Source: Cephalotus follicularis (lineage: Eukaryota; Streptophyta; Magnoliopsida; Oxalidales; Cephalotaceae). Taken from it: a stretch of 64,000 bases of DNA. The DNA is taken from NCBI GenBank assembly GCA_001972305.1, contig BDDD01000556.1, positions 334,032 to 398,031 of the forward strand. The letters are read 5' to 3'. The notes below the pieces were generated by a model that saw only the letters and a list, made by a program, of their open reading frames with translations, was not told the DNA's origin and did not search any database. Position numbers and translations under genes: made by a program. This document shows, in pieces, positions 1 through 64,000 of this stretch. The stretch's first letter is position 1. Each line of letters starts with the position of its first letter.

Positions 1-2337
1 GCCTTTGTATGAATGGCCAGCACGTTCTTCGTCTGCAGAGGTAGCATGCACGGGATTTGTTTAAAGGGCTTACCTAACGCCTTTTCTGAGTGCTGTGTGG
101 TGTGTTGTGCATGTGGGTGTGTTGCCAGAACATGCCTCACATGGCTCATGCAAAGGGGAATCCCCACCTGCTACCTGCAATGCAAAGGATGGTTAAAGAA
201 TGTAAAAGAAATGCAGAAAGGGAGTAGGTGAGAGAGAGTTGGAATGGGGCTGTCAAATGCCAGAATGTGAATGTCGGGGGAGAGCTTCTGCATAAAGGAC
301 ACCCTCCCCACTTGTCTCTCTCGTTTTACAAACACCCGAAGAGAGAGAGAGAGTGAAACAGTGACTGTGTGTATTCCACCATTGTTGAAGCTTGGAGCTT
401 GGACCTTGAAGCTACTGGTGCAACTACGGGACGGACCTAGAGGGGCTGCTGTGACTTCGTGGAATACTAAAAGAGGTGGACTTTTGGTTTCTAACTTGAA
501 ACCAGGGGTAGGGGAAAGCCATACTGTAAATTCGAGTTTAATATCCATGCATAGTTTATGGTTTTGAGTGTATAAAAATGCATGATTCTTGGATTGTTAC
601 TGTTACTGGATTGATGCTATGATATGCTAGATGTGTTTATAGTATCTACATGTTGGTTTCTTGCTGTGAAAACCCGTTATTATGCATGATTGCGGATTGT
701 TATGGCTACTGTTTGATAAGTCGTGAGGTAGAAGACGACCACTGTTGGAAATGACGTCGACTTCTCTTATATAACGTCGACGCTATTATGTAATACGCTG
801 TCGTTTTGAGATTCCAGACCCTAAGACATCGACTTCTTTTTTTTGACATCGACGCCTTTTATGTTTTACCTCGTTACTGATTGAAAGGGATCGACGTCTT
901 TGGAAAGACATCGACACCCTAGGCTGTTTACCTGGTTTCTGTTGAAAAAGGCATCGACGCCTTTTAGTTAGACATCGACGCCATTTCATGATACACTGTC
1001 GTTTAAGGTTCCTTCTGTAGAAGAACACGAGGCTTGGACTTCGACGCATGACTCGAAGACATCGACGTCTTTGGGAAAGACGTCGACGTCTTTGTTACTG
1101 TTTGGAGATTTCTTCATCGGATGACACGGAACGATCCCAATTTCTATTAGGGTGCATTTGAGCATATGTATGCATTACATATGTACTGTTTACTGCCTGA
1201 TGGTGTACTGTTTGTGTATTGTTTATGGTTTCAAAAGTGTTGTGCACAAATGAATTCGGAATGAGATATTTTGAGTATGAAAATATGTATTGATCAAATA
1301 ACGTATTTTCAACCAAACAATTTACACTACTGAAACTGTTACTGATATTTTCTACTGAAAATACTTATTTTCAAATGTTGTAAATTTTGGAAACATTTTG
1401 GAAAATAACTGCCTGTTATTGATCAAATCGATCATCACTGTTTACTGTACTGCTACTGTTTAATTACACTGTTTGCTCTGTGAATTGATTGTGATTGTGT
1501 TTGCGCTGCTAGTTGCGTGGTGGAGGTTGCCAATGATGACTAGTGGTAAGGGCGGGCCTAGGGGCCTGGAGCATGACTGGGTGTCCCACTGTACTGTTGC
1601 CTCACCCGATTGCCCGATGTGGGGATCGTCGTGGGAGTGTAGCGTGGGGCCAGGAGTTGGCGGCGCTATAACTGTTGTTGTGGTCCTATGCGGACATACT
1701 GTACTGTACTGTTTACTGGTCCTTTATGGACATTACTGTGATTATTGACGTAGCCCTGGCCGGGTTACTACTGTACTGTTACTGTGCACATATATTTCTT
1801 ATATATGCAACACTGATATTTTACTGTACCGATATACGTATTTTCTTATATGTATAAAATGGGTCTCCACTGCACTGCATGATTATGCATTCATATCATG
1901 ACATGCATTATGTTAATCCCGATTTACTGTTATGACTTCGCCGAGTGAGGACAAAGGCTAACCCCCTACTGTAACAGATTGATGGAGTGGTCTTGACATG
2001 GAGCAGGCACGGAGATTTAAAGAGAAGACTTGTTATTTTCTCTTATTTTGGGTTGTTGAACAATTATCATGTTATTTGGTTTTGTAACATTGGATATTTG
2101 TTATCTTGTACTATTTTGTTCACGCTCCGTTTTATGGGCAGTTGACTTTTATGACCTGTATTTGGGTAGCGTACGGTATGGGACGTACGTTACGTGACGA
2201 CAGCTTCTGTTCTTTTATGCTTCCGCAACTGTTATGCTTGGAAAAGTTTTAAGATTTTATGGTTTTCACATGAGCTGTATTTATGTTAATTGCCCTTACC
2301 GCTTTAATGCTGCGTTTATTGTAAACGGGGTGTGACA
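1..2337 (+). mobile_element. Family A LTR, 3' portion (cut by window start)
   Basis: Non-coding LTR sequence that aligns by eye along its length with the complete solo LTR at 12789-15467. Shared landmarks are a mucin-like CT/GA-rich leader near 300-380, the GTCGAC-type box array, the CCGAGTGAGGAC block near 1940 and the terminal GGGGTGTGACA ending at 2337. The first roughly 370 bases of the LTR lie outside the window. No primer-binding site follows the 3' end, so this is a solo or 3' LTR. The family is probably Ty3/gypsy from its ends, but no internal coding sequence was seen to prove it. The short ORFs here are not genes. Confidence 0.75.
752..1095. repeat. GTCGAC-type box array in family A LTR
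   Basis: About ten degenerate copies of (A/G)CGTCGACG, arranged as five pairs. The best pair has CATCGACGTCTTT at 1060-1072 and AAAGACGTCGACG at 1076-1088, separated by GGG. The arms are complementary apart from one base, so the pair can form a 13-bp stem. Other pairs lie at about 752-785, 826-862, 889-918 and 950-995. Confidence 0.85.
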
Positions 2338-3912
2338 GGTACGCCCCATAGGTGGGTACAATACTCAGTATTTAATCATTTCGAAAACATTGATTTATCA
2401 AAATCAATTTAAAAACACATAAATATGCTTTCACAAAACATATTTTAACATCGTTCACAACGGTATCATAACATAAATTTCATAGTGAAAACATCAACTC
2501 ATTTATTTTTCACTATAATGAGGTGATCATAACATATCGTAACGTATCGCATCATATGAATAAAGTCGGAAACATTCATAAATGTCAAAAACCAACTTCA
2601 TTTTTGAAACATGTAAAAACCATAAAACATTACCAAGTTCATAAACGAAGAAGCATAGCAATAAGCAAAACTGATTTATTTTGATAAAATCATATGAGTG
2701 TATCAAGGAACGAAGTATCCGTACCTTATGCGTTCACAAAAGCACTTACGGATAGATGATTTAAATCAAACTCCCCTTGAAGCACAACAATCTAAAAGAC
2801 ACCCAAAACAATTCATATAAGGGTCTAAGAAACATTAGAGACGTTAAACAGACTCATTACAGTGTTTAGAAAAGACCCGGATTGATTCGAGGAACAAACG
2901 AATCAAAACAGTTGAAAACAACACTTTTCTGGGCAAAACAACTGACTGTTACAGAGCACCAGCCGACTGGGGAAGCTTGGCAGTCGACTAATCACAAGGG
3001 CCAGCCGACTACACAAGACAGACTGCAGGCAGTCGACTGTCACGTAGATCCAGTCGACTTGTTCATAGGGCAGTCGACTACACAATCCAATACAGCCGAC
3101 TGTTCTGGACGACAGAACAACAGAAATTTGACATTTTAATGCAGAAACCGGTTTAAACGAAAATGACATTAAACCAGAGACATAAGAACATAAACATATG
3201 ACCTTATATGACATTTAGATGATACAAAAACACATAATTGACAGGGTAAAAGATGGACTGTGGCTTAACTTCCAAGGAAGGCAGGAAAATCATTTAACAT
3301 GTGCATACATATATGTCCAGATTTCTGTCCATCATCAATTCCAGACCTTGAAAGGACATAACCAACCTGATTTTTGATGAATGAAACAACACCAGAACAC
3401 ATCAATTTCCACTTGCAATTTCGACAGTGACAGGCTTTGCAAAGGTGAGTGAGATAACCCATAACAACGGCAAGGCATTCTTAAACATGAAAGAAAAGAT
3501 TAATTTGAGGGATGAATAAGGAAAAAGAGGAGACAAGAATCGGATTATTAAGGAAGAAAAGGATTGAAGACATGTAGAAATAATGAAGGGAGAAGAGTGT
3601 TACGGGAGAAGAGAAGAAAGGAAAGAAAGAAAGGAGGAAAGAAGAAAGAAAGGAAAAGAATAAAAGAAAAAGAGTAAAAGAAAAAAAATTAAAATAAAAT
3701 AATATAAAAAGACATAGCATAGGCCCAACCCAACGTACATTAACATATAAACATATCCAAAAATTCAGGCTGGTATCAGTCAACCCAAATCACATAGGCC
3801 TAAACCACAGGGCGGCCGGACTTAAAAATAAAACAAATTTAAAAGCCCGAAAACAACACACATACACATATAAAATGTCCGTAAAGCACATACGAACAAG
3901 TAGGGTATTACA
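2338..3912 (-). mobile_element. LTR-like fragment starting TGTAATACCC (unidentified family)
   Basis: Read on the minus strand, this stretch begins TGTAATACCC at 3912, a typical plant LTR start. It interrupts a family A LTR that resumes at 3913. It contains a long pyrimidine/purine tract (about 3600-3690) and an array of CAG(T/C)CGACT boxes. The other end, near 2338, abuts the end of the first family A LTR and shows no clear CA terminus or target duplication, so that edge is uncertain. No coding region is convincing. Confidence 0.5.
2960..3102. repeat. CAG(T/C)CGACT box array, 7 copies
   Basis: Seven boxes at 12-30 bp spacing, each CAGTCGACT or CAGCCGACT. The full form CAGTCGACTG is a perfect 10-bp palindrome. 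The same boxes occur in the Sirevirus LTR at 28532-28900, but the surrounding sequence here is unrelated to that LTR. Confidence 0.85.
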
Positions 3913-4019
3913 AAATAACAGTACAATATGCAATGCAAACATATGTTCTAGTGCATCTAAACTCAAATTGGGATCGCCGTGCGTCATCTAAGCGAAAATT
4001 ATCCAAACAGCACGTTAAA

Positions 4020-4213
4020 GCGGCGACGTTTATCCCCTGGGCGTCGACACTTATGTCCTCTAAGCGTCGTCGCTCTACACTTAGCGTCAGCACTCTCCAG
4101 TGCCTTAAGCATCGATGTTCATTCTTTAGGCGTTGACGTTATAATACGTATTCAATAATAAGATCGCATTTTACAGTCTAAAGCGTCGACGCTTATAACG
4201 TGAGCGTCGACGG
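4020..4213. repeat. GTCGAC-type box array (family A, proximal group)
   Basis: Boxes with core GCGTCGACG occur at about 4020-4052, 4074, 4108-4140 and 4181-4213. The final pair, AAGCGTCGACGCTT and GAGCGTCGACGG, lies in a 33-bp stretch. AAGCGTCGACGCTT is itself a perfect palindrome. Confidence 0.8.
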
Positions 4214-4992
4214 TTTTGTGCCAAGAAATGTTGTCTCCTTTGTCCAACATGATCAGTACAGTTCAAGCTCAATAAATGTGCAACCCAGATTGATACCAGC
4301 CCAGAAAACGACATGCAATAATAGATTACCTATCCAGTATATCAAAGCATCAATCCAGTAACCAAAATCAGTCCAAAACAGTCATGCAACATCATGTACA
4401 TCATCATTGAACAACATTGATAGTAAACTCAAACTTGCAGTTATAGTTTCCCCTACCTCTGAATTCAAGTTAGAATCCGAAAGTCCACCTCTTTGTGTTT
4501 CCAAAACCGGTCACAGCAGCCTCCAGAATCCTTCCAGTGGCTGTAATTCCCAAGCCCCAAGTCCGAGCTCCAAATGGTTCAACAATGGAGGTTTATGGTT
4601 CTCTCCTCCTTGCCGATCTCTCACTATTTTTTTATGTCCCCCCTTTTCATTCAGGTGTTTGGGGCGAGAAAAGGGAGAAGAGAGGAGTAATTCATGTTGG
4701 TGGAATCTCTCTCTTCTTCCTTCCTGGTCATGCATGCATTTCACAGGTTTCTTTCCCCTCGTTTTTCTGCAGGTTGCAGGTGACCATTTCCCCATTTCTT
4801 GTTCTTTTCTCCCCTTTTTGCAGGTTTTCATGCACCCACACTTGTCACATTCTTCCTCCCATTTCAGTCATGCAGGACAGGGGTTATGGTTCATGCCCAA
4901 CACGTCACATTTCACATGCAATGGCGCCTGTAAAGAAATCTTAAATTTCTCCCCTTGCACGTTACTTGTCAGTATCAGAACATGTTTGATAT

Positions 4993-5155
4993 TCGACGCT
5001 AAGCGTCGACGTTTACATGCAGGCGTTGACGCTTTGGTCATTTCCTGTAATGGTGTCGACGCGTTCCTTCCACGTTGACGTTTATTTGAATGTTTTATTG
5101 GCGCGTGTTTCAATTGATTAGGTTTCGATGCTTTCCTCAAGGCATCGACGCTTTT
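4993..5155. repeat. GTCGAC-type box array (family A, distal group)
   Basis: Six to seven boxes fall in pairs at about 4993-5036, 5052-5084 and 5121-5155. They match the distal group of boxes in the solo LTR at 12961-13111. The LTR therefore carries two separate box clusters with a pyrimidine-rich region between them. Confidence 0.8.
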
Positions 5156-5342
5156 GGCTCAAAATAATGTTGTTTTGCCTCAATCCATGCCCTGTACATT
5201 TCTTTAACATTTCTCTTCCAAAATTCAACATTTTAAACAGGAAAACATCATCAAAGTTGGGATTTCCCCCATTCTCATTAATTTGTGGCAAATTAAATGG
5301 TAAAAATACAATATTACATAAACAAAAATCCTGGGCGTTACA

Positions 5343-6613
5343 TAGTGGCTATGAGTCTGACTCATACTTCTCTTAAGACATATGTCAGTTCTTGTAATAT
5401 TGTCACGTGCCAAAAAAAAACACATAACTAATATGCAACAAAGCCACATTTCAATTCTCCAAGAATTTAGCCACCATCATATAAATGAGTCATACCCATT
5501 TAAGTGATGTCATATGTCCCTTGATGTATTAATTAGGTACGATAAAGTGAGGTAGTGTTATACGTTATCATCTAATGGTAACACAACTCACAAAATCCAC
5601 AGAACCAATATTGATTTTATTATTGTCACCAAGACTTAATATGTCCAACATATTATGAAGTTATCATTATCAGGTAAGGACCCTTTAAAGTCTCAATTAT
5701 TTTCGGTGGTGTTCATAAATTACCGAAACATCCCTAGGGTTCAGTTAAGCCATTCTAAATAGTCATACACTCATTTAAAATGCTCTCAGACTGATATCTA
5801 ATATTATCCGGGTGGAAAAATTAATCCAATTAATTTTCTCATAATTTATTACACACCGCCGTAGCGCGTGACTTTTTAAGTCACCAGTTCGCGTGTACTA
5901 TAATCCCTCGTCATACTTGGCCCCGATTGAGGTCTAGGGTAAGGATATGTGTCAACCTTAGATAATACCTCAATGGCTAAAATATTCGATTATTACTATG
6001 ACCTTTAGTAGACTCTCTGGAAATCCAATTTCCAGTCCACCTCAACCTTGGCCAAGGATTTCATAAGTCCAAAGTACAATCAGACCATAACAGGGCCGAT
6101 CACCTTCGCTCAGGTGTGACAATCCCATATTGCGCACTCGCTTATATTCGTATACATTCAATCATACCCAAAGACCACTCGATTGCTAGCCCCACGTAAG
6201 AACTAGGTAAGGTGGAGATCAAAACATAACCGTCTCCATACAATATAGAACAATCGCTCTGGTTTAAGGATTAGACGAGTTACATGAACTCGCTAAGTGA
6301 CTAGCACTTATACACAACCGCAACAAGTAGGAGTCACTACTGACACGAGAATAGTGACTATCCAAATAGTGTCTCCTACACGGGTCCATTTCAGTGTACA
6401 TGCTCCCAGTGCTCACCCCGTATTTGCCTTAGTTTCGTAACACAGATGGTAGTGAGAGAATCCATCCTCCAATTCCCAAAAACAGGCAATATACGCGCAA
6501 TTCTATCCGGTTCACTAATGCCCACAAAGTGAACCTATGACTTGGAACTAATTCAACATAAGGAATAAGGTAGCCAATCTCATTGCCTCTATGCTTGGCA
6601 TCCAACCTTATGC
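5343..6613 (-). mobile_element. Family B copia LTR fragment, minus strand
   Basis: The reverse complement aligns by eye with about 16900-18060, 46730-47800 and the minus-strand copy 63600-62540. All share blocks for the CTCATAATTTATTACACACC region and the GATCACCTTCGCTCAGGTGTGACAATCC region. The copy lacks the LTR tip: it stops within the GCATCCAACCTTATG block. A local tandem duplication of about 35 bp (6580-6643) containing CTCTATGCTTGGCATCCAA sits at that edge. The far end is cut by the family A LTR at 5342. Confidence 0.75.
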
Positions 6614-6953
6614 TTGGATGCCTCTATGCTTGGCATCCAATCATGCAGTAAGACTTAGTTCCTCGGTAAAGCTTTGGGTAAAATGTTCCAAGTCGATGGA
6701 TTGCATAACTAGGACATATGTAATCTGCTAAGACTTGCACGTGTTATGCCGGCTCACCAGAGTGGATGAGAGTTCTCACATTCATTATTGGGCATAAGCA
6801 TGGGTGCTCATCATTTTATGAGTTCATTGAATTGACTCGCATATAGGAGCATGTATGGAGTTTTACATACTGATCAAACAGGCTTCTTGTATTGTAGTAG
6901 TGCAAGTGATCCTTAGACCCAAGCCTCCATGATATTTGATGTATGAGATATTG
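6614..6953. other. Unassigned stretch between LTR fragments
   Basis: No gene was seen. The sequence resembles retrotransposon non-coding DNA (for example the GTGATCCTTAGACCCAAG block near 6906) but I could not assign it to a family. It may be part of the copia element that follows, if its LTR starts earlier than 6954. Confidence 0.4.
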
Positions 6954-7034
6954 TGTTATGATAATACTTAAATATGTTTCCTAATCATGGGGAATATACA
7001 GGCATTGATTGGGCACGGTATATGGTACATTGGG

Positions 7035-7069
<35 letters not shown>

Positions 7070-8071
7070 CAAGATAGAATCCTCTGCTCTTTGTAAAGGG
7101 AGAATATGCTCAAGGTTATAAGTTGAATTGATTCTTGGCCAGGAGAACACTAGGTTTAATTGAGCATAACGGGATAGAAGGATTATACGTACACGTAGCT
7201 GTAATTTAGGTTCAAGGTTTTAGTCAAATTATATTGGGGTCACTATGCATTATTAGATGTCGATGGTAATCAGTGGGATATCCGGGACTGACTGGTTATT
7301 AGTCTCAAATATAAACAAATTGAAAGAGTTATTCAATTCGGGTTTCCGATTAAGAGGCTCTAATACGATTAGAATGGACTAATCGAAACATCATAAGTAT
7401 TACGATTTAATATCTTATGTCCAACATGATTATGATCCTAAAGAGCCACACACAATACAAGTTTGAGAATTTAAAATTGGAGAGAAAATTGATTAGAGTT
7501 TATTTATAATTTAATTTACTAATGAGATTAGTTGTTATCCTTAATTAGATTAAGGATAATATGAGCCATGCTATTCCTATTAGGTTTAAGTCTTTAACCT
7601 AAGTGGAAATTGGAGTAATAGGTTATTTTAACTTACTAGATATTTGTTACAAATATCCCAAAATATCTAAGTGTTAGAAATTGGTATAAGGCATAATAGA
7701 AAAAGGAGGACTAGCATTCTTATCCTCTTGGTTTTGTCTTGGCTGAAACTTCCCCCTCTTCCTCTCCTTTGATCTTCAAGTCTCCATCTTTGTGTGTGCT
7801 TGTTAAAGGTAGCATGCCCTTTGCTACTTGAGAACCTTGCAGTTGATAGGATTTGGAAAGTTTGGTGGAGTCGTTTACATAGTCTTCCATTTGTAAGTTG
7901 TTACTATCTTAGTGGTTTGTTAAAAGTTTTGTTATCATCTTTTCTCCTCCTTTGAATGAACAAAATAAGATCTAGGCCTTGGGATTGGTTGATGTTTGTT
8001 TATATTCCGCACTTTTATCAAGCTTTAATGGTTGTTTAGAGTAAATATACCATGGTAGATCAATCCTAACA
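6954..8071 (+). mobile_element. 5' LTR of the outer copia element
   Basis: The end is firm: ATCCTAACA finishes at 8071, two bases before a primer-binding site. The start at 6954 is inferred because TGTTATGAT is the inverted complement of that end in 8 of 9 positions, giving an LTR of about 1.1 kb. The LTR contains a TA/TG microsatellite (7037-7070) and no ORF. This element is the outermost of the left nest: its leader and gag follow and are interrupted at 10624. Its 3' LTR is not in the window. Confidence 0.65.
7037..7070. repeat. (AT)n(GT)n microsatellite
   Basis: An uninterrupted AT dinucleotide run passes directly into a short GT run inside the outer copia LTR. Confidence 0.9.
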
Positions 8072-8073
8072 AA

Positions 8074-8084
8074 TGGTATCAGAG
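8074..8084 (+). other. Primer-binding site, outer copia
   Basis: TGGTATCAGAG complements the 3' end of plant initiator Met-tRNA, the usual primer of Ty1/copia elements. It follows the LTR end by two bases, which fixes the orientation of the element as plus. Confidence 0.85.
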
Positions 8085-8705
8085 TCATCTCTGTTCATTC
8101 AATTGATTTATTGTCATTTGAGCTTGTTAAATGAAGAATTTTGTTTTTCATTTTTGACCTTCGGTAAATCGGGTTAGGTGGGGTTTGGTGTGTCAAAGTG
8201 TGTTAAAGGTTAAAGTGAGGCTACCATTGTAATGGTTGATGAAGTGTGATCATTTATGTCCCTTGCAACAACAGTATCCAACCACCACATCACCACCTTC
8301 TCCACCTTAAAGTCTCATGTCTAACCTCCATTAATGGAGTTTGTGTCTTGTTCATTAGGTTTTGGTGAAGTAGGTGATGACTTAACATTAAATGAAGCAT
8401 GACATAAAGTGTTTATGTGTCATAATGTGTAAATGATATTTGTTAAAGGGTTTGGCTTGTCACTCACACTACATGGCCGTATTGTTTTACCCATTTAATG
8501 ACTTAAGTCTTCTAAAATATCTTCTATAAGTTACTTTATTAAAGTAGGTTAAAATGTAAGGATGAATCCTAGCTCTTGGATTAATCAATGAGATGGATGG
8601 CTAGGATTCCATCTTGAAATCAAAGATTCATTTTAATTCATGAGATGAATGATGGAGATGGGTGACAAGTGGCATTGATCATGAGATGATACGTGACCAT
8701 TTATG

Positions 8706-8787
8706 GGTTAGGGATTTAGGGTTTCATACCCTAAACCTAACCTTAGCTAGGGTTTGCCATTAGGGTTAGTAGCCCTAAACCCTAAAC
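8706..8787. repeat. Telomere-like motif cluster (TTTAGGG / CCCTAAA)
   Basis: Plant telomere-type motifs occur in both orientations: GGTTAGGGATTTAGGGTTT, then CCCTAAACC, TAGGGTTTG, TTAGGGTTAG and finally CCCTAAACCCTAAAC. The opposed orientation allows foldback. The motifs are too few and too mixed to be a telomere relic with confidence; they also match the telo-box core AAACCCTA. Confidence 0.7.
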
Positions 8788-9861
8788 AAATCATGAACCC
8801 TATCTAAACCTTAAATGAATTACAAACCTTAAATGCCACTTGGGCCTACAAATCGTAAGGCCTAAAGTAGTTTGGGCGCAAAGTTTTCTTAAGGCCCAAT
8901 GTTGGTTTCTGGCCCATTATGAATAGTAAACCCGAGCCAAAATGAATACTGTTTTTCTTCAAACCGAGTAAAATTTTATTTTCTTTCTAAAGTGTTAGGA
9001 ACTTAATAAAAGATACTCTGACTAAGTATTAGACTTATCCGAAGTCCCTAAAGTCATTTAGATGACTTAAAACTCAATTTTTTTTTCAAAATTTGCATGT
9101 GTGTTATTTTGACATAAAAATTGATTTTTTCTTAATATGCTCAAATGTTCAATTAGTTAAGTGTACTAGGAGATAGTAATATAGTGTTGTTTATTCAATG
9201 TGATTGAATGTTAATTCACGATGATAGGTCATGGATTTAGGCTAGATGGATGATCTTGAAATTGAAGTGTTGAATGTATGATAGATTATTGTTTTAATGG
9301 GGAATGTTTGTAATATTATTTTAATTAAGGCTTTCATGCCTCTTCTTCTCTGTAATTGTTATCTATTATTTCTTTCTCTCTTCTTTTGTAATCCCCTCGA
9401 TTATGTGTCGAGGTATTCTTTTATTCATAGTAATGTAAGAAGGACAATGCAAAAGTTGTAGTAAGAAGCATGATGAAGACTGTAATTTATAATGTTTTAC
9501 AACTCCCATAGATTTTATGGGATACAATTGATTCTTGTAATAATCTATCTTAGGTTAAAGACCATATTTATTGATTTAGGCTCAAAGCAATAACCCTTAG
9601 TTGAAGTCCATGATCTACCACTAGTATTAAATGTATGTGATTCATTTAATTATAGTATAAACATGCTATGAAAGAGATTCCAACGGTCTCTCAATATTTG
9701 CTATCTAATTGTCAACTTGACTAATAATGGATTGGCTAAATTAAAGACTCTAATATCCCTCAAATCAAATATCAAGTCATAACGATATGGGCACATCATA
9801 GTATCTAGCCATTGCCTTCCATTATTTCAAGAAATCTAAGACGATGTTGTCAGGTGTAAAC

Positions 9862-10170
9862 CTGTTGGGCTCACCCAGGGGTTTGCATTAGACTATGACA
9901 GGGTTCTTAGGATTCCTTGTGCATGAGATGTGCATTGTTATGGATTATCGATCGAATCCGGTTGGGCTCACCCAAGGGGTTTTATCCTTAGTCTACCACT
10001 TTGTTTTATGATGGGTAAACTTGAATAGTTAGCATAGCCGCTTATTGGGCTCACACAAGGTCTTATGCAACTATAGGCAAAACATGTATTAGGAATATCA
10101 TGAGATGATATTAGAAAAGAGTTTACCTAACCATAAAGAGACATTGCACTTGATGGGCTCACCCAAGGTG
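9862..10170 (+). repeat. Spaced leader repeats, TTGGGCTCACCCA
   Basis: Four copies at about 9864, 9962, 10044 and 10153, some 80-110 bp apart, each followed by an AAGGGGT-like tail. Within each motif TGGG and CCCA are complementary around CTCA, so each can form a small stem-loop in RNA. They lie just upstream of gag, in the same relative place as the repeated motif of the family B leaders. Confidence 0.75.
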
Positions 10171-10399
10171 TAATGAATATGTTTATTGGATTCCGATCCC
10201 TACTAGGAAAAGAATATATGATGGGATCATATTTTTCTACATTTCCCGTCTTCCTTACTAGAGGGTTGAGGAATTCGTACAAAATAGTGGGAGGTATTAT
10301 ATTAAAGATCAAAGACCAAATCTTTAATGCTTTCAAAGAAAATGTATAAACGTGCATACTCATTTCTCTTATTCTTCTTTTATTATTGTAGTTTATATT

Positions 10400-10623
10400 A
10401 TGACAAAGAACCTTCTCTCTAGTATACTGGGCGCATGTAAACTTACCGGTCCGAATTTCATTGATTGGCTCAAAAATCTTAGGTTGATCCTTAGTGTTGA
10501 ACAAAGGGGTTATGTCCTTGAGGTTGGGTTGCCAACATGCGTTGCTGACAACGCATATGAGGAGGATAGTGCCGGCTTATTTAAGTGGAAGGTAGATAAC
10601 GAGACTGTTAGGTGCTATATGAT
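10400..10623 (+). pseudogene. Copia gag, 5' exon-like half (outer copia)
   Basis: The start at 10400 gives a protein beginning MTKNLLSSILGACKLTGPNF. The KLTG-NF-DWL-NL pattern is typical of the N-terminus of Ty1/copia gag. The frame is open to ATG ATA at 10619-10623, where the Tekay element begins. The same frame resumes at 30275 after the second ATGAT and continues as the middle of gag, so the gene was intact across this point before the insertion. Gag forms the particle that packages element RNA. It is disrupted and can no longer yield a full product. Confidence 0.8.
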
Positions 10624-10626
10624 TGT

Positions 10627-10653
10627 AAGCCCCGAAATTGTCTGTAATGGTTG

Positions 10654-10706
<53 letters not shown>

Positions 10707-10721
10707 GACAATTTCGGGCTT
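10627..10721. repeat. Inverted repeat enclosing a (TA)n tract at the LTR tip
   Basis: AAGCCCCGAAATTGTC at 10627-10642 is the inverted complement of GACAATTTCGGGCTT at 10707-10721 except for one extra C. Between them lies an uninterrupted TA run (10655-10704). The 3' LTR has only the right arm (from 23032): the PPT, the LTR tip and the TA run are missing there. Confidence 0.85.
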
Positions 10722-11462
10722 GATGAATTGTTCTATTGTTGGGCCGAACTTAAGCCTTGGTTTGGGCTGGCCAAATGAAGTCCCACAATTTCCAAAAAGG
10801 TTTAAGCCCGGCTACTGTGAAGTCACTGGGCAAGTCTCTAGACCCTTTGCCCAAGAAATGCTTATTATATATGCCAACTCTCTCTCATTTAGGCATTCAT
10901 TCAAGCCTTCAGTTCCAGAGAGAACGAGAGAGTGAGAGAGAAAGAGAGAGCTCGATCCAGTGAAGAACGCTGGGGAAATCAAGTGGTAAGGCGCTGAACC
11001 AAGAGGAGGAGGAAGTGCATATCTAAGTTCTAGCAGCGGGACTATTTTAGAGCTATAACTCGACATTTATCGAGGTAGGCTTTGTTTATATACTTTGCTT
11101 TCAGGCATATTATTACCTTAAATGATGTATGCTCATATGAATTGATAAATGATGCTGCTATGAACTGTCTAATTGATCTAGTATAAACTATTGGGATTCG
11201 CTGATATGAAATGCTAGTCTATGCTAGCGTAAACTACTAGATTAGGACTAGATGATTGATTAAGGATTTCCCTAAGCTATTAGGAGTTGGAATGGATCAC
11301 TGGGGCTTATGATTCTTTTGGATCAAGTGTTAGATTGCCTGTCTGGACTTGAGTTGTTGATGAGAGGATTAGCAGGTATATATGGATGTTCTGCTAAGTC
11401 ATTGGACTGTTGACTCTTCCAATTAGAGTGTTGGTGCTTTGCCTTAGAGACCAGCCCTAATG

Positions 11463-11770
11463 GTTGTACAGCATATCAGTCCTCACGGCTGCAGAGCATA
11501 CCAGTCCCAATGGCTACAGAGCAGACCAGTCCTCATGGCTACAGAGCAGACAAGCCCCAATGGCTGCAGAGCACACCAGTCCTCATGGCTGTAAAGCAAA
11601 CCAGTCCCAATGGCTGCAGAGCAGACAAGTCCTCATAGATGTAGAGCAAACAAGTCCTCATGGCTGTAGAGCAGACCAGCCCCAATGTCTACAGAGCAGA
11701 CCAGTCCTCATGAATGCAAAGCAGACCGGTCTTTATGGATGTAAAGTAGACCAGTCCTCTAGGCTATAGA
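11463..11770 (+). repeat. Minisatellite in Tekay 5' LTR, unit about 24 bp
   Basis: About twelve tandem copies of a unit resembling GCAGACCAGTCCTCATGGCT plus four bases. The 3' LTR has only about seven copies (23785-23950). Confidence 0.85.
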
Positions 11771-12109
11771 AGGTAGAGCTAAGAGTCTAGAGGCAAACCT
11801 CATACTAGAGGCAGAGCACAAAACTCGTTGTCTGACATAAGGACTTATGCTAACACTAAGACTGTGTAGCCTAGGTAAACCTTCTCTGATATACCTAGGT
11901 GAAACCTTCTCTGACCCAAAGAGTTTTATAGTTAAAAACCTATAGGGTCTTAGGCCTTACTTGATAATGATGAGCCTGATGAGATAATTAACCCCATCCT
12001 CTGCTGTGTCATGATGGAATGGGGAGTTGGTCACTTAGTGTGACACACACACACACACACATATGTATATATACTCATACACACATATATATGCCCCTGG
12101 GACTCACAG

Positions 12110-12395
12110 ATTGAGATGAACCAAAAGGGTCATCAACTGAGATGAACCATACGCGAGTCACCGACCGAGATGAACCAAGGATCACCGTTTGTGATGAACG
12201 CATAAGGGGCACCCATTGTGATTATACCTTTGGGAAATCACCAATTGAGATGATTTACAAAGGATCATCAACTGAGATGACCCATAGGATCACCGACTAA
12301 GATGAGCCACAAGGGTCACCGACCAAGATGATCCATAAGGGTCACCAATTGAGATGAACCATAAAGGTCATCGTCTGTGATTAATCCCATAAGGT
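12110..12395 (+). repeat. Second minisatellite in Tekay 5' LTR, unit about 26-28 bp
   Basis: Around nine degenerate copies of a unit with the core TCACCGACTGAGATGA followed by CC-ATAAGGG. The corresponding part of the 3' LTR is deleted at the Sirevirus junction, so the copies cannot be compared. Confidence 0.75.
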
Positions 12396-12960
12396 TACTC
12401 TTCTAAAGAGACTGACATTAAGAGGAAGAATTAGCCAGGCCAAGTATTATCTCAATTTCATCCTTTGCAGCACAAGCAGTGCGTAGACAATGGTAATGAT
12501 CAACCACAATAGAGTAATGTACAGTACATATGAAGCTACCTTAAGCCAGCGAGCCTCATAGTAGTTTGCTACTTTGGCAGAGAAGAGTTTATATATATAT
12601 ATATATATATATATGGTCTGCTATCTCGGTAGAGGGGGCTGAGGAGGACTTGAAAGGACTCTGTATTGATATGCATGGTGACATTGTGACATTTTGGGTT
12701 ATTGCCTAGCATTCATACATCTGTGCATATATTGTATTGCCTACACAATCATGAGTTGCTGACCCATTCTCCAAATGGGTAAGGTTCATGTAACACCCGG
12801 TGTTTTCTTTATTTTAATGCTTCGTTATAAGATGTAATCTTATGCTTGGATTAATGAAAATGTTTGAGATTTCGGCCTCAAGATGTTTCCAAACCCTAAA
12901 TATTGTTTAGGGGAAAGAAATGTGTATGTTAAACAAAAATGGCACAGTTTTGGGACAATC

Positions 12961-13111
12961 GCGTCGATGTCTTTGGAAAGACGTCGACGCCTATGGGAAC
13001 CGAGATGCATGTGAATGCATGTGCATGCACGTCGATGTAGGGCGAAGACATCGACACCCTCTTATGAAAGAGGAAAAGACATCGACGTCTAAGGAAAGAC
13101 GTCGACGCCTT
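12961..13111. repeat. GTCGAC-type box array, first cluster of solo LTR
   Basis: Three opposed pairs. The first is GTCGATGTCTTT-GG-AAAGACGTCGAC, which pairs over 12 bp with one wobble position. The second lies near 13028-13062 and the third at 13075-13111. Confidence 0.88.
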
Positions 13112-13860
13112 TGAAAACAACATCTGTCAAGTTATACACTGACAGAATAACATGCAATGGGGCAACTTTGAGGCATCATTCAGGCACCTTGACATGCACA
13201 ATGCGACGTGTTGATCATGCTGGTGTGTTTCCAGGCATGCTCCAAAACGTGTTCTTCACCTGGTGCATGCAAGAGGATATGACATCCTCACCTGCAACCT
13301 GCAGAAGAGAGATGGAATGAGAGCCAAAAACCAGAGGGTGAGAGGGGTGAGCACGGGTGTGTGTGGATACCTGTGAAGCAAGAGAGAAGGGGAGGGTTTC
13401 TGCCAGCATAAAACACCTCTTTCTTCCCTTCCTTCTCAGCTAAACACAGTGAGGAAAGAGACAGAACAGAGAAAGAGAGAAAGAAGATAGAACCACCATT
13501 GTTGAGCACTTGGAGCTTGGACCTTGGAGCTCCTGGGATTGCAACCTAGGCGAGTTGGAGCTACTGTGAGCAACCCTTGGAACGCAAAGAGGTGGACTTT
13601 CCAGTTCCTAACTTGGAACAACAAGGTAGGAAAAAGTGATGATTCTTATACATGCATTTTGAGTTTTAGGATAATGAATTCCATTGATGAATTGCATGTT
13701 AATGGATGAATTGTAATCTCTGGACTTGTTGTAATGACTAATGTGATGTACGGAGTGAACATGCATGTGCAAATTACATATTCGAACTGGTTGTGTAATA
13801 AATGATTTGGGTAATGACCTGGTGTGTTAAAACTATGGAAACGACGTTCTGGGCTAATTA

Positions 13861-14288
13861 GACGTCGACGTCTACCCAAAGACGTCGATGTCTTCACGTG
13901 TGAATGAAAAAGACATCGATGTTTGAGTAAAAACATCGATGCCTTTTCTGGGTATTCATAGAACAATGGTGTTTACTGCAGATGGTGAACTGGCCACTTG
14001 TGGCTACATGTTTATTTACGGATTGATGTTCTGGTTACATATCCCGATAACCAGTAGCATGTCTTACGCCTTGAGAGGGTGAGTTTTGCTTATACGAGGG
14101 TTTAGGGGCCGGATTCTTCCCCCTACAATCAAGATTCACGAACTGATACCTTCTGGTATCATAAAGACATCGACATCTTTGGAAACGCATCGATGTCTTT
14201 GACCCAAAAATGCCTGGGAATAACTGTACGAGATGTTGGCGCCTTAGGGTAAAGATGTCGATGCCCTAGGAATAAGCATCGACGCTTA
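13861..14288. repeat. GTCGAC-type box arrays, second cluster of solo LTR
   Basis: Pairs at 13861-13946 (two pairs) and 14163-14288 (two pairs), for example GACGTCGACGTCT and AAAGACGTCGATGTC at 13861-13895. About 750 bp separate these from the first cluster, and the GA-rich stretch and likely leader sequence lie between them. Confidence 0.85.
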
Positions 14289-15818
14289 TCCTCATGTTTG
14301 GAAAAATCTCACTCGGATGGGACCCGCTAGACCCGAAACGACTCTAGAAACGATCCTAGATGCATTCTGAGCATATGATTGCATTATTACTGAACTGTGA
14401 ATTGCATTATGGTTGATTTCTAAAAAGTGTTAACCATTTTGAAAAGATTGTATGATTATTATAATCATTATTGTACGAAAATGTATATTTGTCAACATAC
14501 GAATATATATATTTTTGAAATGACTGGGGAAAGTATTTTCCAAAGACGGAGAAATGTTTTAAAGGATTGGTTACACAATTCAAAATGTATTGTTTTAAGT
14601 TTTATAACTTATCACAATCTGAGAACGGAGTAATATATTTTAAACAAATATATTTGATCAAGTAATTATATGTTATTGCTTGACTTGTACTGTACGATGT
14701 TTGTGCTTGTTGATTATTAGCCGCTGTGCTAATAACCTGTTGATTGTTTGGCCGTCGTGCTAAGCAACCTGTACGGAGGACTTACTCCAAACCGTTCGCA
14801 AACGGGGATGGGGTAAGAGTGCATGACGTTGGGGCCAGGAGGTGGCGACGGTCATGACGACTTGTTTGTCTGGTTCCTTTTGGGACATACTTACTGTTTG
14901 TGTTGATGTAGCCTTACGAGGTTATACCTAAATTGTGAACATGCATATACTTTATACATGTATACATTACGATATATATACTGTACTGCATCATAATGCA
15001 TTCATTCATGATACTCATTATCATATACCTCGAACTGCATTTATGAGTTTATTCACTTAGCCGAGTGAGGACTAAGGCTAACCCCTACTGTAACAGATTG
15101 ATGGAGTGGATATGATATGGAACATGCAAGGAGACTTAAGGAAAAGACTGAATTGTTTCTCTTATTTCTTGTACTGAATTAATGAACATTGATTATGTTA
15201 ATTGGATTATTGTAACGTGGTTTACTTCATCCTGTACTGTTTTATCACGCTTCGTTATGGGCGATCGACTATGATGTTGAGTTTTATACGAACTTGTTGG
15301 GTATCACGTAGTATGGGATGTGTGATACATATTTAAATTCAGCTTTTCATGTTATTGCTTCCGCTATTGAAGATTTCGTTTATACGTTTTATCGCATAAG
15401 TTGAATTATGTTGAGTTGATTGCCTTACCGCTTTAATGTTGTCCTCTTGAGAAAACGGGGTGTGACAATTCAGGTACAGGAGATGCACCGCAGTGAGCAA
15501 TTGGGTCAGAGCATAGAGTAAGGACTTTTGTAGGAGAACAACTGCCTTTTCCTACCTTATTGTTTAAGAATGTTGTAAACAGTTTTATTTGACCTGTCGG
15601 ATTGTGGCAGTGCATTTGATATGAGGCAGGACATATTAATGTATACATTTTGGGTCTATCGATATGAGTTAACTTTATGGTTATTTATCTACATACTTGA
15701 CTCTAATAAAGTTTTTAAACTTGTTGGATATTGTGGAAATGATGATAGTGATTCATAGACGGCATGCCACTTGTCAGACTGTGGGGTCTACCCATGGTTT
15801 GGGGCGTGACAGTTAAGG

Positions 15819-15829
15819 TGGTATCAGAG
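15819..15829 (+). other. Primer-binding site, Tekay element
   Basis: TGGTATCAGAG, complementary to initiator Met-tRNA, seven bases after the LTR end. Confidence 0.85.
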
Positions 15830-16723
15830 TATCGTTCTATGCTGGATATGCCAGTATAGGGTCCTTGATAGTCAGAATTGTGAATTATTGATTGGATTAA
15901 GTACTGCTTTAATTATTGTGGAGTCACAGATATGATAAACAGATATTTACCATTTTTTTGTTATATCAAGGCAAAGAATGGAAGGAAGACGAAGATGGGC
16001 TGCAAGAAGAACTGGGGCCAGGCCGTCGACCTGACGCCTCCAAGCCAATAGAAGTAGTGAAGAACAAAAAGAAGTAAATGTGGCCTAAGAAGCAGAAATT
16101 CTGCTCCTGCTTAAGAAGAACCTAGAGATTATATGAGAGAGATGCATGCAATGATGACCCATATAAATGAATTCATGCAAAGGCAAATGGCTACAACAGA
16201 ACAAACTCCTGTTGTAAGGCCAGTTAGACGTACAGAAGCAACAAGGAGATCAGTGGACTGAACTACACCTAAGGAGGACCCCTTAGTCAGATTTTTGAGG
16301 TTAAATCCTCCGGTGTTTACAGGGGAACCAGATTATGTTGCCACTGAAAGATGGCTTATGCAAATATAAAAGATTTTCAAGGTCTTAGGGTGTTCAGATT
16401 TTGAGAAGGTTGCTTTTGCCCCATATATGCTGCAAGGCGAAGCAGAACATTAGTGGAGAATGGTTGAGACCACCTGGGAAGAATCAGGAATACCAAATTC
16501 CTAGGATATGTTTAGAACAGAATTCAATGAGAGGTACTACCGTAAGGCCGAAGTTGATAAAAGGGAAGTTGAATTTCTTATCTAACTCAGGGCGACATGA
16601 CAGTGGCCCAGTACGTGGCCAAGTTTATTGAGTTATCGAGGTTAGCTCCTCATATGGTGGGCACAGAAGCAAGGAAGGCCAAGAGGTTCCTTGGCTGGCT
16701 TAGACCCAATATCAGGCAAAAAC

Positions 16724-18893
16724 TGTTGGATAGGGTGACCCGACAAGCCATTGGATGTGCTTATGTATCAAACCTATCTATGTATATAAACAGTATTTTT
16801 CCATATATATGACATGTGCTAATTTGTTTATATTAATAATGGCAATATCACTTGTGTTTTATCACTTAATCGAAGTAGTCTAAATTACCCTACTTACACT
16901 TGTGATGCCCTGACATAAGGTTGGATGCCAAGCATGGAGGCAGTGGGATTGGCTACCTTATTCCTTATGTCGAATTAGTTCCAAGTCATATGTTCACTTT
17001 GTGGGCATTAGTGAATCGGGTAAAGTTGCACGTATGTTTCCTGCTTTTGGGAATTGGATGATTCTCTTACTACCATCTATGTTACGACACTAGGGAAAAT
17101 ACGGGGTGTGAGTTGGGAGCGTGTACACTGAACAGGACTCGCGTAGGAGACACTATTTGGATAGTCGCTATTCTCGTGTCAGAAGTGACTCCTACTTGTT
17201 ATGGTTGTGTATAAGTGCTAGTCACTTTGCGAGTTCTCGAAGTCGTTTGATTCTTAGACCTGAGCGACTGCTCTATATTGTATGAAGACGATTATGCTTT
17301 GATCTCCACCTTACCGAGTTCTTGTGCGGGGCTGGAAATCGGGTGGTATTTGGGTATGATCGAATCTATACGAATATAAGCGAGTGCATAATATGGGATT
17401 GTCACACTTGAGTGAAGGTGATCGGTCCTATTATGGTCTGATTGTACTTTGGACTTACGAAATGCTTGGCCAAGGTCGAGGTGGACTGGAAATTGGATTT
17501 CTGGAGAGTCTACCAAAGGTCCTAGTAATTAATCAGATATTTTATCCATTGAGGTATCATCTAGGGTTGACACGCATCCTTACCCTAGATGTCAATCGGG
17601 GCCAAGTGTGACGAGGTATTATAGTACATGCTAACGATGACTTAAAAAGTCTCGCGTTACGGCAGTGTGTGATAAATTATGAGAAAATTAATTGGATTAA
17701 TTTTTCATGTTGATAGTATTGGATATTAGTCTGGAAGCATTTTAAATAGGTCTGGGACTATTTAGAATGGCTTAACTGATCCCTAAGGGGTATTTCGGTA
17801 ATTTATGAACACCACCGATTTTAACCAAGATTTTAAAGTGTCCCTGCCCGATAATGATTTCTTCATAAATATGTTGGACATATTTAGTCTTGGTGACAGT
17901 TATAAAATCAAATATTTATTAGGTGGATTTTGTGAATTGTGTCATCGTTAAATGGTGACACATTCGCTTAATCTTATTTAATTAATATTCAAAGGGATAT
18001 GTGGCATTACTAAAATGAGTAGGACTCATTTAAGTTATTGTTGACTATTTTCTTGGAGAAGTGAACATGTATCATACAAAGAATAAGTTGGACTCATTTT
18101 TCACACATGTAAGGGCCAGCATGTCTAAGCGTCGACGCCTTTGAAGAATGCATTGACGCTTAGTGCCACAATGCCATGACACCACGAAATCGGGAGCACA
18201 TTTCTCGCACTCCCATCCAGTTTCTCCTTCATAGAGAAATAAGGGGAGCACGTCGACATGATGCTGGTGGGGTTTTCTTAGAAAAAAAAACGATGTGGTG
18301 TGCGATTTGTGCGTGCGACATTTTTGTGTGACCTATTTTCATAAAACAGAGGATGCATTATTGCTGAGGTTGCGTCCAACACTTAGCAATCCCTTCACAG
18401 ATTTCGTTCACAGAACTTGGAGCTAATCTAGGGTGGATTGTGATTGACAATTTTTGTCCAGTTAAATGCATCCTTTGTGAGCATAATTAGAGAGTGTTGA
18501 GTGCGACTTCATTGGCGCAAAACAGAGCATCTACCAAATTTGATTCTTGGTGTTTGGAGCAGCAAGTTCTCAGCGACTTGGAGTAACTAAAAGCTTGAAG
18601 GGAGTCTTCTCAAGCAAGTAACAGCAAATTTGAAGGAGCCATCACCATTCGGTATGATCTCCTTGTTCTTCTCCGTGTCGCCGTGTTCAGCACACAAGCA
18701 TGCATGTGTGTTGATCATTCAATCATGCAATTGATATGGTGTTCCTTGTGACCTGTATTCCCTGTATTAGACCTATTATTAGTAGTGTTAAGAGTTGCTT
18801 CCGTTGCCATGTTTGAACCTGACAAATTTGTTTGTACCTTTAACATACTATGGTCCGATTTCTATATGCAGGGATGGATCACCATTCCCAACA
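16724..18893 (+). mobile_element. Complete solo LTR, family B, in Tekay gag
   Basis: Starts TGTTGGAT and ends CCCAACA, a perfect terminal inverted repeat (TGTTGG/CCAACA), 2170 bp. The flanks are AAAAC (16719-16723) and GAAAC (18894-18898), a 5-bp duplication with one change. Removing it restores the gag frame. It shares blocks with the LTRs at 46549-51077 and 61657-63789. One GTCGAC-type pair is at 18127-18162. Short ORFs in it (such as the one starting at 17384) are not genes. Confidence 0.92.
18127..18162. repeat. GTCGAC-type box pair in family B solo LTR
   Basis: AAGCGTCGACGCCTTT is followed by GCATTGACGCTT. The arms are complementary with a mismatch, and the spacer is short. This copy has one pair where the 46549 copy has about four. 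Confidence 0.75.
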
Positions 18894-19599
18894 GAAACTA
18901 GTGCCTCTCCGCTTGAGATATTTCTTTGAACTGGCCAATAGAGCCAGAGATGTTGAAGTAGTAGCTGAAGAACTACGAAGTTTGAGGATCTAGACTGGTC
19001 GTAACAGACCTGCTTTGTTAGGATGGCAATCAGGTAGGAGTTCTGGGAATAGTAATAAATCCCAGAAGACTAGAGGTAGCAGCAGCCCTGGTCAAGGTGG
19101 ATCTCCTTAAAGTATTGGCAGTCCATCTGGTTCCTCAAGATTTGGAGGGCAGTATCTTGGTTCCCAATAGAGGAGACTAGGTCATGGTTCTCGGCAATGA
19201 GACCATGAGAGATTACCATCCCAAGAAGGACACTCTGGGCTTCCTGGTGATAGTAGCCGAGTTCCTTTTGACCCATGCATGTATTGTCAATGCACAAACC
19301 ATGCCACGGATGATTGTTGGTGGAAGGACAGCAGGTGTATTGCTCATTGATGTATGGATCATATAACAGCGGAGTGCCCTCAAAGCAGATATGGATCAGG
19401 AAATCAGCCAAGTCAGAGTTTGGCCAGATCGCAGAGAGTATCACAACAGAGCTGTGGTTCTAGATCCCATCATCCAGGTCGACCTAGTACCAATTCACCC
19501 TCTATGGGGCGAGGAGACCGTGGCAAAAAACCCATGGGGTCAGCGCCTACCATGCATGGTAGAGTATACGCCATGGATTAGAGAGCAGCAGTAGGTTCG

Positions 19600-20000
19600 G
19601 CTTCAGTTATCAAAGGTACCATTTCTATATCTCAGCATATGGCATAGACCCTTATAGATCCGGGTTCATCTCACTCTTGTATTCCTATGCATTTCTTATG
19701 CCACAGTGAGGTAGAACCCGAACCTTTATCTTTTACTATGGAGGTTAGCACCCCAGTTGGAGAACCTGTTTACTCCGAATGGTTATGTAGGTCTTATGCC
19801 ATTGAGATCGCCGATCGAATTTTGATGGTATCTGATAGTGTGTCCGATGAGAGAACTGGATGTAATCCTTGGAATGGATTGGTTATTGGCACATTATGGT
19901 TATGTGGATTGACATAGGAAGGTTGTAACCTTCAGCATGCCATGCCAGTCTCAGTTCCAGTTCGTTGGAACCTTAAAGCACCAACCAGTCCCGATGATTT
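19600..20000 (+). pseudogene. Tekay protease region (degenerate)
   Basis: Translation of 19650-19682 gives LIDPGSSHSCI, the aspartic-protease motif with the usual D-(S/T)-G changed to D-P-G. The following residues fit the retroviral-type protease fold of gypsy elements, which cuts the polyprotein. In-frame stops occur just before the motif, near 19647, and after it, near 19915. The function is certainly lost in this copy. Confidence 0.7.
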
Positions 20001-20023
20001 CTTCTATTTAGGATGACAAGCTT

Positions 20024-21469
20024 TTGAGACAAGGATGTAGTGGTTACCTGGCGCATGTGACAGATGACAGGAAATGGACACCGAAGTTGGAGGATGTCCC
20101 AGTTGTTAGTGAATATCCGGATGTGTTTCCGGAGGAGTTGACGTCCTTACCTCCTGAGAGAGATGTGGAGTTTACCATAGATCTCTTACCAGGTACAGCA
20201 CCCATATTGAGAGCTCCTTATCGCATGGCCCCTCATGAATTGAAAGAATTGAAATTACAATTTCAGGAGTTAGTCGATAAAGGTTTTATCAGACCAAGTG
20301 TTTCCCTATGGGGAGCACCGGTCCTATTCGTCAAAAAGAAGGATGGATCCTTGCGTATGTGCATTGATTATCGGTAGCTTAACAAGGCTACTATTAAGAA
20401 CAAATACCCACTGCAACACATTGATGAGTTGTTTGATCAGTTACAAGTAGGACATCCGTGTCCCGGTGTCTGTGTCTGTGAGCCTATGAGGTGAGTCTTT
20501 AATGGGAGGCTTGGCCTCGTAGTGGGCGTTACGGATCCCAGCGGGCCGGGTCCAGGCGTGTCAACGAGGATCATCAGTATTTTCCAAACTAGATTTGAGA
20601 TCAGGATATCATCAGCTCAGAGTTAGACCTGAAGACATTCCAAAGAGCTTTCAGGTCACAATGTAGTAATGCCGTTTGGAGTAACTAACACCCCTGCCGC
20701 ATTCATGAGCTTGATGAACAAGGTGTTTAGCCCGTATCTCGACCAGTTTATTGTGGTATTTATTGATGATATCCCGGTGTACTCCAAGTCCATGGAAGAA
20801 CATAGAGAGCAGTTGCACTTGGCATTGCAGATTCTGAGAAAACATCGGTTGTATGCCAAGTTTAATAAATGTGAATTTGGCTATCAGATGTGGCTTTTCT
20901 TGGGTCACGTTATTTCCGGTGCCAGTTTAACGGTGGATCCAACAAAGAAAGAAGGAATAAGAGACTGGAAAAGACCGACTAACGTGACAGAAATCCGGAG
21001 TTTCTTAGGTTTAGCAGGTTATTACCGCTGTTTTGTTGAAGGATTCTCATAGATTGCCACACCTCTAACCCATTTAACACAAAAATAAGCAGTGTTTACA
21101 TGGGATGATGATTGTGAACGGAGCTTCCAATAGCTAAAACATCATCTTATTTCTCAACCGATTTTGGCCTTGTCGGAGGGCAACGCAGGCTTTGTTGTAT
21201 ATAGTGATGCATCTAGCAATGGTTTGGGATGTGTCCTAATGCAGATTAGAAAGGTGATTGCTTACGCCACAAGGGAATTAAAGCCACATGAAGAGAATTA
21301 TCCAACTCATGATCTCGAGTTGGCAGTGATAGTTTTCGCACTGCGTAAATGGAGGCACTACTTGTATGGCACGAAGTTTGATGTATTCACAGATCACAAA
21401 ATCCTGAAACACCTTCTCCCAGAAAGACTTGAACATGAGGCAAAGGAGATGGATGGAATTACTAAATGA
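20024..21469 (+). pseudogene. Tekay reverse transcriptase and RNase H (degenerate)
   Basis: The region starts with the [20 protein letters not shown] linker and continues with the RT fingers ([33 protein letters not shown]). It continues past a stop at 20376-20378, where a glutamine is expected. A roughly 113-bp insertion at 20453-20565 then breaks the palm. The catalytic box is FIDD at 20759-20770, where most gypsy elements have YIDD. RNase H follows ([16 protein letters not shown] near 21190, and [15 protein letters not shown]). Further stops are at about 21050 and 21467. RT and RNase H would copy element RNA into DNA; this copy cannot. Confidence 0.85.
20453..20565. mobile_element. About 113-bp insertion in Tekay RT, related to the TGTGACATCC LTR
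   Basis: Foreign to RT: removing it rejoins LFDQLQVG to [11 protein letters not shown] in one frame. The host bases TAGGA (20448-20452) recur as GAGGA (20566-20570), which suggests a 5-bp duplication with one change. Its start, CATCCGTGTCC, followed by GTGTCTGTGAGCCTATGAGG, closely matches the start of the LTR at 53641. It therefore looks like an internally deleted solo LTR or a very short non-autonomous relative. The exact edges are uncertain by several bases. Confidence 0.65.
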
Positions 21470-21578
21470 TTATAATTGTGAAATACATTATCATTCAGGC
21501 AAAGCTAATGTGGTTGAGGATGCTTTGAGCCACCGGTTAGCTTGCTTAATGATTAGTCAAATTTAGGTACGTCCATGG

Positions 21579-22998
21579 TTGGTGGATAGGATTAGAGAAA
21601 CCCAAGGGATGGATGGAAACTTGCTTAAGATGGCATTGAATGATCAAAGAGGTTTGAAACCTGGGTTCTCAATTCATGGTGATGGATTGATCAGATATCA
21701 AGACAGAGTTTGTGTTCCCAACAGTAAGGAATTGAAGGATGAGCATCTGTCACAGGCCCATCGATCCAGTTTCTTGCTACATCCGGAGAGTACCAAGATT
21801 TATCGAGACCTAAAGCTCAACTACTGCTGGAATAACATGAAAAGAGAGATAGCTGAGTACGTGGCTTCTTGCCTGACATGTTAACAAATCAAGGTAGAAC
21901 GCCAGAGACTAGCTGGGTTGGTCCAACCATTACCTGTGGCACAATGGAAGTGGGAACACATCACCATGGATTTTGTAACAGGATTGCCAATAACAAGGTC
22001 TAACTGTGACACCATAGGGTGATCGTCGATCGCTTTACTAAATCTGCACATTTTCTAGCGATCAAGACGACTTATTCTCTTTAACAGTTAGCAACCTTGT
22101 ATATTGGAGAGATTGTTAGGCTCCATGGAGTACCAATCAGCGTGGTGTTCGACAGGGACCCCCGGTTCACATCCCGGTTTTGGAAGAAACTGCAAATAGC
22201 ATTTGGTACCCAATTGAATTTTAGCACAACTTTTCATCCCCAGACGATGGTCAGTCTGAACGGACTATCCAAACTCTGGAAGACATGCTACGAGCATGTG
22301 TGATGGATTGGGGTAGCAGTTGGGATGAACACCTACCGCTAGTAGAGTTCTCATAATAACAGTTATCATGCTAGTATAGGAATGGCATCATTCGAGGCTC
22401 TCTGTGGGCGAAAATGTAGAACCCCAATTTTTTGGTTTGAAGTTGGCAAACACAGTCTATTAGGACCAAAGCTGGTGTAGGAGATAAAAGAGAAGGCAAA
22501 AGTTATCAGAGAAAGACTTCTAACAGGCCAGAGTAGACAGAAAAGTTATGCAAATCATCATAGAAGAGAGTTGGAGTTCTCAGTGGGCGACCATGTATTC
22601 CTTAAAGTCTCATTGACTAAAGGGATCATGAGGTTCGACAAGAAAGGGAAGTTAGCCCCTCGATTTATAGGACCCTTCGAGATCCTTGACAGGTTTGGTG
22701 CAGTCGCCTACAAGCTCACCTTACCGCCCAGTTTATCTGAAGTGCATAATGTATTCCATGTCTCAATGCTAGGAAGTACCATCCCGATCCTTCTCACATG
22801 TTTCAAGGGGAACCATTGGAGTTGAGAACAAATTTTAGCTTCGAAGAGATACCTATCCAAATCCTTGATCATAGAGTTAAAAAACTAACAAGCAAGACCA
22901 TCCCATTGGCGAAAGTATTGTGGCAGTACAATGGTCTTGAAAAAGCTACCTGGGAGCGTGAGAAAGAATTGAAAGCATTGTACGCTCACATGTTTTAA
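21579..22998 (+). pseudogene. Tekay integrase with chromodomain-like C-terminus (degenerate)
   Basis: The N-terminal zinc-binding part is at 21735-21884, with histidines in EHLSQAHRSSFLLHPES and the closing CLTC. The catalytic core is recognisable (MDFVTGLP near 21967, and [16 protein letters not shown] near 22150) but has stops at about 22020 and 22080. A GPY/F-type module (PRFIGPFEILDRFGAVAYKL) lies near 22650-22710. The end, VLWQYNGLEKATWE near 22917-22958, has the aromatic pattern of a chromodomain, which in chromoviruses guides integration to heterochromatin. This module places the element in the Tekay/Del group. Confidence 0.82.
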
Positions 22999-23031
22999 CC
23001 TTAGGGAATCTCGGGACTAGATTTATATTGG

Positions 23032-24220
23032 ATAATGACAATTTTGGGCTTGATGAATTTTTCTCTTGTTGGGCTGAACTTAAGCCTTGGTTTTGGCCGG
23101 CCAAATGAAATCCCATAATTTCCAAAAAGGTTTAAGCTCGGCTACTGTGAAGTCAAGGGGCAAGTCTCTAGATCCTTCGCCCAAGAAATGCTTAGTTAGA
23201 TAATTCGACTCTCTCTCATTCAGGCATTCATTCAAGCCTTCAATTCTAGAGAGAACGAGAGAGTGAGAGAGAAAGAGAGAGCTCGATCTAGTGAATAATG
23301 CCAGGGAAATCAAGTGGCAAGGTGCTGAACAAAGAGGAGAAGGAAGTGCGGATCTAAGTTCTAGCAACGGGACTATTTTAGAGCTATAACTCGACATTTA
23401 TCGAGGTAGGCTTTGTTTATATGCTTTGCTTTCAGGCATAATATTGCCTTAAATGATGTATGTTTATATGAATTGATAAATGATGCTGCTATGAACTGTC
23501 TAATTGATATAGTATAATCTGTTGGGATTCGCTGATATGAAATGCTAGTCTATGCTAGCGTAAACTGCTAGATTAGGACTATATGATTGATTAAGGATTT
23601 CCCTAAGCTCTTGGGAGTTGGAATTGATCACTGGGACTTATGATTCTTTTGGATCAAGTGTTAGATTGCCTGTCGGGACTTGAGTTGTCGATGAGCGGAT
23701 TAACATATATATATGGATGTTCCGCTAAGCCCTTGGACTGTTGATGCTTCCAATTAGAGCGTTGGCGCTCTGCCATGGAGACCAGCCCTAATGGCTACAG
23801 AGCAGACCAGTCCTCATGACTACAGAGCAGACCAGTCCAAATGGCTGCAGAGCAGACCAGTCCTCGTGGCTGCAGAGCAGACCAGCCCCAATGGCTGCAG
23901 AGCAGACCAGTCCCAATGGTTGTAGAGCAGACCAATCTTCAAGGCTATAGATGGTAGACCTAAGAGTCTAGAGGTAAACCTCGTACAAGAGGCAAACCTC
24001 ATACTAGAGGCAGATCAGGAAACTCGTTGCCTGACATAAGGACTTATTTTAACACTAAGACTGTGTAGCCTAGGTGAACCTTCTCTGACCCAAAGAGTTT
24101 TATAGTTAAAGACCAGTAGGGTCTAAGGCCTTACTTGATAATGATGAGCCTGACGAGATAATTAACCCCGTCCTCTGCTGTATCATGAAGGAATGGGGAG
24201 TTGGCCACTTAGTCTGAAAT
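23032..24220 (+). mobile_element. Tekay 3' LTR, part 1 (truncated at both ends)
   Basis: Begins abruptly at ATAATGACAATTTTGGGC, which corresponds to 10702 onward of the 5' LTR. The polypurine tract and the first roughly 80 bp of the LTR are deleted. It matches the 5' LTR by eye over its length until CACTTAGTCTGA, where the Sirevirus sequence begins. About 340 bp of LTR (equivalent to 12036-12396) are missing at that junction. Confidence 0.85.
23785..23950 (+). repeat. Minisatellite in Tekay 3' LTR, about 7 copies
   Basis: The same 24-bp unit as 11463-11770 with fewer copies, so it has expanded or contracted since insertion. Confidence 0.85.
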
Positions 24221-24227
24221 ATATATA

Positions 24228-24402
24228 TTAAATTCGTTTGCACACTCTCTATCCCTTTTCTCTTTAATTATATTGTTTGCATAATTGTTATTGTATTATT
24301 TGTTATTGTGTGCTTGTTGTGATGGTTTAGTTTCATAATCTTAATTTGTTAATTCCGCAAACAAATTAATTTGTAATTTAAGGTTGCCATAAGGTCATTT
24401 CA
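24228..24402 (+). mobile_element. Sirevirus 5' LTR, last 175 bp only
   Basis: Nearly identical to 29327-29504 of the 3' LTR, ending AAGGTCATTTCA. Its left edge sits in an AT-dinucleotide stretch shared with the Tekay LTR, a plausible site for the deletion that removed the rest. Confidence 0.85.
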
Positions 24403-24404
24403 AT

Positions 24405-24415
24405 TGGTATCAGAG
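24405..24415 (+). other. Primer-binding site, Sirevirus
   Basis: TGGTATCAGAG, two bases after the LTR end, for initiator Met-tRNA. Confidence 0.85.
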
Positions 24416-24457
24416 AGGTTATCTCATAATTCTTAATTGTTAGAGATGTAAACATCC

Positions 24458-26122
24458 ATGGCAAACCAAATGAATCTAAACGTAGGATTAGAATGATCAT
24501 CCATTACTAGACCTCCATTTTTTTATGGAAACAACTATAGCTTTTGGAAAACTAGAATGACCATCTTTCTACAATCCCTAGACTATCAGTTGTGGCATAT
24601 AATTGTTAATGGTCCTAGAATGCCCACAAAAACAATAGAAGGAGTAGTCTCTCCTAAACCCGAAAATGAATATAATGATAATGATTTTAGGATGCTCCAA
24701 TTAAATTCTAAAGCTAAACATGTTTTATTTTGTGACGTTGGCCCGAATGAATTTAATCGGATATCTTCTTGTGATTCGGCAAAAGAAATATGGGATTTGT
24801 TAGAAGTCACATATGAAGGCACGAATCAAGTTAAGGAATCTAAAATAAGCATGCTTGTACATGAGTATGAATTTTTTATAATGCATGATAATGAGAGTAT
24901 TAGTGATATGTTTACTCGCTTTACTACCATTATTAATTCTCTTAAGAATCTTGGCAAATCCTATCCTAATCAAGAACTTGTAAGGAAAATCTTAAGGTGC
25001 TTGCCAAAGAGTTGGACGCCTAAGGTGACGGCCATTGAGGAGGATAAAGATCTCTCCATTCTCCCACTCGAACAACTTCTAGGTTCCTTGATGACACATG
25101 AGACAACAATGAAGAATCATGAGAATGTGGAAGTCAAGAAGAAGAAATCAATCGCTTTTAAAGCCTCAAAGGAAGATAGTGAAAGTGATGAAGATGGAGA
25201 TGTGGCATTTATCACTTCCCAATTTAAAAGGTTTCTCAAAAATCAAAAAGGGAAAAAGGCTTTCAAGAAGAATTTCCCTCAAGATGAAGAGTCAAGCAAA
25301 AGGGAAGAACCAACATGCTACGAATGCAAAAAGCCGGGCCACTTCAAGAACGAGTGTCCAAACCTTAAAAAGAAAGAGCAATTCAAGAAAAAGAATGAAT
25401 ACTTCAAGAAGAAGAAAGCGATGGTAGCCACATGGTCAGATAGCGATTCCTCAAGCTCCGAAGAGGAAAGTGATGAAGAGGTTGCACACATTGCTTACAT
25501 GGCAATTGAGGATGAGGAAGAAAATGAGGTAAATTTAACTTATGATGAATTGCAAAATGCATATGAAAATTTATATGTTGAATATGAAAATGTATGTTTG
25601 AAAAATAAGACTCTAAAGAAAAATGCTATATCCATGTCTAAAGATATTGATGATTTAAAGAGTGAGAATAGTAAGTATTTAAATGAAATTGAATCTCTAA
25701 AAGGTAAAAATAGCTTTTACATGAATGAGATTGAAATTATAAATGTTTCCTCAAAATTATCAATTGATTCATTGGAAGAAAATGAAAAGCTAAAAATTAA
25801 AATTGATGCTTTGAAGAAAACTTTTTCTAAATTTTCTAATAGTAGTGACAAGTTGGATAATTTGCTAGGACTTCAAAGGTGTGTGTTTGACAAAGCCGGT
25901 CTCGGCTACGAAGAAATGAAGAATGTCAAACATTTTAAGAATTTTTTTGTTAAGAAAAGTGAGCCAAAAATGTCTTGCAATTATTTTGGTAGATTAGGAC
26001 ATGTATCTACTTCATGCTTTTATAGAAAGAACATTGGTAAAACTAGGAGAATTTGGGTTCCAAAAGGAACTTTCGTGACTAACGCTCAAGGACCCAAATT
26101 TATTTGGGTACCAAAAGTTTGA
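24458..26122 (+). pseudogene. Sirevirus gag, near complete with one early stop
   Basis: The probable start is ATG 24458 (MANQMNLNVGLE). A TGA at 24494-24496 breaks the frame; downstream it is open for over 1.6 kb, giving about 540 codons. The capsid region includes SFWKTRMTIFLQSLDYQLW and EIWDLLEVTYEGTNQVKESK. A CCHC knuckle, CYECKKPGHFKNEC, is at 25316-25357. Acidic and lysine-rich stretches follow, then a long predicted coiled coil (about 25530-25850). A second knuckle, CNYFGRLGHVSTSC near 25978, has its second cysteine changed to phenylalanine. The product ends at a stop at 26120-26122 after WVPK, where intact relatives continue into protease. Gag would assemble the particle. Confidence 0.85.
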
Positions 26123-26454
26123 ATTCTCTTACTTTGTAGGTGTGCTCAAAGGAAATGGTACTATGGAATATCAAGTTATATATATGACTAGTGAGCACAT
26201 GTGTAGTAAGTTCTTTTTTGTTTTTGTACATGACATGTTGTTGGTATGCTTGTATGTCTTACGAATTTTTGAATGCAATTATATGATTGGATGCATTTTT
26301 TTTAAAATCATGTCTTGCATCAAACATTGAGTTTTGAACTCAATCATATCAAAATGCTCAAACATCTAAGTCACTATTAATTAATAATAGCTGACTATGA
26401 TTCCTTCAGATCAAAGAAAAGACTCCAATCTGCCAAATTCAATTTCTGCAGATT

Positions 26455-26526
26455 CCAGCCGACTGGTGTCCTGGTCCAATCGACTGTTTGTGATCCAGTC
26501 GACTGTCCAAAGACACCAGTCGACTG
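26455..26526. repeat. CAG(T/C)CGACTG boxes 5' of the env-like ORF
   Basis: Four boxes in 72 bp (CCAGCCGACTGG, CCAATCGACTG, CCAGTCGACTG twice), about 115 bp before the env-like start codon. The same position is occupied by boxes in the minus-strand copy at 57347-57421. Confidence 0.88.
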
Positions 26527-26640
26527 TTTTTACACAGAACAGATTTTATAAAACGCGATTTTCCTTCTCTCTCACAATCTTTTTTTCCAAAAACACTGCC
26601 CAAACCCTAAAAATCGCCAAAACTCGTCCCTCTATCATCT

Positions 26641-27743
26641 ATGGCATCAAGGAAGAGAAAAAGTCCGGGAACCAAGCAAGGAAGCTCAAGAATGGACTAT
26701 GATGGTAACCTATTTCTCTCAAAGGAAAATGAGGAGAGGTATAATTTTCCTTTAAATTCAGTCAAATTACATCATGAGAAATGGTTAGATAGAGAGATTT
26801 TAACTTGCAATATTGCTTACATTAGACCATGGCTTGAACAATTAGGATGGTTTGATTATTTGTGTTCATCTCACCCTATATACCCTAGGTTAGTGAAACT
26901 TTTTTATGCTAACCTTGAGAAATCCTCCAATTGTGTTGCCAAATATTTTATTCTTGGGGTTGCTGTTGAAATAACCCCTGAATTCATAGGTGAAACCCTA
27001 GGAATTCCATGCACCGGTATCACACACTTTAATGATATCGAGAAATCCGATGCATTGAAAATTTGCTTAAACGGTCCAATGTCAATCCTATTATGACCGT
27101 CACTAGTAGCCATTTGCCCATAGCTACTCGTATTCTTTTATTACTAGTTACCAACACTTTGTTTCCAAGAGAAGGCTCGCATACCCTCCCATCCGAGCGA
27201 GACCTAAAATTAGTAGCTTGCATAAAGAATGGAACCCTTGTCAATCTCTCATACCTTATTGTTAACCATATTTTGTCAAGACCCAATCACCTCCCATATC
27301 CTATGCTTCTAAGTAGGATTCTAGCTACCCTAGACATTAACCTTAATGATGAACACAATGTCAAACCGAAATCCAAACAATTGATAAACAAAGTCGGTTT
27401 AAGGAATTGTAATATCAAGTTTGAAGATGGTCTATGGGTAAAGATACAAGCTGCAGGAAGAGCACCGGTAAGGGAACCGGCTGTAGATATTGGGAGATAT
27501 GTCGGGGAAGAAGAGGAAGAAGATGATGACGGAGATAGATTCGAAGTGAGGCCAAGTGTTGGAGGAAGCGGGAGTGGTAGTAGTCGGCCAACCATGGAGT
27601 CGCTACAAGCGAAAATGGAATACATTCAAGGAAGGGTGGATCAAATTTATGATCGTCTAGATTCGCAAGATGCACAAATGGCCCAAGTGATCCAAATGCT
27701 CCAAAATGCCTTCCCTCAACAACCACCTCCCGGATCATCTTGA
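26641..27743 (+). pseudogene. Env-like third ORF of Sirevirus (plant transposon protein domain), frameshifted
   Basis: Starts MASRKRKSPGTKQG. The central region HEKWLDREIL...LVKLFYANL...TPEFIGETLGIP resembles the putative plant transposon protein domain often found in the extra ORF of Sireviruses. A frameshift near 27063-27080 splits the gene. The second part, from about 27075, carries the conserved TSSHLPIATRILLLLVTNTLF segment, an acidic run (EEEEEDDDGD), a Gly/Ser linker and a short coiled coil ending in QQPPPGSS. It corresponds to about 367 codons in all. The homologue on the minus strand (57232-56078) is collinear. Its role is unknown: it was called envelope-like from position, but I see no clear signal peptide or membrane anchor. 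Confidence 0.78.
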
Positions 27744-28018
27744 GCAACATCCTATGCATATCATATTTTCTTTTTGTAATGTGTGATGAACTTGCTAAAG
27801 AATTTGTGTTTTGATTTTCTATTGTAAGATGACTTTGATTATGTAATGAATTTGCATTGTTATTTATGTAATGAAGTTTTTAGTGTGTTGATGAAATGAA
27901 TTGTTTATGCTTGCCATTGTATATGCTTGCCATTACTTTATTTTCTCTCCACATATTGAATTTGTGTATGCTTTCTCTAAAAACATATTTTGATGCTCAA
28001 GCACTTTGTTAAAAATTT
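27744..28018. other. Sirevirus 3' spacer
   Basis: AT-rich sequence between the env-like ORF and the first polypurine tract, with repeated ATGAA/ATTTG words. No gene was seen. Confidence 0.6.
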
Positions 28019-28033
28019 TAATATGTGCTGTGA

Positions 28034-28356
28034 TTAAGGGGGAGTTTCTTTGAACTTTTTGTTGCTTGACAAAAAGGGGGAGATGATTATTGGTATTGCA
28101 TTGATAGATTGGTTTTGATAGATTGGTTTTGATAGATTGGTATTACATTGGTAAAATTGAGCATTGCATTGAAAAATTGCTTAGGTATACATTGTCTTTT
28201 TGACACTATGCATACAAAAAGGGGGAGAATTGTTGCTAAATCACTTGGACAAATGCTTAGACTTGATAATTTGTAGTTTGAGTTAATTTCAGTAAGTTAA
28301 ATGTCAAAATCATGCAATATTAGGCTTGTTTTGTCAATCATCAAAAAGGGGGAGAT
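28034..28356 (+). other. Cluster of polypurine tracts upstream of the 3' LTR
   Basis: AAGGGGGAG occurs near 28036 and AAAAAGGGGGAG near 28071, 28217 and 28344; the last directly abuts the LTR start at 28357. The PPT primes plus-strand DNA synthesis. Multiplication of the PPT is a documented Sirevirus trait. Short direct repeats of TGATAGATTGGTTT lie between the second and third copies. Confidence 0.88.
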
Positions 28357-28531
28357 TGTTGGCTTTTTGCCACCCCTTTAATTGTGTTAAAGATTATGTT
28401 TCGATGATTAACAAACAAGTAACAATCAAGAAATACGTGTATGCATGTTTTGATATCATACAAATTCATATACTCACTTGGTTGTAATATTGAAAGTGTT
28501 GCAAAGGTATAAATTGCAGATACAGGCATTT

Positions 28532-28900
28532 CCAATCGACTGCCATTGATGTCCAGCCGACTGTTGAGGTTGTGTAGTCGACTGCCTAAGGATGACTAGC
28601 CGACTGGACCTTCAAACAAACCCAGAATCTGCATTTGCACTCCAGCCAGCCGACTGCCTCAGGGCTCCAGTCGACTGCCGTGACAATCCAGCCGACTGCC
28701 AAGGCTTTCCAGCCGATTGCCAAGAGGTGCATATTTCAACCAGTAGCTTCTGGAAATCGAATTTCTAGCTCAGACACCCGACTGGAACAGAGCACCAGTC
28801 GACTGCCCAGTCCATCCAGCCGACTGCCTCTCTTCAACGGCTATAATTACAAATGCACAACAATTTACCAGCCGACTGCAAGGAAAATCCAGCCGACTGG
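28532..28900. repeat. CAG(T/C)CGACTG box array in Sirevirus LTR, about 13 copies
   Basis: Boxes recur every 15-45 bp, mostly CCAGCCGACTGCC or CCAGTCGACTGCC. The sequences between boxes are largely unrelated to each other, so the box and not a longer unit is the conserved element. Confidence 0.9.
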
Positions 28901-28942
28901 ATTTGGTCTGATTGCTTAAAAATAGATCCGTTGGAGGATCTC

Positions 28943-28950
28943 TATATAAG
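28943..28950 (+). promoter_or_regulatory. Likely TATA box of Sirevirus LTR
   Basis: TATATAAG lies downstream of the box array and about 555 bp before the LTR end. It is the only strong TATA-like match in that stretch. Confidence 0.5.
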
Positions 28951-29504
28951 GAAGAATGTGGTATCTTTACATAAGAGACACAACAAGAGATAACAAGCAA
29001 ATACACATTTGTTCCAAGCAACACAAGAGCTATCCTACATCTTTCAAATCATATCCAAAGCTTGTAACTAAGATATAACTTTAATATCCAACCTTTGAGA
29101 GGTTATTGTAAACACAACACAAATCACTTTTATCATTCATTGTAATAGAGGGGAGTGAACCCTTGTAAGGTGTTTGTTTGATTTACACCCGGAACCCAAA
29201 ATCAAGTGTAAGGTGGTTTGCTTTGATTTGCACCCGTAAGCCAAAAATCAAAGGTTGCTAGTGGTACCTAGTGGAATCTCAAGGGGTTCTTGAGAAAGTG
29301 GACGTAGGCACGGATTTTGCCGAACTACTATAAATTCGTTTGCACACTCTCTATCCCTTTTCTCTTTAATTATATTGTTTGCATAATTGTTATTGTATTA
29401 TTTGTTATTGTGTGCTTGTTGTGATTGTTTAGTTTCATAATCTTAATTTGTTAATTCCGCAAACAAATTAATTTTTAGTTTAAGGTTTCCATAAGGTCAT
29501 TTCA

Positions 29505-30269
29505 GTTACTATTATAAAGAGACTAACATTAAGAGAAAGAATTAGGTAGGCCAAGTATTATCTCAATTTCATCCTCTGCAGCACAAGCAATGCGTAGACG
29601 ATGGTAATGATCAACCACAATAGAGTAGTGTACATTACATATGAAGCTACCTTAAGCCGAGAAACCTCATAGTAGTTTGATACATTGGCAGAGAAGGCAG
29701 ATGAGAGTTTATATATATATATTAAGATAATATGCCCTTGTCTTCTCTCTCGGCAGAGGGGGCTGAGGAGGACTTGTAAGGACTCTGTATTGATATGGAT
29801 GGTGACATTGTGACATTTTGGGTTATTGCCTGACATTCATGCATCTCATACTCTGCATACATCTGTGCATATATTGTATTGCCTACACAACCATGAGTTG
29901 CTGACCCATTCTTGAAATGGGTCAGGGTCAGGTACAGGAGATGCATCGCAGTGAGCAGTTGGGCCAGAGCACAGAGTAAGGACTTTTGCAGTAGAATAAC
30001 TTCCTTTTCCTACCATATCGTTGAAGAATGTTGTAAACAGTTTTCTTTGACCTACCGGATTGTGGAAGTGCATTTGATATGAGGTAAGACATACTAATGT
30101 ATACATTTTGGGTCTATCCACATGAGTTAACTTTTTGGTTATTTATCCACATGTTTAACTCTGATAAAGTTTTTTAACTTGTTGCATGTTGTGGAAATGA
30201 TGATAGTGATTCATAGACGGCTTGCCACATGTCGGACTGTGGGGTCCACCCATTGTCCGGGGTGTGACA
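29505..30269 (+). mobile_element. Tekay 3' LTR, part 2
   Basis: Resumes at TTACTATTATAAAGAG, equivalent to about 12396 of the 5' LTR, and runs to GGGGTGTGACA at 30269. Across the point where the solo LTR sits in the 5' copy this LTR is uninterrupted (near 29930), which confirms that insertion. The ATGAT duplication follows. Confidence 0.88.
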
Positions 30270-30525
30270 ATGATAGCATCAATTAGCTATGAGCTTCAAT
30301 GTCAGCATGAACATATGATTGAAGCTAGGTTTGTGCTTCTTCACTTGCAAGAGTTGTATGGTGAACAAAGCAGGACAACTCGTTATCAGCTCTTTAAAGA
30401 GTTGTACAGTACCAAGATGACTGCGGGATCATTTGCGAACGATCATTGTCTGAAAATAATTAGTTGTATTGAGCAACTAGCTTCGCTCGGCTTCATTCAG
30501 GATGCCGAGTTCAGCACAAGTATCT
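30270..30525 (+). pseudogene. Copia gag, second part (outer copia)
   Basis: After the ATGAT duplication the frame continues IASISYELQCQHEHMIEAR, then LHLQELYGEQSRTTRYQLFK and a leucine-rich IEQLASLGF block. This is the middle of Ty1/copia gag and aligns with the family B gag at 53100-53290. It ends near 30525, where unrelated sequence of the minus-strand LTR begins. Confidence 0.8.
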
Positions 30526-30999
30526 CCCATAGAGAAGTTCACATATATAAATCAAATACCCAAATCATTGTTTCAAACCCATAATACAAATTATCCAATT
30601 TGAACAAGTACAAGTTATCATCCTCTCCAACATGAGTAGGATTATCATAATACAAAATTAGCTTAAGCAACCTTCAAATAGCAGCTTCCAAAATAGCCTT
30701 AACCGCACCTGTCCGATTGCCTCTGTCAATCTTAAATAGTAGGGGGTTAGCCTCTGTCCTCACTCGGCTAAGTATAAATACATTTTGGGATCAAGTAATG
30801 AATGACATGAAATGAATGCATTCATGATGCAATACATAAATAACACAGGATATACATGAATATATATATATCCACAGTGCAGGTGTCACCCGAGGGTTAC
30901 ATTAACACAAGTACAGGCCTATCCCCAAAGAGGCCAGATAAAACAATCAGGTCATTAAGGACCCATCAAGCCAGATCAAGTTGCTGACACCCAGGCTCA

Positions 31000-31330
31000 A
31001 CAACCGGTTACTTACACAGCAGTGCTTAGTAACCAAAAGGGAGTCCCTAGCTACTTGCCCAACAGAGCTCAGTAACCATTGCATGGACAACCCCAGCTAC
31101 TTACCCAACAGAGTTTAGTGGCTACTGTATATGGAACTTCCAACTACTTTCCCAACAGAGCTCAGTAGTAGAATTCCTGGCTACTTACCCAACAGAGTTT
31201 AGTAACCCAAACAATCCATCACAAGTAATTAACAAATATGAATACTTGCAACCAAAGCATCCAAAATGGGCATCGGTCCTTTTTAACACAGCTTACAGCT
31301 TCAGCTACTCCCCCAACAGAGTTTAGTAAC
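31000..31330 (-). repeat. Minisatellite in the minus-strand family A LTR
   Basis: Seven or so diverged copies, each containing GCTACTT(A/G)CCCAACAGAG and TTTAGTAACC, spaced 45-60 bp. Confidence 0.7.
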
Positions 31331-31758
31331 CCAAACAAAATTTCACAATCCTTTTCAAGTGATTTATAAGTATAAACTCTTGAAACATATATATATTTGC
31401 TCAAATATATAATAGTCCTTTTTCAATCCTTTTCAAGTAGTTTTAGTGTATCATAAAATACTTGAAAACAATACATTGAAAATGTACACCGATCTTTCGA
31501 AAATACAAATGTTCGTATAACATAATTTCAATTATGTGAAACCATTTTGCAATCCTTTTTTTTTTTTGAAAAATATACATTTCCGCACAACATCATATAC
31601 ACATTTTCCGAATCGAAAACCATTTAAGAAATCATGCGGTATCACAACAATTCAATTCACAATAGTATGCAATGCAACCATATGCTCATACGTGCCTAGA
31701 GTCATTTCTAGAATCGTTCCGGAGCTAACGGGTCCAAATTGAGTCAAACCAGGAGGAA

Positions 31759-32026
31759 AGGCGTCGACGCCTTTCCTCAATGCGTCGATGCTTATTGTCC
31801 AAAAGCGTCGAGGTTTATTTCCAATGTCAGTGCTTGTAACAGTACGAAACGCGTCGATGTTTTTCTGTAGGCGTCGATGTCTACAAGCCAAAACCCTTGG
31901 GCGTCGACGTTCATCACAACGCGTCGACACTTAAGGTAGGAACCTTAACACGTCCTCGCGTTATGCGTTAGACCTAATACACAGCAACCGAAGACGTCGA
32001 TGCCTTCAATAGACGTCGACGTTTAA
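31759..32026. repeat. GTCGAC-type box array, minus-strand LTR, cluster 1
   Basis: About nine boxes, for example GGCGTCGACGCCTTT near 31759 (GGCGTCGACGCC is a perfect 12-bp palindrome), AAGCGTCGAGG near 31801 and the pair at 31993-32026. Confidence 0.85.
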
Positions 32027-32225
32027 GTGGTACCAGGAGGTATCACCTCGTCCAATCTCCATTCCAAGGAAGAATTCATCCTCCATCCACGCATGCAATT
32101 CCAGATACATTACTTATGGCGTAACACGCACAACAGGTTATTCATATGTATAACTAGATCATCAACCTATCAACAATCCATAAAAGTCCAAAAGTAAACA
32201 TTGCAGTCTGCAAATATTTGAGCAG

Positions 32226-32311
32226 GACGTCGACGTCTTATTTTAAGCATCGATGTCTATTGCCTCATCGCATAAAGACGTCGATGCTTACCCCGTGAGC
32301 ATTGACATTTA
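32226..32311. repeat. GTCGAC-type box array, minus-strand LTR, cluster 2
   Basis: Two pairs: GACGTCGACGTC with AAGCATCGATGTC, and AAAGACGTCGATGC with GAGCATTGACATT. Confidence 0.82.
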
Positions 32312-33082
32312 AAAGCCCAGAACACTTTCTCTTTCGTTCCATCCACAAAACAGGAGTATTCAACCCTAATATACATGCAATCTAACATGGGATTCACCCA
32401 GAAATCAACATGCATACATAGTCCACACAACCAGGTGTTCACATTATCAACCAAACATCCAAATCAACTCCAAACAGGCATGCAATTCAGGCATTTTATT
32501 CATGGCAAAACATTGACTTTGAACTCAATTATGTACATATAATTCCCCTACCTCTGGTTTCAAGTTAGAAACCTTGTAAGTCCACCTCTTTGTGTTCCAA
32601 GAATTGATCACAGCAGCCCCAAGTTCGTCCCTTGCTGCTGGTCCACAAGCTTTGGATCCCAAGCTTCAAAGTGTTCAACAATGGTGGAACTCCCTCTTCA
32701 CTCTTACACTCTGTTTCCCTACTCTAACTGGTTCCTCTCTTCCTTTTCCCTCTTTAGGCGTTTCTAGCCGAATCAGTGGGGAAGGGAGGAGCATTTATGT
32801 TATGTGACTCTCTCTTTCCTTCTGTAATAAAGAACACTCCCGTGTCCTCTCCCTCTTCCCCATTCAATTTCTGCATTCTAACTTTGTTCCCTTCTCATTT
32901 TCTTTTGCAGGTTGCATGCATACCAACATTTATCACATTCTTCATCCCTCTTTAGTCATGCAGGTCAGGAGGCTATTATGCATGCCCAACACGTCCCACT
33001 TCGTGTCTCAAGGTGCCTGCAAAAGGTCCAGAACTGTCTCCCTTTGCACGTTACTCTGTCAGCAGAGTAACGTGCCCGACAT

Positions 33083-33242
33083 TCGATGTTACGCATCGAC
33101 GTCTTCTATAGACGTCGACGTCTTTTCTCCTTTTTACACGAGGGCATCGATGTTCTTGCCTACATCGACGTGCATGTGCATGCATTTACGTGCGCCATTT
33201 GTTCCCATAGGTGTCGACGCTTTCCAAGGACATCGACGCGTT
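33083..33242. repeat. GTCGAC-type box array, minus-strand LTR, cluster 3
   Basis: Includes ATCGACGTCT-TCTAT-AGACGTCGACG at about 33096-33121, a nearly perfect 11-bp stem with a 5-base loop, and two weaker pairs to 33242. Confidence 0.87.
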
Positions 33243-33444
33243 TAGCCCAAAACTGCACCATTTTGTCTCTAATTGCATCATTTAGAATTTCTTTAACATT
33301 CAAATCATTCCCTCTTCCAAAATCTAACCTTTTAAATTTTGGAAAGCATCATCTAAGTCAAAAATTATGTCATTCTCATTAATTCAATAATAAGATTTCA
33401 ATAAAACTGAAATATTACATTGTGCAAAAATCTCGGACGTTACA

Positions 33445-34210
33445 GTAATAATCTGTATTGTTTCCGCAATCTACTTTTATGAGTTTGAAGACATGTGTGT
33501 AATAAAATTTTAAATTTATCATACTTTTCATATATAACATAAGCTTGACCATTGTAATTGTATTGAATACAACACCTCGAATTTATCACCTGGACGCAGG
33601 GTGTTACAATGTTATAATCGAAAAACATCTTTATTATTCACACATCTGATACGAAGTCAGATTTAGGAAGATTGTTCCTTGGCACGTCGAGCATCACACA
33701 AAACGCAATTTTGCATAAATAGTGACAAATAAAAAAGAGTAATGCTTTTTGTCTCAAATTTTTATCTCGAATTTGTGTCCTAAGTGATGTGCGACCTGTT
33801 AATGAATAACACATAGATTATGATATATACATGTTAGAACATATAACGTGTATTGACAAGTAAGATATTAAACAGAATCTAATCTTAGTCGGAAAAAATA
33901 TCAAAGAATAAATTACATACAATAATTTTTAATCCGATCATTAAAAATAAAATAAATAAATTCCAAAAGCAAAATAGAAGGGAAAGACCCAAAAAATTTC
34001 AAAATTCAAGAAGACCCCTGGAGTATTTTGTCTCGACTGCACCCTCAATTCACGTGACCACTGCTCTGCAACTCCAAGAACCTAGGCAACATAGAAGCTG
34101 AACCATCACCACACACAGCAGCGTTACCCACTCACTCAAACATCTGGATTCAGTTCTCTTTTTATCTTTTCCTCTAATGAGTAGTGCGCTAGGGCAACCC
34201 ACCACCATCA
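33445..34210. other. Upstream region of the receptor kinase gene
   Basis: AT-rich sequence with no supported gene. Near its left end GGGTGTTACA (33599-33608) reads on the minus strand as an LTR-type start, TGTAACACCC, so 33445-33608 may be a short LTR remnant into which the family A LTR inserted. The gene promoter and 5' untranslated region should lie in about 33700-34210; I see no distinctive TATA box. Confidence 0.5.
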
Positions 34211-36121
34211 ATGCGTTCTCCATCACCAAAATCCTCCCTTTTAACTGCACTCTTCTTGGTGCTCTCTTCTCTATTTATTAATGTCTCAAAAGCTAATCTT
34301 TCATGTACTAGTTCAACTTCCAGATCCCCATGTCCCCCATTCAATTCAACTCCATCTTTTCCCTTCTCTTCATCACCTGGTTGTGGCCACCCTTCCTTTC
34401 AAATAAAATGCACCTCTCCTCACTCTATCATCTCCATCAACAACCTCTCTTATGCTCTTCTTCGCTATGAACCCAACTCCTACTCTCTCCTCCTCTCTCC
34501 ACAACCCACAACACCACGACAAGCTCACCATCAAAACTGTTCTTCTCTTCATTTTCTCTCAATTCCCTCTCGCTCAATCAACCTCTCTGGCTCACCATTT
34601 CGCGTCTCCGACGCTTCCTGCTCTCGACTCTCACTACTTAAACCATGTTCACCTGTAAATCTACCAAACTGCAGTCATTGTCCATGGGAATGCAAGCTCA
34701 TCAAGAACCCAGTTCAGCTCCTCCACGGCTGTGGACTCACACACCGTCCTCTCTCCGGGCAAGGATGCCAAGCCGATTTCTTAGGCTACCTTGACAGCTT
34801 CTTGAAATTTGGCATCCAAGTAGAGTTCGATGAATCACAACGAGACCTTTACTTCTCGAGTTGCAAAGATTGCAAATCCAAAAACGGTTTCTGTGGATTC
34901 AATTCCTCTGACCCAGAGAAGCCATTCATTTGTTTCCAATCCAATTCTAGCTTCTCTCCTCCATGGACTCACCAAGTTAACGCCAACAGAATAGAACTAT
35001 TATGTTCCATATTCGGTGTGTTAACGTGCTTGTTTCTTGTGATTTCGTTATCTGTAGCAATCTTCCGGTCTAGAAGATATAAAACAACGTCTCAAGAAGA
35101 AGACCCAGCAACTATCTTCCTTCACCGACATTGCTCTGCTAGTCTCCTCCCTCCAGTCTTCACCTATGAAGAGCTCGAAACTTCTACAAACAAATTCGAC
35201 CCAAAACGCAAAATAGGCGACGGTGGGTTTGGTTCTGTGTTTTTAGGCCAACTCTACGATGGTCGAATCGCTGCCATTAAGTACCTCCACAAACATCACA
35301 ACTCCACAGCCACAGGCAAGGCACAGTCTATATCAAACAAGTCGTTTTGCAACGAAATCTTGATTTTATCATCTATTGACCACCCAAATCTTGTTAAGCT
35401 TCATGGGTACTGTAGTGACCCAAGAGGGTTGCTTTTAGTTTATGATTATGTGTCTAATGGGACTCTAGCTCAACATCTTCATGGACCCACTAAAAGCATA
35501 TACTGCAGAGGGTCTTTGACATGGCAAGTAAGGCTTGACATTGCTTTGCAAACAGCTTTAGCCATAGAGTATCTTCATTTCTCTGTTTCACCAGCGATCG
35601 TTCATAGAGATATTACATCGTCAAACATTTTTGTAGAGAAAGATATGGGAATCAAACTGGGTGATTTTGGTCTTTCAAGGTTACTGCTTTTGCCAGAGAC
35701 GTCGTCGTCGTCGTCGTGTAGTTCGGGTTACGTTTGGACCGGGCCTCAAGGTACACCAGGGTATCTAGATCCGGATTATCACCGGTCTTTCCGATTGACC
35801 GAGAAGAGTGACGTGTACAGCTTCGGCGTGGTGTTGTTGGAATTGATTTCGGGGTTGAGAGCAGTGGATCAGAGTAGGGATAAGAGAGAGATGGCATTGG
35901 CTGATTTGGTGGTATCAAAGATCCAGATGGGTTTGCTTCATCAGGTAGTGGACCCCGTTTTGGGACTTGATGATGGGGGCGGCGTTGATGCTGCGGCGGA
36001 GCTCGCTTTCAGGTGTGTCGCTGCTGATAAGGATGACCGTCCTAATGCAAAGGAGGTGGTTGAGGAGCTCAAGAGAATCAGGAACCATACACGTGGACAT
36101 CGTGATGTGGCAAAGGAGTGA
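34211..36121 (+). CDS. WAK/LRK10L-type receptor-like protein kinase (single exon)
   Basis: Membrane receptor kinase of 636 residues, probably binding a cell-wall or extracellular ligand and phosphorylating Ser/Thr targets. A signal peptide (1-28) precedes a cysteine-rich GUB_WAK-type domain (about 32-140) and a WAK-associated C-terminal domain (about 146-242, with CSHCPWEC and HGCGL). A membrane segment is at 261-285 and a kinase domain at 329-625. Catalytic features are intact: loop IGDGGFGSVF (335-344), Lys357, Glu382, HRD 465-467 with Asn472, DFG 485-487, and GTPGYLDPDY 514-523. It is therefore an RD-type, probably active kinase. A Ser-rich stretch (498-505), encoded by TCG repeats, lies in the activation segment. 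From memory it resembles Arabidopsis At5g66790. The first in-frame Met precedes the signal peptide directly. No intron is needed. Confidence 0.93.
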   Translation: MRSPSPKSSLLTALFLVLSSLFINVSKANLSCTSSTSRSPCPPFNSTPSFPFSSSPGCGHPSFQIKCTSPHSIISINNLSYALLRYEPNSYSLLLSPQPTTPRQAHHQNCSSLHFLSIPSRSINLSGSPFRVSDASCSRLSLLKPCSPVNLPNCSHCPWECKLIKNPVQLLHGCGLTHRPLSGQGCQADFLGYLDSFLKFGIQVEFDESQRDLYFSSCKDCKSKNGFCGFNSSDPEKPFICFQSNSSFSPPWTHQVNANRIELLCSIFGVLTCLFLVISLSVAIFRSRRYKTTSQEEDPATIFLHRHCSASLLPPVFTYEELETSTNKFDPKRKIGDGGFGSVFLGQLYDGRIAAIKYLHKHHNSTATGKAQSISNKSFCNEILILSSIDHPNLVKLHGYCSDPRGLLLVYDYVSNGTLAQHLHGPTKSIYCRGSLTWQVRLDIALQTALAIEYLHFSVSPAIVHRDITSSNIFVEKDMGIKLGDFGLSRLLLLPETSSSSSCSSGYVWTGPQGTPGYLDPDYHRSFRLTEKSDVYSFGVVLLELISGLRAVDQSRDKREMALADLVVSKIQMGLLHQVVDPVLGLDDGGGVDAAAELAFRCVAADKDDRPNAKEVVEELKRIRNHTRGHRDVAKE

Positions 36122-36565
36122 TATCATGTGAGATGGATTCACTCACACGAGCCGTTGTTACTGTTGCTTTCGCTCTGACGTTTTTGGCATTGTACTTAAG
36201 ACGTCAATAAAAATTGTAGCTCATTCATTTTGTAGCCTAAACTCAGTACTTCTGCCACAACTTAAACAAACCAGTATAGTTGAAAGTGTCATTTATTACA
36301 TACATTCACGTTATTGCCCGTAAGGCAAAAATCCCCAGCGGGTGAATAACGGAGTGCTGTAACTTTCATGTTTGACAAATCAATACGGTATACACCTTTA
36401 TATTAACATATAGTTGGGCACTGGATTTGCAATAACAAAATTGCCAACACCCAGGGGTATATGACGCATTTATTTATATTTATTAAAGTGTTTATTATTG
36501 ATTATGCTGGATGAATAATTAAAAAATGTAATAAATATATTTGTTTAAGTTTTAAAATAAACACT
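36122..36565. other. 3' flank of the receptor kinase gene
   Basis: AATAAA at 36206-36211, about 85 bp after the stop codon, is the likely poly(A) signal. The rest is AT-rich and without a visible gene. Confidence 0.6.
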
Positions 36566-36790
36566 TGTTGATACAGAAAATCTACTATTACGTGGAGAGT
36601 TTTGATTTGTTTAGGGGAATGGTTAAATATATTTGAGAAAGGTATTTGGTGGTTGAGAATCCCTGCATAAATAGAACATAAAGATAGAAGATCTAGGAGG
36701 TTGTTCTCCCGGTGATACTCCGACGTTCAAGTTAGTGATTGCACAGAGAATATAAGTTTCTTTAGAATGCTAAAATGACTAACTTTTGTA
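36566..36790 (-). mobile_element. Old LTR relic, same family as the 36997 solo LTR
   Basis: On the minus strand this ends GTATCAACA at 36566. The block ACTTGAACGTCGGAGT...GGGAGAACAACCTCCT matches the 3' part of the plus-strand solo LTRs at 37730-37770 and 44000-44035. It is diverged and truncated; the inner edge is approximate. Confidence 0.7.
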
Positions 36791-36996
36791 TTATGAAACT
36801 GATATTTATATATATTGATTCAATAAAAAGTGGTATTTATAATTTAATCTAACTTTTATAAAATAACATATTTTTTAATATATAATTCAAAAAATCAAAA
36901 TAAAAAATTATACCTATTCAGATCTTTTAATCAACACAATTATCAAACAATTTTATCTATTCAATATTCAATTATTACTTCTTAACTATTCAGTAT

Positions 36997-37898
36997 TGAT
37001 GGAGGAAAAATATACTTATAAAAGCAAGGACACGTGTCCACTGGAGACTTGACCAACTGTCCATGGGGGATTAAAGGGGGATTAAAGGCTTATCAGTAAG
37101 CCGTGCCGAGGAGCACACTCAAGGCAAAGGATGGCCATCTCGGACCAAGAGCCGAGGATCATAACTTTTTGAAGACAACACTCTGAGACCACAAGTCCGA
37201 GGACACTCCTCGGACTCAAAGGCAGAAGACCATATTCACGGAGCAAGGGCCGAGGACTCCCTCGGCCCAAAGTATTTAACAGGTGGAGAACAGGAGATAC
37301 GGTCTCCTGTACACAGAAGCTGAGGACCTCTTCCCTGGAAGAACTCACGCTTGTTCCATCCTCGGAACCATGGCAGAGACCCACTATCCTCTGCAGCCAT
37401 ATCACATTCAATACAACCCTATAATGGAGGACCTCAACCTTATCTACGGGATAAGGGGATAATCATTATCAGATTCCAAGAGATCTGCACTTATCCAAAC
37501 ACAGAGATAGAGTCCAAATCAGCCACCACAACAAAGGAAAGTAGCAACATTACAAGCGGAGATAAGGGAATATCCAAGATCCTCGACACTTCCTAGGAGA
37601 TAACAATCAATCCGATTCACACGCTCAATAATCCACTATAAATACAAGTTCAACACACTGAACAAAGGTCAGCAATTTTTACATTGAAGAGAGTATAATA
37701 TTCCAACTGCACTTGACTAACTTGAGCGTCGGAGTGTCCCCGGGAGAACAACCTCCTGGACTTTCCACCATTTTTGTTACCTTGTGCAGGTGTCCGAGAT
37801 CAGTTTCTTCCTCACAGGCATCAGTGACAAGCGTTTCTCTCTACAAATCAAAGTCCTCCACGTAGGATACTGTTGAGAGAAGGATTTCTGTATCAACA
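36997..37898 (+). mobile_element. Solo LTR between the two genes (902 bp)
   Basis: Starts TGATGGAGG and ends GTATCAACA, flanked on both sides by AGTAT (36992-36996 and 37899-37903). It contains repeated CCGAGGAC/CTCGG words and a TATAAATA near 37637. Its relative at 43121-44174 lies on the other side of the TPR gene in the same orientation. Superfamily is not decidable without internal sequence. Confidence 0.92.
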
Positions 37899-38160
37899 AG
37901 TATCAACCAGATGTTCATTCAGAATCAGTCACTTATCACTTCACGTAAACAAATGTACCATAAACCAATTACATTAAATCGCGTAAACATAATTAAAAAT
38001 ATTTATTTTTAATTAAGTACATAATCACCTGCAAAAATTTCTCTTTAAATCCTAAAAAAAAATAATATCCTAGAAATTTTGTTACATGTCCGACATATTA
38101 TTGGTTTATCAAATTTTCACATAATACAATAGGCAAACTTATATAGGTGCTTGTAGTCGG

Positions 38161-41100
38161 CTAATCGAAATATGCAGCTTCTAGTGAACTGGCCTTCTCA
38201 CCGACAATTCCAGCCTCCAGCCTTCCTGACATTGAATAACACCTCTCCTAAAAAAAACAAAGGACATACATTCATTTACATTTGTGTCATGGATTGGATA
38301 CTAGTTGTCTAGGAAAAGGCTACGACTAGATAAGACAGCTATACCAGTAAGCGCCACATGAAAGGAACCCCTTCCCTTATCTTGATGCGGGCCTCAATCA
38401 CTTCAATTGCTACAGCTCAAACCAGTACTCAAACATTAGAAACATATATAAACAACAAAGTTATATGGAAACAGGAGTATAGCATACCCTTGTTAACTCG
38501 TCCCAACTTGACCAACAAACTGTACCAGACTTCATTGAAGACATCAAGCTGTTCATCCGATGCTCCAATCATCTAGCAAGAAAAGTAGAATCCACATTTT
38601 CACCTGACATTAGAATATGTAAACAGAATACAGACACAGATATCAATAGCAGATAATTATACCTTACACTGGCTGGCATCAAACTCTGGACCAAGCAGTG
38701 CCAGTGCTTGTTCGTCATTTCCCCTCCCATACTCATACATTGCTTCTGCAAGCTGAAACTCCGGAGGAAAATTGAAAAATAACACAGAGAAGTAATTTGA
38801 ATGTGTTCCACCAACAAATTGGCTCCCAAGTTAACATGACAATAAACTAAGGCGCAGTGCAAACAACAAAAAATTATTACAAGGGGAATGACGTCCAGTC
38901 AATTCAAAGTCTAGAATGATTTTAAATTTACCGTACTCATCTTTAAAACACCAAATTGCAGACATACTATAAAATTTTATTTATCCATAAAGACAGTTCA
39001 AAACTATGTAATGTCACCCTCATAAAATAATAACTTAATATTAAATGAACAAGGCAAAAATACAATTTAATAATAATTGGCAAACGATTTAGCAATTTTG
39101 ACATACCTGAATTCCCCTCTGCATTAAATGTTGCTTCTTCTTGCTCATCTTAGAAATTCTACAAAAAAAACAAGTTGCAGATATTGCATGCTGGAACTAC
39201 ATCTTGAATTGCGAAAAACAAGAAGAAAATCATTCTAACCTGAATTTCAATCCTTTGAGCAAATCTTCTGCTTTAGTAAGTTCTCCAGTAAACGCTAAGG
39301 CCCATGTTATCAACAAATCCAGGTGCCACTCTAAATACCAATAGGCCTGAATATAGTATTGCATGTATAGATATCACAGAACAGTCATACAATACACACT
39401 ATAACATGGAATTCTGTACATAATATGTTGAAAGAAACTATAATGACAAGAAAAGTACGAACATGCATCGCCCACCAGCTAGAAAGTTAATGCTTTAATC
39501 AAATTAAACTAGAATATGCATTAACTTGATTGAGGTGATCTTTTACAAGTAATGCTCGTATTTCACAAGTCAGTACCATCTGTCTCGTTGTCATCTACAG
39601 CCACAGGTGGTACTTGAATGTTCATATATGTTGCTGTAAATGATGAGGGCAGCCCATATGCATACAGATGAATGCAACAAAGGTGCAGGTAGTTGAAACC
39701 ATATCCTAGATCAGGTTTGTGTGTCTTTCATTGCAGCTTCCCATCATTGGTAAACAAATGATGACTGAAATTTGTCAAATGTTCACAAAAGATGTAGTCC
39801 TATTTTGATCTAAAATTGTCAATGGAAAACTTATAGTACATGTTTAAAGCATATATCAACATAAAAAAGGGAATAGTCCAACATATATGGTACGAGTGCC
39901 ATGCGGCTCAAATATTGCATACCGTTACTAACAATGCCTACACACATCTGGAAATTACAATGTGCAATAATGTCAAATCAGTTACTGTTAATACGCAATA
40001 TGGGATTTATCAGGTTGGCTAACAGTCACAGTCTTGGTTAAGGTTAATTTAACCACGTTTGATAAAGCATAGAAACGAGCATGCCACTCCAAAACATTCC
40101 ATACTTTTATACAAGTGTCACAGCTTAAATGCTCATTGGACTTTAAACATTCAAACGCTTCTTAAATATGTATATATATGTTGCAATAAGGGAAATGTAC
40201 AGCTCACTTGATCTGCTACAAGATCTGCTAAGATCTTCAGACGGTCTCCAAAGATGTGATTTTCGCCACGAACATACACACGCAACAACAAACCCAGAGC
40301 ATTCAAGTATACCTACATAAACAAGAATGTCAAGACTCTGAAAACAAAAAAACTATTTCAGTTTAGTGGTAATACGGAAGGAAGACCTCAGCGTGCATAG
40401 CATCAGTTTTTTCCAACTCCTTCAAGATACAATGGTCATAGACCTCTAGAACCTTTTTCATCGAGCAATGACCTTCCAAATAGCAAAGAGCTACATGCCA
40501 CCAATTGTGCGTGTACCTGAAGATTGAAATGTTATAGCCAGACTAGACAGTTCACATATCAAATATTTTAAGCAAAATTCATGATAAAAATTACTGATTG
40601 AATAACTTAAATTTGTGTACATGAATGATGAACAAGATTTCCATGAAGTTGAGCATTTTTCCATGAACTGTACTGCTTCTTTGAAACGGCACTCATACTG
40701 AAGAACATGGCAAATCTGCATAAAAATTGGAGTTTATGAGCAGCAATGAAAGCATGGGATATAGAAATTCTAGCAACTGTCCTCTTGCTACCAGAAGTGA
40801 CACCAACAGGAGATATTGACAATCTATCTCTCGCGATTTTAATAATGACTTAAGAAACTTACCGAGAACAGTAAAATATTAAGGACAACACCATGGAAAT
40901 CTAGCTATCAGTTTAACAAACACACTAATGTAAACCAATAGTGGTAGATTGGTTCATTCAAAAAGTAACCTCAAGTTTTAAAGTTGACAAAAAATATTGT
41001 TTTGATTTTACTGAAGCATGCTTAAATTAATTACAACTCACAGCATGTTGAGCCCAGCAGTCTTGCTTGTTGGTCTCGTATCCCTTTTTTGCAGCTTCCT

Positions 41101-42715
41101 CAGCATCTGACATTCTGCCCAGCTCTAGTAATGGAAAAGCAAGCATGCCATATACATAATCTTCTTTTTGATTTACTGGTAGAATCTACTGACACCACAA
41201 CATTTAATATATAGATTATTAGACCCATTTAAGGCCACATAGTTATGGGTACAAACTACCAAATGAAGATACTAAATCATATTATAGATTATAATAGTCT
41301 TCATTTACATTATTCTAGACAAATGTCCAATAGTTTTCAACCCTCAGTCATCCCCTTATATTATGGTGACAAATAACCACCCTGCCCAAGACACTATGGT
41401 TCGGAAGCAAGAAGTTCCTTGTAAATTAATAAGTAATAAAACAACCATTATGAGCATCATGAACCTATATATTCTCTGGATTAAAAAGTACCTGTTTAAC
41501 AAGTCCCAGAGATAGATCAGGTCTACCCATGTAGAAGCACAGCACTTGGGCCCTTTTCAAAGAAACCAAATCTCTTGGAAAATCTTTCAATACCTGCAAA
41601 AATAAGTATACATAAACAACTATATAAATACAATAACGTTGCGCCCGAAAACTTTACTTCCTGAACTTGAAAGTAGATCAAATATGACAATGAAAGCCCA
41701 TATATGTAGGCAAAATAAAACTATCAGAGAAACCTTCACAAAATTAATACCATATAATTCAATGTTCAAAAATTACAAGAATTTCAGTACTCAGAGTCTG
41801 ATAAAATCATTCTGTTCAAGAAATTATGAATAAATTGTTACATATTCAATAATGAGAACATAAAATGAAAACTGATCAAAATGAGACACAATATAACAAT
41901 ATTACATTCTTTCTTTCTTTCTGTTTTTATTTTTTTATTTCTTTATGTTATTTCATTACTGGCTTACATTATGGAACTACTCTCTTCGAATCTCAGTGAA
42001 TCAGGGATGTGATAATAGGTCTTGGTATCAACACCAAAGTAGCTTACCATCTATCAGCAACATTGCAACTCATTCATTAATTATCAAAACAGACCCATAA
42101 AAAGTAAAACAAAATAAGGTAATGTAACTTTCAACAAGAAAATTAAAGGGAAAAAAGAAAAAGAAAGAAAGGTGATACCTACCCTAGAATGTAACTCAAA
42201 AGCTTCATAATCGTCTCCATCCTCAGTAATCAAGGAATTGACTGCATCAAACACTGCTTTCTCGTACGAGGTAGCTTGTTCCTGCTCACAACGAAATTTC
42301 TCTCGTTAGTTAAAATAATAATAATAATAATAAACAGAAATACAAAAAAATCATGTATCTTGAAACTTACAAGATGGGATTTGGCTGACTGGATATGGCG
42401 AGGGGCAAGTGAGGGATTGGAGGAGCAGAGAAAATGAGAAGCTAATATATTAGCCAACACACAGTTTGGGTCATCAACTGCTGCTTCTAATATCACACCT
42501 CCCTTTCTCCCATAATTAAGCACCTTTCGTTAAAGCAAACCCACCATTTATTAGACACAGAAATGATTATTTTTTTCTTTTTTTAAAAAAAAGAGTACAA
42601 GATATGACAGAGAAAGAGAAGAAACCTGGTGATAATAATCATTAATGGCTATGATGCAAGAATCCGAAGAGGTCTTAACCTCATAACCCCATTTGTCCAG
42701 TTTCACCCCTTCCAT
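38161..42715 (-). CDS. TTC38: Tetratricopeptide repeat protein 38 (TTC38) homologue, 14 exons
   Basis: Spliced CDS of 1404 nt, 467 residues; TTC38 proteins are about 470. Exons (minus strand): 42715-42626, 42523-42371, 42281-42183, 41593-41492, 41185-41042, 40715-40621, 40516-40387, 40312-40208, 39346-39240, 39158-39107, 38752-38663, 38572-38488, 38409-38345, 38247-38161. All introns follow GT-AG and phases agree. It begins MEGVKLDKWGYEV and ends SLEAAYFD. Family landmarks are FPRDLVSLKRAQ (exon 4), EDYVYGMLAFPLLELGR (exon 5), YTHNWWHVALCYLEG (exons 6-7) and EGVPFMWRLLERCYSMSGR (exons 13-14). The repeats form a helical scaffold; the cellular function is not established. It is convergent with the receptor kinase. 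The start codon is the only ATG fitting exon 1. Confidence 0.93.
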
Positions 42716-43120
42716 GTCTCTCTCTGTCTTAATGTACTAGCTATGTTTTTGGCAATGATTTAAAATCTAGACCGCCGAGACAGACCCGGTTTCGGGGTAT
42801 CGGGTGGAAAATAAATTTCAGTCCAAGCTTGCCTTTTTAAGTCAACGTCTGTTTAAATCTGCGAATTTAAAATTTATTATTAAAAATTAAATAAAACAAT
42901 AATAAAATAACAATAAATAATACTAAAATAACAACATCAAATTAAAAAAATATTATTCGTACCGATCCCAGTCTTAAATGAAAGAGTCTAGTCTCGGTCC
43001 ATAGTTGATCGATCCGGACAAGCATGGCTAGCTACCCGGCCCTTTGACAGATCTAGGCATTAATAATATGCAAAACTTATTTATAAATTTTAAGATTTAA
43101 GTAAAATACAATTTAGTTAG
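42716..43120. other. Upstream region of the TPR gene
   Basis: About 400 bp between the start codon and a solo LTR. Very AT-rich from 42850 on, with no ORF. The promoter must lie here or extend into the solo LTR. Confidence 0.5.
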
Positions 43121-44174
43121 TGATATGGGAAAAAATCAAGTTAAATCTGATGCGACACGTGTCCTGATGCAAACACAGACAAGTGTTCAAGAGACAAGGA
43201 TTGATGAGGTAAAGGCAGAGGAAGCCTGTTGACCTGTGAAACAGTGGTATAAGGAGGATTCTTCCTCGGCATAAGTGCCGAGGACACCCAGTGATCTCAG
43301 TATAAACATTATCCACCTCGGATCCATGTCCGAGGATACGATGAGAAGCAACCTAGCCGAGGATACCCTCGGCCATATAACAAAGAGGTCTATTATAATT
43401 AACTTCATAGTCAGTGAACCGGTTTCAGGCAGCCGAGGAAGCAACAACTTCAAGGAGGACCTCCCCTCGGCATAAGTGCCGAGGACGCGCCCAACGGCTC
43501 CACTCCCAGGATCTATTTCCTCAGACAAAGAACCGAAGGCCACCCAATTCAAGTACAAGTCCGTGGACCATGGGCCTATTATCTCATTGGCTTCACAACA
43601 GCTCCTTTCCTCGGACAGAAGGTCTCCTCCTCATTTACGGAATGAGGATAGGGAGTTACCTAAAATTCAAGGATTCTTATCTTCTAAGTATAGAAGATAA
43701 GGATAACTATCAACAAATATGAAAGACAGGATAAGGGGATTAACTTCACCAGATTTCAAGGGATCCATACCTATCCATACAAGGAGATAGAATCCTAATC
43801 AACTACCACAAAAGGAAAGAAGAGATAATTCAGGTGGAGATAAGGGAAATCCCGAGATCCTCGGAATTTCCTTAGGGGACAGTCATCTATTCCGAATTAC
43901 ATGCTCAAACACCACTATAAATACAAGTTCAACATACTGAACAAAGGTCAGCAATTTTAATATTCAAGAGAGATAATATTCCATCTGCACTTGACTAACT
44001 TGAGCGTCGGAGTGTCCCCGGGAGAACAACCTCCTGGGCCTTCACCATTGTTGTTACTTGTGCAGGTATCCTAGATCCGTTTCTTCCTTAAAGGCATCAG
44101 TGACAAGCGTTTCTCTTAACAAATCAAAGTCCTCCACGTAGGATACTGTTGAGAGAAGGATTTCTGCATCAACA
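43121..44174 (+). mobile_element. Solo LTR upstream of the TPR gene (1054 bp)
   Basis: Starts TGATATGGG and ends GCATCAACA, flanked by GTTAG on both sides (43116-43120 and 44175-44179). Its last 270 bp match the solo LTR at 36997-37898 very closely by eye, including the TATAAATACAAGTTCAACA block. The middle is richer in CCGAGG/CCTCGG words and about 150 bp longer. Confidence 0.92.
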
Positions 44175-44179
44175 GTTAG

Positions 44180-45085
44180 TGAGATTTAGTGTCATAAACT
44201 TTTTAGTCCATCTACTGTGACAAATGCATCTTCAGTCCTTGAATATGAGTATTTATTAGATACATTACTTCTTTCATTAGTTAATCGTTGACATTAAAAA
44301 CACATTATTCCTTAAATATGAGCGTTGACTATACATATTAGTCCCTATATTATTTAACTACTTAACTCAGTTTACTAAAATAGACTAACGTAACATTTAT
44401 TGTAATAGAACGACTAAAGTGTGGCTGACACTAACTCCTAAAATTATAATAATATATAGAAGTTGAAATATAAGTCATCATATTTATCACAAAATACAAA
44501 ATATTTATTTCATATAATTTATTATAATACATAATAAACACCACATTATTAATAATTCATCTCATATTCTTGATCATTATTAGTAATTATCTTTGTTTAC
44601 GTGGACTTATGAAATGAGTTTTGTTAAGTAAAAGAAAGAAAAACTCATTTGAAATGCTTAAATACGGATCACTCTTGATTTGAGATTTTGAATCAGAGAA
44701 TTTGAAATTTTATTATTTAAAATGTAGTATTTACGAAATTTTTTAAAGAAATTTGGTTAATGGTCCAACAAGTCTGATCAATTGTATTATCTTATCAAAT
44801 GCGGTTTAATGCCATAAGCAGTTCATATGGTTCATTGGACGGGATAGAACTTTGAGTGAAGGTTCGATCAATTTGGTTCAGTTTTCAAAACAATCATTTT
44901 TGTATCCTTGTTTCAATTTAAATGTTATAGTTCTCAAAAAGTACAAGCTTTCTAGGGGATGAATAAATATTAATTATCATTAAAATTGGTAAAAGAGTAT
45001 TAATAAAATTATTTGGATATGTAATATTCTATGAGAAAAAATCCAGTAACAATTAATAAAAGAATATTAGGAAAATATTGAGATT
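44180..45085. other. AT-rich intergenic region
   Basis: No gene or clear element was recognised. Direct words such as CTTGAATATGAG and CCTTAAATATGAGCG hint at a decayed repeat, but I could not define one. Confidence 0.5.
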
Positions 45086-45732
45086 TGTTAAATATGTCTT
45101 GAATTTTTGGTCTGACCCGCTCTAGAGAGGAAGTCAGAGCTCCCAGCTCTTTAGCAGACTTCCCAGCTCGTCGACAGACTTTAGTGGAACAAAGTCAGAG
45201 CTCTCAGCTATCAGGCAGACCTTAATGGAGAGAGGTCAGAGCACTCAACTCTTTGAAATGGAGAGAGGTCAGAGCACTCAACTCTTTGGCAGACCTCAAT
45301 AGACGAAAGGTTAGAGCTCACAACTCTTTGGCAGACAACATTGGAAAGTAGTCAGAGCACTCAACTCTGCCTATACTAAACATATTCGAAGTAGGACTCC
45401 TTCTATGCATCGGATTAGGATTCCTTTTGCGAGTTAGATTAGGACTTTGTGAGTCTATATATATGCGGTTCTCGCTTGATGTAATGTAGATAGTGAACAC
45501 ACAATACATAATAGTTTTGTGAGAGAGAGTTTGAAAAGCTTTGTCTTTGTGATCGATTCGATCTTGTAACTTGTAACTCTTTCATTTATTTTAGTGTATT
45601 TCTTCTCCCTTGCCCATGGACAGAGATCACACTGATCGAACCACATAAATTTTGTGTCTTTATTTTGTTTTGTCCACTATTCTGCGGTTTTTGTTTGGTC
45701 TGCCATCTTGTCTTCCTCTGTTTGTCTCAACA
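45086..45732 (+). mobile_element. 5' LTR of Tork-type copia (647 bp)
   Basis: Starts TGTTAAAT and ends GTCTCAACA (terminal inverted repeat TGTT/AACA), followed after three bases by the primer-binding site. It contains a minisatellite at 45121-45370 and TATATATATG near 45458 as the likely promoter core. Confidence 0.8.
45121..45370 (+). repeat. Minisatellite in Tork LTR, unit about 40-50 bp
   Basis: Six or so units, each with GGTCAGAGC(A/T)C(T/C)CA(A/G)CTCT and TTGGCAGAC. Two neighbouring copies (45225-45285) are almost identical. Such LTR minisatellites in copia elements often hold enhancer boxes; no function is shown here. Confidence 0.8.
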
Positions 45733-45735
45733 AAC

Positions 45736-45747
45736 TAGTATCAGAGC
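45736..45747 (+). other. Primer-binding site, Tork copia
   Basis: TAGTATCAGAGC, one base different from the usual TGGTATCAGAGC complement of initiator Met-tRNA. Confidence 0.75.
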
Positions 45748-45775
45748 GTTAGATTCGATTCTAAGGTTCTTCGTG

Positions 45776-46548
45776 ATGGCATCCTTGAAGTTTCAGGTTA
45801 CTTCGTTTGACGAACAAAACAACTTTGGATTATGGAGAATAAAGATGAAGGCTTTATTAAGGCGAGAGGCTCTAGATGGGAATTATCCAAACGACATGAC
45901 CTCGACTGAAATAGAAGAGATGGATGAGAAGGCACATAGCGCGATTAAGTTGTTTCTTGATGACAAGGTACTCAGAGAAGTCGCCGACGAAGAAACGGAG
46001 ACTGGACTTTGGAAGAAACTCGAAAGTCTCTACATGAAGAAATCTCTTACGTGGAGATTGTATTTGAAGCAGCGTCTTCATACCCTAAAGATGCGTGAAG
46101 GTACTCCTGTTCAGGAACATTTAGATGAGTTTAATAAAATTTTGTAAGATATGAAAAGCCTTGATATTAAACTCGACGATGAAGATCAAGCTTTGTTTGT
46201 ACTGTGTTCTCTGCCTGCTTCTTTTGAAAACTTTGTGAACTCGATGCTTTATGGACGAGAGTCCATAACCTTAGAGGATGTTAAGGCCTCTTTGAACTCT
46301 ACCGAACTAAGGACAAAGTTGAAGGGTAAAGCTATTGATGATAAGGCATACGGTTTGATTGTGAGGGGAAGGACCAAGAACAGGGATAAGTCTGCTCGAG
46401 GCAGATCCAGTAGTCGTTCTAAATCCAGGCCAGCAGGGGATAGGCCAGCAGTGGAGAAGGACAATGTTGAGTGTTACTATTGCCACAAGAGAGGGCATTA
46501 TAAATCTGATTATCCTATACTCAAGAGAAAGGAGAAGCAGCATGGTCA
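45776..46548 (+). pseudogene. Tork-type copia gag, interrupted
   Basis: Starts MASLKFQVTSFDEQNNFGLW, the classic N-terminus of Tork/Tnt1-type gag. A TAA at 46145-46147 replaces a sense codon; the same frame continues DMKSLDIKLDDEDQALFVL. The zinc knuckle near 46470-46512 reads CYYCHKRGHYKSDY, with the last cysteine changed to tyrosine. A basic RNA-binding stretch (KSARGRSSSRSKSRPAGDRP) precedes it. The gene is cut at 46548 by the family B copia, and its pol is not in the window. Confidence 0.85.
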
Positions 46549-48276
46549 TGTTAGATGTAGTGACCCGACAAGCCATTGGATGGGCTGTCGTATTATATCT
46601 ATCCTTGTATATAAACAATCTTATTCTTTTTATCTATGACATGTGCTAATTTGTTATGGCAATATCACTTGTATTTTATCACTTAATTGAAGTAGTTTAT
46701 TATTCAACCTGCTTACGCTTGTGATGCCCTGACATAAGGTTGGATGCCTAGCATGGAGGCTATGAGATTGGTTACCTTATTCCTTATGTTGAATTAGTTC
46801 TAAGTCATAGGTTCACTTTGTGGGCATTAGTGAAACGGATAGACTTGCGTGTATGTTGCCTGCTCATGGAATTGGATGATGGATTCTCTCACTACCATCT
46901 GTGTTGGACACTAGGGCAAATACGGGGTGCGCGCTGGAAGCGTGTACACTGAACTGGACCCGCGTAGGAGACTCTATTTGGATAATCGCTATTCTCGTGT
47001 CAGTAGTGACTCCTACTTGTTGCGGTTGCGTATAAGTGATGATCACTTAGCGAGTTCTCAAACTTGTCTGATCCTTAGACCTGAGCGACTGCTCTATATT
47101 GTATGGAGACGGTTATGCTTTGATCTCCACCTTACCCAGTTCTTGCGCAGGGCTGGCAATCGAGTGGTCGTTGGGTATGATTGAATCTATACGAATATAA
47201 GCGAATGCGTAATAAAGGATTGCCACACCTGAGCGAAGGTGATCGACCCTATTATGGTCTTATTGTACTTTGGACTTATGAAATCCTTGGCCAAGATTGA
47301 GGTAGATTGAAAATTAGATTTTTGGAGAATCCGCCAAAGGTCCTAGTAATAATCAGATATTTTAGATATTTGAGGTTTTATCTAGGGTTGACATATATCC
47401 TTACCCTACACCTCAATTGGGCTCAAGTATGACAAAGGATTATAATACACGTGAACCGATGACTTAGAAAGTCTTGCGTTATGGCGGTGTGTAATAAATT
47501 AAGGAAAAATTAATTAGATTAATTTTTTAATATGGATAATAGTATATATTATTCCGAGAGCATTTAAATTGATCTATGACCATTTAGAATGACTAAAATG
47601 AACCCTAGGGGTATTTCGGTAATTTATGAACACCTCCGATTTAACCAATATTTTATAGAGTCCCTGTCCAATAATGATTAGTTCTTTAATATATTGGACA
47701 TATTAAGTCTTGGTGTAATTTTATCAAATATCGGTTAAGTGGATTTTACATTTGTGGAAACATATTTGCCTAATGTTATTTAATCAATATTAGAAGGGAT
47801 AATATAAGTTAGACTTATACTAATTTTGCTTGACCAGCCACTCAAAGCGTCTACGCCTTCTAGGAAAGCGTCGACGCATTACGGTAGTCTAAGCGTCGAC
47901 GCCTTCTAGGAAGCGTCGACGTTTACCGCATGTATAGGCGTCTATGTCTTTTAGAAAGACGTCGACGTTTTAGTGCATTATTGTATAAGCGTCAACGCTT
48001 TCTTAGAAGGCGTCGACACTTTGTGCACGACATACAAACCTGTTTATGGGCACACGTCGTGGGGCATGTCTTCACTTCCTCTCCAGCCATTTTCTCCTAT
48101 CCTGGCATGATGGGAACTTGTGGGAATCATGGATGCATACTCCCTTAGAGGTAGCACCATGATCCTATGAGAATGGGAAAATGGGAGAGTGGGAGAATGG
48201 GCATGATGGCTGATAATAGTGTGCATGTGAGAGAGAGTTTGGCTGCTGAAAATGATTAAGTGATTTTGTTGGGCAA
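46549..48276 (+). mobile_element. Family B copia 5' LTR, part 1
   Basis: Starts TGTTAGATG inside the Tork gag (flank GGTCA at 46544-46548) and matches the family B LTRs, including the GTGACCCGACAAGCCATTGG block near the tip and a box array at 47846-48023. The solo LTR at 48277-50548 interrupts it. The other part is 50549-51077. This is the 5' LTR of a plus-strand element with leader and gag at 51078-53640. Confidence 0.85.
47846..48023. repeat. GTCGAC-type box array in family B LTR
   Basis: Eight boxes in four pairs, such as GCGTCGACGCCTTCTAGG followed by AAGCGTCGACG at about 47892-47920, and AAGCGTCAACGCTTTC with AAGGCGTCGAC at 47986-48016. Confidence 0.88.
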
Positions 48277-48704
48277 TGTAATGGCCCTATATATTATAAA
48301 GTATTGTTATGGGGCCTTGGAATTTCTTTCTCTCCTTTGGGCCAGAATGGGTCATGGTATTGTGACATTGGGCTTAAAGGAAATGCTTCTTTTTCCTTGG
48401 GCTGGATAGGAAGTGTTAATATTGGGCCCAAGAGTGAAGGAAAGAAGAGAAGGCCCAAGGGAGGAGGTCGGCCCAAGCACTAGACATAGTCTGCATTTGT
48501 TGGAAATTGTCTAGGAAATTCTGGACTTTTCCATTGGGATTATAAAAGGAGGAAAATGCCGAAAGACACACTGTTGCCATTTTCCATACTGTTGTTCTAG
48601 AGAAATCGAGAGAAAGGTGAGAATGGTGGGAGATGGGGCCAGATGCTGGAAAAAGGGAGAAGAAGACAAGCAGAGGCCTTCCTCGGAAGAGTCCCTGCCC
48701 CCAC

Positions 48705-48748
48705 ACACACACGCACACACACACACACACACATACACACACACACAC
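48705..48748. repeat. (CA)n microsatellite
   Basis: A CA run with rare interruptions, transcribed in the LTR sense direction. Confidence 0.9.
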
Positions 48749-49097
48749 AGAGACATATATATACCATTTCTTGGAAGAGAAGGAAATCGTGCAAGAGTGA
48801 AATGGAAGGCGATCAAAGGCGTGTGTCAGTCCTCGGCCAGAAAGGAGTCCAGAATCTGAGAAGGAAGAAGACAATCTCCATTTCCAACCATTTTCCAAGT
48901 AGGTGGTTCCATGTCCGAGCGCCTACCAGCTTGTGTGTTGTGTGTTGTTTGCTTCGGTTGATTGTTTGAATGCATGAGCTGCTGTGTGTTATTTTGTGAT
49001 TGTTTGTGTTTGTTAGATTAGGATCTTGCCTTTTTACCTTGGAACAGTTATGTGGAATGCATTGGTGCTTGGAAAAGAACTTAGAGATGAAGTAAAC

Positions 49098-49460
49098 ACC
49101 CGAGGAGCATAATGCCTAAGGAGCATGGTGCCTGAAGAGCGTGATGCCCAGGGAGCAAATATGCCGAGGAGTATATTGCCTGAGGAGCGTAATGCGCGTG
49201 GAGAAAATATGCCTGAGGAGGACTAAGTGTCCTACCCGTGCTAGTACGTCCGAGGAGGACTAAGTGTCCTACAAGTGCTAGTACGTCCGGGGTTGAGCAT
49301 AATGTCGAAGGAGCATGTGCTGAGGAGCCAGTACTCCCCAGGAGCAGAGGATCCCTAAACAATGTGTCCGAGGATCCCATACATGGCTTTCCTCTGTCAT
49401 GTGTCCGAGGATCCCAAAGCATGTGCCCAAGGACCTCCTCAGTCATAAAGGCCAGAGGTG
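49098..49460 (+). repeat. Minisatellite, CCGAGGAGC-type units
   Basis: Units of 18-22 bp built on (C)CGAGGAGCATAATGCC in the first half pass into units with GTCCGAGGATCCC in the second half. A 38-bp unit containing GGAGGACTAAGTGTCCTAC is duplicated at about 49215-49270. Confidence 0.8.
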
Positions 49461-49784
49461 ATTAATACTTGGAGATGATCTTTTCCCTAAGTACAGGAAA
49501 GAAGGAAGAGTAAGGTAGGGAACCTGAAGAGCGCCAAGCCGGACCAGGAGTCCGAGCATAGCAGAGTTCCTCCTCCGCCTAAAGGATTGTATAAGAGCAG
49601 ACCAAGTATAAGTATGGAGAGCAATGCGTTGCGCTAAGGGTGCTGAGCTGACGAATGGTCAGTGCATTGCTGAGCAGAGTTCCTCCTCTGCCAAAGGATA
49701 TATGATAGATATGTGACATCCTATGATAGGTGAACTTAATGAGTGAATCCACATAGTGATTGTCCTGAGCTAGTGAGCCCACTA

Positions 49785-50000
49785 ATGGGAGAATTCCACC
49801 AAGCAGGTGAAACTAAGGGGTGAATACTGTTGGGCAGGTGATCCTTGGGCGAACCTGCTTAATGGTGAACCTAAGGGTGAATTCTGCCGTAAGCAGGTGA
49901 TCTTAAGGGAGAATTCCACGGGCAGGTGAGCAAAGGGTGAATTCCGCCAACAGGGGATCCCGAGAGTGAATTCCGTTGGCAGGTGAGCCTAATGGTGAAC
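49785..50000 (+). repeat. Minisatellite, GCAGGTGA-GGTGAATTC units
   Basis: Seven or so diverged copies of a unit of about 30 bp with the words GGGTGAATTC(C/T)GCC and GCAGGTGA. Confidence 0.78.
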
Positions 50001-50548
50001 CATGTAGATGACCAGACCTTAGGATACCGGACTTGACTCCTTTGCGTAATGTTTATGGATTGTATGGTTGAGTAAAGTAGTCAGAGGACCAGGGATGGCT
50101 TATGTGTTATGGTCTGCACTTATGTTATGGCAGCACACATTTCCTCTGTTTATTGTTTGTTTCTCTGGTATGTGCCATACATGTGGTTACCTACACAACC
50201 CCCAAGGTTGCTAACCCATTCTCTTAATGGGCCAGGTCCAGGTACAGAACCAGGCTTTAGTGGAGCACCTCGGCAGCAAGTATAAAGAGAAAAGTAAGTT
50301 CCTCCTCCTCGACAGTACGTTAGAGGTCAGATTGGCAAAGGATCATTATGTATTTATTCTATATCCTGCGGGGTTGTGGTAGTGTATTTTATATGTATTA
50401 TTTTTGGAATTGGGTATATATCCACACATTGAATAAATGGTTTCATGATGATCATTATGTTTTAAAATAATATGGTGATAAATAAAGGAAATATATGGAT
50501 TGTCATATGTCGGGTCGTGGGGCTCAACCCACGATTCGGGGCGTGACA

Positions 50549-51077
50549 GGCAAAAATAGTAAGTTGTTTTCTCTGCAGAGTGTGAGTTCCCTTCCCTTAT
50601 ATACACTAAGCAAGTGCTTATCTAGGGTGGATTGATTTTGACTTCTCTTGTCAATCTCAATTTACTCTTCCTAAGCTTAGAGAGAAAGTGTGTGAGCATT
50701 GTGTGTTTGCTTCATCTTCGCTGCGCTGGAGTAGCATCTGTACCAAGGTCGTTGGGAGCAGTCTTGAGGTTGTCTTCCCAAACTTGTCAATGCATAGAAA
50801 GGAGGAGCCACCAGCCGAAGGTATAAATTTTATATCTTCCTTTTCTTGGTGGCCTTGTCTTGCTTTGCTTGTGTGTCACCATTGTATGCATTGGTGATAT
50901 AAATTCAACTATTATGATGATGTGGTGATCATGGTGTGTTGATCATTTGTTGCATGGACTTATTATGTTTGGTTTATGGTGTTTTTCTGCTGCCATTTTG
51001 TTATTAAAAAGTTTTGTTTTGCACCCTATACACCTAAGTTCATTTTTTGCTCCGGAGATGTTTTACCGTTTCCATCA
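50549..51077 (+). mobile_element. Family B copia 5' LTR, part 2
   Basis: Continues the LTR after the GGCAA duplication and ends TTTCCATCA at 51077. It is homologous to the inverted copy 61657-62190 and to the truncated copy 54896-55474, including the TATAAATT near 50822 and the CACCCTATACACCTAA block. Confidence 0.87.
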
Positions 51078-51078
51078 G

Positions 51079-51090
51079 TGGTATCAAAGC
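51079..51090 (+). other. Primer-binding site, family B copia
   Basis: TGGTATCAAAGC, one change from the standard Met-tRNA complement. It follows the LTR by one base. Confidence 0.8.
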
Positions 51091-51396
51091 GACCCACATC
51101 ATCCTTAGTTGAATTCATGCCTAGGATGATTAACTGATTGAAGGTTTAATTATGGATATGTTTGTATGGTTAAACTTATTTTTTAAAGTGCCTTGGTGTA
51201 ACTTTTGAATGAAATTGGATTTCTTTGTAATATGGTCTTGGAGATAATGTTACTATGGGATTAGAACGTGTTTTGGAAACCTACATAGTGTAGTTATAGG
51301 CTGTAAATTGTTTGCTTATGACAGATATATTGAAAGCCTTATGTTCAACCTATTATTTCTGCAATTTTTGAGTTGCAGAACTTGTACAGGAGGTTT

Positions 51397-51550
51397 AAGT
51401 GTCGACGCTTTTGGTTAAGCGTCGACGTTTATCTCTGTGTTTTTGGTTTTGCGTCGACATCTTTGTATGGTGTCGACGCTTATGTGTTTTTCCATGTTTT
51501 TAACGTTAAACGTTAAGCGTCGACGTTTTTGTTATGGCGTCGATGCTGTC
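51397..51550. repeat. GTCGAC-type box array in family B leader
   Basis: Six boxes in three pairs. GTCGACGCTT-TTGGTT-AAGCGTCGAC near 51400-51425 is a perfect 10-bp inverted repeat with a 6-base loop. The others are at 51453-51483 and 51514-51550. Confidence 0.9.
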
Positions 51551-52330
51551 ATAAAAAAAATCTATTTTTATTAAAATTTGGAATTTTACATAATGGCACT
51601 TAGAAAATAATAATCATTACTTGATTAAGTGAGAGTTTGACCAATTAACAATCCTTAAATTAAATTTTGTAATTGGTTATTATTTATGGCATTTGTTATT
51701 TTGTCTTTAATTATATTGGATATAATTTTAAGTCTTATGCACAATGGATGGCCTAAAATGACAAGACCTAGTGTATGGTTTTTCTTGTGTGGATGGATTT
51801 ATTTGTTTATTATCTTTAATGGTCTGTAATAAGGTGCCTGTGTGCACCATTTACTTTCCCTTCTTATGTATTTTCTCCTTGTATTTTTAAATGTAATTTT
51901 ATTTTCAAAATGTAAAGTTCCTTTTGTAAATGAAGATATTGTAATGAGAGGTGAAGGAGAGGAGATATGAAGTACAAGACCATTGAAGATCATGAATGCA
52001 TGGTTATTGTTGTAATAGATAAATTTAAATCTTTAACACCTAGGAAGACCTAGTAGTGACTTCTGGCTCAAGTCACTACTTATGATGTCCTTGTCAATTC
52101 ATTGATATATTTTATAAATATGTCCAAGGTGCATAAGATACTCGTCATGCATGCTAAGCTGTAATTAATTGGAATTGGCTAATGCAACCAATGAATTAAT
52201 TAATGGCTTGGTAATTAAAATGTGAGACTACAAATTCTCTCAACTTAATAATAAGTCTGAACGTAGGAACCCATGGAGTGGTTCCCCGTGGCCTTCCACA
52301 ATTTTCGTTGAGTAGTATTCCTGGGTTATT

Positions 52331-52635
52331 GGTTTGTCATGCCCTAGCTGAGGCTGATAACTTTGGGATACTATGTCAACGTTGGTGTTGGGCACCGCAA
52401 AGGGTGGCTATGTTTTAGCACTTGGATAGTCCTATGTGTGGGTGTTAAAACTAGTGCATTCCAATGAACATTGTGTGTGTTTGACTTATCGAGATTCTGA
52501 TGGTTTGTCATGCCCTAACTGAGGCCATATTGAATCTAAAGCCGAATTTTATGATCGGATATTTTATTACATACAAATTTCCAAGATAGCTTACCCATTG
52601 GATATATTATGGTTTGTCATGCCCTAGCTGAGGCC
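52331..52635 (+). repeat. Spaced leader repeats, GGTTTGTCATGCCCTAGCTG
   Basis: Three copies at 52331, 52502 and 52611, each continuing into AGGC, so that GCC and GGC can pair. The inverted element has copies at about 60016, 60125 and 60298, so number and spacing are roughly kept. Confidence 0.82.
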
Positions 52636-52827
52636 ATAATATGATTGCGATGGATTCCAATCCCCACTAGGAAGTTGGACTTCTCGAGTTCCATATGGGG
52701 GTATGGGATACGATTAGAATAGTGGGAGGAACCATAAGCACTAAAGACTAAGTGTTATGGTTGTCATATTTTAAAAATTGGAATAAATGCTAACTCATGT
52801 TTATATTTCCTTATCTAGGTTGCTAGT

Positions 52828-53640
52828 ATGGCTTTATCAAATGCAATGTCCCGTATACTTGAGACAAACAAACTTGAGGGGTCAACTTCAACAATTGGCA
52901 TCGAAACCTCAAGATCGTTCTTACGGCCAATAAAATGGCCTATGTGATGACTGGGGGGCCTCCTTCATTGCGTAAAGATCCTACGCCCGAAGAGAGTGAG
53001 TGACTAGCCAAGTGGCTAGAGGATGACGTGCAGGCTAGATGTCTTGCCCTCCTTGGGATGACCCTGAGCTTCAGCGTCAAAATGAGAAGATTGAGGCCTT
53101 ATCTGCTATACTACTCCACCTTCAGGAGATATATGGGGTTGAGTCTAGGACTCAAAGGTTCAATCTCTCACGCAAACTCTTCAAGGCGCAGATATAAGAG
53201 GGAGCTTCAGTCCATGAGCATGGATTGAAGATGATAGACATGATTGAGCATCTTGCTCAATTAGGGTTTGTCATGGACCATGATCTGTATGTGGATCTTA
53301 TTTTGACGTCCCTTCTTAGGCCATTCTCACAGTTCTTGGTGAATTTTCACATGAACAAGATAAATGTGACTCTATCTGAGCTGATTGCTATGCTAAGGAT
53401 GGCTGAGGCTGATTTTGACTGTGGGAAGTCAAAGACCCACTCCCTGCTTCTTTCTTCTTTTTCTAGGACTGTCCAAGGAAAGGGCAGTGCCTCGTCTTCC
53501 TCTAAAGGGAAGGGCGTGCTCATACCTATCAACAAAAAAGGCAAGGGTAAGAAGAAGCAGAAGAAGAAGAAGGGTAAGCTTGGAGCTAGTGGAAATGTTG
53601 CCAAAGATCGGATGAAGAAGTTAGTTGTTGAGGTGCTTGT
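52828..53640 (+). pseudogene. Family B copia gag, broken by frameshift and stops
   Basis: Starts MALSNAMSRILETNKLEG, followed by the expected NW motif only after a frameshift near 52900. Stops occur at about 53002 and 53194. Conserved blocks remain: LLHLQEIYG, MIEHLAQLGF, LSELIAMLRMAEAD. A lysine-rich tail (KKGKGKKKQKKKKGK near 53540-53570) comes before the place where the zinc knuckle should be. The frame is cut at 53640 by the next LTR. Copia gag would package the RNA; it is inactive here. Confidence 0.8.
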
Positions 53641-54895
53641 TGTGACATCCGTGTCCTTGTATGGTCGGTGTCTGTGAACCTACGAGGCTTCTGTCTGTCT
53701 GTCTGTTAATCTGTTTTATGGCATTCATGATATGCATCATGAATTTCTTTTTAAATTTTTATGATTTTATTCTGATTTTATTCTGCATAAGAAATGAATT
53801 TGTCTTTCCGTAAATTAAATGATATTTTTCTGAAAAGACTGCTGAATTCAGAAAATAGGCCAAGTGGTATGTCCTAAATATCCGATTTCTGTCCTTATCG
53901 GTTTAATTCTAGACGAAACCAGTCCGTTTTGAGTTATATATATGGAAAATGCAAAAATTTTAATAAAAATTTGGACTTTCTCTCTCATCTCTCCTGCATT
54001 ATCTCTCTTCTCACCCGTCTCCCTCTGCCATCTGCCGTCTGCCGCCGGCGTCAGTGCCGATCTGACGCCGGTGAAGGTACCAGCTGAATCGCCGTCACCT
54101 CCCGGTCACACCGCACCCCTCCTCGGCGCCGGCAACCGCGCTGTAAGCGCCCGACGAGCTCTTCTCTCTCTCCGGCTGTTTTCCGTCGTTTCTCCGTCTC
54201 CGGTGGTCGTCACGGCAAGGCAAGCCCAGGTTCGGACTCCTGGCGTTGCGGCCGTTCGAACGGTGCCAGCCCCGTCCCGTGACGACGTCGGCAGCGCAGA
54301 TCTGTGGGACCACGCACCGGCGACCCTCCGACGAGAAATTTCGGACAGTTTTTCGACTCCATTCTCCGCGATGATGTGATCCGTTCCAGTTCCACTGCGG
54401 GATTCTGACTCTGTGCTTCATTCCGTCGGCTTTCGGTAAATTCTGAACTCTGTTCCGTTAGTTCTGTTTTCCACTGTTTTCTGCATTTCTGTATCTGTTT
54501 CTGTTGCACATGAACTTATTTGCTTATATGACTCGAAATTGGATAACCTAGATGACCACTTGGACTAGCTTTAATGTTTTTGAACGGATGTTTAAATGAA
54601 GGTTTAAAAGATGTTTTTAATAATCTGACTTCTGTTCTGTTAACCGGATTGATCGGTTGTGGTTCTTCTGACATCTGCTCGCATTTCATTGCATAACGCA
54701 TTGCACGGTTTTGTGCATGCTTAGGTTCTGATAGTCTGTTGTCTGTTTGAGTTCTGATGGTCTGCTGTCTGTTTGTCTGTTGGCAGAGGATCCTGCCTTT
54801 GTGGTCGGCCATGGAGGCGACCAGTCGAGGGACTCGCTCGTCTGTACTGTGAGTGGAACGCCTTTCTTTAACCTTTTATTCTGAAATGCTTTTAT
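53641..54895 (+). mobile_element. Gypsy-like LTR starting TGTGACATCC, part 1
   Basis: Begins TGTGACATCCGTGTCC inside family B gag. Its style (repeated CTGTTTGTCTG words, a TATATATATGG box at 53934-53944, then a pyrimidine-rich and GC-rich transcribed stretch) suits a long gypsy LTR. It is interrupted at 54896 by the inverted copia with TTTAT duplications and continues at 63790. Its 3' end lies beyond the window. Confidence 0.7.
54030..54345 (+). other. GC-rich island with a 145-codon ORF (53942-54379)
   Basis: The only markedly GC-rich stretch of the window. The ORF starting at 53942 encodes an Ala/Pro/Ser/Val-rich product (for example SAAGVSADLTPVKVPAESPS) just after the putative TATA box. 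I recognise no domain. It may be a GC-rich transcribed leader of the LTR or a captured exon fragment. Its composition differs sharply from both neighbours. Confidence 0.5.
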
Positions 54896-55474
54896 TGATG
54901 GAATCGGATATACCGAGTTCGGTGCCAAAATGGATATAGGTGTGTAGGGTGTAGAATAAAACTTTAAACACACAAACATGCAGCGGAAGAACACCCAATA
55001 AAACATATAACGAAACCAATCCATAATGGCACGTCCACATCTCACATGGATCACCACAACATCTACTGAATTGAATTGATGTCACCATTGTAAACAATGG
55101 TGACACACAAACATGGCATAAAGAAGAAGGACCAAGAATTATACCAGTGGGTGTTGGCTCCTTCGTTCTTTGCCGCTACAAGCTTGAGTAGATTCCCTTT
55201 GATCTTCTGCAAACCTCAAGAACAACAAGTAATCCAACCAACAAAATCAAAGTGCTTGAACTCACTCACTCTTTCACATAGCTTAGAGAAGGAGTATTGA
55301 TTATGACCAATGAAGTCAATAATCAATCCACCCTAGATAAGCCTTTGCTTGGTGTTTATTAGATGGAGGAACACACACTTGCAGAGAAGAATTCGAGGTC
55401 AATTGCCCAGCAAAAAAATGTCTCAACCTCTTCTTTCAATTTTTTGTAGAAATGCTTATAACTAGCTGTTGGAA
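54896..55474 (-). mobile_element. Family B 3' LTR, truncated
   Basis: Very similar by eye to 61657-62190, from the terminal TGATGGAATCGG onward. The similarity stops near 55468 (AACTAGC) and an N follows at 55475. About three quarters of the LTR is missing. Confidence 0.87.
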
Positions 55475-55475
55475 N
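55475..55475. other. Single ambiguous base (N)
   Basis: One N lies exactly where the family B LTR ends and the Sirevirus-derived sequence begins, so the junction is not proven contiguous. Confidence 0.98.
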
Positions 55476-55478
55476 TAT

Positions 55479-55611
55479 CCAATATACTTGACATAACAAA
55501 GTACACTTGCTAAATGCAAGAGTACAACCTTTTTCATCAATATGGGTATCCAATATACTTGACATAACAAAGTACACTTGCTCAATGCAAGAGTGCAACC
55601 TTTTTCATCAA
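55479..55611. repeat. Two-copy tandem repeat, unit 69 bp
   Basis: TATCCAATATACTTGACATA at 55476-55495 recurs at 55548, and about 63 of each 69-base unit match. It lies between the N and the polypurine tracts of the Sirevirus fragment. Confidence 0.85.
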
Positions 55612-55715
55612 AATGCAATATATTTCACCAAATGTCATTTCAAAATGCAATATATTACCAAATATCATTTCAATATGCAACTTTAATGCAATGTGCAGAA
55701 ATATAAATCTTCTCT

Positions 55716-55798
55716 CCCCCTTTTTGTCAAACAGCAAAAAGAGAAGTGGAAGCTCCCCCTCAATCATAGCACGGATTGAAGAGCTCCCCCTCAACTTA
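55716..55798 (-). other. Polypurine tracts of the inverted Sirevirus fragment
   Basis: On the minus strand GAGGGGGAGCT is at about 55795, GAGGGGGAGCTTCC at 55765, and AAAAAGGGGGAGAG at 55727. They parallel the cluster at 28034-28356. The terminal tract and LTR are absent. Confidence 0.82.
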
Positions 55799-56077
55799 TG
55801 CATTCCTATACAATTTAATCAATAAAAACAATGCACTAGGAGAGATCCATTAAGATCGAAGCACAATTCTATTTACCACTTGAAGTAACCACATCAAAGC
55901 AATAATATGAAATACTTTTGCATTCAACACATAATCAAAATACATATTGTCATTTAAAAGCTTAAAAACATTAGGAACATAAACACATTGTCTTTCACAC
56001 TCTTAAAACAACTAAAGACATTACAAGTGCAAATTTCGAAAATACAAGGAAAAACATGATGATGCAAATATATAAGC

Positions 56078-57232
56078 TCAAGATGGAGGAGGGTGCTGTG
56101 GGAAAGCGTTGTGAAGAAACTGGAGGATGTCTGCTTGTCCCTGCCGAATATCGGCCTGTCCTTGAAGAATGTTTGCTTGCCCCTCACGAAACTGCTGCAT
56201 TTCACTTTTGACAAACTCCATATCAGCTTGGGCAATATCCATTCTGGCCATAAGTGAATCAAGAGTAGGCCTGCTGCTGCTACTGCTCCCTCCAGTACTC
56301 GGACGCATCTCATATTGCTGTGGATCGTCCTCCTCCTCCTCATCATCATCTCCAACTCTAACAGGCTCTTGCTCTCTTGCTTGCTCTCTACCTCTCCCTC
56401 TTACCTTGACCCACTCTTCTTCCTCAAATTCAAGGTTTAATTGTCTAAGTCCCGCTTTATTCACCAAATGCTTATGGGAAGGCTTTACACTTTGCTCATC
56501 ATCTGGTATATCTATGTTAAAGGAAGCTAGGACAGTCGAAATAATCCTACTGAGGAGCATAGGATATGGAGTGTGATTTGGCCTAGACAAAAGATGGTTT
56601 ACAATAAGATATGGAAGGTTAATTTGGGTTCCATTTTTGACACAAGCGACGAATTTAAGATCGCGCTCGGAGGGGAGTGTGTGTTATCCTTGTTTAGGAA
56701 GAAAAGTGTTGGTAACAAGGAGTAGAACAATCCTAGAGGCAATAGGTAAGTGACTACTAGTCACATTTATGATTGGATTGACATTTGGTTGCTCTAAACA
56801 AATCCCTAGTGCCTCGGTTTTTCCTATGTCATGAAAATTAGTAATTCCCTCATTGGGAATTCCTAATGTTTCGGCAATTAGGTCGGGAGTAATACAAATG
56901 GGAGTGCCTAGAACAAACGAATTGGCAATGCAAGTGGTGGATGTTGCTAAATTGGCATAAAACATTTTGACCAACCTAGGGTATATGGTATGTGATGAGC
57001 AAATATAGTCTAGCCAACCCATAGCATCAAACCAAGTTATTACCACAGCAAGATTACTAATCAAAACATCCCTACTCAGCCATTTCTCACAATGTAATTT
57101 CACTGAGCTAAAGTAGGAATTATACCTCATTTCTTTCTCCTTGGAGAGAAAGAGGTTGTTGTCATAATCTAACTCCTCTTGAGAGCCTCTTGAAAGCCTT
57201 GAAGAACTTCCTCTTTGCCTTTTAGGACCCAT
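56078..57232 (-). pseudogene. Env-like third ORF, minus-strand copy, one nonsense codon
   Basis: Starts MGPKRQRGSSSRLSRGSQ at 57232 and is open to a TAA at about 56685, where the homologue has serine. The same frame then continues to 56078. Total 385 codons, against about 367 for 26641-27743. Conserved blocks are LHCEKWLSRDVL, LVKMFYANLA, CITPDLIAETLGIP, VTSSHLPIASRIVLLLVTN and SRPNHTPYPMLLSRI, then an acidic run and a C-terminal part with GQADIRQGQADIL repeats suited to a coiled coil. The function is unknown. It is downstream of RNase H, which confirms its place as the third ORF of the element. Confidence 0.85.
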
Positions 57233-57346
57233 TGTTGTTTGCAGGTTCGAAGATTGAGAGAGAGAAGTGTTTTTGGTGTTTTGAGGTTTGAGAGAAATGA
57301 AGAGGGCAGGTGAAAAATCGGGTTTAAAACCCTGTCTATCAAATTT

Positions 57347-57421
57347 CCAGTCGACTGGCCACTGATGGCAGTCAACTGGCTAGCAATGCAGTCGACTGGA
57401 CAGTTTGTCCAGTCGGCTGTT
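57347..57421. repeat. CAG(T/C)CGACTG boxes 5' of the env-like ORF (inverted copy)
   Basis: Four boxes (one with CAACTGG, one with CGGCTG) about 115-190 bp upstream of the env-like start, the same position as in 26455-26526. Confidence 0.88.
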
Positions 57422-57633
57422 TTCTGCAGAAAAGCAAGTGCAGAAAATTGCCAAACCAATTGAATTTGAAGCCTTTGGTGTACTATTATTGCCTAATAGC
57501 AACCAAGGTAAATGAGCTAATATATGTCATTGAGTTACAAGCTCAATGTATAAATGCATGATGGATTTTGAAAATATTTTTCACACAATTCAATCAAAAC
57601 TCAATTTAGTATCACAATTGCACATAAAATGAG

Positions 57634-59604
57634 TTAGGAAGGATTTTGCATACCTAGCTCCCTTCGCAATGTGCAGAAACGTTCGTTGTCCAGCGGCTTG
57701 GTAAAAATATCTGCAACTTGATTTAAAGTGTCAATATATTCAAGAAATATATCACCCTTTTCAACATGATCTCTAAGAAAGTGGTGTCTAATTTCAATGT
57801 GTTTAGACTTAGAGTGTTGAACGGGGTTTTTAATTAAATTAATAGCACTAGTATTATCACATTTAATGCACACATTACTAATGCTAATTCCAAAATCGCA
57901 AAGTTGTTGCTTAAGCCACAAGACTTGAGCACAACAACTTCTCGCCGCTACATATTCGGCTTCGGTGGTGGATAGAGCTACACTATTTTGTTTCTTGGAG
58001 AACCAAGACACTAAAGAGTTACCTAGAAATTGGAAAGTGCCACTAGTACTCTTTCTATCCAATTTGCAACCACTATAGTCGGCATCGGAATAAGCGTGCA
58101 AGTTAAATAACGAATCATGCGAATAAAACAAGCCTAATAGTGGTGTGTATGCTAGATATCTAAAGATTCGCTTAACCGCGGTTAAGTGAGATTCTCTAGA
58201 TGAAGATTGATATCTAGCACAAAGACACACACTAAACATTATATCTGGTCTACTTGCGGTTAAGTAAAGAAGAGATCCTATCATGCTTCTACAGAGTTTT
58301 TGATCTACCTCTTTACCATTCTCATCCTTGTCAAGTTTCGTTGCAATGCTCATTGGTGTCTTGCAAGGCTTTGAGTGCTCCATTCCAAATCTCTTGAGTA
58401 GATCTTTGGTGTATTTGGATTGGTTGATGAAAGTCCCTTCATTTCCTTGTTGGATTTGAAATCCAAGGAAATACTTGAGTTCTCCCATCATGCTCATTTC
58501 GAATTCACCTTGCATAGTGTTAGCAAACTCAACGCAAAGAGAATCGTTAGTAGAACCAAATATAATATCATCTACATAAATTTGAACAATAAGATTGTCA
58601 TTAAATTTGGTTTTAACAAAAAGAGTTTTATCCACTAAACCTCTTTTAAAATCATTTTCCAAGTGAAATTTTGAAAGTTTTTCATACCAAGCTCTTGGTG
58701 CTTGCTTCAAACCATAAAGCGTTTTAGAAAGTTGAAAGACATGATCGGGAAAATGAACGTTTTCAAAACCCGGAGGTTGTTTAACATAAACCTCTTCATT
58801 CATAATTCCATTTAGAAATGCACTTTTAACATCCATTTGATGCAATTTAAAACCTTTAAAACATGCAAAGGCCATTAACAATCTAATTGCTTCTAATCTA
58901 GCTACCGGAGCAAAGGTTTCATCATAGTCAATACCTTCCTCTTGACTATAACCTTGTGCAACTACTCTAACTTTATTTCGAATAACCAACCCATTTTCAT
59001 TCATTTTATTTCTAAAAATCCATTTGGTGCCAATGATGGATTGATTTTTAGGCCTAGGAACTAATGACCAAACATTACTCTTATCAAATTGGTTTAGTTC
59101 CTCTTGCATAGCCATAATCCAATAATCATCATTTAAGGCATCTAAAACATTTTTGGGTTCGATATTAGAAATAAAAGCTACATTATCGCAATACTCCCTA
59201 AGAGCGGAACGAGTTCTTACCCCCTCGGTAGGATTACCGATTACCTCGTTTTCCTTTACGTATTCTCATTCTCTTCTAGCAATAGGCTCCTTGGTGACTT
59301 GAACTTGCTCAATTTCCTCTTCGTGTCCTCCTTCTTCTTCTACTTTCTCAATTCCACCATCTTCATTGTTGATGTCCAAGCTTTCCAATTGCTCCAATAT
59401 ACCTACATCATCAACAACATCTCCCTTTCTCGGAATACAATTAGACTCTTCAAATAAGACATGAATTGACTCTTCAATAATCAATGTTCTCTTATTAAAC
59501 ACCCTATATGCCTTAGAATTCAAAGAGTAGCCTAGAAATATTCCTTCATCACTTTTGGCATCAAATTTTCCAAGATTATCTTTTCCATTATTTAAGCAGG
59601 CTAT
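57634..59604 (-). pseudogene. Sirevirus pol: integrase C-terminus, RT and RNase H
   Basis: Open from about 59604 (NNGKDNLGKFDAKSDEGIFLGY, the integrase end) to a TGA at about 59263 where tryptophan is expected, then open for about 540 codons to 57634. RT motifs are intact: GTKWIFRNK, YSQEEGIDYDETFAPVARLE, QMDVKSAFLNG, LYGLKQAPRAW and the catalytic YVDDI near 58560. RNase H follows (HAYSDADYSGCKLDRKSTSG, LSTTEAEYVAA, KHIEIRHHFLRD) and ends IFTKPLDNERF...LGMQNP. RT copies the RNA and RNase H removes it. Only one stop is visible in this stretch, so this is the least decayed coding region of any element here, but the gene lacks its 5' half. Confidence 0.9.
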
Positions 59605-59901
59605 TATTCTTCCACAGCTAGGGAGGAAGAGCTCAGCTGCACGTACGGGTACGTAAGTGCACGCGGGATCGAGTGTTTCCTCAGCTGCGGAAAGGTTTTC
59701 TGCAGCTACAGAAAACCGGTTTTGTCGCAGCAAAGTTCGAAATTGTATGTGTGAGGTAGAAATTCAGGTATTGATCCCAAACGTTCGTAGAAAACTCCAA
59801 TTTTGAGTTGTAAGAGTAATTTAGTTCTACTTACCAATGTACTTTCTTTTGTTTTATAATCAGTGAACTCTGGAAAACCAACGTTTCAAAAGCAAAATTT
59901 G
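59605..59901. other. Unidentified sequence between integrase fragment and gap
   Basis: Contains CAGCTGCGGAAAGG and CTGCAGCTACAGAAAACC words and merges in frame with the integrase remnant by chance. It does not match the family B leader that follows the gap. It could be another LTR piece or an assembly artefact. Confidence 0.45.
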
Positions 59902-59926
59902 NNNNNNNNNNNNNNNNNNNNNNNNN
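59902..59926. other. Assembly gap, 25 N
   Basis: A run of 25 N of nominal size. It separates the Sirevirus-related block from the family B leader. Confidence 0.99.
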
Positions 59927-60015
59927 CACTATTCTAATCGTATCCCATACCCCCATATGGAACTCGAGAAGTCTAACTTCCTAGTGGGGATTGGAATCCA
60001 TTGCAATCATATTAT

Positions 60016-60325
60016 AGCCTCAGCTAGGACATGACAAACTATAATATATCCAATGGGTAAGCTTTCTTGCCAATTTGTATCCAATACAATATCCAATCAT
60101 AGTATTTGGCCTTAGATTCAATATGGCCTCAGTTAGGGCATGACAAACCATCAGAATCTTGATAAGTCAGGTACCCACAATTTTCATTGGAATGCACTAG
60201 TTTTAACACCCACACGTAGGCGTGTACAAGTGCTAAAACATAGCCACCCTTTGCGGTGCCCAACACTGACGTTGACATAATGTCCCCAAGTCATCAACCT
60301 CAGCTAAGGCATGACAAACCAACAA
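60016..60325 (-). repeat. Spaced leader repeats, inverted copy
   Basis: Three copies of GCCTCAGCTAGG(A/G)CATGACA-type sequence (complement of the plus-strand motif) at about 60016, 60125 and 60298. Confidence 0.82.
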
Positions 60326-61113
60326 CCCAGGAACACTATTCAATGAAAATCGTGGAAGGCCACAGGGAACCACTCCATGGGTTCCTACGTTAATACTTAT
60401 TATTGTAGTGAGGGAATTTGCGGTCTCTTGTTTTAATTACCAAGCCATTAATTAATTCATTGGTTATATTAGCCAATTTCAATTAATTACGGCTTATCAT
60501 GCAAGACGATTATCTTATGCACCTTGGACATATTTCTAAAATACGTCAATGGATTGGCCATGACAAAATTAGTAATGACTTAAGCCCAAAGTCACTACTA
60601 GGTCTTCCTAGGTGTAAAGATTTAAATCTATTTATTACAATATTAACCATGCATACATGGCCTTCAAAAGTCTTGTACTTCATTTCTCCTTTCTTCTATC
60701 TCTCCTTGCAAGGTCTTCTTTTACAAAAAGAACAATACATTTTTGAAAAGAAATTTACATTTAAAAATTACAAGGAGAAATTACAAAAGTAAGGGAAAAA
60801 TAAATGGTGCACGCAGGCACCTTATTACAGACCTTTAAAGATAATAAATAAATTAAATCCATCCACACAAAGAAAACCATAAACTAGGTCAAAATCCTTT
60901 TCGGGCCATCCATTGTGCATAAGATCTATATTATATCCAATATAATAAAACCACAAATAAAACAAATGCCATAAATGATAACCAATTACTCAATTTAATT
61001 CAATGATTGTTAATTGATCAAACTCCCACTAAATCAAGCAATGATTTTTAATTTTCCAAATGCCAAAATGTATAAAATCCAATTTTATACAAAAACAGTT
61101 TTTTTTTTATAAA

Positions 61114-61358
61114 AGACGTCGACGCCTTAACAAAGGCATCGACGTGTTTTCTGGAAAAACATGAACAAGGCGTCGATGCAAAAAACAAAGCATCAATGCG
61201 TTTCACAAGAACAGTCGAAAAAGGCGTTGACGTCCACCAAGAACATCGACGCGTTTCACAATAGATGATCCAGACATCGACGTCTATCAAGAACGTCGAT
61301 GTCTAGCCTGGATATTTGAACATGACATCGGCGTCTTAACAAAGACGTCGACATCTAT
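61114..61358. repeat. GTCGAC-type box array in inverted leader
   Basis: About ten boxes in five pairs, for example GACGTCGACGCCTTAAC with AAAGGCATCGACG at 61115-61144 and AACAAAGACGTCGAC near 61337. There are more boxes than in the plus-strand leader (six). Confidence 0.88.
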
Positions 61359-61656
61359 AGCCCCCTGGGCATTTTCTGCATTTCGAAAAATGCTGAAATC
61401 AATAGTTTAGACTATGGAATACCATTCTGGCATTCCAAAATGCACTATGCATGTTCCAAACTTAATACCAAACACATTTAAACAACATTCCCAGCACAAA
61501 AACACAATGAAATCCAATTTCATGCAATTTTCATCAAGGCACTTAGAAAATTTAGTTTGATCACAAAAACACATCCAATGATTAAACTATTAATCAGTAC
61601 ATCATCTAAGGCATACATATTCAATTAAGGATGATGTGGGACTCTCTGATACCACT

Positions 61657-63789
61657 GATGGAATCGGATATACCGAGTCCGGTGCCAAAATGGATATAGG
61701 TGTGTAGGGTGTAGAATAAAACTTTAAACATACAAACATGCAGCAGAAGAACACCCAATAAAACATATAACGAAACCAATCCATAATGGCACGTCCACAT
61801 CTCACATGGATCACCATAACATCTACTGAATTGAATTGATGTCACCATTGCAAACAATGGTGACACACAAACATGGCATAAAGAAGAAGGACCAAGAATT
61901 ATACCAGTGGGTGTTGGCTCCTTCGTTCTTTGTCCCTCAAGAACAGTAAGTAATCCAACCAGCAAAATCAAAGTGCTTGAACTCACTCTCTCTTTCACTT
62001 AGCTTAGAGAAGGAGTATTGATTATGACCAATGAAGTCAATAATCAATCCACCCTAGATAAGCCTTTGCTTGGTGTTTATCAGATGAAGGAACACACACT
62101 TGCAGAGAAGAATTCGGGGTCAATTGCCCAGCAAAAAATGTCTCAACCTCTTCTTTCAATTTTCTGCAGAAATGCTTATAACTAGCCTATAATTCTCTCT
62201 CCCAATCTCCCATTCACTTAGGATCATGGCCTTCACTCCCTGGGAGTCCGAAGCCATGATTCCCACGTTTCTAAAACGTGGAAAATCGAGAGAAACCGGC
62301 TAAGGATGTGAGAGAAGTAGTGCCCACGATTTGAGGTCGTGCATAGGTTGCACGTTCTGCTCAAAGACGTCGACGCCTGCCAAAAGATATCGACGCCTAT
62401 GCAACGTGGCACTAAAGTGCATCGATACTTTCTAAAAGACATCGACGTTTTTAGCAAAGAAAAGCATAGACGTCTTTCTAAAAGGCATCGACGCCTTCAG
62501 GCCAGTCAAGCATGAAAAGTCTAACTCTTTTAGTGATCTCATATAACTTTCAAATATTGGTTAAGTAAGATTAAGCATATGTGTTTCCACAAAATGCAAA
62601 ATCCACACAACCGATATTTGACACCAAGACTTAATATGTCCAACATATTAAAGATCTAATCATTATAAGGCAGGGACCCTTTAAAATCTTAGTTAGTACG
62701 AGAGGTGTTCATAAATTACCGAAATACCCCTAGGGTTCGGTTTAGCCATTCTAAATGGTCCTCGATCAATTTAAATGTTATCAGAATAATATCTAATATT
62801 ATCCAGATGGAAAAATTAATCTAATTAATTTTCTCATAATTTATTACACACCTCATTAACCCTAGATTTTCTAAGTCGTCTGTTCACGTGTACTATAATC
62901 CCTTGTCATACTTGGCCCCGATTGAGGTCTAGGGTAAGGATATGTGTCAACCCTAGATAGTGCCTCAATGGCTAAAATATCTGATCATTATTAGGACCTT
63001 TGGTAAACTCTCCAGAAATCTAATTTCCAGTCTACCTCAACCTTTGCCAAAAATTTCATAAGTCCAAAGTATAATCAGACAATAATAGGGCCGATCACCT
63101 TCGCTCAGGTGTGACAATCCTTTATTGCGCACTCACTTATATTCGTATAGGTTAGATCATACCCAAAGACCACCCGATTGCCAGCCCTGCGCAAGGACTG
63201 GGTAAGGTGGAGATCAAAGCATAACCGTCTCCATACAATATAGAGTAGTCACTCAGGTCTAAGAATCAGACGAGTTTAAGAACTCGCTAAGTGATCATCA
63301 CTTATACAGAACCGCAACTAGTAGGAGTCACTACTGACACGAGAATAGCGACTATCCGAACAGTGTCTCCAACGTGGGTCTATTCAGTGTACACGCTCCC
63401 AGCGCGCACCCCGTATTTGCCCTAGTGTCCAACACAAATGGTAGCGAGATAATCCATCCTCCAATTCTATGAGCAGGCAACATACGCGCAAGTCTATCCG
63501 GTTCACTAATGCCCAAAAAGTGAACCTATGACTTGGAACTAATTTGACATAAAGAATAAGGTAACCAATCTCACAGCCTCCATGCTAGGCATCCAACCTT
63601 ATGTCAGGGCATCACAAGTGTAAGCAGGCAAATTCTAAACTACTTCAATTAAGTGATAAAACACAAGTGATATAGCCATAACAAAATTAGCACGCATCAT
63701 ATATTTATACAAGAATAAGATTGTTCCATACATGGTAAGATATAATATGACAACCCATCTAGTGGCTTGTCGGGTCACCATATCTAACA
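61657..63789 (-). mobile_element. Complete 5' LTR of inverted family B copia (2133 bp)
   Basis: On the minus strand it starts TGTTAGATAT at 63789 and ends CCGATTCCATCA at 61657, one base before the PBS. The TTTAT duplication lies outside the start. Together with the solo LTR at 16724-18893 it defines the family B LTR at full length (about 2.15 kb). Confidence 0.9.
62364..62493. repeat. GTCGAC-type box array in inverted family B LTR
   Basis: Six boxes in three pairs: GACGTCGACGCC with AGATATCGACGCC, CATCGATAC with GACATCGACG, and CATAGACGTC with GGCATCGACGCC. Confidence 0.85.
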
Positions 63790-63794
63790 TTTAT

Positions 63795-64000
63795 ATGGTT
63801 TGAATGTTTGAAACGTTTTACGTTTTGTTTTCCGTATCTGAATGAATCTGAATCTGTTTCTATTCTGAAATCTGTTTAAGTTTTAATGTCTGAAACTTTC
63901 ATTTACTGTTTTCAAATGCTCGCATGGTTATAGACATACTATGACACTATTTTCTGCTATATCTATGTACGATGAGGAAAATGATTCCTCTATCTGTTTA
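63795..64000 (+). mobile_element. Gypsy-like LTR starting TGTGACATCC, part 2
   Basis: Sequence after the TTTAT duplication has the same style as 54400-54895 (repeated CTGTTT, TCTGAA and TTTCTATTCTG words) and is taken as the continuation of that LTR. It runs off the window. Confidence 0.65.

Follow-up and report, generated by a model that had tools for sequence, protein, structure and literature searches.

The window (the whole 64,000-nucleotide stretch of Cephalotus follicularis DNA analysed here) holds copies of several LTR retrotransposon families that carry arrays of short palindromic boxes. Two types of box, or dialects, are found, both with a GTCGAC core. Class 1, AAAGRC-RTCGAY-GYCTTT, occurs in the LTRs of Del-type gypsy elements (family A) and in the LTRs and leaders of copia family B. 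Class 2, CCAGYCGACTGS, occurs in a Sirevirus LTR, in the region upstream of Sirevirus env-like genes and in an LTR designated X. The family A features are listed below; array coordinates here and in the later lists are those of box centres.

759..1085, plus strand: copy A1, downstream class-1 array, 10 boxes in 5 pairs (gaps 20, 52, 20, 42, 20, 43, 21, 87, 21)
4024..4208, minus strand: copy A2, downstream class-1 array, 7 boxes
5007..5146, minus strand: copy A2, U3 class-1 array, 5 boxes; LTR start TGTAACGCCC at about 5342
12792..15468, plus strand: copy A3, solo LTR, TGTAACACCC...GGGGTGTGACA, inside an LTR of gypsy family C
12966..13104, plus strand: A3, U3 class-1 array, 5 boxes at the scan threshold
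13867..14281, plus strand: A3, downstream class-1 arrays, 8 boxes in 4 pairs
31765..32282, minus strand: copy A4, downstream class-1 arrays, 12 boxes
33097..33234, minus strand: A4, U3 class-1 array, 5 boxes

The U3 att of family A reads TGTAACACCC in A3, TGTAACGCCC in A2 and TGTAACGTCC in A4, and the 3' ends of A1 and A3 are both GGGGTGTGACA. The first of these U3 forms is given in PMC4029996 as the commonest among Del elements; together with a U5 att bearing GGG at -8 to -10, it gives the family the Del/Tekay signature described there. No internal region was found for family A in the window, A3 being a solo LTR and the other copies truncated or cut. The U3 array stops some 300-370 bp before the presumed TATA.

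Family B is represented by the following features.

About 16738-18885: copy B2, LTR
18134..18255, plus strand: B2, two class-1 boxes 121 bp apart, one of them with a decayed partner at 21 bp
47852..48015, plus strand: copy B3, LTR class-1 array, 8 boxes in 4 pairs (gaps 21, 25, 20, 25, 21, 30, 21)
51404..51542, plus strand: B3, leader class-1 array, 6 boxes in 3 pairs, about 320 bp past the PBS
53198..53674, plus strand: B3, gag remnant (Retrotran_gag_2, E 8e-6, 25.9 bits, under the Pfam cut-off of 27)
61120..61349, minus strand: copy B4, leader class-1 array, 10 boxes in 5 pairs (gaps 20, 32, 19, 31, 19, 34, 20, 34, 20)
62371..62489, minus strand: B4, LTR class-1 array, 6 boxes in 3 pairs

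Past the last box centre of the leader arrays stand CATAAA (at 8 bp, in B3) and TATAAA (at 9 bp, in B4). The B3 gag remnant has no similarity to the Sirevirus gag. In the three of four comparisons that contain aligned boxes, family B boxes align worse than their background (0.65-0.74 versus 0.72-0.84), so that conservation position by position is not seen in this family.

Class 2 is carried by two Sireviruses, S1 and S2, and by LTR X.

24497..26119, plus strand: S1, gag (PF14223, E 9e-31; zf-CCHC)
26461..26522, plus strand: S1, class-2 array of 4 boxes just upstream of the env-like gene
28538..28895, plus strand: S1, LTR class-2 array, 13 boxes
57352..57414, minus strand: S2, class-2 array of 4 boxes upstream of the env-like gene
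2338-3912, probably minus strand: LTR X, start TGTAATACCC
2965..3098, no strand assigned: LTR X, class-2 array of 7 boxes (gaps 21, 21, 28, 21, 20, 22)

In S1, TATAAA follows the last pre-env box centre by 25 bp and TATATA follows that of the LTR array by 48 bp. No TATA-like word was found past the S2 boxes, nor any LTR array in the scanned part of S2, whose env-like gene matches PF20167 at 38.9 bits (under the cut-off of 45). Most class-2 cores of S1 and S2 read CAGYCGACTG; CAGTCGACTG is a palindromic box of this class and CAGCCGACTG an imperfectly palindromic one.

The preliminary description had placed RTCGAC boxes in these LTR families, at the right coordinates, and this observation is confirmed. 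The window contains 136 RTCGAC matches, compared with 25.1 ± 6.2 (max 37) in 100 dinucleotide shuffles, counting both strands and scoring the palindromic GTCGAC twice. Against 200 shuffles per family, RTCGAY is in excess in family A (50 vs 5.8, max 13) and family B (26 vs 6.1, max 12). By the core alone the excess is not significant in the Sireviruses, since their 9 matches (shuffle mean 4.0) lie under the shuffle maximum of 11, nor in LTR X (4 vs 0.9, max 5). There it is the class-2 motif that stands out, with 24 copies in the Sireviruses (0.2, max 2) and 7 in LTR X (0.0, max 2). The class-1 motif is found 28 times in family A and 13 times in family B (shuffle mean 0.0, max 1). In the other regions of the window, C, D, E and F, RTCGAY is near background, with 6, 0, 3 and 3 matches for shuffle means of 3.8, 0.9, 1.4 and 6.7, respectively.

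The proposal of a single core for all four families is not supported, since the two dialects have different flanks. A flank-only model, trained on the family A boxes with the 6-bp core left out, accepts 19/26 family B boxes but none of the 29 Sirevirus boxes, 8 LTR X boxes or 36 other sites, and 27 of 4000 random positions. Unbiased counts likewise return CGTCGACG as the top 8-mer in A and B, CAGTCGAC in the Sireviruses and AGTCGACT in X. The A/G at the first position of the core is the inner base of an outer CpG within an 18-bp palindrome. A candidate made of overlapping cores, GTCGACGTCGAC, is at background genome-wide (59 vs 56 for the reversed control) and was discarded. As to the claim that the families share nothing obvious between boxes, no A-B or S-X match remains at E<=0.01 once the boxes are masked; what remains across families is two C-D matches and one of 61 bp between a family B leader and S1 (E 0.001). 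An Rfam search of the window gave no match, and among viral contigs searched for related loci 12 stretches matched a pattern, none encoding a relative.

The boxes keep a fixed distance from each other of about two helix turns. A neighbour lies at 19-21 bp for 76/84 class-1 boxes and at 19-22 bp for 28/28 class-2 boxes. With random placement (2000 trials for A and B), partners at 19-21 bp are expected for 11.3 family A boxes (max 26; observed 46/52) and 6.9 family B boxes (max 19; observed 30/32). At 19-22 bp, all 21 Sirevirus class-2 boxes have a partner (random 8.1, max 18), as do 7/7 in LTR X (random 1.7), where the spacing alone is not beyond random because the random maximum is also 7. Helical periodicity past the nearest neighbour is weak or uneven (best period 9.8 bp in A, 10.8 in B, 10.5 in S and 10.1 in X), and our claim is therefore restricted to the 19-22 bp spacing.

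Genome-wide, box pairs are far above control: they number 24,004 for CGTCGACG and 153,145 for AGTCGACT, against 66 and 452 for the reversed controls. These counts cover the two words named; GGTCGACC is an example of other CG-centred palindromes. Among the matches listed, the 19-22 bp spacing is found at 37/50 class-1 places (contigs C1-C3) and 78/100 class-2 places (first 0.48 Mb of C1). Another contig was sampled at even intervals in 20 stretches of 10 kb, of which 11 hold class-1 arrays and 3 class-2 arrays.

Each dialect occurs in both the copia and the gypsy superfamily. The L019 LTR, directly after a gypsy pol, carries a class-1 array, and the gypsy-type LTR L021, directly after gypsy-type coding sequence, carries a class-2 array. 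The sharing of one box by unrelated copia and gypsy lineages, as originally proposed, is thus borne out by the class-1 arrays of copia family B and L019. Relatives may also differ in dialect. In one gypsy LTR family, one copy has class 2 at both array positions while another has class 1 at both; Sirevirus LTRs differ likewise, with both dialects at matching positions. In the cases examined (S1, L008, L021 and L005) the two arrays of one element share their dialect, and mixed boxes are present in L005 and L011. The flavour of an element's two arrays matches (r 0.895 over 5 elements; 5/120 permutations reach this r; element effect p 0.0012), a second flavour position being less concordant (r 0.582; 19/120 permutations).

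The arrays turn over fast. The independent acquisition put forward in the preliminary description is not supported, because a transferred array would soon lose its spacer homology. The occurrence of both dialects at matching positions, together with mixed arrays, indicates that boxes were replaced or drifted in addition to being gained. The two kinds of box common to unrelated families, their two-turn spacing near the presumed promoters and the differences in kind between close relatives suggest that many elements are acted on by a small number of DNA-binding proteins.

In our preferred reading, to which we give a probability of about 0.55, the arrays are binding platforms for a dimeric, probably host-encoded protein, and lineages change dialect. 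Each palindromic box of these cis-regulatory platforms would be read by a dimeric, sequence-specific DNA-binding protein. Because neighbouring boxes are two helix turns apart, the dimers would lie on one face of the DNA, where they might act cooperatively. The arrays would flank the presumed LTR promoter on both sides in families A and B, and in S1 those of the LTR and the env-like gene would sit just upstream of putative TATA boxes, so placed that they may tune transcription or silencing of the element. Class 1 and class 2 would be read by two different or diverged factors, while lineages would gain, lose and change arrays. The factors are most likely host proteins, since each dialect is common to unrelated copia and gypsy lineages. 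Of the single host factor first suggested, either a DNA-binding protein or the methylation machinery, a shared trans-acting factor thus fits, given this common use of one box and pair counts far above control. Less in favour of the preferred reading are the distance between the family A U3 array and the presumed TATA, the missing TATA-like word past the S2 boxes, the poor alignment of the family B boxes, the lower concordance of the second flavour position, the weak or uneven periodicity past the nearest neighbour and the lack of a match between the class-1 palindrome and a known plant factor.

The reading through methylation machinery fares less well. It would make the CpG arrays targets or shields for DNA methylation, with no specific binding protein, and draws on the CpG density of class-1 clusters (o/e 1.0-2.4 vs 0.60 for the window, though at a GC content of 0.41-0.50) and on the CpG islands already published for Sirevirus and Del LTRs. 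However, class-2 arrays are not CpG-rich (o/e 0.53-0.75), and the spacing and the CpG-free flanks (AAAG..CTTT, CCA..TGG) are conserved. It is further weakened by the central CpG of class 1 being kept in 65/79 boxes and the outer ones in 47/79 and 49/79, the outer changes being lopsided (24:8 and 24:7, inner to outer) where simple deamination predicts an even split. The same unevenness led us to reject simple CpG decay as the source of ATCGAC, and we regard the methylation account as improbable. Palindromic cis regions of maize Sireviruses have been tied to siRNAs, and palindromes paired 20 nt apart form an inverted repeat, so that the geometry would allow foldback. It is nevertheless very improbable that the boxes work by folding back in RNA or in a single strand, whether as hairpins, as dimerisation signals or as siRNA sources. 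The halves of class-1 boxes vary independently (Fisher p 1.0 and 0.51), as expected for half-sites, with no compensatory change; A-C mismatches (86) outnumber G-U pairs (65), and Watson-Crick pairs barely exceed those of re-dealt halves (495 vs 474.7 ± 9.9; 28/1000 reach 495). Several arrays also lie upstream of the presumed start site, which argues against an RNA role.

Two further accounts concern where the boxes and their reader come from. In the first, a single array would have crossed from one lineage to another, through recombination or template switching, before spreading; the boxes would then be shared for historical reasons and no common reader would be needed. Spacers lose homology so fast that a past transfer could leave no trace in them, and the common core, the matching dialect positions and the mixed boxes suggest that some arrays descend from one ancestral box. 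But array locations differ (U3 and downstream in A, LTR and leader in B, LTR and pre-env in the Sireviruses), no spacer sequence is common to the families, and transfer alone leaves unexplained how box and spacing persist in spite of changing spacers; we hold it quite improbable. The reader might instead be a TE-encoded anti-silencing protein, like VANC of Arabidopsis, from which other elements profit after acquiring its target boxes. VANC targets are short motifs within fast-evolving non-coding tandem repeats, and those of VANC6 are described also in the unrelated TE AT9TSD1 (PMC5735166); the fast turnover, the co-varying arrays of one element and the dialect differences between relatives resemble that case. 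This is rather unlikely. No candidate TE gene was found in the array-bearing copies seen, but these are mostly solo LTRs or fragments. A sequence search gave no PDB relative of the env-like PF20167 protein encoded beside the class-2 boxes, and its predicted model, with a pLDDT of only 38.8, is of no use.

VANDAL elements are DNA transposons. The VANC target motifs resemble the present arrays in being short, non-coding, fast-evolving, different between relatives and common with an unrelated TE (PMC5735166; PMC10398659), whereas they are not CpG palindromes and their binder is known and TE-encoded; for the Cephalotus CpG palindromes the reader is inferred. The RM boxes of Sireviruses (Bousios et al. 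2010, PMC2829016) were reported as Sirevirus-specific and, except in Tnd-1, with a CGG-CCG signature. They too are palindromic and multicopy (at least 8 copies per element), lie in the first LTR half upstream of the TATA box and recur upstream of the env-like gene, and the RM of Vitis, CGGTCGACCG, has the same GTCGAC core. S1 carries 17 boxes (13 in the LTR, 4 pre-env) and S2 shows 4, pre-env in both, with the S1 LTR boxes shortly upstream of TATATA. Unlike RM boxes, those of Cephalotus, including the S1 and S2 class-2 arrays, lack CGG-CCG and are not confined to Sireviruses, being present in gypsy and further copia LTRs; they differ as well in the 19-22 bp spacing, a feature for which no figure was found in PMC2829016, and in showing two dialects at matching positions in relatives.

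In the LTRs of ONSEN and other COPIA families of Brassicaceae, heat-responsive elements are likewise host transcription-factor sites, repeatedly gained in several families, partly by duplication of short precursors (PMC5059998). HSFA2 reads these nGAAn clusters, which that paper describes for COPIA LTRs, mentioning heat-responsive GYPSY elements too; no mention of paired palindromes or dialects was found there. Asymmetric class-2 boxes have the same core, CCGAC (CRT/DRE), as the motif described for the MCIRE element. CBF/DREB sites (CBFHV, RYCGAC) match 25/28 class-2 boxes in the scanned direction (12 GCCGAC, 11 GTCGAC, 2 ATCGAC), but GCCGAC is found in 0/84 class-1 cores and class 1 conserves 18 bp, so that the fit is one of a short motif only. 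For the class-1 palindrome no match to a known plant factor was found. The Del LTRs of Cruz et al. 2014 (PMC4029996) share with family A a Del-type gypsy origin and length-variable CpG-rich regions. A term search of that account gave no mention of palindromes or tandem repeats, and it reports eudicot Del as free of CpG islands; family A, by contrast, is a eudicot Del-type LTR whose boxes are CpG-dense.

Palindromic Sirevirus boxes have thus been known since 2010, and what is added here is the sharing with gypsy, the fixed spacing and the change of dialect, for which no prior report was found in the open-access literature searched. More tentatively, and with some doubt, the genome could be seen as having a two-dialect regulatory code common to unrelated copia and gypsy elements, in which a few trans-acting factors read phased palindrome arrays and several lineages have swapped all their arrays together between dialects, as would happen in an arms race or if elements shifted their allegiance from one reader to another. 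The arrays bear on how different retrotransposon lineages come to answer the same host signals, or jointly escape silencing. This one genome offers many natural replicates, with two box types, both superfamilies and homologous LTRs bearing either type at both array positions. Such replicates bring a candidate reader protein within reach of direct biochemistry and render testable what the Sirevirus boxes, published but so far without explanation, do.

The (A/G)TCGAC core that a preliminary description had placed in at least four unrelated LTR families is real and far above chance in the window (136 occurrences against 25.1 ± 6.2 in shuffles). Several families do have it in excess, but as part of two palindromic boxes with different flanks, one in families A (Del-type gypsy) and B (copia), the other in the Sireviruses (S1 and S2) and the LTR at 2338-3912 (X). 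Class 1 (AAAGRC-RTCGAY-GYCTTT) is common to A and B and class 2 (CCA-GYCGAC-TGS) to Sireviruses and X, since flank models whose training left out the 6-bp core split them in this way: the A-trained model accepts 19/26 B sites, 0/29 Sirevirus, 0/8 X and 0/36 other sites, and the Sirevirus-trained model 5/8 X, 0/50 A and 0/26 B sites. In unbiased 8-mer counts, CGTCGACG ranks first by over-representation in A and in B; CAGTCGAC, AGTCGACT and CAGCCGAC are among the top words in Sireviruses, as are AGTCGACT and CAGTCGAC in X. Across the whole window, the A-trained class-1 model finds 52 matches in A, 33 in B, 1 in Sireviruses and 2 in the 31,913 bases outside these families. The Sirevirus-trained class-2 model, which is looser, finds 22 in Sireviruses, 7 in X and 6 elsewhere on the plus strand, and 21, 7 and 4 on the minus strand. 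Asymmetric class-2 boxes share one orientation in four arrays (13 CCGAC, no GTCGG; X on the plus strand). As previously described, the families are alike in their boxes and not between them: masking the boxes leaves no A-B or S-X similarity at E<=0.01, and many matches appear when they are unmasked.

In the window, plant LTR retrotransposons are nested in one another; their family limits were drawn by eye and BLAST. Between nested elements lies an intact open frame for an LRK10L-type receptor kinase (34193-36118), whose best named relatives among the matches listed are about 70-77% identical, none above 77%. Three family A copies begin with TGTAACRYCC and two terminate in GGGGTGTGACA; such termini are given as the attachment-site signature of Del gypsy elements in a passage of PMC4029996, a signature that family A appears to carry. 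Family B has its PBS (TGGTATCARAG) 3' of the LTR and carries boxes in both LTR and leader; its copia gag remnant (E 8e-6, slightly under the Pfam cut-off) shows no similarity to Sirevirus gag. Its leader (52339-52640, about 60040-60340) repeats a motif around GGTTTGTCATGCCCTARCTGAGGC several times, as seen by eye, and a comparable repeat around GGGCTCACCCAAGG (9860-10170) lies in the copia element at about 7-10.6 kb. S1 and S2 combine copia gag or RT with an env-like gene (PF20167, below cut-off in window pieces); the best 120 of 247 relatives of the env-like protein are all under Cephalotus follicularis names, which makes this pitcher plant the presumed host. X is assigned, from its first bases only, to a putative gypsy family. 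The LTRs of another gypsy family, C, contain a 25-bp tandem repeat (12.5 copies at 11448-11759, 6.2 at 23779-23934) and no palindrome boxes.

The training set of the box models was these same window boxes; counts over the genome (9746 contigs with 1,577,397,061 bases in total, among which the window is C556:334032-398031) and stretches of another contig, C80, provide the independent check. Set against background frequency, box pairs stand far above the reversed control genome-wide: 24,004 against 66 for CGTCGACG pairs 12-42 bp apart, 153,145 against 452 for AGTCGACT pairs, and 2127 against 7 for exact class-1 pairs at 20 bp. The spacing is 19-22 bp at 37 of 50 listed places for CGTCGACG (contigs C1-C3) and at 78 of 100 for AGTCGACT (first 0.48 Mb of C1). 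C80 was sampled as 20 stretches of 10 kb at even intervals, which are not a random genome sample; arrays of at least three boxes occur in 11 (class 1) and 3 (class 2) of them, with 101 class-1 and 57 class-2 matches against 5 and 21 in mononucleotide shuffles. When these stretches and two window flanks (220 kb) were used to rank the 256 palindromic 8-mers, the most enriched after two TA repeats were CGTCGACG (21 against 0.27), AGTCGACT (23 against 1.48) and CATCGATG (16 against 2.23). Recurrence of identical 7-mers there is highest at spacings of 21 bp (257) and 20 bp (161), followed by 24 bp (154) and 23 bp (141); the 7-mers recurring most at 19-22 bp are nearly all box words.

A degenerate-tolerant scan of the training families gives 84 class-1 and 28 class-2 boxes. 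A class-1 neighbour lies at 19-21 bp for 46/52 boxes in A and 30/32 in B, against 11.3 and 6.9 on random placement within the same clusters (maximum 26 and 19 of 2000). Eight boxes have no such neighbour: five have a recognisable match at 19-23 bp, mostly decayed or shifted, two a TCGA-bearing site at 18-19 bp with poor flanks, and one none. Class-2 boxes stand 19-22 bp apart in groups of two to four (S 21/21, X 7/7). S1 has a TATA-like word behind each class-2 array (26547 and 28941), 25 bp 3' of the boxes upstream of the env-like gene and 48 bp in the LTR; none follows the class-2 boxes of S2, and both B copies have one within 9 bp of the last leader box. The S1 words would fit an internal promoter for the env-like gene, a point left open in a section of the 2010 paper (PMC2829016).

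Both classes, or dialects, are present in LTRs of copia as well as gypsy type, and the dialect differs between relatives in two lineages, as comparison with other LTR-bearing stretches shows. Among Sirevirus-type LTRs homologous to that of S1, class 2 occurs in S1 and twice in L008, class 1 twice in L011 and once in L021, all flanked by matching landmarks on both sides (short in L021 and the first L008 LTR). L009 and L013 have class 1 too, with an S1 match on one side only. Class 2 also lies upstream of the env-like gene of L008 (PF20167 above cut-off), and in L011 degenerate class-1-type boxes are seen by eye after pol and before the next start codon, of which only one passes the scan. On the gypsy side, L019 combines the end of an integrase (SH3_Tf2-1, E 1.4e-27) with a purine tract and an LTR whose array is class 1. 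L021 (on the minus strand) and L005 contain LTRs of a single gypsy-type family, which are collinear and 67-75% identical, start with TGTAATAACCGC and end with GTGTGACA; class 2 occupies both array positions in the L021 copy, and class 1 both in the L005 copy. Upstream of this L021 LTR are a purine tract and a frame reading by eye like a gypsy polyprotein end, with an RT-RNaseH domain about 0.6 kb further upstream. Nor is the switch clean in every case: one class-2-like box sits among the class-1 boxes of L011 (5669), another among those of L009 (6324), and a hybrid box in L005 takes one half from each class, so that gradual drift fits as well as wholesale exchange. The class-1-type boxes at L011:5412-5764 often have a shifted centre, as in AAGCGTCAGCGCTTT, and are perhaps a third, related dialect.

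Among the matches listed from the open-access literature, we found no report of a box common to copia and gypsy, of the 19-22 bp spacing or of dialect change. A 2016 paper reportedly describes palindromes in maize Sirevirus LTRs. RM boxes are presented as a Sirevirus-specific feature in a part of PMC2829016, and a passage of PMC4029996 reports eudicot Del LTRs without CpG islands.

What, then, might read the boxes? When class-1 boxes are located without reference to their central TCGA, 65/79 retain the central CpG, and 47/79 and 49/79 the outer ones. The two halves of a box vary independently of each other (p 1.0, 0.51), and A-C mismatches are commoner than G-U pairs (86 against 65), evidence against RNA pairing. 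Box regions exceed background conservation in 5/6 pairs of A copies (0.56-0.74 against 0.52-0.62 over all six) and fall below it in the three B comparisons with aligned boxes (0.65-0.74 against 0.72-0.84); the arrays thus turn over, whereas the motif persists. The A/G flavour at a non-CpG position is common to an element's two arrays (r 0.895, reached by 5/120 permutations); a second position is less concordant (r 0.582, 19/120).

A putative dimeric DNA-binding protein is favoured as reader by the two-turn spacing, by half-sites that vary independently, by the retention of the central CpG, and by the agreement in flavour or dialect between distant arrays of the same element. Such a protein might be encoded by an element, by analogy with VANC, whose motifs are present in an unrelated element too according to a portion of PMC5735166; this precedent keeps a TE-encoded reader in play. 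However, boxes common to both superfamilies make a host-encoded reader the likelier of the two. The short CBF/DREB core RYCGAC fits 25/28 class-2 boxes, and PMC5059998 already discusses a CCGAC motif in an LTR element. For class 1, we know of no factor that fits; for class 2, because of the fit to RYCGAC, cold or drought factors would be candidate readers.
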